From an uncultured Lachnospiraceae bacterium (GTDB taxonomy: Bacteria > Bacillota > Clostridia > Lachnospirales > Lachnospiraceae), in contig CANQNN010000008.1 of assembly GCA_947625205.1 (NCBI GenBank), forward strand, positions 1-64,000: a stretch of DNA of 64,000 nucleotides, read 5' to 3'. Under the pieces are notes generated by a model, which saw nothing but the letters and a program-made list of their open reading frames with translations, was not told where the DNA came from and ran no database searches. This document shows, piece after piece, positions 1-64,000 of this stretch; the stretch's first letter is position 1, and each line of letters begins with the position of its first letter. The translations under genes and the position numbers were made by a program.

Positions 1-125
1 TTTTCAGGGCTGCATTACTGTCTGTCTGTCAAGGTGCTGCTGCCGGTCCGCTATCGGTCCGGCACGGGAAGTCTCTGTTTCTTCCCTCGCCGCGCGCCCG
101 TAATTCATCAGCGTGCGACTTTCAT

Positions 126-154
126 ATAATATCAGATGGTTCCGTAAATGTCAA
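126..154 (-). promoter_or_regulatory. Sigma-A-type promoter firing out of the left edge
   Basis: Reading leftward, a perfect -35 box TTGACA (149-154) is followed after 17 bp by TATTAT (126-131). Transcription would start near 118 and leave the window, so 1-118 is the leader of a gene outside it. That leader holds a GC-rich stem around 43-64. The gene served cannot be seen. Confidence 0.6.
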
Positions 155-209
155 CAGATTTACAAAAAATCTCCCTCCAAAAAGGTTTAAAGTCAAAGTT
201 TTTGCGCAA

Positions 210-238
210 TTGACAGTCGGATTGTGTTTTGCTATGCT
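210..238 (+). promoter_or_regulatory. Sigma-A-type promoter for the gene at 372
   Basis: TTGACA (210-215) and TATGCT (233-238) are separated by 17 bp. They lie about 130 bp upstream of the first rightward gene and back to back with the leftward promoter at 126-154, so this is a divergent promoter region. Nothing else is recognisable in 155-371. Confidence 0.5.
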
Positions 239-371
239 GAAAACAAGTTCAAACATTTTAGGGATCGCACATTCCGCATTTCAGATATAAAGAATTTCAG
301 ATATGGAGAAGCTGGAAAATTATTGAGAAAAATCGATAGATGAACGTTATGGCATGGAGTGTCGGGAGATC

Positions 372-944
372 ATGAACAGCGCGGAGAAAGATAACGGCAG
401 AAAAACCGAATCGGCAGAATATAAAAGAATATACGCAAAAAGCGCACTGCTGGCGTGCCTGATATTTATGATACCAATTGTCATATGTCTTATTGTTGGA
501 ATCTATAAGATAGTAGAGCGCAATACAGCTGACAGTATCGGCTTGATAGCCCTTTTCATCTACTTTCTTCTGCTGAATGGGTATGCCGGTTTCAGTCAAG
601 GTTCCCATTGGATCAAATACGGAAACGGAAAAGTCATTGTCAGGCGTATCAGCAAAGAGTGCGTCAATGACAGACCGGTGGGAAAATGGAAGAAAAGAGA
701 GGATGCCTTTTCCTTAGAAGAGATAGAGGTCTACGGGCTGTCGAGGAAGGTTCTCGGTCATGATCTGGAACGCCATTTCTGCAAAAGCTACAAAGCGCCG
801 TCGCTGGAGTGCTTTTTCAGGCTGAAAAACGGAAAGATGATAGGGTGTTCGATAGAATTTTATCCGCGCAGGGAAATAAAGGCTTTTTTCACATATTTAT
901 ATGAAAAGACCGGTATCCCGCTTCAAGAGGAAGGAGCTTCCTGA
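372..944 (+). CDS. Hypothetical two-TM membrane protein
   Basis: A 190-residue protein of no recognised family. Its N-terminal part carries two hydrophobic segments (about residues 25-50 and 58-75), followed by a mixed soluble C-terminal domain; this layout resembles small PH-like or YcxB-like membrane proteins, but that is only an impression of shape. The ATG at 372 is preferred over the in-frame ATG at 354 because GGGAG (364-368) precedes it at normal spacing. It is a single gene with its own promoter, transcribed away from its neighbours. A hairpin follows its stop. Confidence 0.6.
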   Translation: MNSAEKDNGRKTESAEYKRIYAKSALLACLIFMIPIVICLIVGIYKIVERNTADSIGLIALFIYFLLLNGYAGFSQGSHWIKYGNGKVIVRRISKECVNDRPVGKWKKREDAFSLEEIEVYGLSRKVLGHDLERHFCKSYKAPSLECFFRLKNGKMIGCSIEFYPRREIKAFFTYLYEKTGIPLQEEGAS

Positions 945-987
945 GAGGGAGAGAAATCAAAAGGCGGTAACGCCGGAAAACAAAAGG

Positions 988-1019
988 AGGGAGGCTGCTT
1001 CTCTGCGAAGTGCCTCCCT
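988..1019. terminator. Stem-loop terminator, possibly bidirectional
   Basis: AGGGAGGC (988-995) pairs with GCCTCCCT (1012-1019), with a further inner stem. Read leftward it is followed by CCTTTTGTTTT, so it probably ends the tRNA-Ser transcript. Read rightward it lies just after the gene at 372-944 but has only a weak T stretch. Confidence 0.5.
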
Positions 1020-1054
1020 TATAAAATCCTTTGCGCCTGTCTCTTGGCGGTAAA

Positions 1055-1144
1055 CGGAGAAGGAGGGATTTGAACCCTCGCGCCGCTATTAACGACCTGC
1101 ACCCTTTCCAGGGGTGTCCCTTCAGCCATCTTGGGTACTTCTCC
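1055..1144 (-). tRNA. tRNA-Ser (anticodon GGA)
   Basis: The complement folds as a 90-nt class II tRNA. The acceptor stem is GGAGAAG/CTTCTCC with discriminator G, and there is a long variable arm. The anticodon stem CACCC/GGGTG encloses loop CTGGAAA, giving anticodon GGA. The T-arm contains GGTTCAAATCC. The 3' CCA is not encoded. Confidence 0.93.
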
Positions 1145-1251
1145 ATACATAGCTTACCAAAATCACTTTATCAGATTTTAGGAACAAACGGCGATCGTCA
1201 AAAAATAAAACTGTAAAAAACCGCCTGTTCCGATCGAAGAGTTTCTTCAAG

Positions 1252-1337
1252 CGGAGAGGGTGGGATTCGAACCCACGCGCCCTTTCGGACAAACGGTTTT
1301 CAAGACCGCCTCGTTATGACCGCTTCGATACCTCTCC
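1252..1337 (-). tRNA. tRNA-Ser (anticodon TGA)
   Basis: An 86-nt class II tRNA on the complement, with acceptor GGAGAGG/CCTCTCC, discriminator G, a long variable arm and T-loop GGTTCGAATCC. The anticodon loop CTTGAAA gives anticodon TGA. It lies about 107 bp upstream of the tRNA-Ser(GGA) gene on the same strand, so the two are probably co-transcribed. Region 1338-1554 holds no other feature that I can support. Confidence 0.93.
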
Positions 1338-1554
1338 GGGTCTTAATACGCTTCCCACAGAAACCGTAAAATAAACTTCGCCACGAAGAAATATCCGCAG
1401 TCAGCGCAAGAAATATTTTAGCAAAAATGATTTTCAGTGTCAACCTATTTCATTAAAAAAATCAGTCAAAAATCATTAGACTTAGATTATAACTATTTTC
1501 CCATGCGTCCTCTTGGATGGAAAACTCCTTTTGCAGCTTTCATTGAGAGGTAAT

Positions 1555-3161
1555 TTACTGCATACTCAACTTAACCACTGCACAATCTCCTATCATCCGT
1601 ACAGAACCTTCTTGCGGAAATATGGGCATATTTTGATATTCCTGCGTTTGTTTTATTTCATCTATTGTCGTACATACAGTAAAATCTGCACCCAAATAAC
1701 TATTTAAAAAACCGACCCAGCAGGAATAACTTCCATTTGTGTCCCAAAAGTATCCGTAAGGCGCGACAGTACCCTTTGTTACATAAAAAAGGCTATCATA
1801 TTGATCGAGTTGTGGATAATTTCCACGTCCCGTATTTCCTGAGATCATAATCGGCATATCAGGATGATATTCCGGAAGAGCTTCCACCTGCATTACTATG
1901 CGCTGTGCCAATGCGTAATCTTTATTTAAATTGACCCTCAGAGCGTTCTGAAAAATCTGGGTAAAAAGTATCATAATGTGACACATATATATGGCAGCGG
2001 CAAATACCATCCATTTCACTATTTTCCTTCCGTACACGTTTGCATATTCTCCGGCTTTTCCCACGCTCAAAGCCAAAACAAAAAGGTACAAAAAGCTCAT
2101 ATGTGGCAGCATCAAAATACCTGTAGCCTGCTCTATAGATGCATCCGGAGCGTATACGGTAATACTCATAAAACACAAAGGAATCAAAATGGTTCCTGCC
2201 AAAGCCAGACAAACATTTATTACATTTTTCCTGTTTTGCCAGAGAAAAAACAAAATGATCCCTATGATAAGAGAAATAATGAAGCCGTTACATAACTCGC
2301 GTCTATGCCATGAATTTTGAACCAACTTATTTGTTAAAAAATAGTCGACAAAATAAATATATGCCTGTTTGATCTGTTTTCCAAGCCTGCTCCATTCAAT
2401 GATCCCCATTCGAGAAAATCCGCGGTCTCCTACTGGAAAAATGTCCTTATAAGCACAAAATATTTTGTATCCCAAAAGGTATATGGCAATGCCCAAACAG
2501 CCGCTTGCTAAAAAATAAATTCCTAATGTTGCAATCTTTTTCCAATCATCTTTACACCTGATCAATCTGTATAATAAATAAATCATACATAAGGTAATAC
2601 TTGTTCCCAAAAATGCCTGGTACAAGCAAAGCGAGCAGGACAAAAGCAATGCGCTCGCCAAAAAACACCATATTTTCTGCTTCTTAGATAAGATATATAC
2701 AAAACACACTGCAAAGAAATAAGAAATCATATACGCATCCGCTGTGTAATAATATGTCAATAAATTACACATAAACGGTGAACACATCATTAAGATGCCC
2801 AGAACCCCCCCCATATAGTTTGACGGATATCAAACATCTCACAAAATATCATAACGATCAGGCACATGAGAAAAATACAGAAAATAGTCTGAAATGCAGG
2901 CAAAATAATATAACTCTTCAACTTTGCAACATATTCAAGACCAACTCTTCCCAATCTTTCTTCCCAAGAATAATCTGTTTTATGTACAAGTCCGTTCCAT
3001 ACGCCATCAGGATTGGTAAGCCATTCCACTATCATCTGAATATATGCAAGAATACCTATAATAAAAGTAAAAATGCCAATTTTAAAATAAGGTTTCCATT
3101 GATCTGCGATCTTATCCCACATCATTTGTGGATCCATTAATTTTTCCAGTCTGCCGTTCAT
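1555..3161 (-). pseudogene. GtrII-family glucosyltransferase, interrupted at a G8 tract (possibly phase-variable)
   Basis: Two overlapping leftward reading frames together encode one polytopic membrane protein. The first (3161-2790) carries the N-terminal helices and the motif TNPDGVWNG. The second (to 1555) carries about eight more hydrophobic segments and a C-terminal soluble part. This matches the Glucos_trans_II family, membrane glucosyltransferases that decorate surface polysaccharide. The frame breaks at eight G (complement of 2805-2812). Nine G (or six) would join IRQTIWGG directly to the second frame and give a 535-residue protein, normal for the family. The start at 3161 has a good GGAGG 29 bp after ispD. 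The gene is more AT-rich than its neighbours, suggesting transfer. Alternatives are a true pseudogene or a homopolymer error in the assembly. Confidence 0.75.
2805..2812 (-). repeat. Homopolymer G8 tract inside the glucosyltransferase
   Basis: Eight consecutive C on the given strand (G in the coding strand) sit exactly at the break between the two reading frames. Runs this long are rare at this base composition. The only other run of eight G or C noticed in the window is at 51015-51022, again inside a surface-glycan gene. Confidence 0.85.
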
Positions 3162-3190
3162 TTGCTACATATCCTCCTTTGCGATAACAC

Positions 3191-3946
3191 TTACTGCTTT
3201 CCAAAAATTTTCTGCGCCAGCGTCTCCGCCACCGCCATGTCCTCCGGCGTAGTAACTTTGATGTTTTCATAAGAGCCCTGGACCAGTCCGACGGGCACAT
3301 CCATAAAGGTCTCTACCACCATAGCGTCATCCGTGATCCTGATCTTCTCTGCGTCCGTTCTGTTCTTCTGCGCCATCATTTTTTCATAAGCCTCTACTAT
3401 CAGAGAGGCATCGAATGCCTGCGGCGTCTGCACCTGCCACAGCATACTCCTGTCCGGCGTCTGCACCGCGAACCCGTCCGCGTCCACAAGCTTTATGGTA
3501 TCTTTTACGGGCATTCCCACCGCGCACGCCCTGCACGCGCACACCCTGTCATAGCATCGCTTCAATATCTCTTCTGTGAGAAAAGGTCTGGCGCCGTCAT
3601 GAATAAACACGTACCCGTCCATATTGCCCAAAGGCGTTGCCCCGTCACCGACGATGACCCTGAGCGCACGATACACGGAATCATACCGCTGTTCTCCGCC
3701 CGCCACAACAGCTCCGACTTTACTGAATCCGTACTTCATTACGATTTCTTTTTTAACATAAGAAATATCCTCCGCTGTGGTGACAAGAATACAGTCATCA
3801 ATGACAGAGGATTCTTCTATCGCGTGCAGCGCATACCAGATCAGGGGCTTGCCGCACAGGTCCAAATACTGTTTTGCGACGTCGCTTTTCATCCGGCTTC
3901 CTTTTCCTGCCGCCAGCACGATCGCAGTGCATCTTTTCTTATCCAT
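3191..3946 (-). CDS. ispD: 2-C-methyl-D-erythritol 4-phosphate cytidylyltransferase
   Basis: IspD joins CTP and methylerythritol phosphate in the non-mevalonate isoprenoid pathway. The 251-residue protein starts with the nucleotidyltransferase signature IVLAAGKGSRM, carries a Lys in VAKQYL and has the family motif HDGARPF near residue 116, all as expected for an intact cytosolic enzyme of usual length. The related ribitol enzyme TarI has a similar fold, but no wall teichoic acid genes adjoin it. ATG at 3946 is preceded by AGAAGGATA. It lies 50 bp after tsaD and 29 bp before the interrupted glucosyltransferase, so all three are probably co-transcribed. Confidence 0.92.
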   Translation of the reverse strand: MDKKRCTAIVLAAGKGSRMKSDVAKQYLDLCGKPLIWYALHAIEESSVIDDCILVTTAEDISYVKKEIVMKYGFSKVGAVVAGGEQRYDSVYRALRVIVGDGATPLGNMDGYVFIHDGARPFLTEEILKRCYDRVCACRACAVGMPVKDTIKLVDADGFAVQTPDRSMLWQVQTPQAFDASLIVEAYEKMMAQKNRTDAEKIRITDDAMVVETFMDVPVGLVQGSYENIKVTTPEDMAVAETLAQKIFGKQ

Positions 3947-3995
3947 TATCCTTCTACCCGTTTCGTTTCCTGTTCTTCCTCATTTATCCCGGATC

Positions 3996-5057
3996 CTATA
4001 TTCTCTCTCCCAGCTTCAGATTCGGAACGGCATTCAGGTCATATCCGTGGCGCACGCCATTACAGAACTCATAATACGCTGCGGCCCCGATCATCGCCGC
4101 ATTGTCGGTACACATGATGGGCGTAGGACGGTAAAAAGCGATCCCGTTTGCAGCGCACTCTTTTTCAAGCGCCGCCCGCAATGCCGTATTGGAAGCCACG
4201 CCGCCTGCAATGGCAAGCTTTTTCAGTCCGCACTCCCGCACCGCCTGCATGGAGTGTTCCACGAGAACGTCCACCACCGCTTTCTGGAAAGAAGCCGCCA
4301 CATCCGCCTGGCAGACCGAAATTCCTTTCATCTCGCAGGAATTCAGATAATTCAGCACTGCAGACTTTAATCCGCTGAAACTGAAATCATAGACAGCCCC
4401 CGCCACTTTAGCCCTGGGGAACTGTATCGCGTCCGGGTTCCCTTCTTTTGACACTTTATCGATCTTGGGGCCGCCGGGATACCCTAAACCAATAGCCCGC
4501 GCCACCTTGTCAAAAGCCTCACCGGCAGCATCATCCCTTGTGCGTCCGAGAATCTCATACGCGCCGTAATCTTTGACCCGTACCAGATGAGAATGTCCGC
4601 CCGATACGACAAGGCAGACGAAGGGCGGCTCCAGCTCCTTATTATCTATATAATTGGCGCTGATATGTCCCTCGATATGATGCACGCCGACAAGCGGAAG
4701 CCCTGACGCAAAGCTGATCGCTTTCGCGGCAGACACCCCGACAAGAAGCGCGCCTACAAGACCCGGCCCATATGTGACAGCAACAGCGTCCATCTGGTCC
4801 AGCTTTGTACCCGCTTCCTGTAAAGCTTCCCCGATCACCTGGCTGATTCTCTCAATATGCTTGCGCGATGCGATCTCCGGTACAACGCCGCCGTACAGTG
4901 TGTGCAGATCGATCTGCGAGGATATGATATTGGAAAGGACTTCCCTGCCGTTTCTGACAACTGCCGCTGCCGTCTCATCGCAGGAGCTTTCTATTGCAAG
5001 TATTGTAATATCTTTGTTGCCGCTATCTTTGTTACTGCATCGATTCTCTGTCTGCAT
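3996..5057 (-). CDS. tsaD: tRNA N6-adenosine threonylcarbamoyltransferase
   Basis: TsaD transfers threonylcarbamoyl to A37 of tRNAs that read ANN codons, working with TsaB and TsaE, both encoded upstream in this cluster. The ASKHA-fold protein shows [11 protein letters not shown] at the N-terminus, the metal-binding HIEGH motif, VSGGHSHL, the GYPGGP loop and AGGVASN near the C-terminus. ATG at 5057 is chosen over 5075 because AAGGTG precedes it; the predicted protein is 353 residues, normal for the family. Confidence 0.95.
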
Positions 5058-5087
5058 ATCGCACCTTATCCGCATGCTGCATCTTTA

Positions 5088-5660
5088 CTAGTCGTCCGCC
5101 AGCTGCCATCCATATATCTTCCAGTGGCCGTCCCCGTCTTTGCGCAGCACAAATTCTTCTACGGAGGGTACTGTACCCTTCGTCCCCTGTTTCACATTAA
5201 AAGTACAGTACAGTCTCGCGCACGAGTAGCCATTCTCCACAAACTCCTCAACGTCCACACTGGCAGACAGGACATAGCTCGATATAGTATAGTTTTCATC
5301 CTTCATATCAGCGATCTCGCTGCTTAAATCATTCAGATAGTCTTCCTGCGTCTTGTTCGCGATCAGCTCATCGTCATAGATACCCTGGATCTTCTCCGCC
5401 AGCTGGTTCAGTTCTTCTTTCGTATAATCTTCATTATAAAAGCACTGGGTGATCTCGGCAAAATATTTTACCACTTCCTTAGGCGTGGGCGGATAATTCT
5501 TTTCCAGATCCCGCAGCAGAACCTTCTGCACCGCAGTCGCCTCGGTATTTCTCTCCGCGTCCATTTTGGCCTTACGGTTCAGGTGAAATGCATACCCTGC
5601 AACCACAGCCACAAGAAGTATGCCGACTATCGCAATCGTAATTATTCCGGAACGTTTCAT
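5088..5660 (-). CDS. Hypothetical single-pass membrane protein (DUF6715-like)
   Basis: A 190-residue protein with one N-terminal membrane anchor (about residues 4-24) and a soluble extracellular domain ending in the motif WKIYGWQL. It resembles a Lachnospiraceae family I recall as DUF6715, but that name is from memory and unverified. The C-terminal domain looks NTF2-like, as in many anchored proteins of this size. ATG at 5660 is selected because AAAGGAG lies at good spacing; a longer in-frame start at 5711 lacks one. The gene sits between rnz and tsaD without an obvious terminator, so it is probably expressed with them. Confidence 0.6.
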   Translation of the reverse strand: MKRSGIITIAIVGILLVAVVAGYAFHLNRKAKMDAERNTEATAVQKVLLRDLEKNYPPTPKEVVKYFAEITQCFYNEDYTKEELNQLAEKIQGIYDDELIANKTQEDYLNDLSSEIADMKDENYTISSYVLSASVDVEEFVENGYSCARLYCTFNVKQGTKGTVPSVEEFVLRKDGDGHWKIYGWQLADD

Positions 5661-5740
5661 AATATCTGCTCCTTTCTCTGCCGTGTCAGAAAGTGCCCTG
5701 TCTGTTTTCACTTAAGCTCACCCGTTACAGCCCGGACAGA

Positions 5741-6649
5741 CTAATCTTCAAACAGAAGGTCTTTACTCCTTCCGTCTTTCGCCGCTACCGCATTAGGAAA
5801 TATCTTCCGTACGCCCTGTATATAGTCTTCGGGCCGGGTGAGAGACGGGCTGTAATGTGTCAGCCACAATTCCTTGACCCCTGCCTTCTTTGCAAGCTCA
5901 GCCGCCTCATAAAAGGTCATATGCTTATGTTCTTTCGCCTTCTGCAGCTTATCCGGCTCGCCGTACATGCCTTCGCATATAAAAAGATCCGCGCCTGCGG
6001 CTCCCCGCACAATACTTTCGGCAGGTCTTGTATCCGTACAGTATGACAGCTTAATTCCCTTACGGGGCTCTCCGAGCACCATAGCAGATGTGAATGTACC
6101 TTCTTCCGTCTCTATTATCTCACCTTTTTGCAGACGATTCCAGTAATTTCTGGGAATATTGAGTTTTTCCGCTCTGGCGACATCAAATTTCCCTGTGCGC
6201 TCCACCACGATGCTGTAACCGTAACAGGTGATGTTATGATTGACCTTATACGCTTCTATACGAAAGCCGTCGAATGCGATCGACTGTTCGTTTTCTGTCA
6301 GTTCCATACATCTGATCTCAAACGGCAGCCCCGGTGCGATCACACAAAGGGCGCTGACTACTTTTCCAAGCCCCTTCGGTCCGATCACCAAAAGCGGCTC
6401 CGTTCGCTCCGCATTCCCCATCGTCAGTAACATACCGGGCAACCCGCCGATATGATCCGCATGATAATGAGTAAAACAGATGATGTCGATGGGTTTCGGG
6501 CTCCATCCTTTTTTCTTCATTGCGATCTGCGTTCCCTCACCGCAGTCGATCAATATGCTTGTCCCGTTGTACCGCGCCATGAGCGATGTAAGCCACCTGT
6601 ACGGCAGCGGCATCATGCCTCCGGTACCCAATAAACAGATATCTAACAT
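5741..6649 (-). CDS. rnz: Ribonuclease Z (tRNA 3' processing endonuclease)
   Basis: A 302-residue metallo-beta-lactamase protein. The zinc motif THYHADHIGG, the later HNITCYGY, the Asp in YCTDTRP and the C-terminal LTHYSP motif match RNase Z, which trims tRNA 3' trailers and suits tRNAs without encoded CCA such as the two tRNA-Ser genes here. The start at 6649 fits the conserved N-terminus MLDICLLGTGG and has GGGAG upstream. A general MBL hydrolase of RNase Z type cannot be fully excluded. It lies in the tRNA-modification cluster between a zinc-ribbon protein and tsaD. Confidence 0.85.
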   Translation of the reverse strand: MLDICLLGTGGMMPLPYRWLTSLMARYNGTSILIDCGEGTQIAMKKKGWSPKPIDIICFTHYHADHIGGLPGMLLTMGNAERTEPLLVIGPKGLGKVVSALCVIAPGLPFEIRCMELTENEQSIAFDGFRIEAYKVNHNITCYGYSIVVERTGKFDVARAEKLNIPRNYWNRLQKGEIIETEEGTFTSAMVLGEPRKGIKLSYCTDTRPAESIVRGAAGADLFICEGMYGEPDKLQKAKEHKHMTFYEAAELAKKAGVKELWLTHYSPSLTRPEDYIQGVRKIFPNAVAAKDGRSKDLLFED

Positions 6650-6678
6650 ATACACTCCCGTTTTGCCGCAGCAGATGA

Positions 6679-6921
6679 TCAGAGCATTTCTTTTCTTTCC
6701 CACTCCTGTGGCGGGATCAAAAATCCTGCCGTCATTTTCCTGTAACAGTCCTCGCACAGATCAAGCTTGTGGCTAAGACCGTCCTTTGTTCCGAAAAAGC
6801 CGAAATCATGCTCCACATGAATACATTCTTCTTTCAGAAATCCATTTTCTACCAATAATTTTTTGCCGCAGCAGTTGCAATATACCTCGATCAATTCTTT
6901 TTGTTCCGAATAAACGCGCAT
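6679..6921 (-). CDS. Small zinc-ribbon protein, unknown function
   Basis: An 80-residue protein with two Cys pairs, CNCC near residue 15 and CEDC near residue 56, probably binding one zinc ion. No signal peptide or membrane segment is present. It lies between the tsaB-rimI fusion and rnz with short gaps on both sides, so it belongs to the same transcript. Function is unknown; nothing in the sequence points to DNA or RNA binding beyond the ribbon itself. Confidence 0.65.
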   Translation of the reverse strand: MRVYSEQKELIEVYCNCCGKKLLVENGFLKEECIHVEHDFGFFGTKDGLSHKLDLCEDCYRKMTAGFLIPPQEWERKEML

Positions 6922-6985
6922 GACAGACCTCCCATAATGTTACTTATTCCGCTAAGTCTCATTTTATCAAACAAAATCCGTAACA

Positions 6986-8230
6986 TCAGTGGTAATTGTT
7001 CCATGCACTGCCTGTCTCTTCCAGACGACCGGATGCGCCCTGTCTTTTCCACAGGATCATGGCATCCTCCGCAGGCTTCTCATAAAAACCGGGGCGTATG
7101 CCCTCCGATACGAAGCCAAGCTTCTCATACACATGGATAGCGGCGGCGTTGCTGACCCTGACCTCCAGCGTATACGCCGTCAGCCCCTCGCGGCCGCCCT
7201 CCGCCAGCAGATGCTGTAACATCCCGGTGCCGATCCCGCGATTTCTCATTTCAGGCCGTATGACCACATTGGTGATACTGCCTTCGCCCGCAACCATTAA
7301 CAGCCCGCAGCATCCCAGAAGCTCTCCGTCCTGCTCCGCCACATAGTATCTGGCGTCTTTTCTGCCGATCATGTCCAGGAAATCCTGTTTAGACCACGGC
7401 ATGGAAAAGGTCTCCTCCTCCAGCCTGCTAATGACGGGAACATCCTCAGGTGTCATTCTGCGGTATATGACGCGCTGCGCCTGCTGTGGTGGTTCTTCCT
7501 TCGTTCCGCCATCCTGCTGCGCCTGTTTCTCACTGCGCTCTCTCTCCGCCTGGGACAGCCGCAGATACTCCGGCACATGCTCCGCGCCGCTCACAGCCCT
7601 GCCCTGAGCGTAATAGATGCTTCCAAGAGCGGCAATACAGGCTGCCGACTGTCTGTTTCTATGCGCCGGCGCAAGGGAATAGGGCGCCTGCATGATTTCT
7701 CCCATACGGTCTTTGAAAACAGGAATGCCGTCGCCGGTAAATATGACTTTTCTCCCGATCCCGTTCAGTTCCTGTGCGATCTCGTCAAAAGACACGGCGC
7801 ACTGTCCTTTTATGACGCGCATGTCATATCCATTCTTACCTTCCACGAACTCATAGATTCCCGTATAGACCTGATTCCTTCTGGCGTCCATGATCGGGCA
7901 CACCACTGCATCCGTGCCGTACATCTGATAGGCAAGCCCCTCCAGTGCAGGCACCGGTACGATCGGTTTCTCCATAGCGAAAGCCAGTCCTTTCGCCGTC
8001 GCCGACCCGATACGCAGTCCCGTAAAGGATCCCGGCCCCGCCGCCACTGCCACCGCGTCCACGGTGGACAGATCAAGCTCTACCATATCCCGTATTTGCG
8101 CCAGCATGGGAAGGAGCGTCTGTGAATGGGTCTTTTTATATTGTATGGTGTACTCAGCGATTAAATTATCATTTTCCACCAGCGCCACGGACGCCACCAG
8201 TCCGGAGCTGTCCAATGCCAGAATTTTCAT
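6986..8230 (-). CDS. tsaB: TsaB-RimI fusion (t6A factor plus ribosomal-protein N-acetyltransferase)
   Basis: A 414-residue two-domain protein. Residues 1 to about 225 are TsaB, the non-catalytic ASKHA partner of TsaD in t6A synthesis (MKILALDSS and AGPGSFTGLRIG). After a charged Q/E/A-rich linker (about 225-255), residues 255-405 form a GNAT acetyltransferase of the RimI type with the acetyl-CoA loop RNRGIG and YEKLGF. RimI acetylates the N-terminus of ribosomal protein S18. tsaB and rimI are often adjacent; here they are one polypeptide. It lies 78 bp after tsaE. Confidence 0.92.
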   Translation of the reverse strand: MKILALDSSGLVASVALVENDNLIAEYTIQYKKTHSQTLLPMLAQIRDMVELDLSTVDAVAVAAGPGSFTGLRIGSATAKGLAFAMEKPIVPVPALEGLAYQMYGTDAVVCPIMDARRNQVYTGIYEFVEGKNGYDMRVIKGQCAVSFDEIAQELNGIGRKVIFTGDGIPVFKDRMGEIMQAPYSLAPAHRNRQSAACIAALGSIYYAQGRAVSGAEHVPEYLRLSQAERERSEKQAQQDGGTKEEPPQQAQRVIYRRMTPEDVPVISRLEEETFSMPWSKQDFLDMIGRKDARYYVAEQDGELLGCCGLLMVAGEGSITNVVIRPEMRNRGIGTGMLQHLLAEGGREGLTAYTLEVRVSNAAAIHVYEKLGFVSEGIRPGFYEKPAEDAMILWKRQGASGRLEETGSAWNNYH

Positions 8231-8307
8231 AGTTATACAGCCTCGCTATCCACTGCCCTATATCTCCCGCTCTGCCAGACTTTGCCTGACGCGGTCCAAT
8301 ATCCGCC

Positions 8308-8745
8308 CTATGCCGTCCCGCATTCCGCAATCGTGATCTTACGGTAATCAAAGCCCTTTTCCAAATCCTTCTCGATGGTGATCCTGTGATAAGCAGGCGG
8401 CAGAATATCCTCGATCAGATCCGCCCACTCGATCATGCACACCCCATCACCATAAAAATAATCCTCATAACCGATCTCGTCCATTTCCGCCACGTCACCG
8501 ATACGGTACACATCGAAATGGTATAAAGGCAGCCGTCCCTCATCATAGATCTGCAGAATGGTAAACGTAGGGCTGCTTACCGGTTCATCTATGCCAAGTC
8601 CCGCAGCGACCCCCTGTGTGAATACCGTTTTACCCACGCCCAGATCGCCGGTCAGCGTATACACATCTCCTGCCCTGGCGTGAATACCTATCTGCCTGCC
8701 GAATTCATAAGTTTCTTCAGCGCTGTTCGTTTCTATCACTTTCAT
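8308..8745 (-). CDS. tsaE: tRNA t6A biosynthesis ATPase
   Basis: A 145-residue P-loop ATPase that powers turnover of the TsaB-TsaD complex. It has Walker A GDLGVGKT near residue 33, the family motif SSPTFTI, and EWAD in the Walker B region. Length and motif order are normal. It is the first gene of the t6A set and is transcribed leftward with tsaB-rimI and tsaD, so this cluster encodes three of the bacterial t6A factors; TsaC/Sua5 is not in the window. Confidence 0.94.
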   Translation of the reverse strand: MKVIETNSAEETYEFGRQIGIHARAGDVYTLTGDLGVGKTVFTQGVAAGLGIDEPVSSPTFTILQIYDEGRLPLYHFDVYRIGDVAEMDEIGYEDYFYGDGVCMIEWADLIEDILPPAYHRITIEKDLEKGFDYRKITIAECGTA

Positions 8746-8831
8746 ATGTGCCCCGCTTCATGTGCCTTTCTGCCCCGATATCTTCGCGCGCTTTTCCGCG
8801 CAGCCGGTCTTCATGTACGCCCCGGCCGCTG

Positions 8832-9311
8832 TCAGCCCCTTATCTTCACTTTCTTCGGCGGCATATGCGTGGAGATGATCTCGATCACCTTATATCTGGC
8901 GTCCCCCATGTCCTTCTTCGGAAAGATACACGCATTGACCGGCGTTGTGTACACTACGATGCTGGCGAACGTGGAAACCGCCTTAACCATACTGTCCCAG
9001 TCCGTCCGCTCCGTTGTGCCGTCCTGCGATACCTCGATGCCATCGTCGGACAGGCGATAGTGCAGCGGCTTCTTAAACGCCGGCGTGGCGAGCGCCTGAC
9101 GGCTTGATTTAACAAAAAGCGTCCACGGGAGATACAGCAATATAACAAGCCCGGCGATCAGACATATCGGCTGCCGGTTAGATGCATAAAGCACAAGTAT
9201 CAGCACGCCCACGACCGACCCCACGATACCCGGAAGCTTCGTATAAGTGTGATACATCATATAATCGTATAAAATGCCTGCGGTGATCTTTACATCGAAC
9301 TCCGTTTCCAT
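8832..9311 (-). CDS. YcxB-like membrane protein
   Basis: A 159-residue protein with two adjacent membrane segments (about residues 27-62) and a C-terminal PH-like domain that ends in a basic PPKKVKIRG tail, a layout typical of the YcxB-like family. Function of the family is unknown. The ATG at 9311 is chosen because the mature-like N-terminus METEFDVK begins there and AGGGGAT lies upstream; a longer frame to 9410 runs into the upstream hairpin. It precedes tsaE by 86 bp. Confidence 0.6.
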   Translation of the reverse strand: METEFDVKITAGILYDYMMYHTYTKLPGIVGSVVGVLILVLYASNRQPICLIAGLVILLYLPWTLFVKSSRQALATPAFKKPLHYRLSDDGIEVSQDGTTERTDWDSMVKAVSTFASIVVYTTPVNACIFPKKDMGDARYKVIEIISTHMPPKKVKIRG

Positions 9312-9402
9312 CAGGAGACATCCCCTTTCACGCCGGACAGACCCATGACAGTCGGCCTGCGATCCTTTTGTCTGACGGCGCATGCTTTTCTTCTCTTGAT
9401 AA

Positions 9403-9432
9403 GAAAGCACCTACATCGTAGGTGCTTTTACC
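9403..9432 (-). terminator. Rho-independent terminator after the HlyD-like gene
   Basis: AAGCACCTAC and GTAGGTGCTT form a perfect 10-bp stem with a three-base loop. Read leftward it is followed by TTTCTTATC. It separates the transporter genes (9495-12690) from the t6A cluster. Confidence 0.75.
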
Positions 9433-9494
9433 TTACTCTCTATTATACCGAAATTCGCAAGAAGTGCAAGAAAAAGAAACGAGGGCTGCACGCG

Positions 9495-10811
9495 CTATTC
9501 CTCCGACAGCCTGACGACATCCCCGTTTTTAAAATCCCTGGTGGAAGATGAAATGATGAGGCTCTCGCTGTCAAGCGCTGCATCTAGCGCCACGAAGCTG
9601 TCGTTTTTATCCACTATTCTTACAACGACCTGCTCGGCATAATATTCTTTTCCAAGAATCCCTTCCCGCTCTTTCACCACATATACAAAATTCCGGGCGT
9701 TTTCCTCCTGTACCGCAAGCGGCGTAACGCAACATGGCTGCCTTTCTCCGCTCTCGGTGCGGGTGAGCGTGCCGGTCTGTCCGGGCGTTCCCGTCCGCTC
9801 AGGCAGATCGACATACAGTTCATAACTGCCCGCGCCGGACGAATCCTCCGCCATGTAATTTACCGTTGCTTTTTCTTCTCTGCTGCCGTCCAACTCTAGT
9901 GATATTTCGTCATGTAAGCCGACATATTTTTTCTGGTCCCCGGTTATGACCGCCTTAAACCGGCAGGGCACAGAATCATCCGAAAGCAACATGACTGCCG
10001 AATCCGAAGTTCTCGCTCCCACGCTCACGCAGACAGCCGTTACCGTTCCTGTCCGTCCGGCTTTGATCTGTCCGCCCGCATCTTTGATCTTTTGAAAACG
10101 GGAGAGCTCCTCCTGCAGACCGGTTAATTCCAGACGGTCTATTTCCAGTGTGGCGTCCCCGCTTTCCGGCGCGGTAACGTCCTCCACTTTTCTTGCCGCC
10201 TCCTTAATAGCGTTATCTCTCTGCCATTTGGCGTCCGCCTCCGCATACGCCGCCCGCTGAAGCTCTTCCCGGAGTTCTTCTTCCGATGCCTCTTCGCTTC
10301 GCTCATTCATTTTGTTTTCGGCTTTATTTACCTCATCAAAGGCCCGCTCCACCATTGTATTTTCCCGTCTTGCGGTTTCATCATAATCTTCCCTGGCACG
10401 CTGTTCCTCCAGCGCCCTTTTCTGCCGTTCGATCTCCTCATTCTGCACATATGTGCTGATCTGAAGCTGCAGCTTGTCGATCTGCGCCTGTTTGCCGGTT
10501 ATGATATCGTCAAGGTCCTCCATATCGACCGTGAGGATCACATCGCCCTCCTGCACCAAATCTCCCGGCTGCACCATCAGCTTGTCGACCCGCAGACCGC
10601 TCAGCGTTGTGACCGGGATCTCATTGCCCGCGACTACGATCCCCTCGGCTTCCACGATATGCTCTATATATTTCTGCTGAACCGACTCCGTTGATACGAT
10701 GGGCAGCTGCGATGTGTAGATTCCCTTGGATATGACGGTGCACAGCCACATCAGGCCCAGAAATATACAAAATCCTGTCATTATTTTATGTTTTGCTTTT
10801 CTATCCAACAC
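9495..10811 (-). CDS. HlyD-type efflux adaptor (membrane-fusion) protein
   Basis: A 438-residue protein with an N-terminal membrane anchor (about residues 10-30), a first lipoyl-like half (about 55-110), a long acidic/basic coiled coil (about 100-240), a second lipoyl half and a C-terminal beta domain, the classic layout of adaptors for ABC or RND export. The start is GTG at 10811 with GGAGG upstream. Its neighbours are two importer-type sugar permeases rather than an exporter, which is unusual; an MFP may serve a transporter elsewhere. It is followed by a strong terminator. Confidence 0.8.
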   Translation of the reverse strand: MLDRKAKHKIMTGFCIFLGLMWLCTVISKGIYTSQLPIVSTESVQQKYIEHIVEAEGIVVAGNEIPVTTLSGLRVDKLMVQPGDLVQEGDVILTVDMEDLDDIITGKQAQIDKLQLQISTYVQNEEIERQKRALEEQRAREDYDETARRENTMVERAFDEVNKAENKMNERSEEASEEELREELQRAAYAEADAKWQRDNAIKEAARKVEDVTAPESGDATLEIDRLELTGLQEELSRFQKIKDAGGQIKAGRTGTVTAVCVSVGARTSDSAVMLLSDDSVPCRFKAVITGDQKKYVGLHDEISLELDGSREEKATVNYMAEDSSGAGSYELYVDLPERTGTPGQTGTLTRTESGERQPCCVTPLAVQEENARNFVYVVKEREGILGKEYYAEQVVVRIVDKNDSFVALDAALDSESLIISSSTRDFKNGDVVRLSEE

Positions 10812-10887
10812 CTGTTCCTCCGTATGGTCTTACTCCTCCGGTCCGGGCAGCGCCTCCGGATACCCTGTTATTCTCCAAATACTGCCG

Positions 10888-11799
10888 CTACTCCTTGAGA
10901 CCGGAAAAAACGATCCCCTGCTCCAGATAATCCTGTCCCCAGACAAAAACAAATACCGCCGGTATCAGGGTAATGACAGACGCGGCAAAAGCGTAGCCCG
11001 CCTGAGACCACGTGATCTGCGGCAGATACAGGGACAACGGCCACAGGGACTGGTCCGCCAGAAAGGAAAGCGGCTGCTCCATCATATTCCAGTACTCCAA
11101 AAAACCCAGCACAAACGCCGACAGCAGACCGCTCCTGCCAAGGGGAAGTCCGACAGAGCAGAAGATTTTCCACTCGCCTGCGCCATCCATCCTCGCCGCT
11201 TCCAACAGCTGCGGAGGAATACCGCGAAACCCGCCGTAAATTAAGAACACGGGAAAAGCGGAAAAAACCGCAGGCAGTATCACAGCGCCGTGCGTATTCA
11301 GAAGCGCCAGTCTGTCAAGCACCAGATAGGACGACAGCATCGTCACCTGGAAAGGCAGAAGCATCAGAACAACATAGAGCGTAAACAGCGCTTTGCCGTA
11401 TCTTACCTGATATGCCGCAAAAGCCCATGCCGCCGGAACGCTCACGAGCATCTGTCCCGCCAGTATACATACCTCCATTTTCACGGAATTCCAGAACAGA
11501 ACAAAAAACTGCGGCGTCATAAAAAGAAGTTTTCCGTAATTGGCAAACGTCGGATAGTCCGGCACGATCTTCCACGTGATATAATCCGTGCCGTCATAAA
11601 AGACCGTTTCCAGATACCGCCCCAGCTCCCCATTCCCCGCCACCGAGCCCGTCACCAGCAGAAGCAGAGGCAGCAGAACAAGCAGTGTGGGGAACAGCAG
11701 CGCCAATACCTGCAAAACCGTTCTGATGCTTCGCCCCATCCTTCTGCAGCGCCCTTCTGCGCGGGAACAATATTCAGCCAGTCTTTGTAAACCTCGCAT
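10888..11799 (-). CDS. Carbohydrate ABC transporter permease, MalG/LacG type
   Basis: A 303-residue inner-membrane permease with about six membrane segments and the EAA loop (EAARMDGAGEWKIF, about residues 198-212) that docks the ATPase. This is the second permease of a CUT1-type importer. ATG at 11799 has GGGAGGAGTG upstream and begins 3 bp after the partner permease stops, so the two are translationally linked. The substrate cannot be inferred: no binding protein, ATPase or glycosidase is encoded beside it. Confidence 0.88.
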   Translation of the reverse strand: MRGLQRLAEYCSRAEGRCRRMGRSIRTVLQVLALLFPTLLVLLPLLLLVTGSVAGNGELGRYLETVFYDGTDYITWKIVPDYPTFANYGKLLFMTPQFFVLFWNSVKMEVCILAGQMLVSVPAAWAFAAYQVRYGKALFTLYVVLMLLPFQVTMLSSYLVLDRLALLNTHGAVILPAVFSAFPVFLIYGGFRGIPPQLLEAARMDGAGEWKIFCSVGLPLGRSGLLSAFVLGFLEYWNMMEQPLSFLADQSLWPLSLYLPQITWSQAGYAFAASVITLIPAVFVFVWGQDYLEQGIVFSGLKE

Positions 11800-11802
11800 A
11801 CG

Positions 11803-12690
11803 TCACTCCTCCCGGCTATCCCACATGCGCTGCAGCAGCATGATGACAATAAACAGAAAAACGCCCACACAGACTGTCGCTGCCGCCATCTTGTCCAGCT
11901 CCAGATTGACAAACCAGTTGTTGAAAAGATGCTGCAGCAGATAGATATCCTGCTGCGGATAAGAACCCGCCACCAGATATGCCTCCCTGTAGATTTTGAA
12001 TGAATTCAGAAAAGAAAGGATCACGATGGTATACAGACACCCCTTCAGATTCGGAAAAACCACCCGCAAAAAGACCTGACGCTCCGATGCGCCGTCCACG
12101 CGCGCCGCCTCCCGCAATTCGTCAGGAATACCCAGGATCCCGGCAAGCCACAGCACTATCGTATAGCCCGTATTTTTCCAGATATAGCTGAAAACCAGAA
12201 CGGCAAACGCGGCGCTGCTGTTCAGATAATCATAATGTATCTCTCCCCACAGCCCCGTCCACGCGCCAAGCCGTGTCAGAAACAGATTTAAGAAGCCCTG
12301 CCTGTAAAACACAATTTTCCACACCATAACAATTGTTGCGGTAGGCATGGCAAGGGGAAACAGATACAGCGATTTGACCGTCCCCGCACTCTTAAGCCGG
12401 CTTAACGGCAGAGCGATCAAGAGACTGACCGCGACCAGAAGCGGAATACATACAAGCGTAAAGCGCACCGTATTCTTGACCGCCAGCAGAAAGGCCTGAT
12501 TGGTGAAAACCGTTCTGTAATTTGAAATGCCGGCGAAACGCCCGGCTGCTACCGTCCGAAAAGAACGTCCCACCACATCGAGAAAGGGAATCAGCACAAA
12601 GATCAGCACACCCGCCAGACTGGGGGCTGCAAACAGAAAGAAAGCCCGCGTGTCCCTGCGCCGTTTCACGCCTGCGTTACGCTTTTTCAT
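11803..12690 (-). CDS. Carbohydrate ABC transporter permease, MalF/LacF type
   Basis: A 295-residue permease with six predicted membrane segments and the EAA loop REAARVDGASERQVF (about residues 193-207). It pairs with the MalG-type gene directly after it. ATG at 12690 is selected from a GGAGAGG site and the typical charged KKRNAGVKRRR N-terminus; a longer in-frame start at 12753 would begin inside a hairpin. CUT1 importers normally also need a lipoprotein binding subunit; the gene upstream is RibU instead. Confidence 0.88.
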   Translation of the reverse strand: MKKRNAGVKRRRDTRAFFLFAAPSLAGVLIFVLIPFLDVVGRSFRTVAAGRFAGISNYRTVFTNQAFLLAVKNTVRFTLVCIPLLVAVSLLIALPLSRLKSAGTVKSLYLFPLAMPTATIVMVWKIVFYRQGFLNLFLTRLGAWTGLWGEIHYDYLNSSAAFAVLVFSYIWKNTGYTIVLWLAGILGIPDELREAARVDGASERQVFLRVVFPNLKGCLYTIVILSFLNSFKIYREAYLVAGSYPQQDIYLLQHLFNNWFVNLELDKMAAATVCVGVFLFIVIMLLQRMWDSREE

Positions 12691-12710
12691 CCATACCTCT
12701 CCTCCCGAAG

Positions 12711-12747
12711 CTGCCGCTTTACGGTCCTGGGACCGGCAAAGCGGCAG
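12711..12747 (-). terminator. Strong inverted repeat between ribU and the permease genes
   Basis: CTGCCGCTTT and AAAGCGGCAG pair, with an inner CGGTCC/GGACCG stem. There is no T stretch on either side, so it may be a weak terminator, a processing site or an attenuating structure ahead of the permease ribosome binding site at 12696-12705. Confidence 0.4.
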
Positions 12748-12816
12748 TCTCACAGATTCACTGTATTTCTGATAATTATCATAACAGGGCTTTCTCTAAA
12801 GAATCTCTAAAATGTT

Positions 12817-13593
12817 TTAAGATTCGGTTGTCGTTGTGTCAGCCGTATGCCTTTTGACCGGAAGCTGCGCGCTCTTGATGATCGGGCTTAAAGGCTTGTA
12901 GATCAACAGCGTTACTACGGACGCCGCCACGCTCTTGATGATATTCATCGGTGCGACCGCGAAACACACAAATGTCGTGATGCTGTCAATATTGCTGTTG
13001 ATCTCACTTCCCATCGCGAGAATCGACTCCATCGGCATCCCGAACAGCGCCGAAAAAGCGGGCAGAAGGTAAACGCCGTTAAACGCCGTACCGAACACCG
13101 TCATAAACACGCCGCCCGCCACGCAGGAGAGGACCGCCGTCTTTTTGGTCTTTTTAAACATGTAGATGACAGACGCCGGAAGTACCAGACTGCATCCGAT
13201 CACAAAATTGGCCAGGTCGCCCACAAAAGCCGTACTTGTGCCCTTGATAACAAGCTTCAACAGAACCTTGCAAAATTCGATCATCACACCCGCAACAGGT
13301 CCGAACGCAAACGCCCCGACAAGCGCCGGGATCTCGCTGAAATCCAGTTCATAGAACGAGGGCGCCAGAAAAGGGATCGGGAACTCAAACAAAAACAATA
13401 TCACTGCGATCGCGGAAAACAGACCGATCATCGCAACTTTTCTCGTGTTTAAGATGCGCTCCCTGACGCCGTCTCTCTTATGCACGTACTTTTCCGCCGC
13501 ATAAGCGGTCAGAAACAGTACCGCCGCCACAATGAGACACACCAGTACAAAAATTACATTGTCCTTGATACTTTGCCATAATCCGTTACTCAT
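12817..13593 (-). CDS. ribU: ECF transporter S component for riboflavin
   Basis: A 258-residue polytopic membrane protein. The substrate-binding part shows FPIPFLAPSFYELDFSEIP, the hallmark of RibU, followed by a Gly/Ala-rich segment and four more helices. It captures riboflavin for the shared EcfAA'T module, which is not encoded here. An FMN riboswitch with its own terminator precedes it, directly supporting the substrate. One extra membrane segment (about residues 8-30) precedes the usual six. ATG at 13593 is favoured because GGAGG lies 11 bp before it; ATG at 13611 is an alternative. Confidence 0.92.
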   Translation of the reverse strand: MSNGLWQSIKDNVIFVLVCLIVAAVLFLTAYAAEKYVHKRDGVRERILNTRKVAMIGLFSAIAVILFLFEFPIPFLAPSFYELDFSEIPALVGAFAFGPVAGVMIEFCKVLLKLVIKGTSTAFVGDLANFVIGCSLVLPASVIYMFKKTKKTAVLSCVAGGVFMTVFGTAFNGVYLLPAFSALFGMPMESILAMGSEINSNIDSITTFVCFAVAPMNIIKSVAASVVTLLIYKPLSPIIKSAQLPVKRHTADTTTTES

Positions 13594-13702
13594 TTTACTC
13601 TTTTCCTCCATTCCGAAGCGTCTTCCCATCAGGTGACGCTTCTGTCATAAATTTGTCGGAAAAAGTTCTCGAACCTTTGTCATGCAAGAATTTCCTGTAC
13701 AA

Positions 13703-13732
13703 CAAAAAAGCCCCGAAACATTATTTCGGGGC
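13703..13732 (-). terminator. Expression-platform terminator of the FMN riboswitch
   Basis: GCCCCGAAA and TTTCGGGGC (13710-13732) form a strong hairpin, followed leftward by seven T interrupted by none (complement of 13703-13709 is TTTTTTG-like). It lies between the FMN aptamer and ribU, so FMN binding should stop transcription. Confidence 0.85.
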
Positions 13733-13787
13733 ATTCACGCCAATGAAACAGACCTTCGCATAACAGGCGTGCGAATTTCTGCCATTT

Positions 13788-13958
13788 CTTCTCTCATCCA
13801 GACTTTACTGTCGGTTTTGGAATCTCACCAAATCAGCCGGAACAGCTGTCGGTTCGCACAAATGTCTGCATCCGGATATACCTGCTTATGCCTGTGCGGC
13901 CGAACTGTCACGGGTCGCGGACTATACCGCCGGTAGGGAATTGCACCCGACCCCGAAG
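13788..13958 (-). promoter_or_regulatory. FMN riboswitch (RFN element)
   Basis: On the complement, GGGTCGGGTGCAATTCCC at the 5' side, CCGGCGGT, a variable arm, GGTGAGATTCC, AAACCGACAGTAAAGTC and TGGATGAGAGAAG follow one another in the order of the RFN element. It stands directly upstream of a terminator and ribU. Confidence 0.95.
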
Positions 13959-14039
13959 AACTTTTTCTTAGATTATATTGCTATAGGAAGTATACACCAT
14001 GTACCGGCGCAGCACAAGAGGTAATTTTCGCCGGTTTCT

Positions 14040-16061
14040 CTACTGCGCCTTCATTGTACTGGAATGGAAGGTGATCGTATATTCCACTTCGTGGGGCGTG
14101 CTCATCGCCACCGTGTCCCCGATCACGGTAAGCTCCGTATCCAGCGCCGCCACAGGTATCTCGAACACCGAGTTTCCTTCCGTATTGACAGGCAGATATT
14201 TCTCACCGTCCACAATCATGTAATCGTAGTTGGCGCTGCTCCACTCCACCCGAGCCGTCATACTGCCATCCGTGACGATGACGGTCGCGGGGGACAGGAT
14301 CTTTGCCTTGCCGCTGCCGCCCCCAAAGGTAAGCTCCACGCTGTAGACGCTGCTTCCGTCAGCTTCTCCGGCATCTTTCTCCTGCCGCTCCGCCATCGGC
14401 TTCTGCGCACCCTCTTGCGGCAGCGGATCGGAAACTTTTACTTTGTGATCGTACCATGTTCCTTTCGTGCCGAGAATGGCCAGATCAAACTCCGTATCCA
14501 GCGCCGGAACCGGCACATCGAAACCGTACACCTCTTCCGTTGTACCGTCGGTATAGACCACCGTATCCGCAGTGGGTTGCAGCAGCGCCGCCCCTTCTTT
14601 CTCCGCGTCCGCAGCCAGACCCGGATAGAGATTGACGATATTTTTTGAACCGAGGGTGATATGGATCGTCATACCACTGTCCGCCACCGTCAGCGTTCCT
14701 CTGCCGTCATAAGCTTCATTCACCTTGAACATACCGCTGTCTGTGGTAAACGCCGCGCTGTAAACTCCCGCCGTCAGCCCACCGTCAGCAGCAGCCGTCC
14801 CGTCCGTCAGATCGCGCACAAGAGGCACAGCAGCAGCCGTGTGCGCCACATAGATATCCTGAATCTCCGGGATCGCACCTAAACCCGCGATCTGCGTCTC
14901 CACGCTGTCAAAGTGACCGCTCGCCCCGAACAGACTCGCCCAGGAGTCCGCCTCCTCACCGGCCATATCGTTGTTGGCGTGGTCGCCCGCCACCACCATC
15001 AGCGGACGGAGCACCACTTTTTTGTATCCGGCCTGCGATACCGCATCGATCACCGCCTCACAGGAAGTTTCCTCAGGCTCGCCCTCCACCGTGCCGATGA
15101 ATACATTGGCACAGCCTAAGTCGTTCATCTGCGTCTGCATCTGGCTGTAGGATACCTTAGCCGCGTGGGATGTGCCGTGCCCCATGAATACGAACGCCGT
15201 ACTGTCTTCCTGCGCATCTGACAGGCTTTTGTAACCGGCCTCCGCCACGGCAGCCTCCGTGATCGCCCGCGCTACTGCTTCCTTGTCCGCATTCACTGCC
15301 GCCGCATCCGCACCCACTTCACCTAACAGCGGCTCCGCGATCTTCACCGAACCGAACCGGTCCAAATGTGCCGCTAACGCATCCATCAGTTCATCATACT
15401 CCGCGCCGTGCATCAGATGTGTGGGCTGCACCACCAGGTTTTTCACGCCGTTTGCCGCCGCACGTTCCAGCGCCTGGTCCATATTGTCAATAAATTCGCC
15501 GTCCCTTGCCTGTATATGATTGATGATGATCTGCGCCGTGAAAGCCCTTCTGACAGACCAGTCAGGATTGGCTTTGGCGATGGCATCCTCGATACCCTTG
15601 ATATCACTGACACGGCTGTCATTAAAGGATGTGCCAAAGCTTACCACCAGGATCTCATTCTCCCCGATGCCGTCCTGGTTGCGCGGATCGTCCAGGGAGG
15701 CGTCACCCGTATCCCGGCCGAAATAATCCGGGTCGGCAAACTCACCGGACACCAACGCCTTCTGTGCGTCCGTCAGCGCGTCCCATGCTTCTTTCGCCCG
15801 GGCGCACTGCGCATCCGTCTCGTCCGTACGCTTCTGCACATAGATCGCATCGATCAGCGCCGCCACCTCGTCCGCGGCCTCCTGATCCGACACAGTATCC
15901 GCAGTCTCATCTTCCCCCGCACTTGCCGCGTCTTCTTCTGTCTGCGCTCCCGCCTCCTGCGTCTGCGCCGTCTGTGCCGCGCCGCTGCCGCCGCAGCCTG
16001 TGAAAAATGTGGCGCACGCCAGTGTTCCCGCCAGTATCATACCAATGCTTCTTTTTTTCAT
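14040..16061 (-). CDS. cbiK: Secreted CbiK-like sirohydrochlorin cobaltochelatase lipoprotein
   Basis: A 673-residue lipoprotein: signal sequence with lipobox TFFTGC (Cys 23), an acidic Ala/Glu/Thr linker to about residue 60, a helical region, and then a CbiK domain (about 135-420) with VVSFGTSFNDSR, the metal-site His in QPTHLMHG and FMGHGTSH. CbiK-type enzymes insert cobalt into sirohydrochlorin in anaerobic cobalamin synthesis. The C-terminus holds two related beta-rich repeats (about 430-555 and 570-670), each with a V-P-V-x-ALDTE core, looking like surface ligand-binding modules. A cobalamin riboswitch controls it. An exported chelatase is odd, so a role in metal or tetrapyrrole capture is possible. 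Confidence 0.85.
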   Translation of the reverse strand: MKKRSIGMILAGTLACATFFTGCGGSGAAQTAQTQEAGAQTEEDAASAGEDETADTVSDQEAADEVAALIDAIYVQKRTDETDAQCARAKEAWDALTDAQKALVSGEFADPDYFGRDTGDASLDDPRNQDGIGENEILVVSFGTSFNDSRVSDIKGIEDAIAKANPDWSVRRAFTAQIIINHIQARDGEFIDNMDQALERAAANGVKNLVVQPTHLMHGAEYDELMDALAAHLDRFGSVKIAEPLLGEVGADAAAVNADKEAVARAITEAAVAEAGYKSLSDAQEDSTAFVFMGHGTSHAAKVSYSQMQTQMNDLGCANVFIGTVEGEPEETSCEAVIDAVSQAGYKKVVLRPLMVVAGDHANNDMAGEEADSWASLFGASGHFDSVETQIAGLGAIPEIQDIYVAHTAAAVPLVRDLTDGTAAADGGLTAGVYSAAFTTDSGMFKVNEAYDGRGTLTVADSGMTIHITLGSKNIVNLYPGLAADAEKEGAALLQPTADTVVYTDGTTEEVYGFDVPVPALDTEFDLAILGTKGTWYDHKVKVSDPLPQEGAQKPMAERQEKDAGEADGSSVYSVELTFGGGSGKAKILSPATVIVTDGSMTARVEWSSANYDYMIVDGEKYLPVNTEGNSVFEIPVAALDTELTVIGDTVAMSTPHEVEYTITFHSSTMKAQ

Positions 16062-16083
16062 GATGTCCCTCCATAGTATGTAT

Positions 16084-16125
16084 AAAAAAAACCTCTGCCG
16101 CAGTTCTCACACCATCGCGGCAAAG
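16084..16125 (-). terminator. Terminator of the cobalamin riboswitch
   Basis: Read leftward, CCTTTGCCGC and GCGGCAGAGG pair around a 14-nt loop (16092-16125) and eight T follow (complement of 16084-16091). It ends just before the cbiK ribosome binding site, so it is the likely expression platform. Confidence 0.85.
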
Positions 16126-16234
16126 GATTCGCATACCAAAAAGAAACCTGCAGAAGAACCGACCGTACAGCGGTCTTTCCGCGGTTTTTATTCCCGTACA
16201 ACCAATGACTCGTGGCCTGAGACTGTCGTCTCCG

Positions 16235-16470
16235 TACCGGCCATCGGCAGGTTTCCTGACTTACAGATCATCATATACCGCCGCCTTCCCATGAAGTGAA
16301 GTAAATCCGCTTGGCGGATCAACTTCTGATTCCGTTACAAACCTGTTGCGCTTCACAGTGACCGTGTTTTCCACACAGACGGCACACTCCCTGCTTACAG
16401 TGACGAGTTCGTGCAGGACTTGCACCTGCTTCCCTTTTACCCGCTGTCACCGGACACTGCACGGGGCATT
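16235..16470 (-). promoter_or_regulatory. Cobalamin riboswitch
   Basis: On the complement, GGGAAGCAGGTGCAAGTCC, then TCACTGTAAGC, then the closing box AGTCAGGAAACCTGCC appear in the order of the cobalamin aptamer. The 5' limit is approximate. Together with the terminator at 16084-16125 it should reduce cbiK transcription when cobalamin is plentiful. The stretch 16471-16737 holds no gene that I can support. Confidence 0.9.
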
Positions 16471-16737
16471 GTCCTGACCCTCTTTGCTGTCCGTCCGGAT
16501 TCCATCGCACATCCCATCCGGCATTTCCGGCACAGCGGCACCGATCGCCTATTCAGTTGTCACGCCGCCGGCACGATGCACGCGCGCAAGACAAAACGTC
16601 AAAAGCGTCTGCCATACCGTGCGGCCACAGTTCCCATCATAGCACAGCCGGGCTGAGCCGTCAAGACAGAGCCGCCGTTGCGACAGGCGTAAAAAACCTC
16701 TCCCCGAACAGCTTCACGAAAGTGTCCGGCAGCGTTT

Positions 16738-17004
16738 TCAGTCCTGCCTGCGCGCCATCTGTATCACATCCCGAATATGCGCCATCACATGCTCATAGCC
16801 GTCCCCGCCGTGGGGAATGCCGCAGTTTGTACAGTCCTTGATTCCCTTATCGGTATAGCTGTAATTCCCACCGCAGCGGTCCCCCAGCGCATAGAGCGGG
16901 CAGTAGCAGAACAGACAGTTAAAATCCTCTGCGTTTACCGCTTTATGGCAGGGAAAATATTGACACGATCTGTTGCTGAAATATTTTGCGCTGTTTTCTT
17001 TCAT
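16738..17004 (-). CDS. Cysteine-rich small domain protein
   Basis: An 88-residue protein with eight or more Cys, including CLFCYCPLY, CGGNY and CTNCGIPH, and a Cys/His pattern matching the cysteine-rich small domain family (PF04071), which is often found near or fused to cobalamin-synthesis proteins. It probably binds metal. Its start overlaps the tex stop by 4 nt, so it is translated from the same transcript. Directly downstream on the same strand lies the cobalamin riboswitch and cbiK, which fits a link with cobalamin, though that remains inference. Confidence 0.75.
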   Translation of the reverse strand: MKENSAKYFSNRSCQYFPCHKAVNAEDFNCLFCYCPLYALGDRCGGNYSYTDKGIKDCTNCGIPHGGDGYEHVMAHIRDVIQMARRQD

Positions 17005-19376
17005 TTCACTGCGTCCTGCCTGATCTTCATTGTCAGTCCGATACGTTTTTTCTCCAGATCTACGGATAGCACCTGTACGTCCACCACATCGCCCACGCTG
17101 ACAGCCTCCAGCGGATGCCTGATATATTTGTCGGTGATCTGCGAAATGTGCACCAGTCCGTCCTGGTGGACGCCGATATCCACAAACGCGCCGAAATCTA
17201 TGACATTGCGCACCGTTCCTTTTAAAATCATGCCGGGTTTTAAATCTTTCATGTCCAGCACATCGCTTCTCAAAACTGGCGCGGGCATATCATCCCTTGG
17301 ATCTCTGGCAGGTTTCTCCAGCTCTGTGAGGATATCCGTCAGTGTGATCTCTCCAATTCCCAGTTCTTCAGCCAGCTTTTTCTTATCGCCGATCTTCTTC
17401 CCAAGACTGCTGACCGACATCTCCGGCCTGTCACCCGCAGCGCTCTCTGCTTTTCTGACACTCGCGTCATTATTCTCCAGTGTCACGCCGCCCATTGCCG
17501 CCGCAAGCGCTTTCCCCATAGCGGTATTAGTATTGCGGATCACGATCTTCTGGCGCGCTTTCTTTTCACGGACAGGTTTTTCTTTTATCCCTGCCGCCTT
17601 CTGAGCCGCCGCCTTCTTCTGCGCCGCCCTGACATCTTCCATCGTAAGGCCCATCCTGTCCAGGAGCTTCATTGCCGCCTCATAGGATTCCGGATGTACG
17701 CTTGTAGCATCGAGCGGATTGTCGCCGTCCGTGATGCGCATGAAACCGGCGCACTGCTCGTAGGCCTTCGGCCCTAACTTCGCCACCTTAAGAAGCTGCG
17801 CCCTGTTGGTAAATCTTCCGTTTTTCTCCCGGTAATCCACGATATTTCTGGCGATCACCTTCGTCACGCCCGACACATACTCAAGAAGAGAGGCGGAAGC
17901 GGTATTTAAGTCCACCCCGACTCTGTTTACGCTGTCCTCCACAACGCCGTTCAGAGCCTCGCTCAATTTCTTCTGGTTCATATCATGCTGATACTGACCG
18001 ACGCCGATGGATTTCGGGTCGATCTTTACAAGCTCCGCTAACGGGTCCTGCAGCCGTCTCGCAATGGACGCCGCGCTTCTTTGCCCCACATCAAAATTCG
18101 GAAACTCTTCCGTTGCCAGCTTGCTTGCGGAATACACGGAAGCGCCTGCCTCATTGACAATGACATACTGAACGGGCGTATCCAATTCTTTGATCAGTTC
18201 CACAATGACCTGCTCGGACTCTCTGGAAGCCGTTCCGTTGCCCACAGAGATGAGCGATACGTTATATTTTTTGATCAGCTTCTTCAATTCGGCCTTGGCC
18301 TCCGCCACCTTATTCTGCGGCGCAGTCGGATAAATCACCTTGGTATCGAGCACCTTGCCCGTCTCGTCCACGACCGCCAGCTTACAGCCGGTACGGAAAG
18401 CGGGGTCCCATCCCAGAACGACCTTGCCCGCAATAGGCGGCTGCATAAGAAGCTGCTCCAGGTTCTTGCCGAATACGGAGATAGCGCCGTCCTCGGCCTT
18501 CTCGGTCAGCTCGTTACGGATCTCCCTCTCGATCGCCGGCGCGATCAGTCTGTCGTAGCTGTCGGCGATCACTTCTTCCAGGATCGGGGATGTTACAGGG
18601 TTATCCTTTGTGATCACCCTGGTTCTCAGATACTGTATGATCCGCTCCGTGGGCGCCTCCACCTTAACCACCAGAAACTTTTCCTTCTCCCCACGGTTGA
18701 GGGCAAGGATCCTGTGTCCCGCCGCCTTCTTTACCGGCTCTTCATACTGATAATACATCTCATAGACGCTCTGCGCCTTCTCGTCTCTGGCGGTACTGAC
18801 AAGCTTTCCTTCCTCCATTGTGATGTTCCTGATATAGATACGGTAATCCGCCTCATCGGATATCATCTCGGCAATGATGTCTTTCGCGCCCTGTATTGCT
18901 TCTTCTGTGCTCTTAACGGATTTCGCCTCGTCCGCATCCTCACGGATATATCCGGCTGCCTCCTCCTCGATCGGCTGTGTCGTCTCCTGCGCCAGAATAA
19001 ACTGCGCCAGCCCGTCAAGCCCCTTCTCCTTCGCCACGCTCGCGCGCGTCTTTCTCTTCGGGCGATAAGGCCTGTATAAGTCTTCCACAACGACCATCGT
19101 CTCAGCCGCGGTAATACGCGCCTTCAGTTCGTCCGTAAGCTGCCCCTGCTCCTCGATGCTCTTTAGCACCTGCTCTTTCTTTTCCTCCAGACTTCGCAGA
19201 TAAGTCAGACGCTCGTCCAGATTACGCAGCACCTCGTCGTTTAATGAGCCTGTCGCTTCTTTTCTGTAACGCGATATAAAAGGGATCGTGTTGCCTTCGT
19301 CTATCAGCTTTACGGCGGCCTCCACCTGCCATTTTTCCACTTTCAGTTCTTCTTTTAATTTCAGTATAATGTCCAT
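17001..19376 (-). CDS. tex: Tex-family S1 RNA-binding transcription accessory protein
   Basis: A 791-residue homologue of Tex/YhgF, a nucleic-acid-binding protein linked with transcription. The N-terminal helical domain shows FISRYRKEATG, the YqgF nuclease-like core shows GWDPAFRTGCKLAVVD, helix-hairpin-helix motifs follow (about 500-560), and an S1 domain (about 710-785) ends the protein with FGAFVDIGVHQDGLVH. It starts 1 bp after the HD-GYP gene stops, so it is the fourth gene of a tight operon. About 60 residues of charged Ala/Lys linker separate the HhH and S1 parts. Confidence 0.95.
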   Translation of the reverse strand: MDIILKLKEELKVEKWQVEAAVKLIDEGNTIPFISRYRKEATGSLNDEVLRNLDERLTYLRSLEEKKEQVLKSIEEQGQLTDELKARITAAETMVVVEDLYRPYRPKRKTRASVAKEKGLDGLAQFILAQETTQPIEEEAAGYIREDADEAKSVKSTEEAIQGAKDIIAEMISDEADYRIYIRNITMEEGKLVSTARDEKAQSVYEMYYQYEEPVKKAAGHRILALNRGEKEKFLVVKVEAPTERIIQYLRTRVITKDNPVTSPILEEVIADSYDRLIAPAIEREIRNELTEKAEDGAISVFGKNLEQLLMQPPIAGKVVLGWDPAFRTGCKLAVVDETGKVLDTKVIYPTAPQNKVAEAKAELKKLIKKYNVSLISVGNGTASRESEQVIVELIKELDTPVQYVIVNEAGASVYSASKLATEEFPNFDVGQRSAASIARRLQDPLAELVKIDPKSIGVGQYQHDMNQKKLSEALNGVVEDSVNRVGVDLNTASASLLEYVSGVTKVIARNIVDYREKNGRFTNRAQLLKVAKLGPKAYEQCAGFMRITDGDNPLDATSVHPESYEAAMKLLDRMGLTMEDVRAAQKKAAAQKAAGIKEKPVREKKARQKIVIRNTNTAMGKALAAAMGGVTLENNDASVRKAESAAGDRPEMSVSSLGKKIGDKKKLAEELGIGEITLTDILTELEKPARDPRDDMPAPVLRSDVLDMKDLKPGMILKGTVRNVIDFGAFVDIGVHQDGLVHISQITDKYIRHPLEAVSVGDVVDVQVLSVDLEKKRIGLTMKIRQDAVK

Positions 19377-19377
19377 A

Positions 19378-20862
19378 CTATTCCACCCTCATATTTTCGT
19401 CCGCCTGTGCCAGCGCCTGGCTAAGCCACTCTACCAGTCTGCCGTCCACCTTACCCTTCTGCGCCATAGTCCTGAGAATATCCAGCGCTTTCTCCCGGGG
19501 AACCGGCTCTTTGTACGGTCTGTCCGTAGCCGCCAGCGCATCGTAGATATCCACCACCGTAAGCAGTCTTGTCTCGAAATCCAGTTCATCCCCTTTCAGG
19601 TGATTCGGATAACCGCTGCCGTCCAGATACTCATGGTGTGCGCCGACCCACTTCGGCACCATAGAAAAGCCCGGATAAAACTGTACTTTCTCAAGGATCC
19701 TGGAGGTCATGACAACATGATTTTCCATCTCCTTACGCTCCTGGGCCGTCAATGTGCCGCTTCGGATACTCAGACATGCGATCTCGCGCTCCGTCAGATA
19801 GGGCAGCGCGGCTCCGTCCCTGCCGATATGCTTTTTTTCTGCGAGCTCAAGGACATGGGCATACGCTTCATCATCCACATATTCTGCCCGGTCGGTCCTG
19901 CGAATAAATTCCAGTTCCCTATCCAGATCCGCCACAGCCTCCTCATAAGCCTGCCCGGTAAGACTTCCTTCCAACAGATCGATCTTATATAGCGCCTTTA
20001 ACAGCTTAAATCTCTCTTCTATCTTCTCCATATCCGCTTCCAGCCGGGTAGCCTTATTCATAATGCTCAGCGGGACCACCATCTTGCCTATGTCATGCAC
20101 CAGCGCCGCCAGCGTCAGCTGCTCCTTATCGGCAGGACTGATATACTCGCTGCAAAGCCCCTTTTCGTGCAGTTCATTAATATGATCCGTCAGAAGATTG
20201 ACGTACCGCCCCACATTTCTTGTATGTAAAGCATTGTAGGGCGTCCGCCCTTCCATCGCTGTCGTAAGCGCCTCGGCAAAAGAATATATCTGTGTTTTGA
20301 GCGCTTCCATATAGGACAGGTTCGTAAGCTCGATCGCCGCCATCGAACCAAGCGAACGGATAATGATCTCATGCTGCCTGTCAAACGCAACGACATTACC
20401 CGCCTCATTCATGGCGTTAATAAGCTGCAGCACGCCGATCAGTTCATGTTCATTATTCTCGACCGGCACCACCAGGAGCGATCTGGTGCGGTATCCGGTC
20501 AGACTGTCGTAATGGCGCGGTCCCGAAAAATCAAAACGGCCGCTGTCATAGACATCCGGGATATTGACGACTTCCCTGTGGATCGCCGCATAGGAACAGA
20601 CATTGGTCTCCTTCATGGGAACCGGAGGCATATCATCGATAACATCTCCGTTCAAGCCTCTGTCGATCCCTTTGGACAACGTCTTCATCAGCTTAAAGGA
20701 AAGTCCCCCGTCCTCATACAGATACAGCGTCGCCGCATCACAGTTCGTGATCTCCATACCGCTCTCAAGGATAGCCGCCAGCATATGCGTCCTGTCGGTT
20801 TCGGTGGATAACCGTATCCCGATATTCAGTATTTTCTCAAAATCTTTATATTGTAGCTGCAT
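19378..20862 (-). CDS. GAF and HD-GYP domain protein (putative cyclic-di-nucleotide phosphodiesterase)
   Basis: A 494-residue cytosolic protein. An N-terminal GAF sensor domain spans about residues 12-175. The C-terminal HD-GYP domain contains HTRNVGRYV, HDIGK near residue 256 and HHEYLDGSGYP near residue 410, all intact, with an unusual charged helical insert of about 100 residues between HDIGK and HHEYLDGSGYP. HD-GYP proteins hydrolyse cyclic di-GMP or related molecules. It directly abuts the epimerase gene (0 bp) and sits in the same operon as an adenylate cyclase, so the unit both makes and probably breaks nucleotide signals. The exact substrate is not known. Confidence 0.88.
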   Translation of the reverse strand: MQLQYKDFEKILNIGIRLSTETDRTHMLAAILESGMEITNCDAATLYLYEDGGLSFKLMKTLSKGIDRGLNGDVIDDMPPVPMKETNVCSYAAIHREVVNIPDVYDSGRFDFSGPRHYDSLTGYRTRSLLVVPVENNEHELIGVLQLINAMNEAGNVVAFDRQHEIIIRSLGSMAAIELTNLSYMEALKTQIYSFAEALTTAMEGRTPYNALHTRNVGRYVNLLTDHINELHEKGLCSEYISPADKEQLTLAALVHDIGKMVVPLSIMNKATRLEADMEKIEERFKLLKALYKIDLLEGSLTGQAYEEAVADLDRELEFIRRTDRAEYVDDEAYAHVLELAEKKHIGRDGAALPYLTEREIACLSIRSGTLTAQERKEMENHVVMTSRILEKVQFYPGFSMVPKWVGAHHEYLDGSGYPNHLKGDELDFETRLLTVVDIYDALAATDRPYKEPVPREKALDILRTMAQKGKVDGRLVEWLSQALAQADENMRVE

Positions 20863-21660
20863 TTACCTCTCCTTTTCCACCATCGGATATATCCCATGCT
20901 GCCGCATATAGCGCAGAGACTTCTCCTGCGCCTCGTAACCGTTTACCTCCACAAGCACCGATGCATCGATCTTATATTCGCGCATCAGACTGTTATACTC
21001 CTCCCAGTCTATGCTGCCGCTTCCCACCGCCCAGTGCATATCATGCTCCAGGTCATTGTCATTGATGTGCATATGCCGAATATAGGGCGCCAGCGTCCCG
21101 ACCCACTCCCTGACCGGACTGCCCGATATCACGGCATGCGCATAATCCAGGCAAATGCCGAAGTTCTCAACCGGCTTCATCCGCTCGGCCAACGCCGCCA
21201 GAATATCCGGCGCCTCATCAAACATGTTTTCCATAAAAATCTGCTGTTCCGGATACTCCTCCGCCATCCGGGTAAAAAAGGAAGCGTTGCTCTCCTGCCA
21301 TGTGCGCAGATAATGCTTCGCCCGGAAATGAGCGATAAGTCCCGTGTGGAATACAACACCCCTTACGCCCATCCGTTTTGCAATGTCCATCGACTGCCGG
21401 ATACGAAGCATGGAAGCATCACGTATCAGCGGATCGCTGCTGTGGACCGTCACATCCAGAAACGCGCCGTGTATCGTATCCTGCCTGAAATGATCGCAGT
21501 ATTTTCGATAGTGTCCGATCGCTTCTTCCTGCCCCGCCGGATCATCCAGCATCTGCGGGTCAAAAAAATCATTATATTCAAACATGCACCCATAGGAACC
21601 GGCAAGCGCGCTGATACGCTCCGTATCCGTCCTGTCGGGGATCAAATATAGCCTGCTCAT
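20863..21660 (-). CDS. Sugar phosphate isomerase/epimerase-like TIM-barrel protein
   Basis: A 265-residue member of the AP-endonuclease-2/xylose-isomerase-like TIM-barrel family. Metal-ligand candidates are the Glu in FMENMFDE, the Asp-His in LDYAHA, the His-His in RHMHINDND and the Glu in VEVNG, so the active site looks intact. The substrate is unknown. It begins 2 bp after the cyclase stop and ends at the HD-GYP start. Its presence between two signalling enzymes is unexplained and may simply reflect operon assembly. Confidence 0.8.
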   Translation of the reverse strand: MSRLYLIPDRTDTERISALAGSYGCMFEYNDFFDPQMLDDPAGQEEAIGHYRKYCDHFRQDTIHGAFLDVTVHSSDPLIRDASMLRIRQSMDIAKRMGVRGVVFHTGLIAHFRAKHYLRTWQESNASFFTRMAEEYPEQQIFMENMFDEAPDILAALAERMKPVENFGICLDYAHAVISGSPVREWVGTLAPYIRHMHINDNDLEHDMHWAVGSGSIDWEEYNSLMREYKIDASVLVEVNGYEAQEKSLRYMRQHGIYPMVEKER

Positions 21661-21662
21661 GG

Positions 21663-23468
21663 TTATCCTCTTTTCACCTGATCTAACTGATATACGAAAA
21701 CGCCCTTACTCTTACCCTTAAGCGGTATCTCGCCGATAGGCGTTACCTCCACCCGGTCTTTTACCGCTTCATAGACGTCGCTGCTGATAAGGATCTGCCC
21801 TGCCGCGGCGCTTCCCTCCAGTCGTGCCGCCGTGTTGACCGTATCGCCGATCGCCGTATAATCCATACGGAAATCACAGCCTATGTTACCCACGACAGCA
21901 TTGCCGCAGTTGACTCCGATCCCGAACGCCACACGCCTGCCAAACCGCTTGTTGAATCTCTCCGACAGGGCATCGGCTTCCGCCCGCATATCCCATGCCG
22001 TACAGACCGCGCGGAAAATATAATCGTCCAGATCAAACGGTGCGTTAAACACCGCCATCGCAGCATCTCCCACAAATTTATCGAGCGTGCCGCCGTTGTC
22101 AAAAATAGCTTTGGTAGTCAATCCCAGATATGCATTCAGTATCTCCACCACTTCCTCCGGTCTCAGGCTTTCCGACATGGTGGTAAAACCCCGTATATCC
22201 ACAAAAAGCACGGCAACATGACGGTTCTCACCGCCAAGCACCATCTCAAAATCCTTATCCTTACTGATCTTATCTACGACCTGCGGCGCCACATACTGCT
22301 TAAATACATTGACAACACGCCGTCTGCGCATGATCTCCGCCAGATATGCGCGCACCATCTGTATCAGCCAGATCACCAGCAGGCAGCCCGGCACAAGTAC
22401 CGCCGGCGCTACTTTTCCATGTCGGTAGATGATGCAGGAGCCGATCAGGTTAGCGCCTGTCAGGATCACAAACAGCACGGACGTATATCGCAGCTTCAGC
22501 CTGCCCGCACATACATAGAAGATTCCGCAGACCACCGCTCCGGCAACGGCATACGGCAGCGGCGAAACCGGGAGCTGTGTTCTGCCCTCCAATAAGGCCT
22601 CCACAATGTTTGCATGGATCTCCACTCCGTACATCTGGCTGCCGTGAGCGATCGCGGGCATATAGGAATCCTGCATTCCCACCGCATACGCCCCCACCAG
22701 CACGACCGCATCGCGGAAAATGACCGGGTCAACCGTCCCGTCCAGCACATCCGTCATGGAAACAACACTGTAGCCGCCGGGCCTGGCGGAGTATGTAAAA
22801 TAAAAACGATTATTACTCCCGTACACATCCGGAAGATGCGCCGGATCGCCCATATGCTCCTGATATGCCGCATACGCACTGTAGGAGAGGCTGTATATTC
22901 TTCTGTCCCCGTAATCGAGATACGCCATAGCCTGCCGGACATACCCGTCGGAATCCACATAGGTATTGGCAAAACTGCATGTAACTGCATCTCTCAGGCT
23001 TCCATAAGGCTCGATCACATGATCCACATGGTATGGATTGTAAACAGTCCTGCCCTTTGCGTCCTCTTCCGGCTGCTCCTTAAAAGAAAAACTCATGGCC
23101 GCGATCACATTACCCGCCTCTTTGCAGACCTCGGCAAAGTGATCGTCTGCCTGCGCGTCCGCATTCTCACTGTAGATCACATCGAAGGCAATAACCGCCG
23201 GGCCACCGCCGGACGCACCGTTTAACAGAGCTACCAGCTTCGCGGGGATCTCTCTGCTCCATGTGTTCACCGGCCCGTACCGGGCCAGCGTCTTATCGTC
23301 TATTCCTATAATATAAATTTTCTTATTGGTGACAGTCTCCCTCTGATTCAGCCTGTCAGATATACCGATATCGACAAGTCTCGCCGTGCCAAAATACAGA
23401 AATGCCAGAGATGTCAGAACGACGGCGGCTGTGACCGCCGCCGTTTTCATTCTGTTCAGATATTTCAT
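21663..23468 (-). CDS. CHASE2-domain adenylate cyclase
   Basis: A 601-residue membrane protein. After an N-terminal membrane segment comes an extracellular CHASE2 sensor (about 30-310, with IGIDDKTLARYGP and AFDVIYSE), two or three membrane helices (about 310-385) and a class III cyclase domain (about 410-595). The metal-binding Asp residues occur in FVDIRGFT and KFVGDAAM; the Lys in DKFVGD and the Asp in MDYTAIGD favour ATP over GTP. cAMP signalling is little described in this group of bacteria. It is encoded right after a FecR-domain protein, a pairing also known in other phyla. Confidence 0.92.
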   Translation of the reverse strand: MKYLNRMKTAAVTAAVVLTSLAFLYFGTARLVDIGISDRLNQRETVTNKKIYIIGIDDKTLARYGPVNTWSREIPAKLVALLNGASGGGPAVIAFDVIYSENADAQADDHFAEVCKEAGNVIAAMSFSFKEQPEEDAKGRTVYNPYHVDHVIEPYGSLRDAVTCSFANTYVDSDGYVRQAMAYLDYGDRRIYSLSYSAYAAYQEHMGDPAHLPDVYGSNNRFYFTYSARPGGYSVVSMTDVLDGTVDPVIFRDAVVLVGAYAVGMQDSYMPAIAHGSQMYGVEIHANIVEALLEGRTQLPVSPLPYAVAGAVVCGIFYVCAGRLKLRYTSVLFVILTGANLIGSCIIYRHGKVAPAVLVPGCLLVIWLIQMVRAYLAEIMRRRRVVNVFKQYVAPQVVDKISKDKDFEMVLGGENRHVAVLFVDIRGFTTMSESLRPEEVVEILNAYLGLTTKAIFDNGGTLDKFVGDAAMAVFNAPFDLDDYIFRAVCTAWDMRAEADALSERFNKRFGRRVAFGIGVNCGNAVVGNIGCDFRMDYTAIGDTVNTAARLEGSAAAGQILISSDVYEAVKDRVEVTPIGEIPLKGKSKGVFVYQLDQVKRG

Positions 23469-23508
23469 GTTGCCCCCAAACGTCCCTCTGTTCCGTCATT
23501 TTGCTCCA

Positions 23509-24864
23509 CTACTTCCACGATATTGTAGTGTCCGCTTTGATCTCTGTTCCAAAATCAAAATCCCATCCGCCATTCTGTGCGGGTCTCAATACAGGCGCCA
23601 CCGCCTTTTCGCCTGCTTTTACCTTCTGCGTTGCGAACGTCATTCCGTTATACAGGAACGTTACCGTGTATTCTTTCGTTTCAGGCTCTTCCGGCTTATC
23701 CGGTTTGGTCTCTGATTCTTTTCCGGGTTCTTTTTCAGGTTCTTTCCCAGGTTCCTTCTCCTGTCCGCTATCACCTGCGCCGCTGTTATTTACGCTATTT
23801 CCGTTATTTACGCTGTTTCCGCTATTTCCATTATTTCCGCTATTTCCGCTATTGTCACTATTGCCGTTATCCGCGCTCTGTTCCGCACTATTGTTATCAC
23901 TGCCCGCATTGGTTTGCGGCGCCGCGCCGCCTGTCTGCGTACCCGCCGTCTCCTTCCGGTCTGCTGTATCCGTATTTTCCGCGCTATCCTTTTTACCGGT
24001 ACTGCTCTGCCCGGCTGCGGCATTCCGCTTTTTGCCTGGCGATGCAGCATCGCCTTCCGCAATTACCGGTTCTGTGTCATCCGCATCAACTGCCTGTGAT
24101 GTTTCCGCCGTCTGCGCCTGCCCAGAGTCCTCTTCGGCTCCTGCGGCCGTGCCGGACGCTGCGTCCGTCTTTATATTCATCCCGTTCAATATCTCTATCA
24201 CCTGGGGCGGTAAATTCTCATAATCGATGGGCGTCACTTCGGACACCGTTCTGTCGGCGCTGTTGACGCTCGCTTCCTTTCCGGCCTCCACGATCACCGG
24301 TATATATAGATCCTGCTCACTGAACGCGCCCATCTCAACCGCGCCCTTAAAGCAGTACAGCTTTGTGACAAGATTACCTTCCTCATCCTCACACAGCTCC
24401 GCGCGGTATACAGTGCCCCGCACCGCCATGACCGCGTTGGGGGTTATCGTCTCATAGGTAGAATTTTCGCCAAGCGGATTCTGGATCTCATTCGTGACTG
24501 CTCCCTGTTCCAGATCGATCCTCGTTTTGGAATCCTGTTCATCGCCTTCCGCCGTCAGCACAAAAACCGTATTTTCCTCTGCGGTTATATATTTATCATT
24601 ATCCAATTTCAAGCGCATCATGCTGTCTTCCCGGACCCGCACACGGTCGCCCGATTCCAGATACAGATTCTCCGCCGCATCGATCGTGCCGATATCTGCC
24701 CGCTCTATGACCGCGTCTCCCTGCAGCTCATAGACCATAATGGACCGGTAAGACTCCTCCCCGGACGCTCTTAGCGCTATAAATGCCACAACCGCCGCCA
24801 CGACCGCGATAATGGCTGTACATATTATGATTATCAGTTTCTTAGATGGCATCTGCTTTGTCAT
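23509..24864 (-). CDS. FecR-domain surface protein with Asn/Ser/Gly repeats and an InlB-like C-terminus
   Basis: A 451-residue membrane-anchored extracellular protein. One N-terminal helix (about 9-29) is followed by a FecR domain (about 55-205; GDRVRVREDSMMRLKL and VMAVRGTVYRAEL). A long linker is rich in Ala/Glu/Thr, then in Asn/Ser/Gly tandem units (about 330-365), then in Lys/Pro/Glu. The last 55 residues (YTVTFLYNGMTF onward) resemble an InlB B-repeat. FecR domains elsewhere act in envelope signalling; here the partner is probably the adjacent cyclase CHASE2 domain. The Asn/Ser repeats correspond to imperfect DNA repeats (about 23780-23900) that could vary in copy number. Confidence 0.85.
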   Translation of the reverse strand: MTKQMPSKKLIIIICTAIIAVVAAVVAFIALRASGEESYRSIMVYELQGDAVIERADIGTIDAAENLYLESGDRVRVREDSMMRLKLDNDKYITAEENTVFVLTAEGDEQDSKTRIDLEQGAVTNEIQNPLGENSTYETITPNAVMAVRGTVYRAELCEDEEGNLVTKLYCFKGAVEMGAFSEQDLYIPVIVEAGKEASVNSADRTVSEVTPIDYENLPPQVIEILNGMNIKTDAASGTAAGAEEDSGQAQTAETSQAVDADDTEPVIAEGDAASPGKKRNAAAGQSSTGKKDSAENTDTADRKETAGTQTGGAAPQTNAGSDNNSAEQSADNGNSDNSGNSGNNGNSGNSVNNGNSVNNSGAGDSGQEKEPGKEPEKEPGKESETKPDKPEEPETKEYTVTFLYNGMTFATQKVKAGEKAVAPVLRPAQNGGWDFDFGTEIKADTTISWK

Positions 24865-24901
24865 AAGATACTATACCTCTCTCCCCGATTACACCCGTCC
24901 G

Positions 24902-25864
24902 TCACTGCTTCTGAAACGTATAACTGCCTGAAGGCACATAAAAAGTGATTCCGCCCGGATATACGCTATTGTCCCCGGCAACCTTCCACGTTCCTTCGCC
25001 GAGCACATAAGCCGTACCCTCCTGTAAGCTGCAGGTCTTCGACTCTGTGATCTTAACCGGATCCTCCGGTCCGGGAATATCACTGCCGCCTTTAATGGTT
25101 ATGCTGAGCGTCGTCTCATTCTCCGCCGCGTCTCTTGCCACAATAATGCAGGAAGCGGAATTTTCCTTGGGCGTAACCGTATACTGACCGCCAACGGATT
25201 GTACGGGGACAGACCTGTCATCGTTCATATATACCGTAACCGGGCTTGTATCTGACACCGTAAATTTTGTTCCTGCGTCATATACATTCCCGCCGATCAT
25301 CTCCTGTCCTGATCCATCCACGATCCTGGGCGCCGTTATATCCGACACAAAGCCCCTGCTCACCGCATAGACCGGGCTGCCGTCCTTATATGCCCGGACA
25401 CATGCGACATACTTTCCATCCGGCACACCCTCAAGCGGGATCTGCCAGCCCTGCACCGGTGTCCATGAGCAGCTCTCCAGGTCCTGTTGCGTGACGCTCG
25501 TCTTGTCTTGCAGCAGACAGTACGAACCGTCGCTGACACCTTCGTCCGCTGTAACCATCAGCGCATGCGCGCCGCTCCTGCCAATATAAGCATCATAACT
25601 GACCGGAACATCTGTGCCGCCCATAAGATCTATGTCCCCGGAAGCTTCCGGATAAAAAATACTGAGCGCATCCCCCGCTGCGATCGTATCCGGCACTTCT
25701 TCCAGCATATCCTCCGGCAGATCCATCTGCCGCGCTTCACCAACAATACTGTTCTGCGACACGCTCTGCTCTTCTTCTGAGGCTTTCATAGTTCCCATCG
25801 GAATCATACAGCCAGCCAGCACCGCAAGCCCTATCGCAAACCACCTTTTCCAGTTTTTTCCCAT
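24902..25864 (-). CDS. Secreted Ig-like protein of unknown function
   Basis: A 320-residue exported protein. The start at 25864 gives a good Sec signal (KKLEKVV-type charge followed by a hydrophobic core to about residue 22) and has GGAGAG upstream; the frame continues to 26053 without that support. The mature part contains an Ala/Glu-rich segment, a domain of about 100 residues with PVSYDAYIGRSG, and an Ig-like bacterial surface domain (about 195-265, ending AENETTLSITIKGG), then a short C-terminal beta module. No sortase signal is present. It precedes the FecR gene by 37 bp and begins the operon. Confidence 0.65.
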   Translation of the reverse strand: MGKNWKRWFAIGLAVLAGCMIPMGTMKASEEEQSVSQNSIVGEARQMDLPEDMLEEVPDTIAAGDALSIFYPEASGDIDLMGGTDVPVSYDAYIGRSGAHALMVTADEGVSDGSYCLLQDKTSVTQQDLESCSWTPVQGWQIPLEGVPDGKYVACVRAYKDGSPVYAVSRGFVSDITAPRIVDGSGQEMIGGNVYDAGTKFTVSDTSPVTVYMNDDRSVPVQSVGGQYTVTPKENSASCIIVARDAAENETTLSITIKGGSDIPGPEDPVKITESKTCSLQEGTAYVLGEGTWKVAGDNSVYPGGITFYVPSGSYTFQKQ

Positions 25865-26035
25865 ACCTTTCTCTCCTAACCCACCCATATGCATACCGCT
25901 TGTACCCGTCCGCAAAACCGCAGCGACAATGCATAAAATACAAGATACTATGATTATATACAAAATATGGGAATTGGTCAACCAAGGCTTTACGAAATCA
26001 CGATATACCACGTTTCCGGTGCAACATCGAAAAAT

Positions 26036-26074
26036 GATGCAACTTTGATGCAATTATGATGCAACTTTGATGCA
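26036..26074. repeat. Four 11-bp tandem repeats in a divergent intergenic region
   Basis: GATGCA occurs at 26036, 26047, 26058 and 26069, exactly 11 bp apart. The unit is GATGCAACTTT, and units one and three are identical over 11 bases. The array lies between the divergent starts at 25864 and 26133 and about 10 bp upstream of a TATAAA box, so it looks like a set of protein-binding sites on one face of the helix. Confidence 0.8.
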
Positions 26075-26081
26075 GGCACGG

Positions 26082-26087
26082 TATAAA
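26082..26087 (+). promoter_or_regulatory. Possible -10 box for the lipoprotein gene
   Basis: TATAAA lies about 46 bp upstream of the ATG at 26133. No good -35 box occurs at 17 bp; instead that position falls within the 11-bp repeat array. This suggests activator-dependent transcription. Confidence 0.4.
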
Positions 26088-26132
26088 ATATACCTGTCAA
26101 AATACAGATGACCGAAAGGGACTATTCCGAAA

Positions 26133-27071
26133 ATGCGAAAGATCAAAAAAGAACAAATGAAAAAACCGGCGCCCATCCTCCCGTGTATCCTGACGACCGC
26201 GGCGGCGGCGCTGTGGATAGGCGGCTGTTCACCGCAGGGATGCAGGGATTATACGGTACAGATGAAACAGCACTATGTAGAGTATTCCGACAAATACGAT
26301 TACTGGGACGTACTCACCGTAGAATATCCGCAGCTTACAGATACCGGAGCTGAATGGGAAGACGCGGCCAACGAACAGCTCTACGATACGGCCATGAACC
26401 GGGTCAACTACTGGCATCTGTCTCCGAATGAGGACGTGCTGGCATTTCAGAAGGAGAATTTCTCCATTTTCTGCAGCGATGTGGATTGCAGCATTCCCTT
26501 CCATAACCGGTATCTGCTCAGTGCAGATTACCGCGAATTCTATTCGGCGGGCAATCCGGTCTGGTATACCAGCCGGACCGAACGGGCTCTGAATCTCGAT
26601 CTGGTGACCGGAGAGATCTATGAATTGGCGGATATCATCAACATTGATGAAGCGTTTGTGCAAAAGTGGTGCGAAGCCGCAAGGGTAAAATACGGCGATA
26701 CCTTTGAGGGCACTGCGGAAGAGATTGCTCTCTTTCTCTCATGGTTTCTGAATGAGAATGAGCAGACGAAACAACTGTATGAATTACATAATTTCTTTTA
26801 TCCTACCGGACACGGCAGTTTCATAATCGGATTCGCCTATGATCCCAGGCCGGCCGCCGTCAACGCCTATGCGACAGGCGCCCAGGACAACGTGTACTGT
26901 GTGGAGCTGTCCGACGATACGCTGAAACCGTTTCAGACGGATTCACTGTTCTGGAACCGGTATGACGGCCCGGAGGATGAAGCGCAGATCAGAGAGTGCG
27001 AAGACAAACAGGAGAATCTCTGGCTGGGAAAGGAAGCAGGCGTATGGGATTACTGGGACGAACATCGTTAG
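26133..27071 (+). CDS. Lipoprotein of unknown function
   Basis: A 312-residue lipoprotein with a charged start, a hydrophobic stretch and lipobox LWIGGC (Cys 32). The mature protein is rich in Tyr, Trp and acidic residues. It contains motifs such as LTVEYPQL and LDLVTGEIYELADI, and GSFIIGFAYDP near residue 232, reminiscent of the DUF3298/DUF4163-type surface domains that end in an acidic region, but I cannot place it firmly. It overlaps the LysM gene by 28 nt, so the two are one unit. It is divergent from the FecR/cyclase operon and shares the iteron region with it. Confidence 0.7.
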   Translation: MRKIKKEQMKKPAPILPCILTTAAAALWIGGCSPQGCRDYTVQMKQHYVEYSDKYDYWDVLTVEYPQLTDTGAEWEDAANEQLYDTAMNRVNYWHLSPNEDVLAFQKENFSIFCSDVDCSIPFHNRYLLSADYREFYSAGNPVWYTSRTERALNLDLVTGEIYELADIINIDEAFVQKWCEAARVKYGDTFEGTAEEIALFLSWFLNENEQTKQLYELHNFFYPTGHGSFIIGFAYDPRPAAVNAYATGAQDNVYCVELSDDTLKPFQTDSLFWNRYDGPEDEAQIRECEDKQENLWLGKEAGVWDYWDEHR

Positions 27072-28132
27072 CCGCTGCCGCCGCCTGTGCAGCGCTGGCG
27101 CTGATATGTCCGTCTATTACGGCACAGGCGTCCGATACGGTTTTGCAAGCGTCTGACAGCGCGTTCGGACGGCGCGTGGATCTGATCCGCGTGGACGGGA
27201 ACAACACCTATACGGTGCAGCCCGGCGACTCTTTATGGGCAATTGCACAAAAAAAGCTGGGTGACGGCGCCGAATACCCGAAGCTCGCCGTCTTAAACAG
27301 CGATATCATAAGCGACCCTGACCTCATATATCCCGGTATGGTCCTGCTGCTGCCCGGAAAACAGATCTGGCTCGTGAACGATGAACTGCAAATGCCCTGT
27401 GAAGATTACAGCTTTGCCGTCCCCGTCGGCATGTACGTATCCTGTCTGTACAGCGGCGCGGCCGCGCGGGTAAAAATGTCCGCCAACTTTGCGCTGACAG
27501 ACAACGACATGAATTTTATCGCCTGTCTGGTTCAGGACAGGGACGATGCTCTGTCCGACAGCCTGGCAGACTGGAACGAGTGCAGCCGGAATATCCGTGA
27601 TTATGCCGCCGCTCAGTTCCGGGATACAGTATCGGATATAGTCTTTGAACAGTACCGGACAACATCAGGAGAAGCGGTATACCTATATTCCTACCTGTAC
27701 AGTCTCGATCTGAAAAAATACGGGCAGGACGGCATCTTCCCGATCAGCGTATGTCTCGGCATCCATCTCACCGATCATATGCAGGCACAATTTCTGGGCG
27801 TGGGAATGGACGGATACGATATTTCCAATGAGGTGCTTATCACCGCAGGCAGCTTCACGGAGCTTGCCGGAGCGGAACGTTTTCCGTCCCAAGTCAGCAA
27901 TACCGCCATCCTTCCCGCCTATTCCTGGGAAATCGCCGGAATGTTCAACCCTTTTCCGTGGACGGCGCAATGGTTTGACGAGATCTGCCGGGAAGCCTTC
28001 GATATCCCTGACGGACAGGATCTGACGGAAAAATTCATGCAGCACGGCAGAATAATAACGCGTCCGAACGGGTCATCTGACGGTCAGGGACCGACCAGCC
28101 AAGAGCGGGCGGATTTTTTTCTGGTCTTTTAG
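27044..28132 (+). CDS. LysM-domain exported protein
   Basis: A 362-residue exported protein. A signal peptide (about 1-32, ending AQASD) is followed by one LysM domain (about 55-106; YTVQPGDSLWAIAQKKLG through YPGMVLLLPG), which binds peptidoglycan or other GlcNAc polymers. The remaining 250 residues form an unrecognised domain with aromatic and acidic residues. The start at 27044 has AAAGGAAGC upstream and overlaps the end of the lipoprotein gene. Wall-binding and the upstream lipoprotein suggest an envelope function, perhaps with the divergent signalling operon. Confidence 0.8.
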   Translation: MGLLGRTSLAAAAACAALALICPSITAQASDTVLQASDSAFGRRVDLIRVDGNNTYTVQPGDSLWAIAQKKLGDGAEYPKLAVLNSDIISDPDLIYPGMVLLLPGKQIWLVNDELQMPCEDYSFAVPVGMYVSCLYSGAAARVKMSANFALTDNDMNFIACLVQDRDDALSDSLADWNECSRNIRDYAAAQFRDTVSDIVFEQYRTTSGEAVYLYSYLYSLDLKKYGQDGIFPISVCLGIHLTDHMQAQFLGVGMDGYDISNEVLITAGSFTELAGAERFPSQVSNTAILPAYSWEIAGMFNPFPWTAQWFDEICREAFDIPDGQDLTEKFMQHGRIITRPNGSSDGQGPTSQERADFFLVF

Positions 28133-28237
28133 CCGCGCCGGTGATATAATGAAAATATAAGAAATTACGATGTCAGTGATCGCAACATACCGGATACGGA
28201 CCGGACACGGCTCATCACTGACAGAAAGGAAATTGAT

Positions 28238-28738
28238 ATGATCGACAGGATCGGCAGCTTCTATGACAATTACACAGCGGGCCAGAGTGCACATACTAAT
28301 GACGCGGCCTCCGAGAAACCCACGGTCATACGTAATCCGGGCGAATCCACTAAGAAGCAGGCAGGACGCAAGTCCTCCCCCGCCGAGTGCGAGACCTGTA
28401 AGAACCGTAAATATCAGGACGGCTCCGACGAGAATGTTTCCTTTAAATCTGCGGCCCACATTGACCCGAACGCTGCGGCGGCGCGTGTGAGAAGCCATGA
28501 ACAGGAGCATGTGGCTAACGCCTATAAGGATGCGGCGCAGAATAACGGCAAAGTCGTTTCCTGCAATGTGTCGATCCATACGGCGGTATGCCCCGAGTGC
28601 GGGCGCACCTATGTATCGGGCGGCACGACCTCCACGCAGATCCGATATTTCAATGAGGATAATCCGTACCAAAAGGATATGAAAGCCGCCGATGCAGCGA
28701 GCAAATACCGCGGCATGAACATAGATGCGGCATTCTGA
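28238..28738 (+). CDS. SprA-related putative metalloprotease
   Basis: A 166-residue protein of the SprA-related type. It has the zinc-protease motif VRSHEQEHVANA (about residues 87-98) and two Cys pairs, CETCKN near 47 and CPECGRTY near 125, which may bind a second zinc. No signal peptide is visible. A TATAAT-like box at 28143-28148 and AGAAAGG upstream of ATG 28238 suggest its own expression. The physiological substrate is unknown; only the motif and family likeness support a protease role. Confidence 0.75.
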   Translation: MIDRIGSFYDNYTAGQSAHTNDAASEKPTVIRNPGESTKKQAGRKSSPAECETCKNRKYQDGSDENVSFKSAAHIDPNAAAARVRSHEQEHVANAYKDAAQNNGKVVSCNVSIHTAVCPECGRTYVSGGTTSTQIRYFNEDNPYQKDMKAADAASKYRGMNIDAAF

Positions 28739-28757
28739 TTACATTACAAACAGCTCA

Positions 28758-29862
28758 TCATGCGCTGATCCAGCGCAGATATGCATTGATAAACGGATCG
28801 ATCTCACCGTCCAGCACGGCGTTCACGTTGCCCGTCTCTTCCTCTGTCCTGTGATCCTTCACCATTGTGTAAGGCTGCAGAACATAAGAACGTATCTGGT
28901 TGCCCCAGCCGATCTCCTTGACATCGCCCCGGATGCCTGACAGTTTCTCGGCATTTTCCTCCTGACGCAGCATATACAGCTTCGCCTTCAACATCTGCAT
29001 CGCCTTGTCCTTATTCTGGAACTGGCTCCGCTCGTTCTGGCATGTCACCACGATACCGGTCGGGAAATGGGTAATACGGATCGCCGAGGAAGTTTTATTG
29101 ATATGCTGACCGCCCGCTCCGCTGCTTCGGTACGTGTCGATACGGATGTCCTCATCCTTGATCTCTACATCGAGGTCCTCCTCAATATCCGGCATAACAT
29201 CCAGCGAGACGAAAGAGGTCTGTCTCTTGCCCTGCGCATTGAAAGGAGAGATGCGCACCAGTCTGTGCACGCCCTTCTCCGATTTCAGATAGCCGTAGGC
29301 ATTCTCGCCGTTGATCTGAAAAGTCACCGATTTGATACCGGCCTCATCGCCGTCCAGATAATCGATCACATCCACCGTAAAACCTTTGCGTTCCGCCCAT
29401 CTGGTATACATACGGTACAGCATACCGCACCAGTCGCAGCTCTCCGTGCCGCCCGCGCCCGCATTCAGCTTCAGGATCGCGTTGTTCTTATCATACTCGC
29501 CGGACAGGAGCGTACTGATACGGATATTTTCAAAGGTTGTCTTGAACTCTCTCAGTTCTTCTTCAATATCCGGTATAATGGCAGGATCGTTATCCTCGTA
29601 CCCCATCTCAATGAGCGTCAGGATATCATCGTACTGCCGGCTGAGCGCATTCATCGTATCAACCGTATCTTTCAGGTTCTTAGACTCCCGCATCTTCTGG
29701 TTGGACTTCTCCGGATCGTCCCAGAATCCCGGCGCCTGCATCTCCATATCCAGTTCTTCAATACGCTTTGACTTATTCGCTAAGTCAAAGTGAATCCCTC
29801 ACTTCCGCCAAGGGACTTTCATAACTTAAAAGTTCGGATTTCATATTATCCAGTTCTACCAC
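28758..29862 (-). CDS. prfB: Peptide chain release factor 2 with programmed +1 frameshift
   Basis: RF2 ends translation at UAA and UGA. Translation starts at GTG 29862 (GGGTGA upstream) and reads a short frame to CTT TGA at 29790-29785; a +1 shift continues into the main frame to 28758, giving 367 residues, the usual length. The main frame has the tripeptide stop-codon motif region and GGQHINKTSSAIR with the catalytic GGQ. An AGGGA purine stretch (29795-29799) precedes the shift site. It lies 50 bp after secA, as is common in Firmicutes. Confidence 0.95.
29784..29799 (-). promoter_or_regulatory. prfB autoregulatory frameshift site
   Basis: Reading leftward, GAGGGATTCA is followed by CTTTGAC. 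The slippery CTT and in-frame TGA, with the upstream Shine-Dalgarno-like AGGGA, match the conserved RF2 autoregulation signal: low RF2 favours the +1 shift and hence more RF2. Confidence 0.93.
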
Positions 29863-29911
29863 TTAACGTCACCCGCTTTCTTTAATATTATATTATTGCG
29901 AGGCATAGTAT

Positions 29912-32476
29912 TTACCTTCGCCCGCAGCAGTTCTTATACTTCTTACCACTTCCGCAGGGGCACGGATCGTTCGGATATATCTTTGCCTCCATTCGCTTGA
30001 CGGGTCCCTTCTGTACCGTATCGTCCTTGTTCGTACCCGTCACCTTGGCAACCTGCTCTCTCTCTACCTTCTGCTCAATGCGAACACGGAAAAGCAGGCG
30101 TACAGTTTCCTCCTTGATATTCTGTGTCATATCGTCAAACATCTCATATCCGCTTAACTTATACTCCACCAGCGGATCCCTCTGCCCGTATGCCTGTAAA
30201 CCTACGCCCTGACGAAGCTGATCCATATCGTCTATGTGGTCCATCCACTTCCTGTCAATCACTTTTAACAGGATCACACGCTCGATCTCACGTATCGCTT
30301 CCGGTTCAGGGAACTCCGCCTCCTTGCTCTCATAGAGCTTGACGGCTTCCTCTTTGAGCTGCTGCTTCAGGCTGTTCTTCTTAGGTTTGAGCACACGCGC
30401 CTCGCTGACCGGCTGCAGCGGGATCACCGGCAGAAGGAGACTGTTCAGCTCGTTGTAATCCCAATCGCCGAAATCGCTGTCATCACCGATACAGGTATCC
30501 ACACAGTCCTCCACAATATCCGTGATCATCTTATAGATGGCATCCCGCATGCTCTCGCCGTTTAAGACGCGCCTTCTCTCCTCATAAATGATCTCTCTCT
30601 GCTCATTCATAACCTGATCATACTCTAACAGGTTCTTTCTGATGCCAAAGTTATTATTCTCTATCTTTTTCTGCGCGGACTCGATCGCTTTCGTCAGCGC
30701 GCCGTGCTCGATCTCCTGTCCTTCGGGAATTCCCAGCGCATTGAACATAGATATCATCCTGTCGGAACCGAACAATCTCATCAGATCATCTTCCAGCGAG
30801 ATATAAAATTTGGATTCGCCGGGATCGCCCTGACGTCCGGAACGTCCACGCAGCTGGTTATCAATACGTCTGGACTCATGCCGCTCCGTGCCGATGATCA
30901 TAAGACCTCCTGCCGCTCTCGCCTCATCGTCCAGCTTGATATCCGTACCACGGCCGGCCATGTTCGTGGCGATCGTCACTGCGCCGTGAATACCGGCATC
31001 CGCAACGATCTCGGCCTCCATCTCATGAAACTTCGCATTCAGGACTTTATGTTCGATACCGCTCTTCTTAAGAAGGCCGCTCAGTTCCTCAGAGGCATCA
31101 ATATTGATCGTACCTACCAGAACAGGCTGTCCCTTGGCATGCGCCGCCTTTACGGCTTCCACGATCGCGTGCAGCTTCTCGCGTCTCGTCTTATACACGG
31201 CGTCTTGTCTGTCGACACGCGCCACCGGTTTATTGGTGGGGATCTCCACCACATCCATACCGTAGATATCCCGGAATTCCTTTTCCTCCGTGAGCGCCGT
31301 ACCGGTCATGCCCGCCTTTTTCTCAAATTTGTTAAAGAAATTCTGGAAAGTGATGGTTGCAAGCGTCTTGCTCTCACGCTTTACCTTTACACGCTCTTTT
31401 GCCTCGATCGCCTGATGCAGACCGTCGGAATAACGTCTGCCCGGCATGATACGTCCGGTAAATTCGTCTACGATCAGCACCTGGTCGTCTTTTACCACAT
31501 AATCCTGATCGCGGAACATAAGGTTATGCGCCCGCAGCGCCAGAATAATATTATGCTGGATCTCCAGATTCTCGGGATCGGCCAGATTCTCTATCTGGAA
31601 GAAGCGCTCCACCTTCGTTACACCCTGGGCAGTCAGATTCACCACTTTATCCTTCTCATTGACAATGAAGTCTCCCGTCTCTTCCCGCTCCACGCCCATG
31701 ATGGCGTCCATCTTGGACAGCTCCTCCATATCTTCGCCGCGGGTAAGCTGTCTGGCAAGAATATCGCACGCCTCATACAGCTTCGTTGACTTGCCGCTCT
31801 GTCCGGATATGATAAGAGGCGTCCGGGCCTCATCGATGAGCACCGAATCCACCTCATCAATAATGGCATAGTGCAGATCCCTAAGCACAAGCTGCTCTTT
31901 GTAGATCACCATATTATCGCGCAGGTAATCGAATCCCAGCTCGTTATTCGTTACATATGTGATATCGCAGTTATATGCTTCTCTTCTCTCTTCAGGCTTC
32001 ATATCGTTGAGGACAACGCCAACCTTAAGTCCCAGGAATTCATGCACCTGTCCCATCCACTCCGCATCACGCTTTGCCAGATAGTCATTGACCGTAACGA
32101 CATGTACGCCTTTGCCCTCCAACGCATTTAAATATGCGGGCAAAAGACAGGTCTGTGTCTTACCTTCACCGGTCTTCATCTCGGCAATACGTCCCTGATG
32201 CAGAATAATACCGCCGATCAGCTGCACCCTGTAGTGCTCCGTTTTGAGAACTCTTCTTGCCGCCTCCCTGACCACCGCATACGCTTCCGTCAAAAGGTCG
32301 TCCAGCGTCTCTCCCTCTGTGAGCCTTTTCTTAAATTCCTTCGTCTTATCCCGCAGCTGTTCATCCGTCATTTCCATCATTGCCGGGCGAAGGTCCTCTA
32401 TCTTCTTAACCAGCCCGTCAATACGTTTGATCTCTCTTTCGCTATGCGTGCCAAATACTTTCTGTACTAAACCCAT
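29912..32476 (-). CDS. secA: Preprotein translocase ATPase
   Basis: An 854-residue SecA, the motor of the Sec export channel. Walker A is [11 protein letters not shown], the DEAD-box-like Walker B is [13 protein letters not shown], helicase motif VI is [15 protein letters not shown], and the C-terminal zinc tail is [15 protein letters not shown]. The ATG at 32476 gives the normal N-terminus MGLVQKVFG; a TTG-led extension to 32653 is not needed. It is followed by prfB. The large number of exported proteins in this window fits a general export role. Confidence 0.97.
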
Positions 32477-32796
32477 GTCGATCTCCATTCCGCGCACAAA
32501 ACATCCATGCACCGATCTGTAACTGCCAATGAGCCGAATATCCCTCCGGCTGCCTTCCGTAAAAAAAATACTAAATTGTATTTTAACAGATTCCATGCAT
32601 AAATTCAAGGGCTGGTCAAAGCAGACGCACAGGGGCAATTGCATACGATACAAAACCGGTCACACCGGGAGCATTTCGTCCAAAAGCATATAAAATGCAA
32701 TTCATAATTTGCTTTTTGCAAACAGAAGTGTTACCATTTGGAGTGGAAATAAAAATGCGAAGCGCCGGTATCATGCGCTTTGGAATGGAGGACGAA

Positions 32797-33717
32797 ATGA
32801 GCAAGAGTTTTGATGACCTGTTATCGAAGGTGTCCGAGTGCAGCGTGAAAAAAGTAGCCGTTGCAGTGGCACAGGACAGCGCTGTACTGGAAGCGGTGGC
32901 TGCGGCGAAGAAGCGCAATATCGCCGAGGCGATCCTGGTAGGCGATGCAGACAAAATAGCGGAAGTGGCAAAGGCTGACAACGTTGATATAAGCGGCTTT
33001 GAGATCATTGACGAGAAGGACAATTACACGGCGGCCCTCAAGGCGGTGGAGCTGGTGCATACCGGCAAAGCGGACATGTACATGAAGGGCCTGATCGATA
33101 CCAAATCTTTCTTAAAGAGCGTGCTGGATAAAGAAGTGGGACTTAGGACCGGCAAGACATTGTCCCATGTATGCGTGTTTGAAGTCAAGGGCATCGATCA
33201 TCTGCTGTTCTTATCCGATGTGGCGTTCATGACATATCCTACGCTGGAGGACAAGGTACATATTATTGAAAACACCGTAGAGATCTGCCATGCCTGCGGC
33301 ATCCCGAATCCCAAGGTAGCGCCCCTTGCCGCCGTTGAGGTAGTCAATCCCAAGATGCCCGTCACCGTAGAGGCGGACGAGCTGACCAAAATGTGTGCGG
33401 AAGGGAAAATCACAGGCTGCGTGATAGACGGCCCTCTTTCCTTAGATCTTGCCATCGACCCGGAAGCGGCCAGGCACAAGGGCGCGGAAGGACGTAAGAT
33501 CGTGGGAGATGCAGATGTGCTCCTGTTCCCCGATATCCATGCTGGCAATCTGGTCTATAAGTGTCTCGTGCACACCGCGCAGGTGAAGAACGGCAACATT
33601 CTGACAGGCACCAAGGCGCCTGTGATCCTGACGTCCCGTTCCGATGATTTCGAGACGAAGGTAAATTCCATCGCGCTGGGCGCGGTCGTTGCGGAGAGCA
33701 TGAAGCAGATGCAGTAG
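32797..33717 (+). CDS. ptb: Phosphate butyryltransferase
   Basis: Ptb exchanges CoA of butyryl-CoA for phosphate, the first of two steps of butyrate formation with ATP gain. The 306-residue protein has the phosphotransacylase motifs FLSDVAFMTYP, the GPLSLDLAID region and LLFPDIHAGN. ATG at 32797 has GGAGG upstream; the frame extends further up without support. butyrate kinase follows 28 bp later. Phosphotransbutyrylase rather than acetyl specificity is inferred mainly from that pairing. Confidence 0.92.
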   Translation: MSKSFDDLLSKVSECSVKKVAVAVAQDSAVLEAVAAAKKRNIAEAILVGDADKIAEVAKADNVDISGFEIIDEKDNYTAALKAVELVHTGKADMYMKGLIDTKSFLKSVLDKEVGLRTGKTLSHVCVFEVKGIDHLLFLSDVAFMTYPTLEDKVHIIENTVEICHACGIPNPKVAPLAAVEVVNPKMPVTVEADELTKMCAEGKITGCVIDGPLSLDLAIDPEAARHKGAEGRKIVGDADVLLFPDIHAGNLVYKCLVHTAQVKNGNILTGTKAPVILTSRSDDFETKVNSIALGAVVAESMKQMQ

Positions 33718-33745
33718 AAATATAACAAAGAAAGGCGGTTAAAAA

Positions 33746-34813
33746 ATGTCTGTAAAAAGTTTGATCATCAATCCCGGTTCCACCTCCACCAAAATCGGCG
33801 TATTTGAGGATGAGAACCTGTTATTCGAGGAAACGCTGCGCCATTCCACGGAGGAGATCGGCCGATACGCTTCCATCGTGGACCAGAAGGATTTCCGTAA
33901 GGAGATCATTATCAATCTGTTAAAAGAGAAAAACTTCGACATCAATTCCCTCAACATGGTTGTGGGACGCGGCGGCATGTTAAAGCCCATTCCCGGAGGC
34001 ACTTATGAAGTCAGCGACGAGCTGCTTCACGATTTAAAGATCGGCAAGCAGGGACAGCACGCATCCAACCTGGGCGGCATTCTCGCCAGAGAGATCGCAG
34101 ATTCCATCGGCGTTCCCTCCTACATCGTAGACCCCGTAGTAGTGGACGAATTAGAGCCGGTTTCCCGTTATTCCGGTGTGCCCGAGCTTCCCAGAACCAG
34201 CGTATTCCATGCGCTGAACCAGAAAGCGGTGGCTAAACGCTACGCCAAGGAAAACAGTAAAGATTATACGGCATTAAATCTGATCGTTGTGCACATGGGC
34301 GGCGGCGTATCCGTAGGCGCACACAGAAAAGGTAAAGTCGTGGACGTCTTCAATGCATTGGACGGCGACGGCGCATTCTCCCCTGAGAGAGCCGGCGCAG
34401 TTCCCAGTGGCGCACTGGTCAAAATGTGCTTCTCCGGACAGTACACCGAGAAGGAGGTCTACAAGAAGCTTGTCGGCGGCGGCGGCTTTAACGCTTACTG
34501 CGGCACCAACGATATGCGTGACGTGGCTAAACTGGTAGACGGCGGAGATGCCAGAGCGGCAGAGATCCGCGACGCTTTCATCCGGCAAGTAGCCAAGGAT
34601 ATCGGATCAATGGCATGTGTGCTGGAAGGCAAGGTAGACCAGATCATCGTGACCGGCGGCATCGCTTATGACAAATATGTGGTGAACGGCTTGAAAACAC
34701 AAGCAGGCTGGATCGCACCCATGACCGTTTATCCCGGCGAGGACGAACTGCTTGCTCTGGTACAGGGCGGCCTTCGCGTATTAAACGGCGAAGAAAAGGC
34801 GATGGTATACTAG
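33746..34813 (+). CDS. buk: Butyrate kinase
   Basis: A 355-residue ASKHA-fold acyl kinase that turns butyryl phosphate and ADP into butyrate and ATP. It shows [17 protein letters not shown] at the N-terminus, [25 protein letters not shown] and VTGGIAYD, as in buk. It forms an operon with ptb and is followed by a strong terminator, so the pair is a complete terminal butyrate route. The alternative CoA-transferase route is not in the window. Confidence 0.95.
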
Positions 34814-34827
34814 AAAGCATTTTCAGA

Positions 34828-34865
34828 AGGGCGGCACGGCTTATGCCATGCCGCCCTTTTCTTTA
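34828..34865 (+). terminator. Terminator of the ptb-buk operon
   Basis: AGGGCGGCA (34828-34836) pairs with TGCCGCCCT (34849-34857) and TTTTCTTT follows. It ends 20 bp before the stop of the convergent purH gene. Confidence 0.88.
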
Positions 34866-34887
34866 GGCATCAGCGTTTTTGTCACCC

Positions 34888-36069
34888 TTAATGATGGAAC
34901 AGCCTGATTCCCGTAAAGCACATAGTCATACCGTATTTATTGCAAGTCTCAATAACGTTATCGTCTCGGACCGAACCGCCCGGCTGCGCCACGTATCTGA
35001 CGCCGCTTCTGTGTGCGCGCTCAATATTATCACCGAAGGGGAAGAAAGCATCGGACCCCAGCGCCACATCCTGCATCTGGTCCAGCCATGCCCGCTTTTC
35101 CTGCGCGGTAAACACTTCCGGCTTGACCTTGAAGGTCTTCTGCCACACCCCTTCAGCGAGAACATCCATATAATCCTCGCCGATATAAAGATCGATGGCA
35201 TTATCCCTGTCCGCTCTGCCGATGCCGTCCAAAAACTGTAGTCCCAGCACCTGCGGGGACTGCCGCAGAAACCAGTTGTCCGCCTTGGATCCTGCCAGTC
35301 TCGTACAGTGGATACGGGACTGCTGCCCCGCGCCAATGCCGATGGCCTGACCGCCCTTTACATAGCAGACGGAATTGGACTGTGTATATTTTAAAGTGAT
35401 CATGGCAATGGTCAGATCGATTCTTGCCCGGTCGGGCAGATCCTTACTTTCCGTCACGATATTGTCGAAGAATGCGCCATCGATCTTTAATTCATTTCTG
35501 CCCTGCTCAAAGGTAACGCCGTATACCTGCTTTGCCTCAATGGGCGCGGGCACATAATCCTCATCGATCTCGATCACATTATACGCGCCCTTCTTCTTGG
35601 CCTTCAGGATCTCCAATGCTTCCGGCTCATAGCCCGGCGCGATCACGCCGTCGGAAACTTCTCTTTTGATGATCTTCGCCGTCGCTGCATCGCACACATC
35701 GGACAGCGAGATAAAATCTCCGAAAGAGCTCATCCGGTCCGCGCCCCTGGCTCTCGCATAAGCGCTGGCAAGAGGCGTGAACTCCATGTCCATATCGTCC
35801 ACCCAGTAGATCTTTCTCTCTACATCGGTAAGCGGCAGCCCTACCGCTGCGCCCGCAGGCGACACATGCTTGAAAGACGTCGCTGCCGGAAGACCCGTGG
35901 CCTGTTTTAATTCCTTTACAAGCTGCCAGCCGTTAAACGCATCCAGAAAATTGATGTAACCCGGTCTTCCGTTTAACACCTTGACCGGAAGCTTACTTCC
36001 ATCCGCCATATAGATACGGGACGGCTTCTGATTCGGGTTGCACCCGTATTTTAATTCCAATTCGTTCAT
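34888..36069 (-). CDS. purH: Stand-alone AICAR formyltransferase
   Basis: A 393-residue protein equivalent to the transformylase half of PurH (formyl transfer to AICAR, the ninth purine step). It contains KYGCNPNQKPS, ATSFKHVSPAGAAVG, SYARARG-type and GAGQQSRIHCTRLAG motifs of that domain and lacks the IMP cyclohydrolase (MGS-like) domain. The missing activity is supplied by the PurO-type gene upstream in the same direction, separated by a 56-bp inverted repeat. ATG at 36069 has GGAGGAG upstream. Confidence 0.9.
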   Translation of the reverse strand: MNELELKYGCNPNQKPSRIYMADGSKLPVKVLNGRPGYINFLDAFNGWQLVKELKQATGLPAATSFKHVSPAGAAVGLPLTDVERKIYWVDDMDMEFTPLASAYARARGADRMSSFGDFISLSDVCDAATAKIIKREVSDGVIAPGYEPEALEILKAKKKGAYNVIEIDEDYVPAPIEAKQVYGVTFEQGRNELKIDGAFFDNIVTESKDLPDRARIDLTIAMITLKYTQSNSVCYVKGGQAIGIGAGQQSRIHCTRLAGSKADNWFLRQSPQVLGLQFLDGIGRADRDNAIDLYIGEDYMDVLAEGVWQKTFKVKPEVFTAQEKRAWLDQMQDVALGSDAFFPFGDNIERAHRSGVRYVAQPGGSVRDDNVIETCNKYGMTMCFTGIRLFHH

Positions 36070-36098
36070 GATCTCCTCCATGTTTTTTGTTTCGCAAC

Positions 36099-36154
36099 GC
36101 GAAAATACGTTTTCCAAGGAGCGGAAGCGTGGCGACACGGAAACGTATTTTCGT
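36099..36154 (-). repeat. Intercistronic inverted repeat between purO and purH
   Basis: CGAAAATACGTTT and AAACGTATTTTCG pair perfectly around a GC-rich loop containing GCGGAAGCGTGGCGAC. No T stretch follows in either direction. It may be a mobile palindromic repeat, an mRNA processing or stability element, or an attenuator. Confidence 0.65.
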
Positions 36155-36179
36155 GCCCCTACACTATTCTCCTAACCCC

Positions 36180-36893
36180 TTACTGATTCTTATTCACGAT
36201 CCTCGTCTCATACTTCCCGCTTGCGATCTCGATATACCGCACGAACAGCGACACCTTGTTCTCCGCATTCAGATTCTCCCAGACCGCCTTTGTGAAAGTA
36301 TCGATGTCTCCCTCGATCACCACCGGCGTAGGCTCACCTTCAAAGCTGGGAAGGGGATTGCCGTCTCCGGTATATGTATGAATGAAACGCCCCTCTCCCG
36401 CAGCCGGATTCTCATAGGCAAACGTATAGCGGTTGCAGGAAGACGGATCGCCGTTGTTGCTCTTTAAAATAGACATTGCGAAATTATACCCGCCGTTCTC
36501 TATATGCATGATACCGGAAATACGGGGCGTATAGTTGGGCGCGTCAGGCTCGAACTTTCTGGTACGCAGAGCCTGTTCAAAGGTCTGCTGCCTGTCCATC
36601 AAATCATAGATCGTATCGGTCTGGTCGCCGTTCGTCACAATCGTCTTGTTGCCGAGCACCCTGACAGGCGTATAGATAACAAGACTCGGATCTTCCAGCT
36701 TCGCGGCATCGAACGCCTGTGTACGGATACCCTCGCCGTCCTCCACAAAGATACGGTTTCTGCTGTTAGCGCTCCTGCCCATGATAAAGTAGGCGACTAC
36801 CGCATGTTTTGCATCCGCCGACCGGCCGATCACGATCCCTCTGCCGGGATAAACATTTCCTGCAAGTTCCTGTGCCAAAGATTTTTTCTCCAT
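36180..36893 (-). CDS. IMP cyclohydrolase, PurO-like family
   Basis: A 237-residue protein of the PurO-like IMP cyclohydrolase family (PF07826 type), which closes FAICAR to IMP, the last purine step. Recognisable stretches are NVYPGRGIVIGRS, YFIMGRSANSRNR and ENNPA-type ENPAAGEGRFIH. It complements the single-domain AICAR formyltransferase next to it. ATG at 36893 has GGAGGAA upstream. It begins 18 bp after the GGDEF-EAL gene stops, so it is co-transcribed with it and guaB. PurO was first known from archaea; homologues in Clostridia are usually annotated simply as IMP cyclohydrolase. Confidence 0.85.
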   Translation of the reverse strand: MEKKSLAQELAGNVYPGRGIVIGRSADAKHAVVAYFIMGRSANSRNRIFVEDGEGIRTQAFDAAKLEDPSLVIYTPVRVLGNKTIVTNGDQTDTIYDLMDRQQTFEQALRTRKFEPDAPNYTPRISGIMHIENGGYNFAMSILKSNNGDPSSCNRYTFAYENPAAGEGRFIHTYTGDGNPLPSFEGEPTPVVIEGDIDTFTKAVWENLNAENKVSLFVRYIEIASGKYETRIVNKNQ

Positions 36894-36910
36894 GTTTTTT
36901 CCTCCGTTCA

Positions 36911-41598
<4,688 letters not shown>

Positions 41599-41781
41599 AT
41601 CAGATACCTCCGAAGGTTATTATACGCATATGCCGCCAGATACCGCGCGGCAGACTCCCATGAAAATATAGGAATATCATATAACAAAAAGGGGAAAGTT
41701 TCAAGGGATGGTTATTTTTATTTCTTCTTTCTGAAAAATTTTTCTTTATGAAAAATTAACAGAATGTTTCTCTGCGCTGTA

Positions 41782-41810
41782 TTGACAATATTTTTTACTG
41801 TAAGTATGAT
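41782..41810 (+). promoter_or_regulatory. Sigma-A-type promoter for the gene at 41863
   Basis: TTGACA (41782-41787) and TATGAT (41805-41810) are 17 bp apart and lie about 50 bp upstream of an ATG with GACAGGGG before it. The rest of 41599-41862 holds no other feature. Confidence 0.65.
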
Positions 41811-41862
41811 TGATAAAGGTACGGCACGGGCTACCGCGCAATGACCGGACAGGGGTATAAAC

Positions 41863-42678
41863 ATGTCAGTTTCGAGCGAGATCAGAGAAGAACAGAAGAA
41901 AGCGTTAAGCACCATGACCACGAAAGAAAAGTGGGCGTATTTCTGGGATTACTATAAAATACACGTCTTTGTCGCAGTCATTGTCGTTGTGCTGATCATC
42001 AGTTTTGTCAAACAATATCTGGAATACAAGGAGCCCGGTTTCTACGCCGTACTGCTCAACGCCGGCACGACGGAAAACAACGTCGGGCTGTCCGACATCT
42101 GGCAGGAAGATTTTCAGGAGTTTGCGCAGATCGACCCTGAGGAATATGAGGTATACATCGATACCGACATGGACATGTCAGACGACGGTATGAACGCACA
42201 GTACGCCATCGCAAACCGGCAGCGCCTGATCGCCATGCTGCAGACAGGCGATATCAGCGCCATTATCGCAGATACCGAAAACTTTGAGTCTTACGCCCGC
42301 AACGGGTATTTCTATGACATGGAAACGCTTCTGACAGCGGAGGAACTTGAAAAATACAGACCCTATTTCTATTATACAGACGCCGCCGCTTTCGAGGATG
42401 AGGAAGCGGATACTGCTGCCGACATGACGGCACAGCCGGATCCCGCCACGCTGACGATCGACCACCGCGATCCTTCTTCTATGGAGAAGCCCGTTGTCGC
42501 AGGTCTGATCCTCACCAGAGACAACAAAATCGCCGACGCAGGTTACTACAACTACCTGTCGGAAGCCGCTCTCACCTATCAGGGTTATCCCTCGGAAGTC
42601 ATATGCGGGATCCCCGTTACAAACGAAAACCCCGCACTGGTAATACAATTTATCAAATTTCTTGAGCTTGGAGACTAG
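41863..42678 (+). CDS. Hypothetical single-pass membrane protein
   Basis: A 271-residue protein with a charged N-terminal cytoplasmic region (about 1-28), one membrane helix (about 34-52) and a soluble extracellular domain. The domain is acidic and contains a run DTDMDMSDDGMN near residue 103 and many aromatic residues near the end. Homologues are frequent as hypothetical proteins in Clostridia, but I cannot name a family. It has its own promoter. Its stop overlaps the convergent gatB stop by 4 nt, so no room for a terminator remains between them. Confidence 0.65.
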   Translation: MSVSSEIREEQKKALSTMTTKEKWAYFWDYYKIHVFVAVIVVVLIISFVKQYLEYKEPGFYAVLLNAGTTENNVGLSDIWQEDFQEFAQIDPEEYEVYIDTDMDMSDDGMNAQYAIANRQRLIAMLQTGDISAIIADTENFESYARNGYFYDMETLLTAEELEKYRPYFYYTDAAAFEDEEADTAADMTAQPDPATLTIDHRDPSSMEKPVVAGLILTRDNKIADAGYYNYLSEAALTYQGYPSEVICGIPVTNENPALVIQFIKFLELGD

Positions 42679-44108
42679 AGAAGCTCCTTTAAAAGCCGGT
42701 TGACCATAGCGGGATCCGCTTTTCCTTTCATGGCCTTCATGGTCTGCCCGACAAGGAATCCGACCGCTTTTTCTTTGCCGTTATGGTAATCCTCCACAGA
42801 CTGCGGATTCGCAGCGATCACTTCCTCCACGGTTTTCTTCAGCGCGCCTTCATCATTGACGGTCTTCAGGCCCTTTTCCTCCACATACTGTTCCGGATCG
42901 ACATTCGTATCAAACATCACCTCAAATACTTCCTTCGCCACGGAGCTGTTGATTGCCCTGGAATCCGTAAGAGCTATCAGCTTAGCAAGATTTTCCGGTG
43001 AAAAACGCAGGTCCTCCACCTCTACCTCTTTTTCCTTCATAAGACGAAGCGTTTCTCCCATCAGCCAGTTGGAAACCTTCTTGGGCTGTCTGCAGATCGC
43101 CATCGTCTCCTCAAAGAGATCCGCCATGCGCTTCGAGCCTGTGATGATCTCAATGTCGTAATCGGGAATATCATATTCTTCCTTATAGCGCTTCATTTTC
43201 TCGCTCCGGAACTCCGGCTGTCTGGACCTGATATCCGCAAGCATCTCATCACTCACCACAATGGGCACCAGATCGGGATCCGGGAAATAACGATAATCCT
43301 GCGCATCCTCCTTGCTTCTCATAGCATAGGATTCGCCCCTGGTATCGTCCCATCTTCTCGTCTCCTGAATAACCTTTTCCCCCGACTCGATCAGGTCTGT
43401 CTGGCGTTCCGTCTCGCCCGCGATCGCTCGGGAAATCGCCTTGAAGGAATTTAGATTCTTCATCTCAGTTCTGGTGCCAAATTCCCTGGCGCCCACCTCG
43501 CGCACAGACAGATTGACGTCAGCACGCATAGAGCCTTCCTGCAGTTTACAATCGGAGGCCCCCAGATACTGAATGATCAGACGAAGCTTTTCCAGATACG
43601 CTATCACTTCTTCCGCGCTTCGCATATCGGGTTCGGAAACGATCTCGATAAGCGGTACACCGGAACGGTTATAATCTACAAGCGAGCAGTCTTCCCATTC
43701 GTCATGGATCAGCTTACCCGCATCCTCTTCCATATGGATCTCGTGAATGCCAACGGACTTTACGCCGCCGTCTTTCGTTTCGATCTCTACACTCCCGTTT
43801 CTGCAGATGGGCAGATACAGCTGTGATATCTGATAATTCTGCGGATTGTCCGGATAAAAATAATTCTTCCTGTCAAACTTGGCGTAGCGCGTGATATCGC
43901 AGTTAGTTGCCAGTCCTACCGCAATGGCATATTCCAAAACCTGTTTATTGAGCACAGGAAGAGAGCCCGGCATACCGGTACATACCGGACAGGTCTGTGT
44001 ATTGGGTCCGGCGCCAAAAGCCGTGGAGCATCCGCAGAAAATCTTTGTTTTGGTGGCAAGCTCCACATGCACCTCCAGACCTATGACTGTCTCATATTCT
44101 TTAGCCAT
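42675..44108 (-). CDS. gatB: Asp/Glu-tRNA amidotransferase subunit B
   Basis: The 477-residue kinase/tRNA-binding subunit of GatCAB, which converts Glu-tRNA(Gln) or Asp-tRNA(Asn) to the amide. It shows VIGLEVHVELATKTKIFC, the zinc or metal CSTAFG and CPVCTGMPGSLP motifs, KNYFYPDNPQNYQISQ, and a C-terminal YqeY-like helical domain. The start directly abuts the gatA stop, and order is gatC-gatA-gatB on this strand. Confidence 0.96.
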   Translation of the reverse strand: MAKEYETVIGLEVHVELATKTKIFCGCSTAFGAGPNTQTCPVCTGMPGSLPVLNKQVLEYAIAVGLATNCDITRYAKFDRKNYFYPDNPQNYQISQLYLPICRNGSVEIETKDGGVKSVGIHEIHMEEDAGKLIHDEWEDCSLVDYNRSGVPLIEIVSEPDMRSAEEVIAYLEKLRLIIQYLGASDCKLQEGSMRADVNLSVREVGAREFGTRTEMKNLNSFKAISRAIAGETERQTDLIESGEKVIQETRRWDDTRGESYAMRSKEDAQDYRYFPDPDLVPIVVSDEMLADIRSRQPEFRSEKMKRYKEEYDIPDYDIEIITGSKRMADLFEETMAICRQPKKVSNWLMGETLRLMKEKEVEVEDLRFSPENLAKLIALTDSRAINSSVAKEVFEVMFDTNVDPEQYVEEKGLKTVNDEGALKKTVEEVIAANPQSVEDYHNGKEKAVGFLVGQTMKAMKGKADPAMVNRLLKELL

Positions 44109-45575
44109 TTATCCGACCTCCTTTACTGCCATAGGGAACGGGCCTCTTATTTGCTCATAAGTATACGCCGTCTGTATCAGTCTCTTCTCCTGAAAACAGT
44201 CTCCGATCAGCTGCAGCCCTATGGGAAGGCCGTTCTTATCCGCGCCGCACGGAAGACTGATTGCCGGAAGACCCGCCAGATTTACCGCTATTGTATAGAT
44301 GTCGCCCAGATACATTTTAATGGGATCCGCCAGGCTGGAACCCAGCTTCGGCGCCGTAGTGGGCGCTACCGGCCCTAAGATCACGTCATATTTGGAAAAA
44401 GCATCGTCAAACGCCTTCTTGATCAGCGCCTTAACACGCAGCGCCTTCAGATAATATGCATCGTAATATCCCGAGCTGAGCACAAAGGAGCCGAGCATGA
44501 TACGCCGCTTTACCTCCTGTCCGAATCCCTCCGAACGCGTTTTCTTATACATGTTGTGAAGACCCGCATAATCTTCTGTGCGGTAGCCGTATTTAATACC
44601 GTCGAAACGCTCCAGGTTGGAGCTTGCCTCTGCCGCCGCGATCGTGTAGTAAGCGGGGATCGCATACTCTGTCAGGCTTAAGTCAAACTGCTCCACAACA
44701 GCGCCCTTCTTTTCCAGCCCGTCCGCAGCCTTCAGCACGGCATCCTTCACTTCCCCGTCCAGGCCGTCCCCGAAATAATCGCGCGGGATCCCGATGCGCA
44801 TTCCCTGCACATCATCCTTGAGCGCAGACATAAAATCAGTGTCATGACGCTCTATGGAAGTGGAATCCTTGACGTCATAGGACGCGATCGCTTCAAGCAC
44901 CGCGGCGCAGTCCGTAACATCCCTGGTCAGCGGTCCGATCTGATCGAGCGAAGAACCGTAGGCGATGAGGCCGTAACGGGAAACCGTACCGTATGTGGGC
45001 TTCATCCCCACTGTTCCGCAATAGGATGCGGGCTGTCTGATAGAGCCGCCGGTATCGGAACCCAGCGCATAAAAGCACTCATTTGCCGCCACCGCCGCCG
45101 CGGAACCCCCCGATGAACCTCCCGGCACATGATCCGTATTCCAGGGATTTTTCGTCACGCCGTATGCGGAAGTCTCCGTAGTGGACCCCATAGCAAACTC
45201 ATCCATATTGGTCTTTCCCAGGATCACCGCCCCGGCTCTCTGCAGATTAAGCACCGCTTCCGCAGTGTACATGGGAACAAAGTTACCCAGGATCTTAGAG
45301 GAACATGTGGTAAGCATTCCCTCCGTACACATATTGTCCTTGATCGCCACAGGAACGCCCGCAAGCGGTCCGTCAAGCTCTCCCGCCTCGATCTTGGACT
45401 GCACTTCTTTTGCCTGTGCCAAGGTCTTCTCCCGGTCCACCGTCACATAGCAGTTATACGTCTTATCCAGTTTTTCTATACGGTCAAGCATGGCTTCGGC
45501 CGCCTCCACAGAGGTTGTCGTTCCCGCTCTGATCGCTGCCGCAAGCTCCACTGCCGTCATATCCGTGATACTCAT
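44109..45575 (-). CDS. gatA: Asp/Glu-tRNA amidotransferase subunit A
   Basis: The 488-residue amidase subunit that supplies ammonia from glutamine. The Ser-cisSer-Lys amidase triad is visible: Lys in VAIKDNMC, Ser in PGGSSGGSAAAVA and the Ser in SDTGGSIRQPA. ATG 45575 is favoured from AAAGGAGAA and typical length; the frame continues upstream to 45701. It follows gatC by 73 bp and abuts gatB. Confidence 0.96.
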   Translation of the reverse strand: MSITDMTAVELAAAIRAGTTTSVEAAEAMLDRIEKLDKTYNCYVTVDREKTLAQAKEVQSKIEAGELDGPLAGVPVAIKDNMCTEGMLTTCSSKILGNFVPMYTAEAVLNLQRAGAVILGKTNMDEFAMGSTTETSAYGVTKNPWNTDHVPGGSSGGSAAAVAANECFYALGSDTGGSIRQPASYCGTVGMKPTYGTVSRYGLIAYGSSLDQIGPLTRDVTDCAAVLEAIASYDVKDSTSIERHDTDFMSALKDDVQGMRIGIPRDYFGDGLDGEVKDAVLKAADGLEKKGAVVEQFDLSLTEYAIPAYYTIAAAEASSNLERFDGIKYGYRTEDYAGLHNMYKKTRSEGFGQEVKRRIMLGSFVLSSGYYDAYYLKALRVKALIKKAFDDAFSKYDVILGPVAPTTAPKLGSSLADPIKMYLGDIYTIAVNLAGLPAISLPCGADKNGLPIGLQLIGDCFQEKRLIQTAYTYEQIRGPFPMAVKEVG

Positions 45576-45648
45576 ACCGATTCTCCTTTTGGGTTCCGGA
45601 AACCCCGTCTTATGCCAAAGACCTTTACCGTACTGACCGAAGCAGCCT

Positions 45649-45942
45649 TTAGTCAAAAGTCTTCGGGACCATAAACATTCCGTCTTTCTGTTCCGGCGCA
45701 TTGGAAAGCAGCCGTTCTCTCATATCTCCGTTTGTCACTACATCCTCGCGGAACACATTCTGTACGGGAAAAACATGGGACATGGGTTCGACTCCCGTCG
45801 TGTCCAGTTCCCCGAGCTTGTCGATATAATCAAGCATCCTTCCCATATCGGACTTGGCCTGCTCTTTCTCTTCGTCAGACAGCTCCAGCTTCGCCAGAAT
45901 GCCTACATATTCAATTGTCTCATCACTGATGATATTTGCCAT
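45649..45942 (-). CDS. gatC: Asp/Glu-tRNA amidotransferase subunit C
   Basis: A 97-residue protein that links GatA and GatB. It begins with a [23 protein letters not shown] segment ([15 protein letters not shown]), has [12 protein letters not shown] and ends with VPKTFD, the usual C-terminus. It heads gatCAB and lies 48 bp after aspS in the same direction, so aspS and gatCAB are probably one T-box-controlled operon. Confidence 0.94.
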
Positions 45943-45990
45943 GATCTGTTATCCTTTTATCTTCTACTATACTGAACTGTTATACCGTTT

Positions 45991-47742
45991 CTATGCCCTG
46001 ATCTTGATGTGCACTTCCCGAAGCTGCTGCTCCGTTACTTCGTTCGGTGCGCCGCACATAAGATCCTGTGCCGTTCCGCTCATCGGGAATGCGATCACTT
46101 CTCTGATATTCTCCTCATTCCGCAGAAGCATGATCATACGGTCTACTCCCGGCGCCATGCCCGCATGCGGCGGCGCGCCGAACTGGAACGCATTATACAG
46201 AGCGCCGAATTTATTTTTCAACGTCTCCTCATCGTAGCCCGCGATCTCAAACGCTTTGACCATGATCTCCATATCATGGTTGCGGACCGCGCCGGAGGAC
46301 AATTCCACACCGTTGCACACAATATCATACTGATAAGCCAGTATATCCAGAGGATCCTTGGTCTTGAGCGCTTCCAGTCCGCCCTGCGGCATGGAGAACG
46401 GGTTGTGCGTAAAGCCGATCTGCTTAGTGTCCGGATCCAGCTCATACATGGGGAAATCATTGATGTAGCAGAAGCGGTATGCATTTTTCTCGATCAGATC
46501 CAGCTTCTGCCCCAGCTCGGTACGGATCTGCCCCGCGTAATAAGCCGCCTTATCCTCCTTATCCGCGATAAAGAATATGGTGTCGCCCGGCTTAAGATCT
46601 GCCAGACTCGCCAGCTCGCCTTTTTTCTCATCGGGAATAAACTTATCAATGGGTCCCTTATAACTCATATCCTCTGCCGCTACCAGATAGCCGAGTCCGC
46701 CCATTCCCATATCCGTTGCAAACTTTAACAGCTTTTCATGAAAGCCTTTAGACATATCCGCATGGACCTTGATCGCGCGGACAGTCCGCCCGTGGAAAGG
46801 CTTGAACGTACATTCCTGGAAGAACTCTGTCAGGTCAATGATCCGAAGCGGATTCCTGAGATCCGGCTTATCCGTACCGAACTGAAGCATTGCCTGCTTG
46901 TAGCTGATAATGGGATAAGGCGCTTTCGTCACTTCATATCCCTCGGGCGCAAACTTTTCAAATGTTGCCGACAGCACTTCCTCACCGGCGCGAAACACAT
47001 CCTCCTGCGTTGCGAAGCTCATCTCGAAATCCAGCTGGTAAAATTCTCCCGGCGAGCGGTCGGCTCTCGCATCCTCATCGCGGAAGCAGGGCGCGATCTG
47101 AAAATACTTGTCAAATCCCGACACCATTAAGAGCTGCTTATACTGCTGCGGCGCCTGCGGCAAAGCATAAAATTTTCCTTTATATTTTCTGGACGGCACG
47201 ATATAATCTCTGGCGCCCTCGGGCGAAGACGCGCATAGGATCGGCGTCTGGATCTCCAGGAATCCCATCTGTGTCATTTTTTCCCGTAAGAATGCAATCA
47301 CCCGGGAACGGAAAATGATATTGTCCTTCACCTTCTGATTGCGCAGATCCAGATAACGGTATTTGAGACGCACGTCTTCTCTCGTTTCCTTGGAAGTCAT
47401 GATCTCGAAAGGAAGCTGTTTGTACACCCGTCCGAGCACGTCTACCTTATGCGCTTCCAGTTCGATCGTACCGGTCGGAATGCGGGGATTATAAGTTTCC
47501 TCGTCCCTGTGCTCGATCAGGCCTTCGATCGACACGCTCATCTCACGGGATAATCCGTTCAGAAGAGTCGTATCCCGCATAACTACCTGAAGCACGCCGT
47601 ACATATCGCGCAGATCCACAAAAGATACGCCGCCGTGGTCCCTGATATTCTCTATCCATCCCGCCACACGAAGTTCCTTTCCTATATCAGCCTCGCTGAT
47701 CTGTTGTAATGTTACATCTCTGTAAATGTTCTGAGTTGTCAT
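45991..47742 (-). CDS. aspS: Aspartyl-tRNA synthetase
   Basis: A 583-residue bacterial-type class IIb synthetase. It has an OB-fold anticodon domain (about 1-105; VAGWIENIRDHGG and FVDLRDMYG), class II motif 2 (FRDEDARADRSPGEFYQLD), the GAD insertion (about 290-420) and motif 3 GMAPGVDRMIMLL. Adjacent gatCAB suggests that Asp-tRNA(Asn) may be made here and amidated, i.e. a non-discriminating enzyme, but this cannot be read from the sequence. ATG 47742 has AGGAGGG upstream. A T-box precedes it. Confidence 0.96.
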   Translation of the reverse strand: MTTQNIYRDVTLQQISEADIGKELRVAGWIENIRDHGGVSFVDLRDMYGVLQVVMRDTTLLNGLSREMSVSIEGLIEHRDEETYNPRIPTGTIELEAHKVDVLGRVYKQLPFEIMTSKETREDVRLKYRYLDLRNQKVKDNIIFRSRVIAFLREKMTQMGFLEIQTPILCASSPEGARDYIVPSRKYKGKFYALPQAPQQYKQLLMVSGFDKYFQIAPCFRDEDARADRSPGEFYQLDFEMSFATQEDVFRAGEEVLSATFEKFAPEGYEVTKAPYPIISYKQAMLQFGTDKPDLRNPLRIIDLTEFFQECTFKPFHGRTVRAIKVHADMSKGFHEKLLKFATDMGMGGLGYLVAAEDMSYKGPIDKFIPDEKKGELASLADLKPGDTIFFIADKEDKAAYYAGQIRTELGQKLDLIEKNAYRFCYINDFPMYELDPDTKQIGFTHNPFSMPQGGLEALKTKDPLDILAYQYDIVCNGVELSSGAVRNHDMEIMVKAFEIAGYDEETLKNKFGALYNAFQFGAPPHAGMAPGVDRMIMLLRNEENIREVIAFPMSGTAQDLMCGAPNEVTEQQLREVHIKIRA

Positions 47743-47816
47743 GATGCCCTCCTTTATTCTGGCTGCGCCCATCACGCCGCCGGTGCGGCGCAGCTTACGG
47801 CTCTGCTTATTCGCGC

Positions 47817-48095
47817 AAAAAATCCCGGAATACATTAATGTATTCCGGGACGGATATTTATGATTATCCGCGGTACCACCCGCCTTGATAAGCAAAGGAT
47901 CCGCGCGGATGCCTTTGGCCTTATCCTCTCAAAGCGCTTAACGCGCGCAACGTATCACCCTGACGCATACGGTGCGGTTCGAATGATCTGCTCCGGAGTG
48001 TTCCCATCCTGTTTCCCACAAACAGCGCTCTCAGTCGCCGGCGCCGTATTCCTGTCGCTTTCCGCAGGGCGAGTCTCCTTCATAGCATTTGCAAC
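47817..48095 (-). promoter_or_regulatory. T-box riboswitch upstream of aspS
   Basis: The antiterminator box GGGTGGTACCGCGG (complement of 47868-47881) stands before a strong terminator: TCCCGGAATACA and TGTATTCCGGGA (47823-47850) followed by six T (complement of 47817-47822). Stem I lies in about 47950-48090, with AGAGCG-type bulge and lower stem ATACGG/CCGTAT. Candidate specifier triplets in the loop are GAU and AAC, so the sensed tRNA is Asp or Asn; I cannot decide which. Confidence 0.92.
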
Positions 48096-48096
48096 T

Positions 48097-48125
48097 TATA
48101 TATCATATAAATGATCAAAATGCAA
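48097..48125 (-). promoter_or_regulatory. Promoter for the aspS T-box transcript
   Basis: Reading leftward, TTGCAT (48120-48125) and TATATA (48097-48102) are separated by 17 bp and precede the T-box leader by a few bases. Confidence 0.45.
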
Positions 48126-48151
48126 CCTTTCTATGCAAAAAAAGATAAAAT

Positions 48152-48529
48152 TTATGATCTGGCTACTGGACCCGTATACTGCGCATCGCCGAAGCCAAGT
48201 ATCGCCAGAAAGATAACCGGGAAGAACAGGATACCGATACCGAATCCCACGCCTTTACCGAACGCCTGCGCCAGCTTGATCCACATAATGATCAGCATGA
48301 TCATATTGACACACGGTACAAACGTCAGCAAAAACAGCCAGCCGTTCCCGAATGTCATTTCAAAAAGACAATACATATTATAAAAAGGCACAATAGCGCC
48401 CCAGCCCGGTTTGCCCGCTTTCACAAAAATCTTCCACTGGGCAATCAGTATGATAACCGCAACCGCAAGCACAATAATAGAATATATCCCACTGCCTGCA
48501 AGTGCCGCTGATGATAAATAATTTTCCAT
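48152..48529 (-). CDS. DUF5684-like small membrane protein
   Basis: A 125-residue polytopic protein with three or four membrane segments. It contains FVKAGKPGWGAIVPFYNMYCLFE-like elements (KAGKPGWGAIVPFYN), the pattern of the DUF5684 family, and a Gly/Ala-rich C-terminal half ending LGFGDAQY. Function is unknown. It stands alone upstream of the T-box in the same direction. Region 48530-48685 carries no other gene. Confidence 0.7.
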   Translation of the reverse strand: MENYLSSAALAGSGIYSIIVLAVAVIILIAQWKIFVKAGKPGWGAIVPFYNMYCLFEMTFGNGWLFLLTFVPCVNMIMLIIMWIKLAQAFGKGVGFGIGILFFPVIFLAILGFGDAQYTGPVARS

Positions 48530-48685
48530 CTTTTTCCCTCCTCACAAGAAAATATGGATTTACAGTTTTAAAAAGCTATCGTCGCCGTTTCTAATTACGG
48601 CAACGCCATAATCATAACAAAAACCGTCAAATTTTGCAACAGGAATCCTGATGCTGAAATGTATAGCTGAAATGTATAATATTAT

Positions 48686-49756
48686 TTATCGATAAAGGCT
48701 GTCATAATCATAATTTTCATAAAAGTATGCTATTTTTTCCAAATATGCCTCATAATTATCGCCGGTAAGCTTTCCCCTGCCTTGCGCTATCCACCGTAAT
48801 ATATCTGTATTTACATCCTCGCCGTAATGCGCCTGATCCCGGTAATTGTCCAAATCACTGACCAATTCAAAATCATCGCAGAAAGAATATAATTCTATAT
48901 TAGGGTAAGGCAGCAACAGCTCGATAACCTCCTGTTGAATCTGTATTTCCTTCCGCACCGTTCCCGTCTGTGAAAGTCCATCCCAATAGCATATACTGTA
49001 TGGTGTCAAAAATAATATAAATTCCGTATTGGGGTATTTTTTCACAAGCTCCACTATATTTTGTTCGACATTTCCCCTGATCTGCTCTCTTTCTTCGTCA
49101 CTCAGCAGGATAACGCAATCCGCTTTATCCTGCCTGACATAAGTGGAGAGCACTGTTTCCTTTCCAAAATCAAACCCGTCATTCCAGTTTGCATATCTGT
49201 CAAAGGAAAACTCCGATTTTCCTCTTGTCAGCGCCACAAACAGATCAATCATGCATCCTTTAAAAAGAGCATTTTTGCTTAACAGATAATTAACATCATT
49301 TATTGAATTATCATCATACAGATAATCCAGACAGATATTATATTGGGCTGAATCCTTATCCGTATTCATTTTGCTCAAATCCAGACCGCGCAGTATCATT
49401 TTTAAATTAGGATTACAAACCAGGGCTTTTTCACTTAAATCATTTATATCCTTGAAAGTGCTTCCAGAAAGAGGCAGTTTTACGGAATGCACATCAAACA
49501 AACTGTCAAACTCACTAGTTTTAAAATTTTCAGTCATAGAGGAACCCGTTATTACGGCATTATATTCAAAATTCTTTATAATTCCGCTGTTTAAGCAGCT
49601 TTCCACATCAGTCTCCGTAGTAGTATGAAAAATCAGACCGTGCGTTGCCTTTCTGTAATGCATAAAAGGGTCTATAATGAAAACGCATAGAATGCATACT
49701 GTAAAAACTATTGTCAAATTCAGAATCATTCCCAAAAACCATTTTTTTGAATCCAT
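48686..49756 (-). CDS. Membrane-anchored SGNH-like protein, probable MBOAT partner
   Basis: A 356-residue protein with one N-terminal membrane anchor (about residues 8-30, ending FIIDPFMHY) and an extracellular alpha/beta domain. The motif ITGSSMTENF (about 67-76) supplies a GxS nucleophile region like DltD/AlgX/SGNH acyl-handling partners, and DQAHYGEDVN near residue 312 may hold the catalytic Asp-x-x-His. It follows the MBOAT gene after 19 bp. In known pairs the MBOAT passes an acyl group across the membrane and the SGNH-like partner moves it to a surface polymer. ATG 49756 has GGAAGG upstream. AT-rich relative to neighbours. Confidence 0.72.
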   Translation of the reverse strand: MDSKKWFLGMILNLTIVFTVCILCVFIIDPFMHYRKATHGLIFHTTTETDVESCLNSGIIKNFEYNAVITGSSMTENFKTSEFDSLFDVHSVKLPLSGSTFKDINDLSEKALVCNPNLKMILRGLDLSKMNTDKDSAQYNICLDYLYDDNSINDVNYLLSKNALFKGCMIDLFVALTRGKSEFSFDRYANWNDGFDFGKETVLSTYVRQDKADCVILLSDEEREQIRGNVEQNIVELVKKYPNTEFILFLTPYSICYWDGLSQTGTVRKEIQIQQEVIELLLPYPNIELYSFCDDFELVSDLDNYRDQAHYGEDVNTDILRWIAQGRGKLTGDNYEAYLEKIAYFYENYDYDSLYR

Positions 49757-49775
49757 TTTTCCGCCCTTCCTTAAA

Positions 49776-51229
49776 TTAAAAGCCAAAATAAATAAAATCA
49801 GATTCTCCCGCCAGAGAAAGTATCGACCATACAAGTAAAATCATTGTTCCCCAAAAATTTCTTATGCACGGCCGAAATTTTTTCATACAACAGGGCCGAA
49901 TCACAAAAATCGTGAAAAAACCAATAAGTAGAAAAACAATTCCCATATAGGTTCTGGAAAGAACATAATTCTGAGCAAACAGATAGTTGATCAGTTCTGT
50001 TTCCATTAAGGAAAATTTTGCGGCAAGTTCTCCGGATATTCTTCCCACTCCTCCGCTGACAACCTTCATCAATACCCTGCCCGCCTGTGAAAGAGAGTCA
50101 GCCCTGAAGATTACCCAGGTTAAATTAAGAAAAATAAACGTGCCCGCCCATCGGAAAATCCCAGGCAGGCAGTCCCATTGCTTTTTAAATATTCGATTCA
50201 GCACACTTGCTATCCCATGCAGTGTGCCCCATACCACAAAAGTCCAGTTAGCTCCATGCCACAATCCGCTGATCAAAAATACTACCATTACATTCAAGTA
50301 AGTCCGGAGCCTGCCTTTACGGTTCCCTCCCATCGGTATATAGATATATTTCTGCAAAAATCCGGTAAGCGTCATATGCCACCGCTGCCAAAATGTCAAA
50401 ATATCATATGCCCGATAGGGTGAATTAAAATTTAACGGAAGCTTAAAATTAAACATTTCAGCCAACCCAAGAGCCATATCACTGTAGCCGCTGAAATCAA
50501 AATAGATCTGAAAAGTATATGACAGAATCACTACTATGGCATCCACGCTATTCATAACGCCAATATTCCCAAATCCCCAATTTACCGCTTTTGCAAACGT
50601 ATCCGCCAGAAGCACTTTTTTAAATAGTCCAACCGCGAAAAGCGCTAAACCTGCTGCCATATTATCATAATTAATTTTTCTTTTGGACAGGTCTCTCATT
50701 TGACCTATCAAATCCCTTGATACGATAGGGCCTGCCACCAACTGCGGGAAAAAAGTTACAAATTCCGCATAGTCTATAAACTGAATCTGCCATTCTTTTG
50801 ATTCGTCCCGATATACATCCACCAGAAAACCTATCTGTTGAAAAGTATAAAAACTAATTCCCAGAGGCAAAAGGATTTTTTTCAGGAAAATATTTGTGTG
50901 AAAAATCACATTGATATTATCTATGAAGAAGTTAGTATATTTGAAATACAATAGAAGACCTATATTAAAACACAAACCTAAAATCAATATATGTTTTCTG
51001 TCTTTGCAGTACCTCCCCCCCCTATTATTTTTGCAATTCCATAATTCACAATGACACTGATACAAATAACAGCCAAGTAATACCAATTATAATACCCATA
51101 AAAAAATAAGGAAGCAACAACAAGAAATACCTGCGCTCCTTTATGCTTCCCTATGGCATTTATCCCGAAATATCCCAACCATACAACAGGCAGGAACATC
51201 AACACAAAATAATAGGAATTAAACAGCAT
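49776..51229 (-). pseudogene. MBOAT O-acyltransferase (AlgI/DltB-like), interrupted at a G8 tract (possibly phase-variable)
   Basis: Two overlapping frames together encode one MBOAT protein. The first starts at ATG 51229 (GGGAGGG upstream) with MLFNSYYFVLMFLPVVW and reads through IAKIIGGGG before running out of frame. The second continues from RYCKDRK with LLYFKYTNFF, LPLGISFYTFQQIGFLVDVYR, SGYSDMALGLAEM, FWQRWHMTL (with the MBOAT His region) and the catalytic-His segment SGLWHGANWTFV. The break is at eight G (complement of 51015-51022); nine (or six) restores a 484-residue enzyme of typical AlgI length. Such enzymes move acetyl groups onto exopolysaccharide or teichoic acid. The downstream SGNH-like gene is its likely partner. 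Error or true decay are alternatives. Confidence 0.8.
51015..51022 (-). repeat. Homopolymer G8 tract inside the MBOAT gene
   Basis: Eight C on the given strand mark the point where the N-terminal MBOAT frame fails and the C-terminal frame should continue. The length and off-phase register are the same as in the tract at 2805-2812. Confidence 0.85.
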
Positions 51230-51480
51230 TTTCATCCCTCCCAACCTGCTGCTCACCTTATTCACACTTTATAATTTTTACAATTATAGTAGGAAAATTG
51301 TACCCTTTCAATGCCAAATACGCTTGGATTTCCGCTGCAAAAAGTTGATGTTCCGTTTTAAAGATTTCCGGGTGCGGAATCTTGTGTCCATCCCCTATAT
51401 GCCCAGTTCCGATGAGGTCTATTTGCTCTTTCTCTTATTGCAAAGTACGGAAACTCAGGAACAAAGCGCCGCGGTCTGTG

Positions 51481-52695
51481 TTACATTTTCTTTATCCGGT
51501 CTACAGCCTCCACCGTATTCTCATAGCTGCCAAACGCCGTCAGTCGGAAATAAGTCTCGCCGCTCGGACCGAATCCCGAACCGGGTGTTCCGACCACGTT
51601 GACATTCTCCAGCAGATAATCGAAGAATTCCCAGCTGGTCATGCCGTTCGGAGCTTTCAGCCAGATGTAGGGCGCGTTTACACCGCCGGAAACGGTATAG
51701 CCCGCCGTTTTAAGTCCGTCCAGAATATAAGCGGCATTCTTCATATAGTATGCCACCAACTCTCTGGTCTCCTTCCTGCCAGCTTCGCTGTACACGGCTT
51801 CTCCGGCTCTCTGAACAATATACGGAGCGCCGTTGTATTTGGTTCCGTGCCGTCTCGCCCATAGGCTGTGCAAAGCCACATCTCCCACCTTCAGTTCTTT
51901 CGGGATAACCGTAAATCCCAGGCGCACTCCTGTAAATCCCGCGTTCTTGGAGAAGGAACGAAGCTCGATGGCACAGGTTCTGGCTCCCTCACACTCGTAG
52001 ATCGTATGCGGCACGTCCGCCTCTGAGATATATGCCTCGTAAGCCGCATCGTATATGATAACGGAACCGTTTCTGTTAGCGTAATCCACCCACTCCTGCA
52101 GCTGTGCCCTGGTGATGGTGGAGCCGGTTGGATTGTTGGGGAAACACAGATAGATCAGATCCGGCACTTTCTTCGGCAGTTCCGGTGCAAAACCGTTCTG
52201 CGCCGTACAGGGCATATAGATCACATCGCTCCATATACCTGTGTCCGCATCATATGTGCCTGTTCTGCCCGCCATAACATTTGTATCCACATAGACAGGA
52301 TATACAGGATCGCAAACCGCAATGGTATTATCCAGCGCAAAAATCTCCTGGATATTGCCGGAATCACACTTCGCGCCGTCCGACACAAATATCTCGTCCG
52401 CCTCGATCTGACATCCTCTTGCCTTATAATCATTTTCGGCGATCGCCGTTCTCAGGAACTCATAGCCTAAATCCGGCGCATACCCGCGAAACGTGGCAGC
52501 ATCCGCCATCTCGTCCACCGCACTGTGCAGCGCGCTTATAACAGACGGCGACAACGGCTGCGTAACATCGCCGATCCCCAGTCTGATGATCTTCTTATCC
52601 GGATGAGCCGCCGCATAGGCGTTCACTTTTTTCCCGATCGTGGAAAAAAGATAGCTCCCGGGCAATTTCAGATAATTGTCGTTTACTTTTACCAT
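51481..52695 (-). CDS. dapL: LL-diaminopimelate aminotransferase
   Basis: A 404-residue class I aminotransferase converting tetrahydrodipicolinate directly to LL-diaminopimelate for lysine and peptidoglycan. The N-terminus VNDNYLKLPGSYLFSTI and the motif RLGIGDVTQPL are characteristic of DapL. The PLP lysine lies in RSFSKNAGFTGVR. dapF follows its function and lies upstream on the same strand 102 bp away, so product and next enzyme are encoded together. The 51230-51480 stretch downstream holds no gene that I can support. Confidence 0.94.
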   Translation of the reverse strand: MVKVNDNYLKLPGSYLFSTIGKKVNAYAAAHPDKKIIRLGIGDVTQPLSPSVISALHSAVDEMADAATFRGYAPDLGYEFLRTAIAENDYKARGCQIEADEIFVSDGAKCDSGNIQEIFALDNTIAVCDPVYPVYVDTNVMAGRTGTYDADTGIWSDVIYMPCTAQNGFAPELPKKVPDLIYLCFPNNPTGSTITRAQLQEWVDYANRNGSVIIYDAAYEAYISEADVPHTIYECEGARTCAIELRSFSKNAGFTGVRLGFTVIPKELKVGDVALHSLWARRHGTKYNGAPYIVQRAGEAVYSEAGRKETRELVAYYMKNAAYILDGLKTAGYTVSGGVNAPYIWLKAPNGMTSWEFFDYLLENVNVVGTPGSGFGPSGETYFRLTAFGSYENTVEAVDRIKKM

Positions 52696-52797
52696 GATAT
52701 CATCTCTCCTGTTCTTCTCTTTATTATTTTGGAACTTTCTTTATTTTGCTTTTTATCTTGCTTTTTCTGCTGCTACTTTTATTAAAGCGTGATTTAA

Positions 52798-53673
52798 TCA
52801 TTGTTCCTTTCCCGTACATCCGCAGTACTCATATTCCCCGTCGAACACCGTGACGGCGGGCCCGGTCATATAGACTGTATCCTTGTCGGTATCCCAGGTG
52901 ATCTCAAGCTCGCCGCCTAACAGTTTAACAGTAACCGTATGATCCGTCAAACCGTTTAAGATGCAGGCGACCACCGTCGCGCAGCTCCCCGTACCGCAGG
53001 CGAGCGTCTCCCCGGTGCCGCGCTCCCAGACGCGCATCTGCACCGTCTTTCTGTCCAGGACCTTCACGAACTCCGTGTTGGTACGGTTTGGGAACCTCTC
53101 ATGGTTCTCAAAAAAAGGCCCGATCTGCCCGATGTCAAGACCCGCCACATCATCCATGAATACCACGGCATGCGGATTTCCCATTGACACACATGTCATT
53201 TTATACTCCTGTCCCTGTACGCATATCGGCTCCGCTATCACGCGCTCCTGCACTCTGCCCGCCGGAACCGTAACCGGAATATCCTCTGCACGCAGGATCG
53301 GAGAACCCATATCAACTCTGACCGTGTCCACCTTGCCATCTTTCATGAAGAGCTGTAGATACTTGATCTTGCCGCAACTTATGATACTTATGTCAGTCTT
53401 GTCTGTAAGCCCGTGATCGAACACATATTTTGCAACGCACCTGATACCGTTTCCGCACATCTCCGAACGGCTTCCATCCGCGTTGTACATCTCCATCTCA
53501 AAATCCGCCGACTGGGAAGGGTTGATAAAGATCGCGCCATCGCCGCCGACTCCGAAATGTCTGTCGCTGATGCGCCGCACCAGCTCCGGCTTATCTTCCT
53601 GAGGTACATGCTCCGTAAAACCGTTTATGTAGATATAATCGTTGCCGCAGCCCTGCATCTTGGTAAACTTCAT
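52798..53673 (-). CDS. dapF: Diaminopimelate epimerase
   Basis: A 291-residue racemase that turns LL- into meso-diaminopimelate. Both active-site cysteines occur in their motifs, CGNGIRCVA near residue 74 and ACGTGSCATV near residue 230, with MKFTKMQGCGNDYIY at the start. ATG 53673 is chosen because the family N-terminus begins there and GGAGGGG lies 9 bp upstream; ATG at 53682 is possible. Together with dapL it gives the short DAP route. Confidence 0.95.
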   Translation of the reverse strand: MKFTKMQGCGNDYIYINGFTEHVPQEDKPELVRRISDRHFGVGGDGAIFINPSQSADFEMEMYNADGSRSEMCGNGIRCVAKYVFDHGLTDKTDISIISCGKIKYLQLFMKDGKVDTVRVDMGSPILRAEDIPVTVPAGRVQERVIAEPICVQGQEYKMTCVSMGNPHAVVFMDDVAGLDIGQIGPFFENHERFPNRTNTEFVKVLDRKTVQMRVWERGTGETLACGTGSCATVVACILNGLTDHTVTVKLLGGELEITWDTDKDTVYMTGPAVTVFDGEYEYCGCTGKEQ

Positions 53674-53745
53674 AATCATCATCCCCTCCCTGAAATTTAT
53701 GCAAAAATTTTATGTTTTGCCGCATATTTATGTGTATTGGGGAGC

Positions 53746-53860
53746 CATTTAAACCCGACTGTTCTTCGTTGTTCTTAACTATATTTGTTTAAGTTCTATA
53801 CAAACACACGCTGCTTTTACTTCAATTACATCATTTATTATGGCTTGCCGATTTTCTGTT
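53746..53860 (+). repeat. Imperfect direct repeat R1 (left flank of the HicAB island)
   Basis: About 115 bp beginning CATTTAAACCCG and including CTATATTTGTTTAA, TTTTACTTCAATTACATCA and TTTCTGTT. A diverged copy with the same order of blocks lies at 55802-55915. The two enclose hicB, hicA and the MltR-like gene. I see no coding content here. Confidence 0.75.
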
Positions 53861-53911
53861 GCCAAAATGTTGACATTTCATTACAGCAATTATAAATGCA
53901 TCTCGCAATCA

Positions 53912-54277
53912 TTATTTCGAAAACATCGCATCATTTTTAGATAAAAGATATACGCAATACTGATTCATGCTGATTCCTTCTCTTTTTGAATGCTCTGCTA
54001 AAGAGCGATGCAAGCTGCGAGGTATCCTAAGCTTAAATTGACCGGAATACTCTTCCAAACCATCCGGTTCATGTATTTCTATCCCACTTTCAACTGCCGC
54101 CTCCAGCCATGCCTGCTTAGCATCCATAGCATTAGCGATTGCTGATTCTATATTCTCACCACAAGTAATACATCCGGGAAGTTCTGGAAATGAAACCACG
54201 AATCCCCCTTCGTCCTTATCTTCTACCATTTCCATACGATAATTCATTTCCAAATAATCATTCAATGTTCTCATCAT
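53912..54277 (-). CDS. hicB: HicB-family antitoxin
   Basis: A 121-residue antitoxin. An N-terminal partial RNase H-like fold carries GGFVVSFPELPGCITCG, the hallmark of HicB, followed by SAIANAMDAKQAWLEAAVE. A C-terminal ribbon-helix-helix segment (about 77-120; FKLRIPRSLHRSLAE and MNQYCVYLLSK) would bind the operator. The start overlaps the hicA stop region by 20 nt, so the pair is co-translated. It neutralises the HicA RNase and represses its own promoter in known systems. Confidence 0.92.
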   Translation of the reverse strand: MMRTLNDYLEMNYRMEMVEDKDEGGFVVSFPELPGCITCGENIESAIANAMDAKQAWLEAAVESGIEIHEPDGLEEYSGQFKLRIPRSLHRSLAEHSKREGISMNQYCVYLLSKNDAMFSK

Positions 54278-54515
54278 TGATTACCTCACTTTCCACAACT
54301 CGCTTTACCATCTCAACATAAACTTTTTTAATCGGCTCGTGTTTAGGTATCGTGATCGGCTGAGTGCCTGCCTTCCTAAATGTATAATGACTACTGCCCC
54401 CTTTTGGAGCATTCATCACATAACCACAGCTTTCCAACACCTTTCTCAACTCGTCAAAACGAACATCCATTGGTAAAGCGCATATTCTTGCTATAAGTTT
54501 ATCCCATTTTGACAT
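54258..54515 (-). CDS. hicA: HicA-family toxin (mRNA interferase)
   Basis: An 85-residue toxin with a double-stranded-RNA-binding-like fold. The catalytic His lies in GGSSHYTFRK, preceded by the usual LESCGYVMN segment. HicA cleaves mRNA when free. Here the toxin gene is first, as is common for hicAB, and its low GC compared with dapF supports transfer. The C-terminus is somewhat longer than in minimal HicA. Confidence 0.9.
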   Translation of the reverse strand: MSKWDKLIARICALPMDVRFDELRKVLESCGYVMNAPKGGSSHYTFRKAGTQPITIPKHEPIKKVYVEMVKRVVESEVINDENIE

Positions 54516-54676
54516 TATAATACCTTCTTTCTACATTATATGTGGTGTCGCATATGGTGTCAATCCTTATTTCAAATGCTAATGAAGCAAAATTTATTAT
54601 TCCTTATTCTGGCATTGCCACCTGTTTTTCATAATCGTATTTATCTTCTTTCTGCCATTAATACTGTGAGTAATGT

Positions 54677-55633
54677 TTATTTTGATATTCTTTTTAGTTT
54701 TTCTGCTAATACCGTTAATGCTATAATCGAAGCACAAGTATTATCAAATCCATCTTCAAAAATATTTTCTTCTATTCCTATGTCATCCATTGTGCGATGT
54801 TTTAATTCTTTATCGAATTTTTGATATTCTTCTTTCAATATTTCTATACACTCATTTAATCTTTCTTTTGAATTTATTTCTTCATTCCTGTATGTAATAA
54901 TATCTCCATCTTGAAAATCAGCCAACATATTTTTCAAAGCTTTAATATCTTCTTTTGCTTTTTTCTTACACTTACGTAAATGTTCTTCAATAAAATCATT
55001 TTGTTTTTGAAGTAAATCTCTAAACAATTCTATAAATTCATAGGGTTTAGGTGTAAAATACGTTGATTTCTCTTCACCGCTAACTTCCATAAACTCCAAG
55101 TTGTGCAAAAATAAACACTGTGACAAATAAAAAAATGTATTAACAAATCTTTTTATTGGATCTTTTTCAACATTGGGGTTATAACTTAAATCTAAATTAT
55201 TTATATCACCTATAAACACATCTATTGGCACATACATTCCTTTGGGAATTGATAAATTAAGACAACTATCTTTTATGGAATCCGATATTTTTCCCTTGGA
55301 TACATTTATTTCGTGTGCAAATTTATTTCTTATTTTACGGACTGCATCCAACAACTTTTTTTCATCTTCTGATATTATTTGCATATAATATGACATTGTA
55401 ATTTTTGAACTTAATGAAGATAATATTGCATTTCCTCCCAAAAATAATTTATTATCAATATCCTTATCAATATATAAAGCTTTTTTCAAAAGATTTTCAA
55501 GCTGTGTATCCAAAATAGAAGTGCAAACAATTACAACGGAACGACTATTTGCACCTTCAATCTCATCCTTAACTATCTTTAACCACTGCGCAAAATCTTT
55601 TCCAAAATCAGTTAATATCACTTTTACCTCCAT
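54677..55633 (-). CDS. MltR/HEPN-like protein of unknown function
   Basis: A 318-residue AT-rich gene. Residues 25-115 resemble the MltR-like helical domain: SVVIVCTSILDTQLE, then LFLGGNAILSSLSSKITMSY and ISEDEKKLLDAVRKIRNKFAHE. The RKIRNKFAH segment is close to the R-x4-6-H motif of HEPN RNases, so an RNA-targeting role is possible but unproven. The rest is mostly alpha-helical and Lys/Glu-rich. It lies 161 bp upstream of hicA in the same direction, inside the same direct repeats, and could be cargo of that island. Confidence 0.6.
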   Translation of the reverse strand: MEVKVILTDFGKDFAQWLKIVKDEIEGANSRSVVIVCTSILDTQLENLLKKALYIDKDIDNKLFLGGNAILSSLSSKITMSYYMQIISEDEKKLLDAVRKIRNKFAHEINVSKGKISDSIKDSCLNLSIPKGMYVPIDVFIGDINNLDLSYNPNVEKDPIKRFVNTFFYLSQCLFLHNLEFMEVSGEEKSTYFTPKPYEFIELFRDLLQKQNDFIEEHLRKCKKKAKEDIKALKNMLADFQDGDIITYRNEEINSKERLNECIEILKEEYQKFDKELKHRTMDDIGIEENIFEDGFDNTCASIIALTVLAEKLKRISK

Positions 55634-55801
55634 ACTCAGCAGGGCTTTCTGACACCATTAAAGACAGAATTGCATTTAATCAACATCTGCTTTATATTCC
55701 GTCAAGTACAATTATATCTATATTATAATCTCCAATAAAGCTTATAACATAATGATTAATATTATAATTCTTATGTCATATAAAATAATCTGTATAAAAT
55801 T

Positions 55802-55915
55802 CATTTAAAACCCGGCGTGTCCCTTGTTGCTATTATCTATATTTGTTTAAATTTTATATAAATACACGTTTTTTACTTCAATTACATCAATTATTTTGAC
55901 TTGCTGATTTCTGTT
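55802..55915 (+). repeat. Imperfect direct repeat R2 (right flank of the HicAB island)
   Basis: Starts CATTTAAAACCCG and repeats the order of R1, with CTATATTTGTTTAA and TTTACTTCAATTACATCA nearly unchanged. Between the two copies lie about 1.94 kb carrying hicA, hicB and the MltR-like gene. The remainder of 55634-56117 is AT-rich and has no gene that I can support. Confidence 0.75.
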
Positions 55916-56117
55916 TCTACGCCTTTATTATAACAAATTCACGAAGATTAACAACCTACTTTTGAAATATTACACAGCAGATAAAGATGCAAGATAAAGT
56001 TTTATTTTTCTCTACTTAATTCGTATATTTTGTGTTATACTAATACCATCTTTATTATGAAAAGATTGATTTCGTGGGATACGATTAAAAAATAAAGGAA
56101 TACTGGATGAGAGAAAT

Positions 56118-56519
56118 ATGCCTGTTAGACAGTTAGCAAAAGAATGCAACATCGCTTCAACGACCCTATATTCCATTGATCAACACGATGAGGATATTCG
56201 TTATGATTTTGCATTACACACTGCTAATGCATTAGATATACCAGTTGCCTCTATCTGTGATGATTTACCACATAATTTAGAGACAACACTTCCAAATCGC
56301 CCTACTATGTTTGAATATGACTTCAACAAGAAGTCATATTTCTCTAACCGCACATTGGAGATTTTTAAATTGTTTAATTATGAGGAATTTCCTTTACTAA
56401 ATAAGCTAATTGCAGAATTCTATGTATTGAATAATGAATCTAGAAAAGAAATATTTAAGATTATATTATATAAACGAAACACAAGTCACACGATAATCCT
56501 GAAAAGATTTCAAATCTAA
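56118..56519 (+). CDS. XRE-family regulator, possibly N-terminally disrupted
   Basis: A 133-residue protein with a helix-turn-helix in its first 50 residues (VRQLAKECNIASTTLYSI and LHTANALDIPVASICDD), a Cro/CI-type fold. The usual beginning of such proteins (ILDERN before MPVRQLA) is also encoded immediately upstream, but no ATG opens that frame, while an ATG at 56057 reads toward it in another frame and stops at a six-A run (56087-56092). The gene may therefore be frameshifted, start at a rare codon, or simply start at 56118. It precedes the membrane-protein gene and may control it. Confidence 0.55.
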   Translation: MPVRQLAKECNIASTTLYSIDQHDEDIRYDFALHTANALDIPVASICDDLPHNLETTLPNRPTMFEYDFNKKSYFSNRTLEIFKLFNYEEFPLLNKLIAEFYVLNNESRKEIFKIILYKRNTSHTIILKRFQI

Positions 56520-56585
56520 AGGAGATCAAATAAAGAACGGTCTGACTTGGAACACATAAAGTAACCAATAAAGGAGTAATCCAGA

Positions 56586-57773
56586 TTGACTACAGAAATA
56601 ATCCATATCTTACCATTTGATATAGGATGTTCTTTCTTTGAATATGAATATAATAAAAGGCATCCCAAGAATGATTTTGTTAAAAATTTATCATTATTAT
56701 GCAATAATAACGGTTATGAAATAATACATGAAACCAAGCCAAATCATTTGTTATGTGTAAAAATCACAGATAATATTTTATGCCATATATTGGAATGTGG
56801 AATTGGAGTTTTTGTTTTTAAAGGTATCCAGATGCCAGAAATGAAATCTCTTCCCACAAAACTTGATAGCAATATTGCATGTAATCTATATTACAGAAAA
56901 AAATATGAACAAAATGCTATTTTGAATCAAGGCTTTTTATCAAGTAAATTATCACTCTTTATGCAATTAGTATGGAAATCTGTTGATAAAAAGATTCGCC
57001 CCTATTCCTCAAATGAATCCTACAAACATAACGGATTATCCTATATTCTATCGATATATCATATTATTGATGACAGTAACACTTTCAATAATCCAGAGTG
57101 TAATGAATTAAGCCTATTAATGAATCCTTCCATATTATCAAATATATTGGTGGAGGAACAATGGACTGCGATTGGTAAAAAAATAGAATCTTATTCTAAA
57201 AAAGAATACTTTATTAAAGATTATAATGACAGCACAAAAATCGCGGCCTCTTGGTCTGCAGTAGCCGTTATAGAACCTCATAAAAGCAATGTCATAAACA
57301 AAATAGTTGCTTATGAAGTCATGTTACAAGCAAGTTGGTTTCTATTCGATTGCATAATAGATAACATAAAGAATACCCGAATGACCAATATAGCCTTACA
57401 AAAGGAAAAGAGTTTAGCATCAAATATGTCATTAGAAGTCAGCAACATACTTAGTGCAAACATTAGTACCAATGAAAAAAATGCTTTAGATATTATCTAT
57501 TCAACTTCAGGTTTTGATACATTAAAAGAAAAGCTTTTTTTACTTCTCGAAAATAGAATTGCTATTGAAGAAGCTCGCATAAATCATCGTCAAGGAATAT
57601 ATGGCATTATTTCTGAAATATTGCTCGTCTTATTTACACTGGTAAGTATATATGAACCTATCAAAAACTTAGCTAACGGTACATTATCAACAACTGATAT
57701 AATTATTGGAATAATCATGTTAATAGTCTTGGTAGTATGTTCAGTGCTAATTATTGGAAAGGAGAAAATGTAA
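56586..57773 (+). CDS. Two-TM membrane protein of unknown function
   Basis: A 395-residue AT-rich gene that starts with TTG 56586 and has AAAGGAG 8 bp before it. The N-terminal 150 residues include ECGIGVFVFKGI, then comes a helical region and, near the end, NRIAIEEARINHRQGIYG followed by two membrane segments (about 338-355 and 368-390). The architecture (hydrophilic body and two C-terminal TM) recalls Rmd1/DUF155 proteins and some membrane-damaging effectors, but I cannot assign a family. The stop overlaps the next start by 1 nt (TAATG), so the hydrolase is translationally coupled. Confidence 0.6.
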   Translation: MTTEIIHILPFDIGCSFFEYEYNKRHPKNDFVKNLSLLCNNNGYEIIHETKPNHLLCVKITDNILCHILECGIGVFVFKGIQMPEMKSLPTKLDSNIACNLYYRKKYEQNAILNQGFLSSKLSLFMQLVWKSVDKKIRPYSSNESYKHNGLSYILSIYHIIDDSNTFNNPECNELSLLMNPSILSNILVEEQWTAIGKKIESYSKKEYFIKDYNDSTKIAASWSAVAVIEPHKSNVINKIVAYEVMLQASWFLFDCIIDNIKNTRMTNIALQKEKSLASNMSLEVSNILSANISTNEKNALDIIYSTSGFDTLKEKLFLLLENRIAIEEARINHRQGIYGIISEILLVLFTLVSIYEPIKNLANGTLSTTDIIIGIIMLIVLVVCSVLIIGKEKM

Positions 57774-58315
57774 TGAAAAATATATTATTAATAGTTGATA
57801 TGCAAAATGGATTTGCAAGATATCCTCAAACAATCGCTTTAACAAATAAAATTAAAGAATTATTAGAGTTAAACATATTTGATTCGGTAGTTGCAACACG
57901 ATTCTCAAATGACACAAACAGTATTTATGAGCAATTATTTGGTTGGAAAAGATTAGAAACAGAAGAAGAGAGAGCTCTTGCACCAGGTTATGAAAAATAT
58001 GTTGATTATATCTTTGACAAATATATTTATAACTGTGTTAATTCAAATTTTTTACAAAAAATGTGCCAAATAAATGATGGAAAATATCCAGAAAAAATAT
58101 TTATTGTTGGTGCTGATACAGATTGCTGCGTTCTCACAACCGCAACTAATCTATTTGAAAATAATATTCGCCCTATTGTCTTAACAAATTATTGTGATTC
58201 AAATGGCGGATCTGACTCACATAATGCTGGACTGCTTTGTATGAAACGATTAATAGGAGAAAAACAACTTATTGACATTGAAATAACTGCAAATACGAAC
58301 TTAGAAATGTTATAA
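57773..58315 (+). CDS. Isochorismatase-family cysteine hydrolase
   Basis: A 180-residue hydrolase of the isochorismatase/nicotinamidase fold. The catalytic triad is present: Asp 9 (IVDMQNGF), Lys 83 (FDKYIYN) and Cys 119 (TDCCVLTTA). Substrates of the family include nicotinamide, isochorismate and other small amides. It is coupled to the membrane-protein gene by a 1-nt overlap and is similarly AT-rich, so the two probably moved together. An effector role in cofactor metabolism or defence is only a guess. Confidence 0.8.
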   Translation: MKNILLIVDMQNGFARYPQTIALTNKIKELLELNIFDSVVATRFSNDTNSIYEQLFGWKRLETEEERALAPGYEKYVDYIFDKYIYNCVNSNFLQKMCQINDGKYPEKIFIVGADTDCCVLTTATNLFENNIRPIVLTNYCDSNGGSDSHNAGLLCMKRLIGEKQLIDIEITANTNLEML

Positions 58316-58426
58316 CAATATTGAGGATGAGATTTTACCCCTCGAACTCAATCATCAATTTACTCATAAGCAAATATAATGATGCATTAAATAATAACGT
58401 TCAATATATTAATTGTCAATACTAAT

Positions 58427-58452
58427 TGCATCAAATTTCGGAAAATGATGCA
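58427..58452. repeat. 26-bp inverted repeat with TGCATCA arms
   Basis: TGCATCA (58427-58433) and TGATGCA (58446-58452) enclose an AT-rich centre, with a third GATGCA at 58381. The same seven bases build the 11-bp repeats at 26036-26074. It lies in the 58316-58607 gap between the AT-rich cassette and the ABC-F gene. Confidence 0.45.
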
Positions 58453-58481
58453 GTTGATCAATTCATGATGTAATTAAAAAT

Positions 58482-58514
58482 GGGCGGGAGAATCATCTCT
58501 CCAGCCCGATTTTA
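58482..58514 (+). terminator. Terminator after the hydrolase gene
   Basis: GGGCGGGAGA pairs with TCTCTCCAGCCC around a short loop, followed by ATTTTA. It stands 167 bp after the hydrolase stop and marks the right end of the AT-rich cassette. Confidence 0.5.
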
Positions 58515-58607
58515 TCGTACAGCTTAGGACGATATTGATCCTCGCCATTTTCCTGCGCCCTGCAATCCTTCGATAAAATAATTGCTTCTCATTCAGTATC
58601 CCCAATA

Positions 58608-60185
58608 TTAAAGCTCTACCGTTTTCGTGGCGATCTGTTCCCGGAAGCGCACATCATGCTCTACAAACAGCATAGTCGGCTGATAGGTGAGTAGCAGCTT
58701 CTCGATCTGCAGCCGGGAAAAAACATCGATATAGTTCAGCGGCTCATCCCAGATGTACAGATGCGCAGGAGTGAGAAGGCTCGCCGCGATCAGTACCTTC
58801 TTTTTCTGGCCTTCAGAATAATCCTCCATATTTTTCAAAAACTGTACCCGTTCCATATCGAGCTGCCGCAGAATTGCGCAGAACAGGCTTTCCTCCAGAC
58901 CGCGCGCCCTGCAAAATGCCTGGATACTTCCTTTCAACATGGAGGTATCCTGATTGATGTAGGAAATCGTCAGTCCGGACGCAGTCTCGCAGACGCCGGA
59001 TTCTATCACCGGAAGACCTGCGTTCGTGCCGTTTTTCTGCCGATCCGGCAAAGCGCACGCCTCCTGCGCTTCTTTTCCCATACCCGCTCTTTGCAGAATC
59101 AGCTTGATTAAGGTTGATTTTCCACATCCGTTTTTCCCATGAAGCGCGCACCGATCACCCTGCAGCAGATCAAAGGTCAGATTGGAAAACGCCGGGCAAA
59201 CCGATCCTTCATAGGCAGCGGAAAGCTCATGGATATGGATCAACCGTTCCTTGTGGTGTCGCAGGGGCATAAGCTTCAGATCCACCGGCTCCTCCAGATC
59301 GGCAAGCAGCCCCTCTTTTTCCTCGATCTCCCGCTCGATCCTTTTTTGCATCTGCGAAACCCGGCTCTGCACTTTCTTCGTCTTCGCTCCAATATACGCG
59401 CGGGTACTTATCGAGCGGTCGTGCTCCTTCACGGGATCAAACCCGATCTTTGTCCGTTCGTTTTGGTCTGCCCACTGCGCTTTTTGCGCCGCGGACTGTC
59501 TCAGCTTGCCGATCTCTTTTGTATGCTTTTCATTCTCCGCACGCGCAAACTGATCTCTGTGCTGTTTATTCTCCCACCAAACAGAAAAATTGCCATTTTG
59601 CACGTCAATGCTCTTTCGGTTCAACACCAGCACATGATCCGTGCAGGCATCCAGCAGATCACGGTCGTGGGATACCAGAATAAAGCCTTTTTTCGATGCC
59701 AGATAATCCTTAACATTTTCTCTGGATGCCTGATCCAGATGATTCGTCGGCTCGTCGATCAGCAGGAAGTCATTCTCACCGGAAAATAGAACCGCCAGCA
59801 TGACCTTCGTGCGTTCACCCGGACTTAACGTGCGAAACGGACGGTACAAAACCTCCGCGTTTTCCCGAAGCTGATCCAGCTCTGCGAGGACGCGCCACTG
59901 CTCGCAACCCGCTTTCCACTGTTCCAGAAGATCCGCTGCCGGAAGCTGCATCTGCCCCTGCGTGACCGGATAGGGAAAATAGTCAAATACGGCGGATGTG
60001 ACAATGCTTCCGCTATACTCATACTTCCCCAGTAACAGGTTTAAAAATGTGGTTTTTCCCTTTCCGTTGCGCCCCAAAAACCCAAGCCTCCAGTTCGTGT
60101 CAACGGAAAAAGAAATATCTTCAAAAATATTGTCAAAGCTGCCCTCATAGGCAAACGTCAAATGATCCACAAGTATCTGTGCCAA
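58608..60185 (-). CDS. Lsa-type ABC-F ribosomal protection protein
   Basis: A 525-residue ABC-F ATPase without membrane segments. ATPase 1 has Walker A GRNGKGKTT, signature LSPGERTKV and Walker B LLIDEPTNHLD; ATPase 2 has GKNGCGKST, YSEGQKKKV and YIWDEPLNYID. A linker of about 80 residues (residues 205-290) would form the antibiotic resistance domain that enters the ribosome. N-terminal sequence and ending (VEHD and TVEL) resemble Lsa proteins, which confer lincosamide, streptogramin A and pleuromutilin resistance; this spectrum is inferred. Start is TTG 60185 with GGGAGAGAGG before it. Leader structure supports drug-inducible control. Confidence 0.85.
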   Translation of the reverse strand: MAQILVDHLTFAYEGSFDNIFEDISFSVDTNWRLGFLGRNGKGKTTFLNLLLGKYEYSGSIVTSAVFDYFPYPVTQGQMQLPAADLLEQWKAGCEQWRVLAELDQLRENAEVLYRPFRTLSPGERTKVMLAVLFSGENDFLLIDEPTNHLDQASRENVKDYLASKKGFILVSHDRDLLDACTDHVLVLNRKSIDVQNGNFSVWWENKQHRDQFARAENEKHTKEIGKLRQSAAQKAQWADQNERTKIGFDPVKEHDRSISTRAYIGAKTKKVQSRVSQMQKRIEREIEEKEGLLADLEEPVDLKLMPLRHHKERLIHIHELSAAYEGSVCPAFSNLTFDLLQGDRCALHGKNGCGKSTLIKLILQRAGMGKEAQEACALPDRQKNGTNAGLPVIESGVCETASGLTISYINQDTSMLKGSIQAFCRARGLEESLFCAILRQLDMERVQFLKNMEDYSEGQKKKVLIAASLLTPAHLYIWDEPLNYIDVFSRLQIEKLLLTYQPTMLFVEHDVRFREQIATKTVEL

Positions 60186-60203
60186 TGTCCTCTCTCCCTT
60201 CTA

Positions 60204-60235
60204 CATAAAAAGAACTGTTTGTCGCCAAACAGTTC
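60204..60235 (-). terminator. Attenuator terminator in the ABC-F leader
   Basis: GAACTGTTTG and CAAACAGTTC (60212-60235) form a perfect 10-bp stem with a 4-nt loop, followed leftward by TTTTT (complement of 60207-60211). It stands between the promoter and the ABC-F start, so it should stop leader transcripts unless antiterminated. Confidence 0.85.
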
Positions 60236-60366
60236 CATTACGCATCATAACCATACAGGGAGCCCCTGCGATCTTTTATTTGTCAGCAAAAAAGAGAGCG
60301 GTTATGAGAACATAATCCACTTTTGGCAACATGAAATCTTTTTATCTCCATGCAATCAAAAGCAAA

Positions 60367-60378
60367 TTATCTCCTCAT
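60367..60378 (-). CDS. Candidate three-codon leader ORF (M-R-R)
   Basis: Read leftward, ATG AGG AGA TAA lies 22 bp after the predicted transcription start and is preceded by GGGG at good spacing. Short leader ORFs that stall drug-bound ribosomes are established triggers of ABC-F attenuation. At three codons chance cannot be excluded. Confidence 0.35.
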   Translation of the reverse strand: MRR

Positions 60379-60407
60379 CTTTTCACCCCTTCCCATTTAT
60401 TGACAGA

Positions 60408-60437
60408 ATTATAACATGTGGCAAAATAATCTGTCAA
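60408..60437 (-). promoter_or_regulatory. Consensus promoter of the ABC-F gene
   Basis: Reading leftward, perfect TTGACA (60432-60437) and perfect TATAAT (60408-60413) are separated by 18 bp. The transcript begins near 60401 with a leader of about 215 nt holding the M-R-R frame and the attenuator terminator. Confidence 0.85.
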
Positions 60438-60611
60438 ACCCAATGTCATCAACTTAAAGAATATTTATTAAAAAATAATTGAAAAAAATTACATAGGGTA
60501 TTTTTTTGCGTCTTTGATAAGTGGCGTTTTTTCACTGTTTTTATTTTTTCACTTTCCAATATCAATGTCAAGAATAAATGCCGCAGTAGAAAGCCGCAAA
60601 AAGAATTAGAT

Positions 60612-60642
60612 AAAAGCGTATAGATTTACTCTATGCGCTTTT
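60612..60642. terminator. Bidirectional terminator
   Basis: AAAAGCGTATAGA and TCTATGCGCTTTT pair around a 5-nt loop and T-rich stretches flank both sides. It can end the leftward gene at 60889-61548 and any rightward transcript. The rest of 60438-60888 is AT-rich and without a gene that I can support. Confidence 0.7.
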
Positions 60643-60888
60643 ATGTTATGTTTCTAGTTTCCATTTAGTTATAAATATGGTATTGGTTAGACAAATGAGA
60701 ATTTTAGTCTCATTAAAACTTTTTTATACTCGTTTAAGAATTTTAAATTCGCGTCTGCCATCAGAGGAAAATATGTTTCATATCGTTACTTAAAGCCTGC
60801 AATACCTGAAACCCTTTCCTTTCATAGAAAACGTTCCTTCCTTTATATCATCCTCCACACAGGGTTGCCTCGCCCAATCCAACATATT

Positions 60889-61548
60889 CTAATGTTTGAA
60901 TGTACAATATCTCGTCCATTCCACTGCGTTCCGTACCTCTTCATCACCCGTGACCGTAGTTCGCAAATATTTCCGTGTCAAGGTATACCATTCCTCATAT
61001 GTACATATCTGTCCATCAAACTCATATATATCTTTTTCCTGATATGTCCAGTAGTCGGTATCTCTACTGACCCACGAAAACTTCACCTCATTTATAGGTT
61101 CACCCGACGCGTCCAGTTCAAAATATTCATAATACTCACCATAATTTTCGAATCTGTCATTCTCTTTGAAGAGAAATGCCCCGTTTTCCAGCAGATGATA
61201 CTCACTCATATAGCTATTAAATCCTGTGAAATAACACAGTTCATCTCCTTTAACAGTAAAAATCCAATATTCGCTTCTTGCACCGTATACATGTAATTCA
61301 GGGATTCCATCCCCAGTTACATCCACCATAGCATATTTTGTCTCAACCCGTCTTTCTGGTTCTCCTGTTGGTGTTGAAATCTTCTTTATGTCCTCCTCGT
61401 CTGCCGTCCGGTTGCCATCTATAAACTCTTGATATATCCTAATCGCCTGATTTATTCTATATTGTTTTTGGAAAGCAATAGATAAAATTCCTGCAACCAA
61501 GAATATTGTCATCATCCCTAGGACTATAATTATTTTTTTTCTATTCAT
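60889..61548 (-). CDS. Membrane-anchored protein with an FG-GAP-like repeat
   Basis: A 219-residue protein with one N-terminal membrane segment (about residues 5-25) and an extracellular domain. The motif MVDVTGDGIPELHVYG (about 72-87) is typical of an FG-GAP/calcium-binding-like beta repeat found in many exported Clostridia proteins. Further aromatic-rich strands follow. ATG 61548 is preferred because GAGG stands 6 bp upstream. It is a single gene with terminator at 60612-60642. Function is unknown. Confidence 0.6.
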   Translation of the reverse strand: MNRKKIIIVLGMMTIFLVAGILSIAFQKQYRINQAIRIYQEFIDGNRTADEEDIKKISTPTGEPERRVETKYAMVDVTGDGIPELHVYGARSEYWIFTVKGDELCYFTGFNSYMSEYHLLENGAFLFKENDRFENYGEYYEYFELDASGEPINEVKFSWVSRDTDYWTYQEKDIYEFDGQICTYEEWYTLTRKYLRTTVTGDEEVRNAVEWTRYCTFKH

Positions 61549-62020
61549 CATTATCCTCGTCATATACATATATTCCGATTAATATATAATTATTAGTGAC
61601 ATTAACAGTACTTCTATCACTAAAAATTGGAAAGTAACAAGTCGATAAATGCGAATTTGTTTCTCTGATATTATATTATACTACAAGCAATTCCACAATC
61701 AACTGGTACACGCCCCGCCTGATTCTGCAAATACTTCCTGTTTCTATCTTCTTTCTCCTGTTCCCGCCTGACAGGCGGCACGGAAATCATATGCGGTTAA
61801 GTCCAAATATCGAAAATATTGCGCAAATGTTTGATGATTAACGATATTCACTCCATTTAGACATTGACCAGATAAGTCATTTTTGACCGCCATGAAGAAA
61901 AATTTCTTATTCCAAATTTTTATGGGAAAAACCATATTTCCAAATTTTCCCCTTTTATATTTTTTTCTGCAAACCCGCTCTAATACAGAGAAAAATAATT
62001 TCACGGAAACAAAAATATTT

Positions 62021-62092
62021 TTTCAACCTGTTTTTTTCCTCATTTTTCCAAATAAATTTCAACCTGTCTTTTTCACAAAAACCCAAATAAAT
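62021..62092 (+). repeat. Imperfect 36-bp repeat in AT-rich DNA
   Basis: TTTCAACCTG starts at 62021 and 62057; each is followed by a T-rich tract and then CCAAATAAA or a close variant. Low complexity contributes to the likeness. The whole of 61549-62205 has no gene that I can support; a perfect short palindrome CCGCCTGACAGGCGG lies near 61766-61780. Confidence 0.4.
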
Positions 62093-62205
62093 ATTTATTT
62101 TTCCAGCGCGAAAAATACGGCAGGAAATTCTAAAACAAACGGCTCGACGCAATGTTACATTTTAAGTCTTGGAGCGTTTTTGGCTCTTGGCAGATACCCC
62201 GTCTG

Positions 62206-63513
62206 CTACGGTACACGGTAGGCAAACCCGGCGAATCCTTTAGCCTGTAAAGTGCGCTTGTCCTGCCGTCCCGGACGCACCGGCTCTGTGTGCTTTTCTA
62301 TCTCTTTCAACAGTTTTACGCCGCTTGCCTTGTTCTTCCGTAAGAAGTCCCGGCACAAGTCTGATGCCCTTGCACGGTTTATCGCCCGTCCCGGCGGTGT
62401 CTCTGCCGCAGATAGGATACGGCTCACAAGGTTATAGAAAATCATTGCCGCATAAATCTCCTGTTTCGCGTATCGTTCACTCTTGCCGTGCAGATGCGTC
62501 AGTCCTATATCATACTTCAAGGCACGGAACGATGTCTCTATGCCCCACCGCATATGGTACAGTTCCTTTATATCTTCCGGCGTAAAGTCCTCTCTTGGCA
62601 GGTTTGTCGCAAGCGTCTCATATTCCCCGCTTTCTGCAAGCCTGATGCGGACGGCACGGAAAGACAGTTTATAAGGCGAACCAAAGTCCCACCTTGCCCC
62701 TCTTGTCCTGCCGCTGTATTTCCTGTCAGCATTGCGGTGTGTCTGGATCCACACATAACCGTTTTCCTTGTCTGTCTTGGTCTGTGTCGTTGTCACCGTA
62801 ACGGCAAGGTCACGGTCTAATTCTTCCATAGGGAGAGACTGTATATCTCGCATGGCAGACCTGTTCTGCTTTAAGCGTATCAGGAAATACACCCCGCTTT
62901 CCGCAAGGAAGTGGGCAATGACGTTGTAGGATTCATAGCCCCTGTCTGCAACAATCACAGACTTTTCGGGAAAAGTGTTCCGTTTGAGCATCTGCAACAA
63001 TGCGCCGATTTCGTCCTGTTTCGGCTGTGGCTGGATAACGGCGTCAAGATAGACCTTGTTCACCGCATCATAAAGGGGATTGGCGTGTAACTGGTTATAC
63101 CCTTTACTTGCCCCTTTCCGGGGCGGTATATAGGTTTCTGCGTCCACATCATGTGCGATATTGATGCACGTTCCGTCAACGGCATAGACGTGATACCCCC
63201 GGAAAGTCCGGCTGTCCCCACAGCGATGATTGAATCCCCATAAGATTTCCAGCAGCAGGCGGGGCGGTATCTGTTCCCGCCGTTTGGAAAAAGACTGTTT
63301 GGAGACATCTATTCCTGCATCATGCAGTTCCTTATCCAGTGTCCCGCCTTTCATGGTGATAAGAAAGAGGAGCATAGTAAGGAGCGGGAGTTTCCGTTCC
63401 CTTGTAAAGCTGTTTTCCTTTAGGCGTCCCTCCTTTCTCCACGTTTCGGCGGTATCTTTTAGCGCCTCCATAAAAGCACCTTTTATCAGGCGTGCGGCAT
63501 TCGTATTCTTCAT
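62206..63513 (-). CDS. IS4-family transposase
   Basis: A 435-residue DDE transposase. Catalytic Asp residues lie in YAVDGTCI (about 112) and VIVADRGYES (about 188). The Glu lies in RWGIETSFRALK, with the IS4 signature Y-(2)-R-(3)-E-(6)-K fully present. ATG 63513 has AAGGAGGG upstream. The protein is intact and of normal length, so the element may be active. Terminal inverted repeats could not be identified with confidence; 62140-64000 probably contains the element, whose right end may lie near or beyond the window edge. Confidence 0.93.
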   Translation of the reverse strand: MKNTNAARLIKGAFMEALKDTAETWRKEGRLKENSFTRERKLPLLTMLLFLITMKGGTLDKELHDAGIDVSKQSFSKRREQIPPRLLLEILWGFNHRCGDSRTFRGYHVYAVDGTCINIAHDVDAETYIPPRKGASKGYNQLHANPLYDAVNKVYLDAVIQPQPKQDEIGALLQMLKRNTFPEKSVIVADRGYESYNVIAHFLAESGVYFLIRLKQNRSAMRDIQSLPMEELDRDLAVTVTTTQTKTDKENGYVWIQTHRNADRKYSGRTRGARWDFGSPYKLSFRAVRIRLAESGEYETLATNLPREDFTPEDIKELYHMRWGIETSFRALKYDIGLTHLHGKSERYAKQEIYAAMIFYNLVSRILSAAETPPGRAINRARASDLCRDFLRKNKASGVKLLKEIEKHTEPVRPGRQDKRTLQAKGFAGFAYRVP

Positions 63514-63567
63514 GATTAGAACCCTCCTTGAGACAATCAATGGTTACTGTCTGCGGAGAAAACAAAA

Positions 63568-63605
63568 AAGAAACCCGCGCGTCCTGTCTCACAGGGCGTT
63601 TCAAG
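63568..63605 (-). terminator. Terminator-like hairpin ahead of the transposase
   Basis: On the complement, GAAACGCCCTGT pairs in part with ACAGGACGCGCGGGTTTC and TTTTTT follows. It lies 55 bp before the transposase start and may shield the IS from outside transcription. Confidence 0.5.
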
Positions 63606-63637
63606 TTTCTTCCTGCCGCACATACTGTCTATACTTT

Positions 63638-63747
63638 CTGTTGGGTTCTACTGTTACGTTGTGTTATTGTCTCTCTGTTGGGTTCTGCTGTTTCGGTGTG
63701 TTTTAATCTCTCTGTTGTGTTCTAATCGTTTTCTACTGTATTCTCTC
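63638..63747. repeat. Three tandem 37-bp repeats upstream of the transposase
   Basis: CTGTTGGGTTCT starts at 63638 and 63675, and CTGTTGTGTTCT at 63712, a constant period of 37 bp; the third unit is about 35 bp and a partial CTGTTTTTCC follows. Units share TTCTxCTGTT and end TCTCT. It lies in the IS leader. Positions 63748-64000 are AT-rich and contain no gene that I can support. Confidence 0.7.
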
Positions 63748-64000
63748 TGTTTTTCCGCCTTATGCGACACAGCTTAAACTTTCTCCGCTGTAATTTCATC
63801 TTATGATTTTTCCCTGTAACTGTCAATATCCGGCGCACATTTTTCCACAAAAAGACGGACTCTTTTTTGGTTTTTTCGGGTTAAAAAATCGTTAAGTTGA
63901 CGGGCTAAGCCGCATAAAACCGGGAAAGTTCAAAATATACCCCCTTAATTTGATGACATTGCTGTCAAACCTTTGGTTTTTATTTCATCATACACAGGAT

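What the first reader, a model, noticed from the sequence alone, without database searches (positions are those of the whole stretch)
2805..51022. Two unrelated glycan-modifying genes share the same off-phase G8 state
The only two runs of eight G noticed in 64 kb both lie inside AT-rich genes that decorate the cell surface (a glucosyltransferase and an acyltransferase), and both need exactly +1 G (or -2). This is unlikely by chance and points to a genome-wide contingency system that varies surface glycans, comparable to that of Campylobacter or Helicobacter. A systematic under-call of long G runs would explain both, and must be excluded first.
Basis: inference. Interest (0 to 1): 0.85.

Follow-up and report, generated by a model that had tools for sequence, protein, structure and literature searches.

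The report
Poly-G switches across a gut genome
A gut bacterium of the Lachnospiraceae carries dozens of runs of about nine G in genes and promoters, many of them for cell-surface sugars, which look like slippage switches that turn genes on and off at random, as Campylobacter does.

Summary
In detail: two G runs longer than six in the window, both G8, splitting a GtrII-family and an MBOAT-family gene out of frame. Alone they prove little (shuffles give more).

The whole genome (2.9 Mb) decides. Exact G-run counts are G7 0, G8 12, G9 60, G10 6, none longer: a class peaking at nine. Where both sides code, G9 is in frame in 22 of 28, G8/G10 in 1 of 8; A/T runs of 7+ are out of frame in 3 of 81. 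Glycan- or envelope-modifying genes go with 25 of 78 tracts, against 2 of 40 controls. Six tracts lie in good promoter spacers (0.39 expected). Two congener MBOAT genes carry the run at about the window's site: G9 in frame, G10 out of frame. Two related viral contigs (95%) differ by 9 against 8 G. MutS is intact.

Best reading: a large poly-G slippage contingency system, a known kind, not found for this family in ten searches of the held library. Switching itself was not observed.

The parts
2805..2812 (-). G8 tract inside the GtrII-family gene
   Evidence: one of 12 G8 tracts of the genome
2790..3161 (-). 5' piece of the GtrII-family (membrane glucosyltransferase) gene, runs out of frame just after the tract
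   Evidence: Glucos_trans_II positions 26-80, E 2.3e-6, below the curated cut-off
1555..2814 (-). 3' piece of the same gene in another frame (listed start is within the tract and mechanical)
   Evidence: Glucos_trans_II positions 78-313, E 4.7e-23; among the 76 other genus genomes searched only G256 has a match at E <= 1e-50, at 30% identity
51015..51022 (-). G8 tract inside the MBOAT-family O-acyltransferase gene
50984..51235 (-). 5' piece of the MBOAT gene (likely ATG at 51235, read by eye against the paralogue), stops 28 nt after the tract
49776..51014 (-). 3' piece of the MBOAT gene in another frame
   Evidence: MBOAT E 2.5e-30 (run on 49776-51086); the paralogue on G000 C3 has no G or C run of 7+ (L043); of 29 congener MBOAT loci held, 27 have no run of 7+ and 2 have one at about this site
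48686..49756 (-). partner gene directly downstream of the MBOAT gene (start read by eye; SGNH-type partner of MBOAT by recalled analogy with AlgI/AlgJ and DltB/DltD modules); no tract here, while its two paralogues at C3 carry in-frame G9 tracts
   Evidence: blastp 53% and 52% identity to the two C3 genes (run on 48686-49834)

Best explanation
The two window tracts belong to a genome-wide set of 78 poly-G tracts (8-10 G) that act as slippage contingency loci. During replication the tract gains or loses G; in a coding gene this moves the rest of the gene into or out of frame, in a promoter it changes the distance between the -35 and -10 boxes. Nine G is the usual in-frame (on) length; G8 and G10 are mostly the slipped, off forms. 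In the sequenced consensus the window's GtrII-family glucosyltransferase and MBOAT acyltransferase are both off. The main output would be a mixed population of cells with differently decorated surface glycans, with some regulators and a DNA methyltransferase also switched. Shown: the tract class, its frame statistics, promoter placement, gene classes, length differences at homologous sites. Inferred: that slippage is frequent and reversible, and that the enzymes act on surface glycans.
For: Bimodal run lengths with a near-gap at 6-7 and a peak at 9. In 36 tracts coding on both sides: G9 22 in frame and 6 off, G8/G10 1 in and 7 off, Fisher p 0.0013; the same rule gives 6 off of 112 at G5 runs and 3 off of 81 at A or T runs of 7 or more. 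22 of 28 in frame is far above one third (p 1.2e-6). Gene classes: 25 of 78 tracts against 2 of 40 control genes. Promoters: 6 of 78 tracts lie in a spacer with at least 10 of 12 consensus matches against 0.39 expected (one of the six, L042, is in a coding gene), four of them with 19-bp spacing. The window's own MBOAT site: two congener MBOAT genes (46% identity, G261 and G287) carry a G run between the same two membrane stretches, G9 in frame in one and G10 out of frame in the other, beside G8 out of frame in the window. A second species of the genus, G254, has 81 G9 tracts with 22 of 32 two-sided coding G9 tracts in frame, and tract sites at or near own sites with lengths 8 against 9 and 10 against 9. 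A phage-type Dam gene has G10 here and G8, G9, G8 at the same spot in three viral relatives; two of these, 95% identical over 2,872 bases and identical in the printed stretch round the tract (about 150 bases), differ there by 9 against 8 G.
Against: No reads and no second isolate of the species were available, so within-population length variation and switching were not seen. MutS is intact in all 16 genomes tested, so no loss of MutS explains a high slippage rate; MutL was not tested. The absence of G7 is not special by itself: the median in 60 genus genomes is 5 and five of them have none. Six G9 genes are out of frame, so nine is not always the on length. 42 of 78 tracts are not coding on both sides, and only 5 of those lie in a promoter by my rule. 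In the second species tracts also sit in a prophage-like stretch and in small peptide genes, which is not a surface-glycan pattern; only 2 of its 84 tracts lie in a promoter by the rule. My gene-class tally is by hand and tract genes cluster (14 tracts on contig C11), so tracts are not independent.
Confidence: 0.87

Rival explanations
1. Systematic miscall: long G runs are under- or over-called in this assembly, and the two genes are intact.
For: G8 genes here are off while most G9 genes are in frame; the sequencing method of this unnamed assembly is unknown.
Against: Miscalls would not make a separate class peaking at 9 with nothing at 7; A/T runs of 7+ break frame in 3 of 81; the class appears in other genomes of the genus, and sites in separately assembled genomes and viral contigs differ in length.
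Confidence: 0.04
2. The two window genes are simply dying: each suffered one frameshift in a G run and will not switch back; the genome-wide tract class may be real, but these two are ordinary pseudogenes.
For: Both are off in the only genome seen; the GtrII gene has no close relative in the genus genomes searched.
Against: Apart from the tract both genes are open over more than 1,200 nt downstream with coding scores; decay should add more lesions and should not hit only long G runs. A congener MBOAT gene has a G9 in frame at about the same site. One other locus (tract 24) does carry a second frame change, so decay occurs somewhere.
Confidence: 0.11
3. The tracts are not DNA switches but fixed sites of RNA-polymerase or ribosome slippage, which make a fixed mixture of products from each G9 gene.
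For: Strong preference for exactly nine (60 of 78). In the fetched stretches of G254 81 G9 stand against 2 G8, 1 G10 and 1 G7, but these stretches were chosen by their G9 tracts.
Against: Tract length differs between relatives at the same site; tracts between -35 and -10 boxes would not be transcribed from that promoter.
Confidence: 0.08

Closest known systems
Campylobacter poly-G/C phasome (PhasomeIt, PMC6321876; passages read; also PMC6437147, passages)
   Same: Poly-G tracts as the main repeat type, peak at 9 (53% there; 60 of 78 here), G rather than C on the coding strand, 5-81 variable genes per strain, frame switching; in PMC6437147 a C. jejuni galactosyltransferase with 8 or 9 G in one population. 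That its classes include FkbM-type methyltransferases and formyltransferases is recalled.
   Different: Here a Gram-positive family with intact MutS; lengths narrower (8-10, none at 7, none above 10; there 10 makes up 26%); there 77% lie in ORFs, here 36 of 78 are coding on both sides by my rule; two-component and c-di-GMP proteins and promoter spacers also carry tracts here.
Bifidobacterium breve pilus G-tract switch (PMC9187656; abstract and passages read)
   Same: Replication slippage at an intragenic G tract in a Gram-positive gut commensal, deciding production of a surface structure; length mix shown by deep sequencing.
   Different: One or two pilus clusters per genome there, tracts of G9-G12; here 78 tracts and mostly other gene classes; no experiment here.
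Neisseria porA-type promoter-spacer tracts (recalled, no call)
   Same: Homopolymer between -35 and -10 boxes changes spacing and so promoter strength.
   Different: Here a minority of tracts, in the four best cases at 19-bp spacing.
Invertible promoters of gut bacteria (search listings and cited passages only)
   Same: Random on/off control of surface and c-di-GMP genes in gut bacteria.
   Different: DNA inversion, not tract slippage.

Membership tests
Poly-G slippage contingency loci (SSR phase variation) | A class of tracts longer than the genome's background decay predicts | tested here: met
   G7 0, G8 12, G9 60, G10 6; decay 1007, 145, 2, 0 for lengths 4-7
Poly-G slippage contingency loci (SSR phase variation) | Placement where a length change alters expression (in a reading frame or promoter spacer) | tested here: met
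   36 of 78 coding on both sides, with both on and off frames present; 27 coding on one side, 15 on neither (looser threshold); 6 of 78 with strong spacer placement against 0.39 expected
Poly-G slippage contingency loci (SSR phase variation) | Length varies at the same site between related lineages | tested here: met
   Of 14 own tracts with a hit in the G254 stretches, 7 map near a G254 tract (5 within a few bases, one shifted, one pairing a promoter tract with a coding one); lengths differ at 2. MBOAT site G8, G9, G10 in three genomes at 46% identity. Viral Dam gene: one related pair 9/8
Poly-G slippage contingency loci (SSR phase variation) | Frequent, reversible length change within one population | not testable with these tools
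   no reads and no second strain held
Poly-G slippage contingency loci (SSR phase variation) | Enrichment in surface-structure genes | tested here: met
   25 of 78 tracts against 2 of 40 control genes; hand tally; genes at tracts 59 and 68 were not scanned and count as no; three of the 25 matches (tracts 7, 35, 72) are below Pfam cut-offs
Loss of mismatch repair as cause | MutS absent in tract-rich genomes | tested here: not met
   mutS1 over cut-off and open in 16 of 16 genomes, rich and poor; MutL not tested
PF14264 Glucos_trans_II / PF03062 MBOAT | Profile match of the window genes | tested here: met
   3' pieces over the curated cut-offs; the GtrII 5' piece just under it (27.4 against 30 bits); catalytic residues not checked

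The most novel reading that the evidence does not exclude
In part of this Lachnospiraceae genus, tract length is actively held at nine: runs of 6-7 G are unstable and either grow to nine or are purged, with intact MutS, so any gene that gains a long G run becomes a switch. This yields a whole-cell lottery over surface glycans, signalling proteins, promoters and prophage DNA methyltransferases, with tens of independent switches per cell, and it may have expanded separately in several species.
Probability: 0.35. Interest if true: 0.85.

Novelty: new member of a known kind. Interest (0 to 1): 0.72.

Why it matters
Phase variation by G tracts is best known from small-genome Gram-negative pathogens. 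A repertoire as large as the largest Campylobacter ones in ordinary gut Lachnospiraceae would mean that strain or species averages hide very large cell-to-cell differences in surface sugars, with consequences for phage, IgA and host contact. It also gives a simple route to test this in existing metagenome reads, and it warns that many 'broken' genes in such genomes may be switches and not pseudogenes.

Tried and rejected
Chance inside the window: tested and not excluded there, so the argument was moved to the whole genome. Sequencing error: rejected by run-length shape and by A/T and G5 controls. Loss of MutS: rejected. Anti-correlation between G7 and G9 counts over 60 genus genomes: none (rank correlation -0.03; G9 above G7 in 31, equal in 2, below in 27), so the idea that tract-rich genomes purge G7 is supported only for some of them (own 0, G263 0, G261 1, G269 1, G268 2, G259 4, G281 5, G280 7, but G254 10, G289 15, G272 20). 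Close homologues of the GtrII gene to watch its tract: none at E <= 1e-50 but one distant. A first view that congener MBOAT genes lack the run, from 7 loci, was wrong: over all 29 held, two have it. Exact-flank search for the Dam tract in viral contigs: no match. Viral relatives of a G254 prophage-like methyltransferase were fetched but not analysed. Tract 24 gave no clean frame story (second frame change in own copy). That all tract genes are glycan genes was rejected: 53 of 78 tracts have no such domain in my tally. Prior reports: ten searches (listings) showed none for Lachnospiraceae; the one paper that three of them brought up (PMC6437147) speaks of tracts in Campylobacter (passages). The library lacks most subscription journals and preprints.
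Full report
What was checked. The window contains exactly two G or C runs longer than six, both eight G on the minus strand, at 2805-2812 and 51015-51022. Each splits a gene out of frame. The first is a GtrII-family membrane glucosyltransferase gene whose two pieces match adjoining parts of PF14264. The second is an MBOAT-family O-acyltransferase gene followed by a partner gene (48686-49756).

The genome. The window lies on contig C8 of a 2,908,702-base draft in 44 contigs. The best 80 matches of a window protein in named genomes are mostly labelled Lachnospiraceae MAGs, many with animal-gut names; the closest is at 95% protein identity. The species and genus names are not known to me. Exact G-run counts over the whole genome, both strands, are G7 0, G8 12, G9 60, G10 6 and none longer. 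All 78 tracts were fetched (one search finds all 78). In these 379,585 bases, window included, G/C runs of 4, 5, 6 and 7 number 1007, 145, 2 and 0, and then the class of 8-10 appears; A/T runs fall off smoothly to 9. Ten tract-free control stretches (60,010 bases) have no G or C run above 5. Eighty neighbour loci from named relatives (934,369 bases) show an ordinary decay: 77 of length 6, 6 of 7, 0 of 8, 1 of 9. A count of zero G7 is not rare in the genus: median 5, with none in 5 of 60 genomes. What is unusual is the sixty G9 beside it.

Frame. With one fixed rule (both flanks coding by codon score of at least 5 over at least 60 nt) 36 of 78 tracts lie inside genes: G9 22 in frame and 6 off, G8 0 in and 5 off, G10 1 in and 2 off. 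With the stricter score of 8 the figures are 21/6 for G9 and 1/5 for G8 and G10 together. The same rule applied to G5 runs gives 106 in and 6 off, to A runs of 7 or more 46 and 2, to T runs 32 and 1. So frame breaks are special to the long G class, and nine is the usual in-frame length. This explains why both window G8 tracts are off in the same way.

Promoters. For 6 of 78 tracts the tract lies in a spacer of 15-20 bp between boxes matching TTGACA and TATAAT in at least 10 of 12 positions; random positions give 0.39. One of the six (L042) lies inside a coding gene. Four have a 19-bp spacer. In G254 2 of 84 tracts have such a promoter, both at 19 bp. One of them resembles an own promoter (L077), with 9 instead of 10 G and the same spacer length (by eye); the other (L228) precedes the homologue of the gene behind own tract 33.

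Genes. Eighty proteins or pieces next to 76 of the 78 tracts were scanned against Pfam. By my tally 25 of 78 tracts go with glycan- or envelope-modifying families: MBOAT, GtrII, Acyl_transf_3 (5 genes), GT87, YfhO, GT2 (2 genes, one with pyruvyl transferase), formyltransferase (2), FkbM methyltransferase (3), other methyltransferases (4), hexapeptide or PglD acetyltransferases (2), DegT aminotransferase, polysaccharide deacetylase, LytR-CpsA-Psr. Three of these (tracts 7, 35 and 72) are below the Pfam cut-offs. Four further genes are large membrane proteins of DUF2142, DUF6056 (2) and DUF6020, which I did not count. Forty genes drawn at random from 48 in the control stretches, which I had chosen at round coordinates without tracts, include 2 of this kind, next to each other; two GDSL hydrolases, a Mur ligase and an asparagine synthase beside the pair were not counted, as a Mur ligase near tract 25 was not. 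Fisher p is about 0.0009, but tract genes cluster, so this overstates independence. The remainder includes response regulators, histidine kinases, a GGDEF-EAL protein, AraC and LacI regulators, radical SAM proteins, an esterase, a phage-type Dam methyltransferase and many unknowns. The 600 nt round the tracts have a median GC of 0.43 against 0.51 in controls.

The MBOAT site in relatives. All 77 genus genomes searched hold MBOAT relatives. Of 29 congener loci held, 27 have no G or C run of 7 or more and two have one: G10 in L175 (G287) and G9 in L180 (G261). Both lie between the same two membrane stretches as the window's run, at 46% protein identity. In L180 the G9 is in frame; in L175 the reading frame before the G10 does not continue after it. 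So G8 off, G9 on and G10 off are seen at about one site in three genomes. Whether the run is old or arose three times is open.

A telling module. The window's MBOAT gene has a paralogue on contig C3 (67%, 64%) without such a run: L043 has only two, both outside it. There the MBOAT gene is flanked by two paralogues of the window's partner gene (52-53%), and both of these carry an in-frame G9. So two copies of one module have their tract in different genes, which fits separate origin of tracts under selection for a switch in the module. That the module acetylates a glycan is inferred from recalled AlgI/DltB systems.

Relatives. Of 250 family genomes, own included, 137 have at least one G9 tract, mostly 1 or 2; besides own the outliers are G146 (105 in a 68% complete 1.6 Mb genome), G107 (23), G029 (20), G173 (14). 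Of 60 genus genomes 53 have at least one; 11 have 20 or more, led by G254 (81), G263 (63), own and G259 (60 each). G9 counts do not follow G7 counts. In 272,745 bases of G254 fetched round its 81 G9 tracts there are 2 G8, 1 G10 and 1 G7 (these stretches were chosen by G9, so 8 and 10 are undercounted). Fourteen own tracts have a protein-level hit in these stretches; seven map near a G254 tract: 3, 24, 30, 70 and 76 within a few bases, 50 shifted by 18-30 bases, and 33 (a promoter tract in own; G254 has a promoter tract and a coding tract there). Lengths differ at 24 (8 against 9) and 30 (10 against 9).

Length change in phage DNA. Tract 63 lies at the end of a phage-type Dam gene. Of 18 viral relatives found, I read the site in 12: three have the run at that spot (G8, G9, G8), two have a run slightly further on (G11, G8), five have none there and two end before it. 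The G9 and G8 contigs L257 and L258 are 95% identical over 2,872 bases and identical in the printed stretch round the tract except for one G. Their host is not known.

Mechanism. MutS (TIGR01070) is intact in 16 of 16 genomes, tract-rich and tract-poor, so the ordinary slippage of long G runs, perhaps with an unknown bias that holds the length at nine, is the most likely source. Selection for on states is indicated by 22 of 28 in frame against one third expected.

Known work. Campylobacter genomes show the same peak at nine (53%, with 26% at ten) and 5-81 variable genes per strain (PMC6321876, passages). Bifidobacterium breve has one or two G-tract pilus switches with proven slippage (PMC9187656, abstract and passages). 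A survey of 99 genomes found poly-G tracts generally under-represented (PMC2831843, passages). Ten searches of the held library found no report of poly-G contingency in Lachnospiraceae; the paper that came up for that name with tract words concerns Campylobacter tracts (PMC6437147, passages). I therefore file it as a new member of a known kind, large and in an unexpected family, with switching itself still to be shown.

Noticed in passing
L195 (G254 C1:11000-17500), runs at 1835, 2220, 2746, 3272, 4118, 5164: An array of similar short genes with a tract at or near a Gly-Gly pair of what looks like a peptide leader (Nif11-like by recall); four runs are G9 (three of them exactly 526 bases apart) and two are G8.
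   Followed up: partly
L218 (G254 C11:68500-79603): A prophage-like stretch with eight G9 tracts, several in pieces of DNA cytosine methyltransferase-like genes (by eye): switches, or decay, in a phage.
   Followed up: partly
G146: Another genus of the family has 105 G9 tracts in 1.6 Mb at 68% completeness, more than any other of the 250 genomes; possibly a separate expansion.
   Followed up: no
L045:2444-2451 (tract 24): The own copy differs from G254 by the tract length (8 against 9) and by a second one-base difference some 30 nt further on (by eye).
   Followed up: partly
window 62206-63540 (-): Transposase-like ORF (by eye) near the window's end, in the AT-richer last 16 kb that also holds the MBOAT locus.
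   Followed up: no
L060 (G000 C11:31000-50000) and L061: Nine G9 tracts within 23 kb in a run of FkbM methyltransferase, formyltransferase, GT2, DegT and DUF6056 genes: a likely large surface-glycan locus.
   Followed up: partly
L271, run at 2185: Another viral relative of the Dam gene has a G9 at a different place within the gene, so the same gene family gained runs more than once.
   Followed up: no
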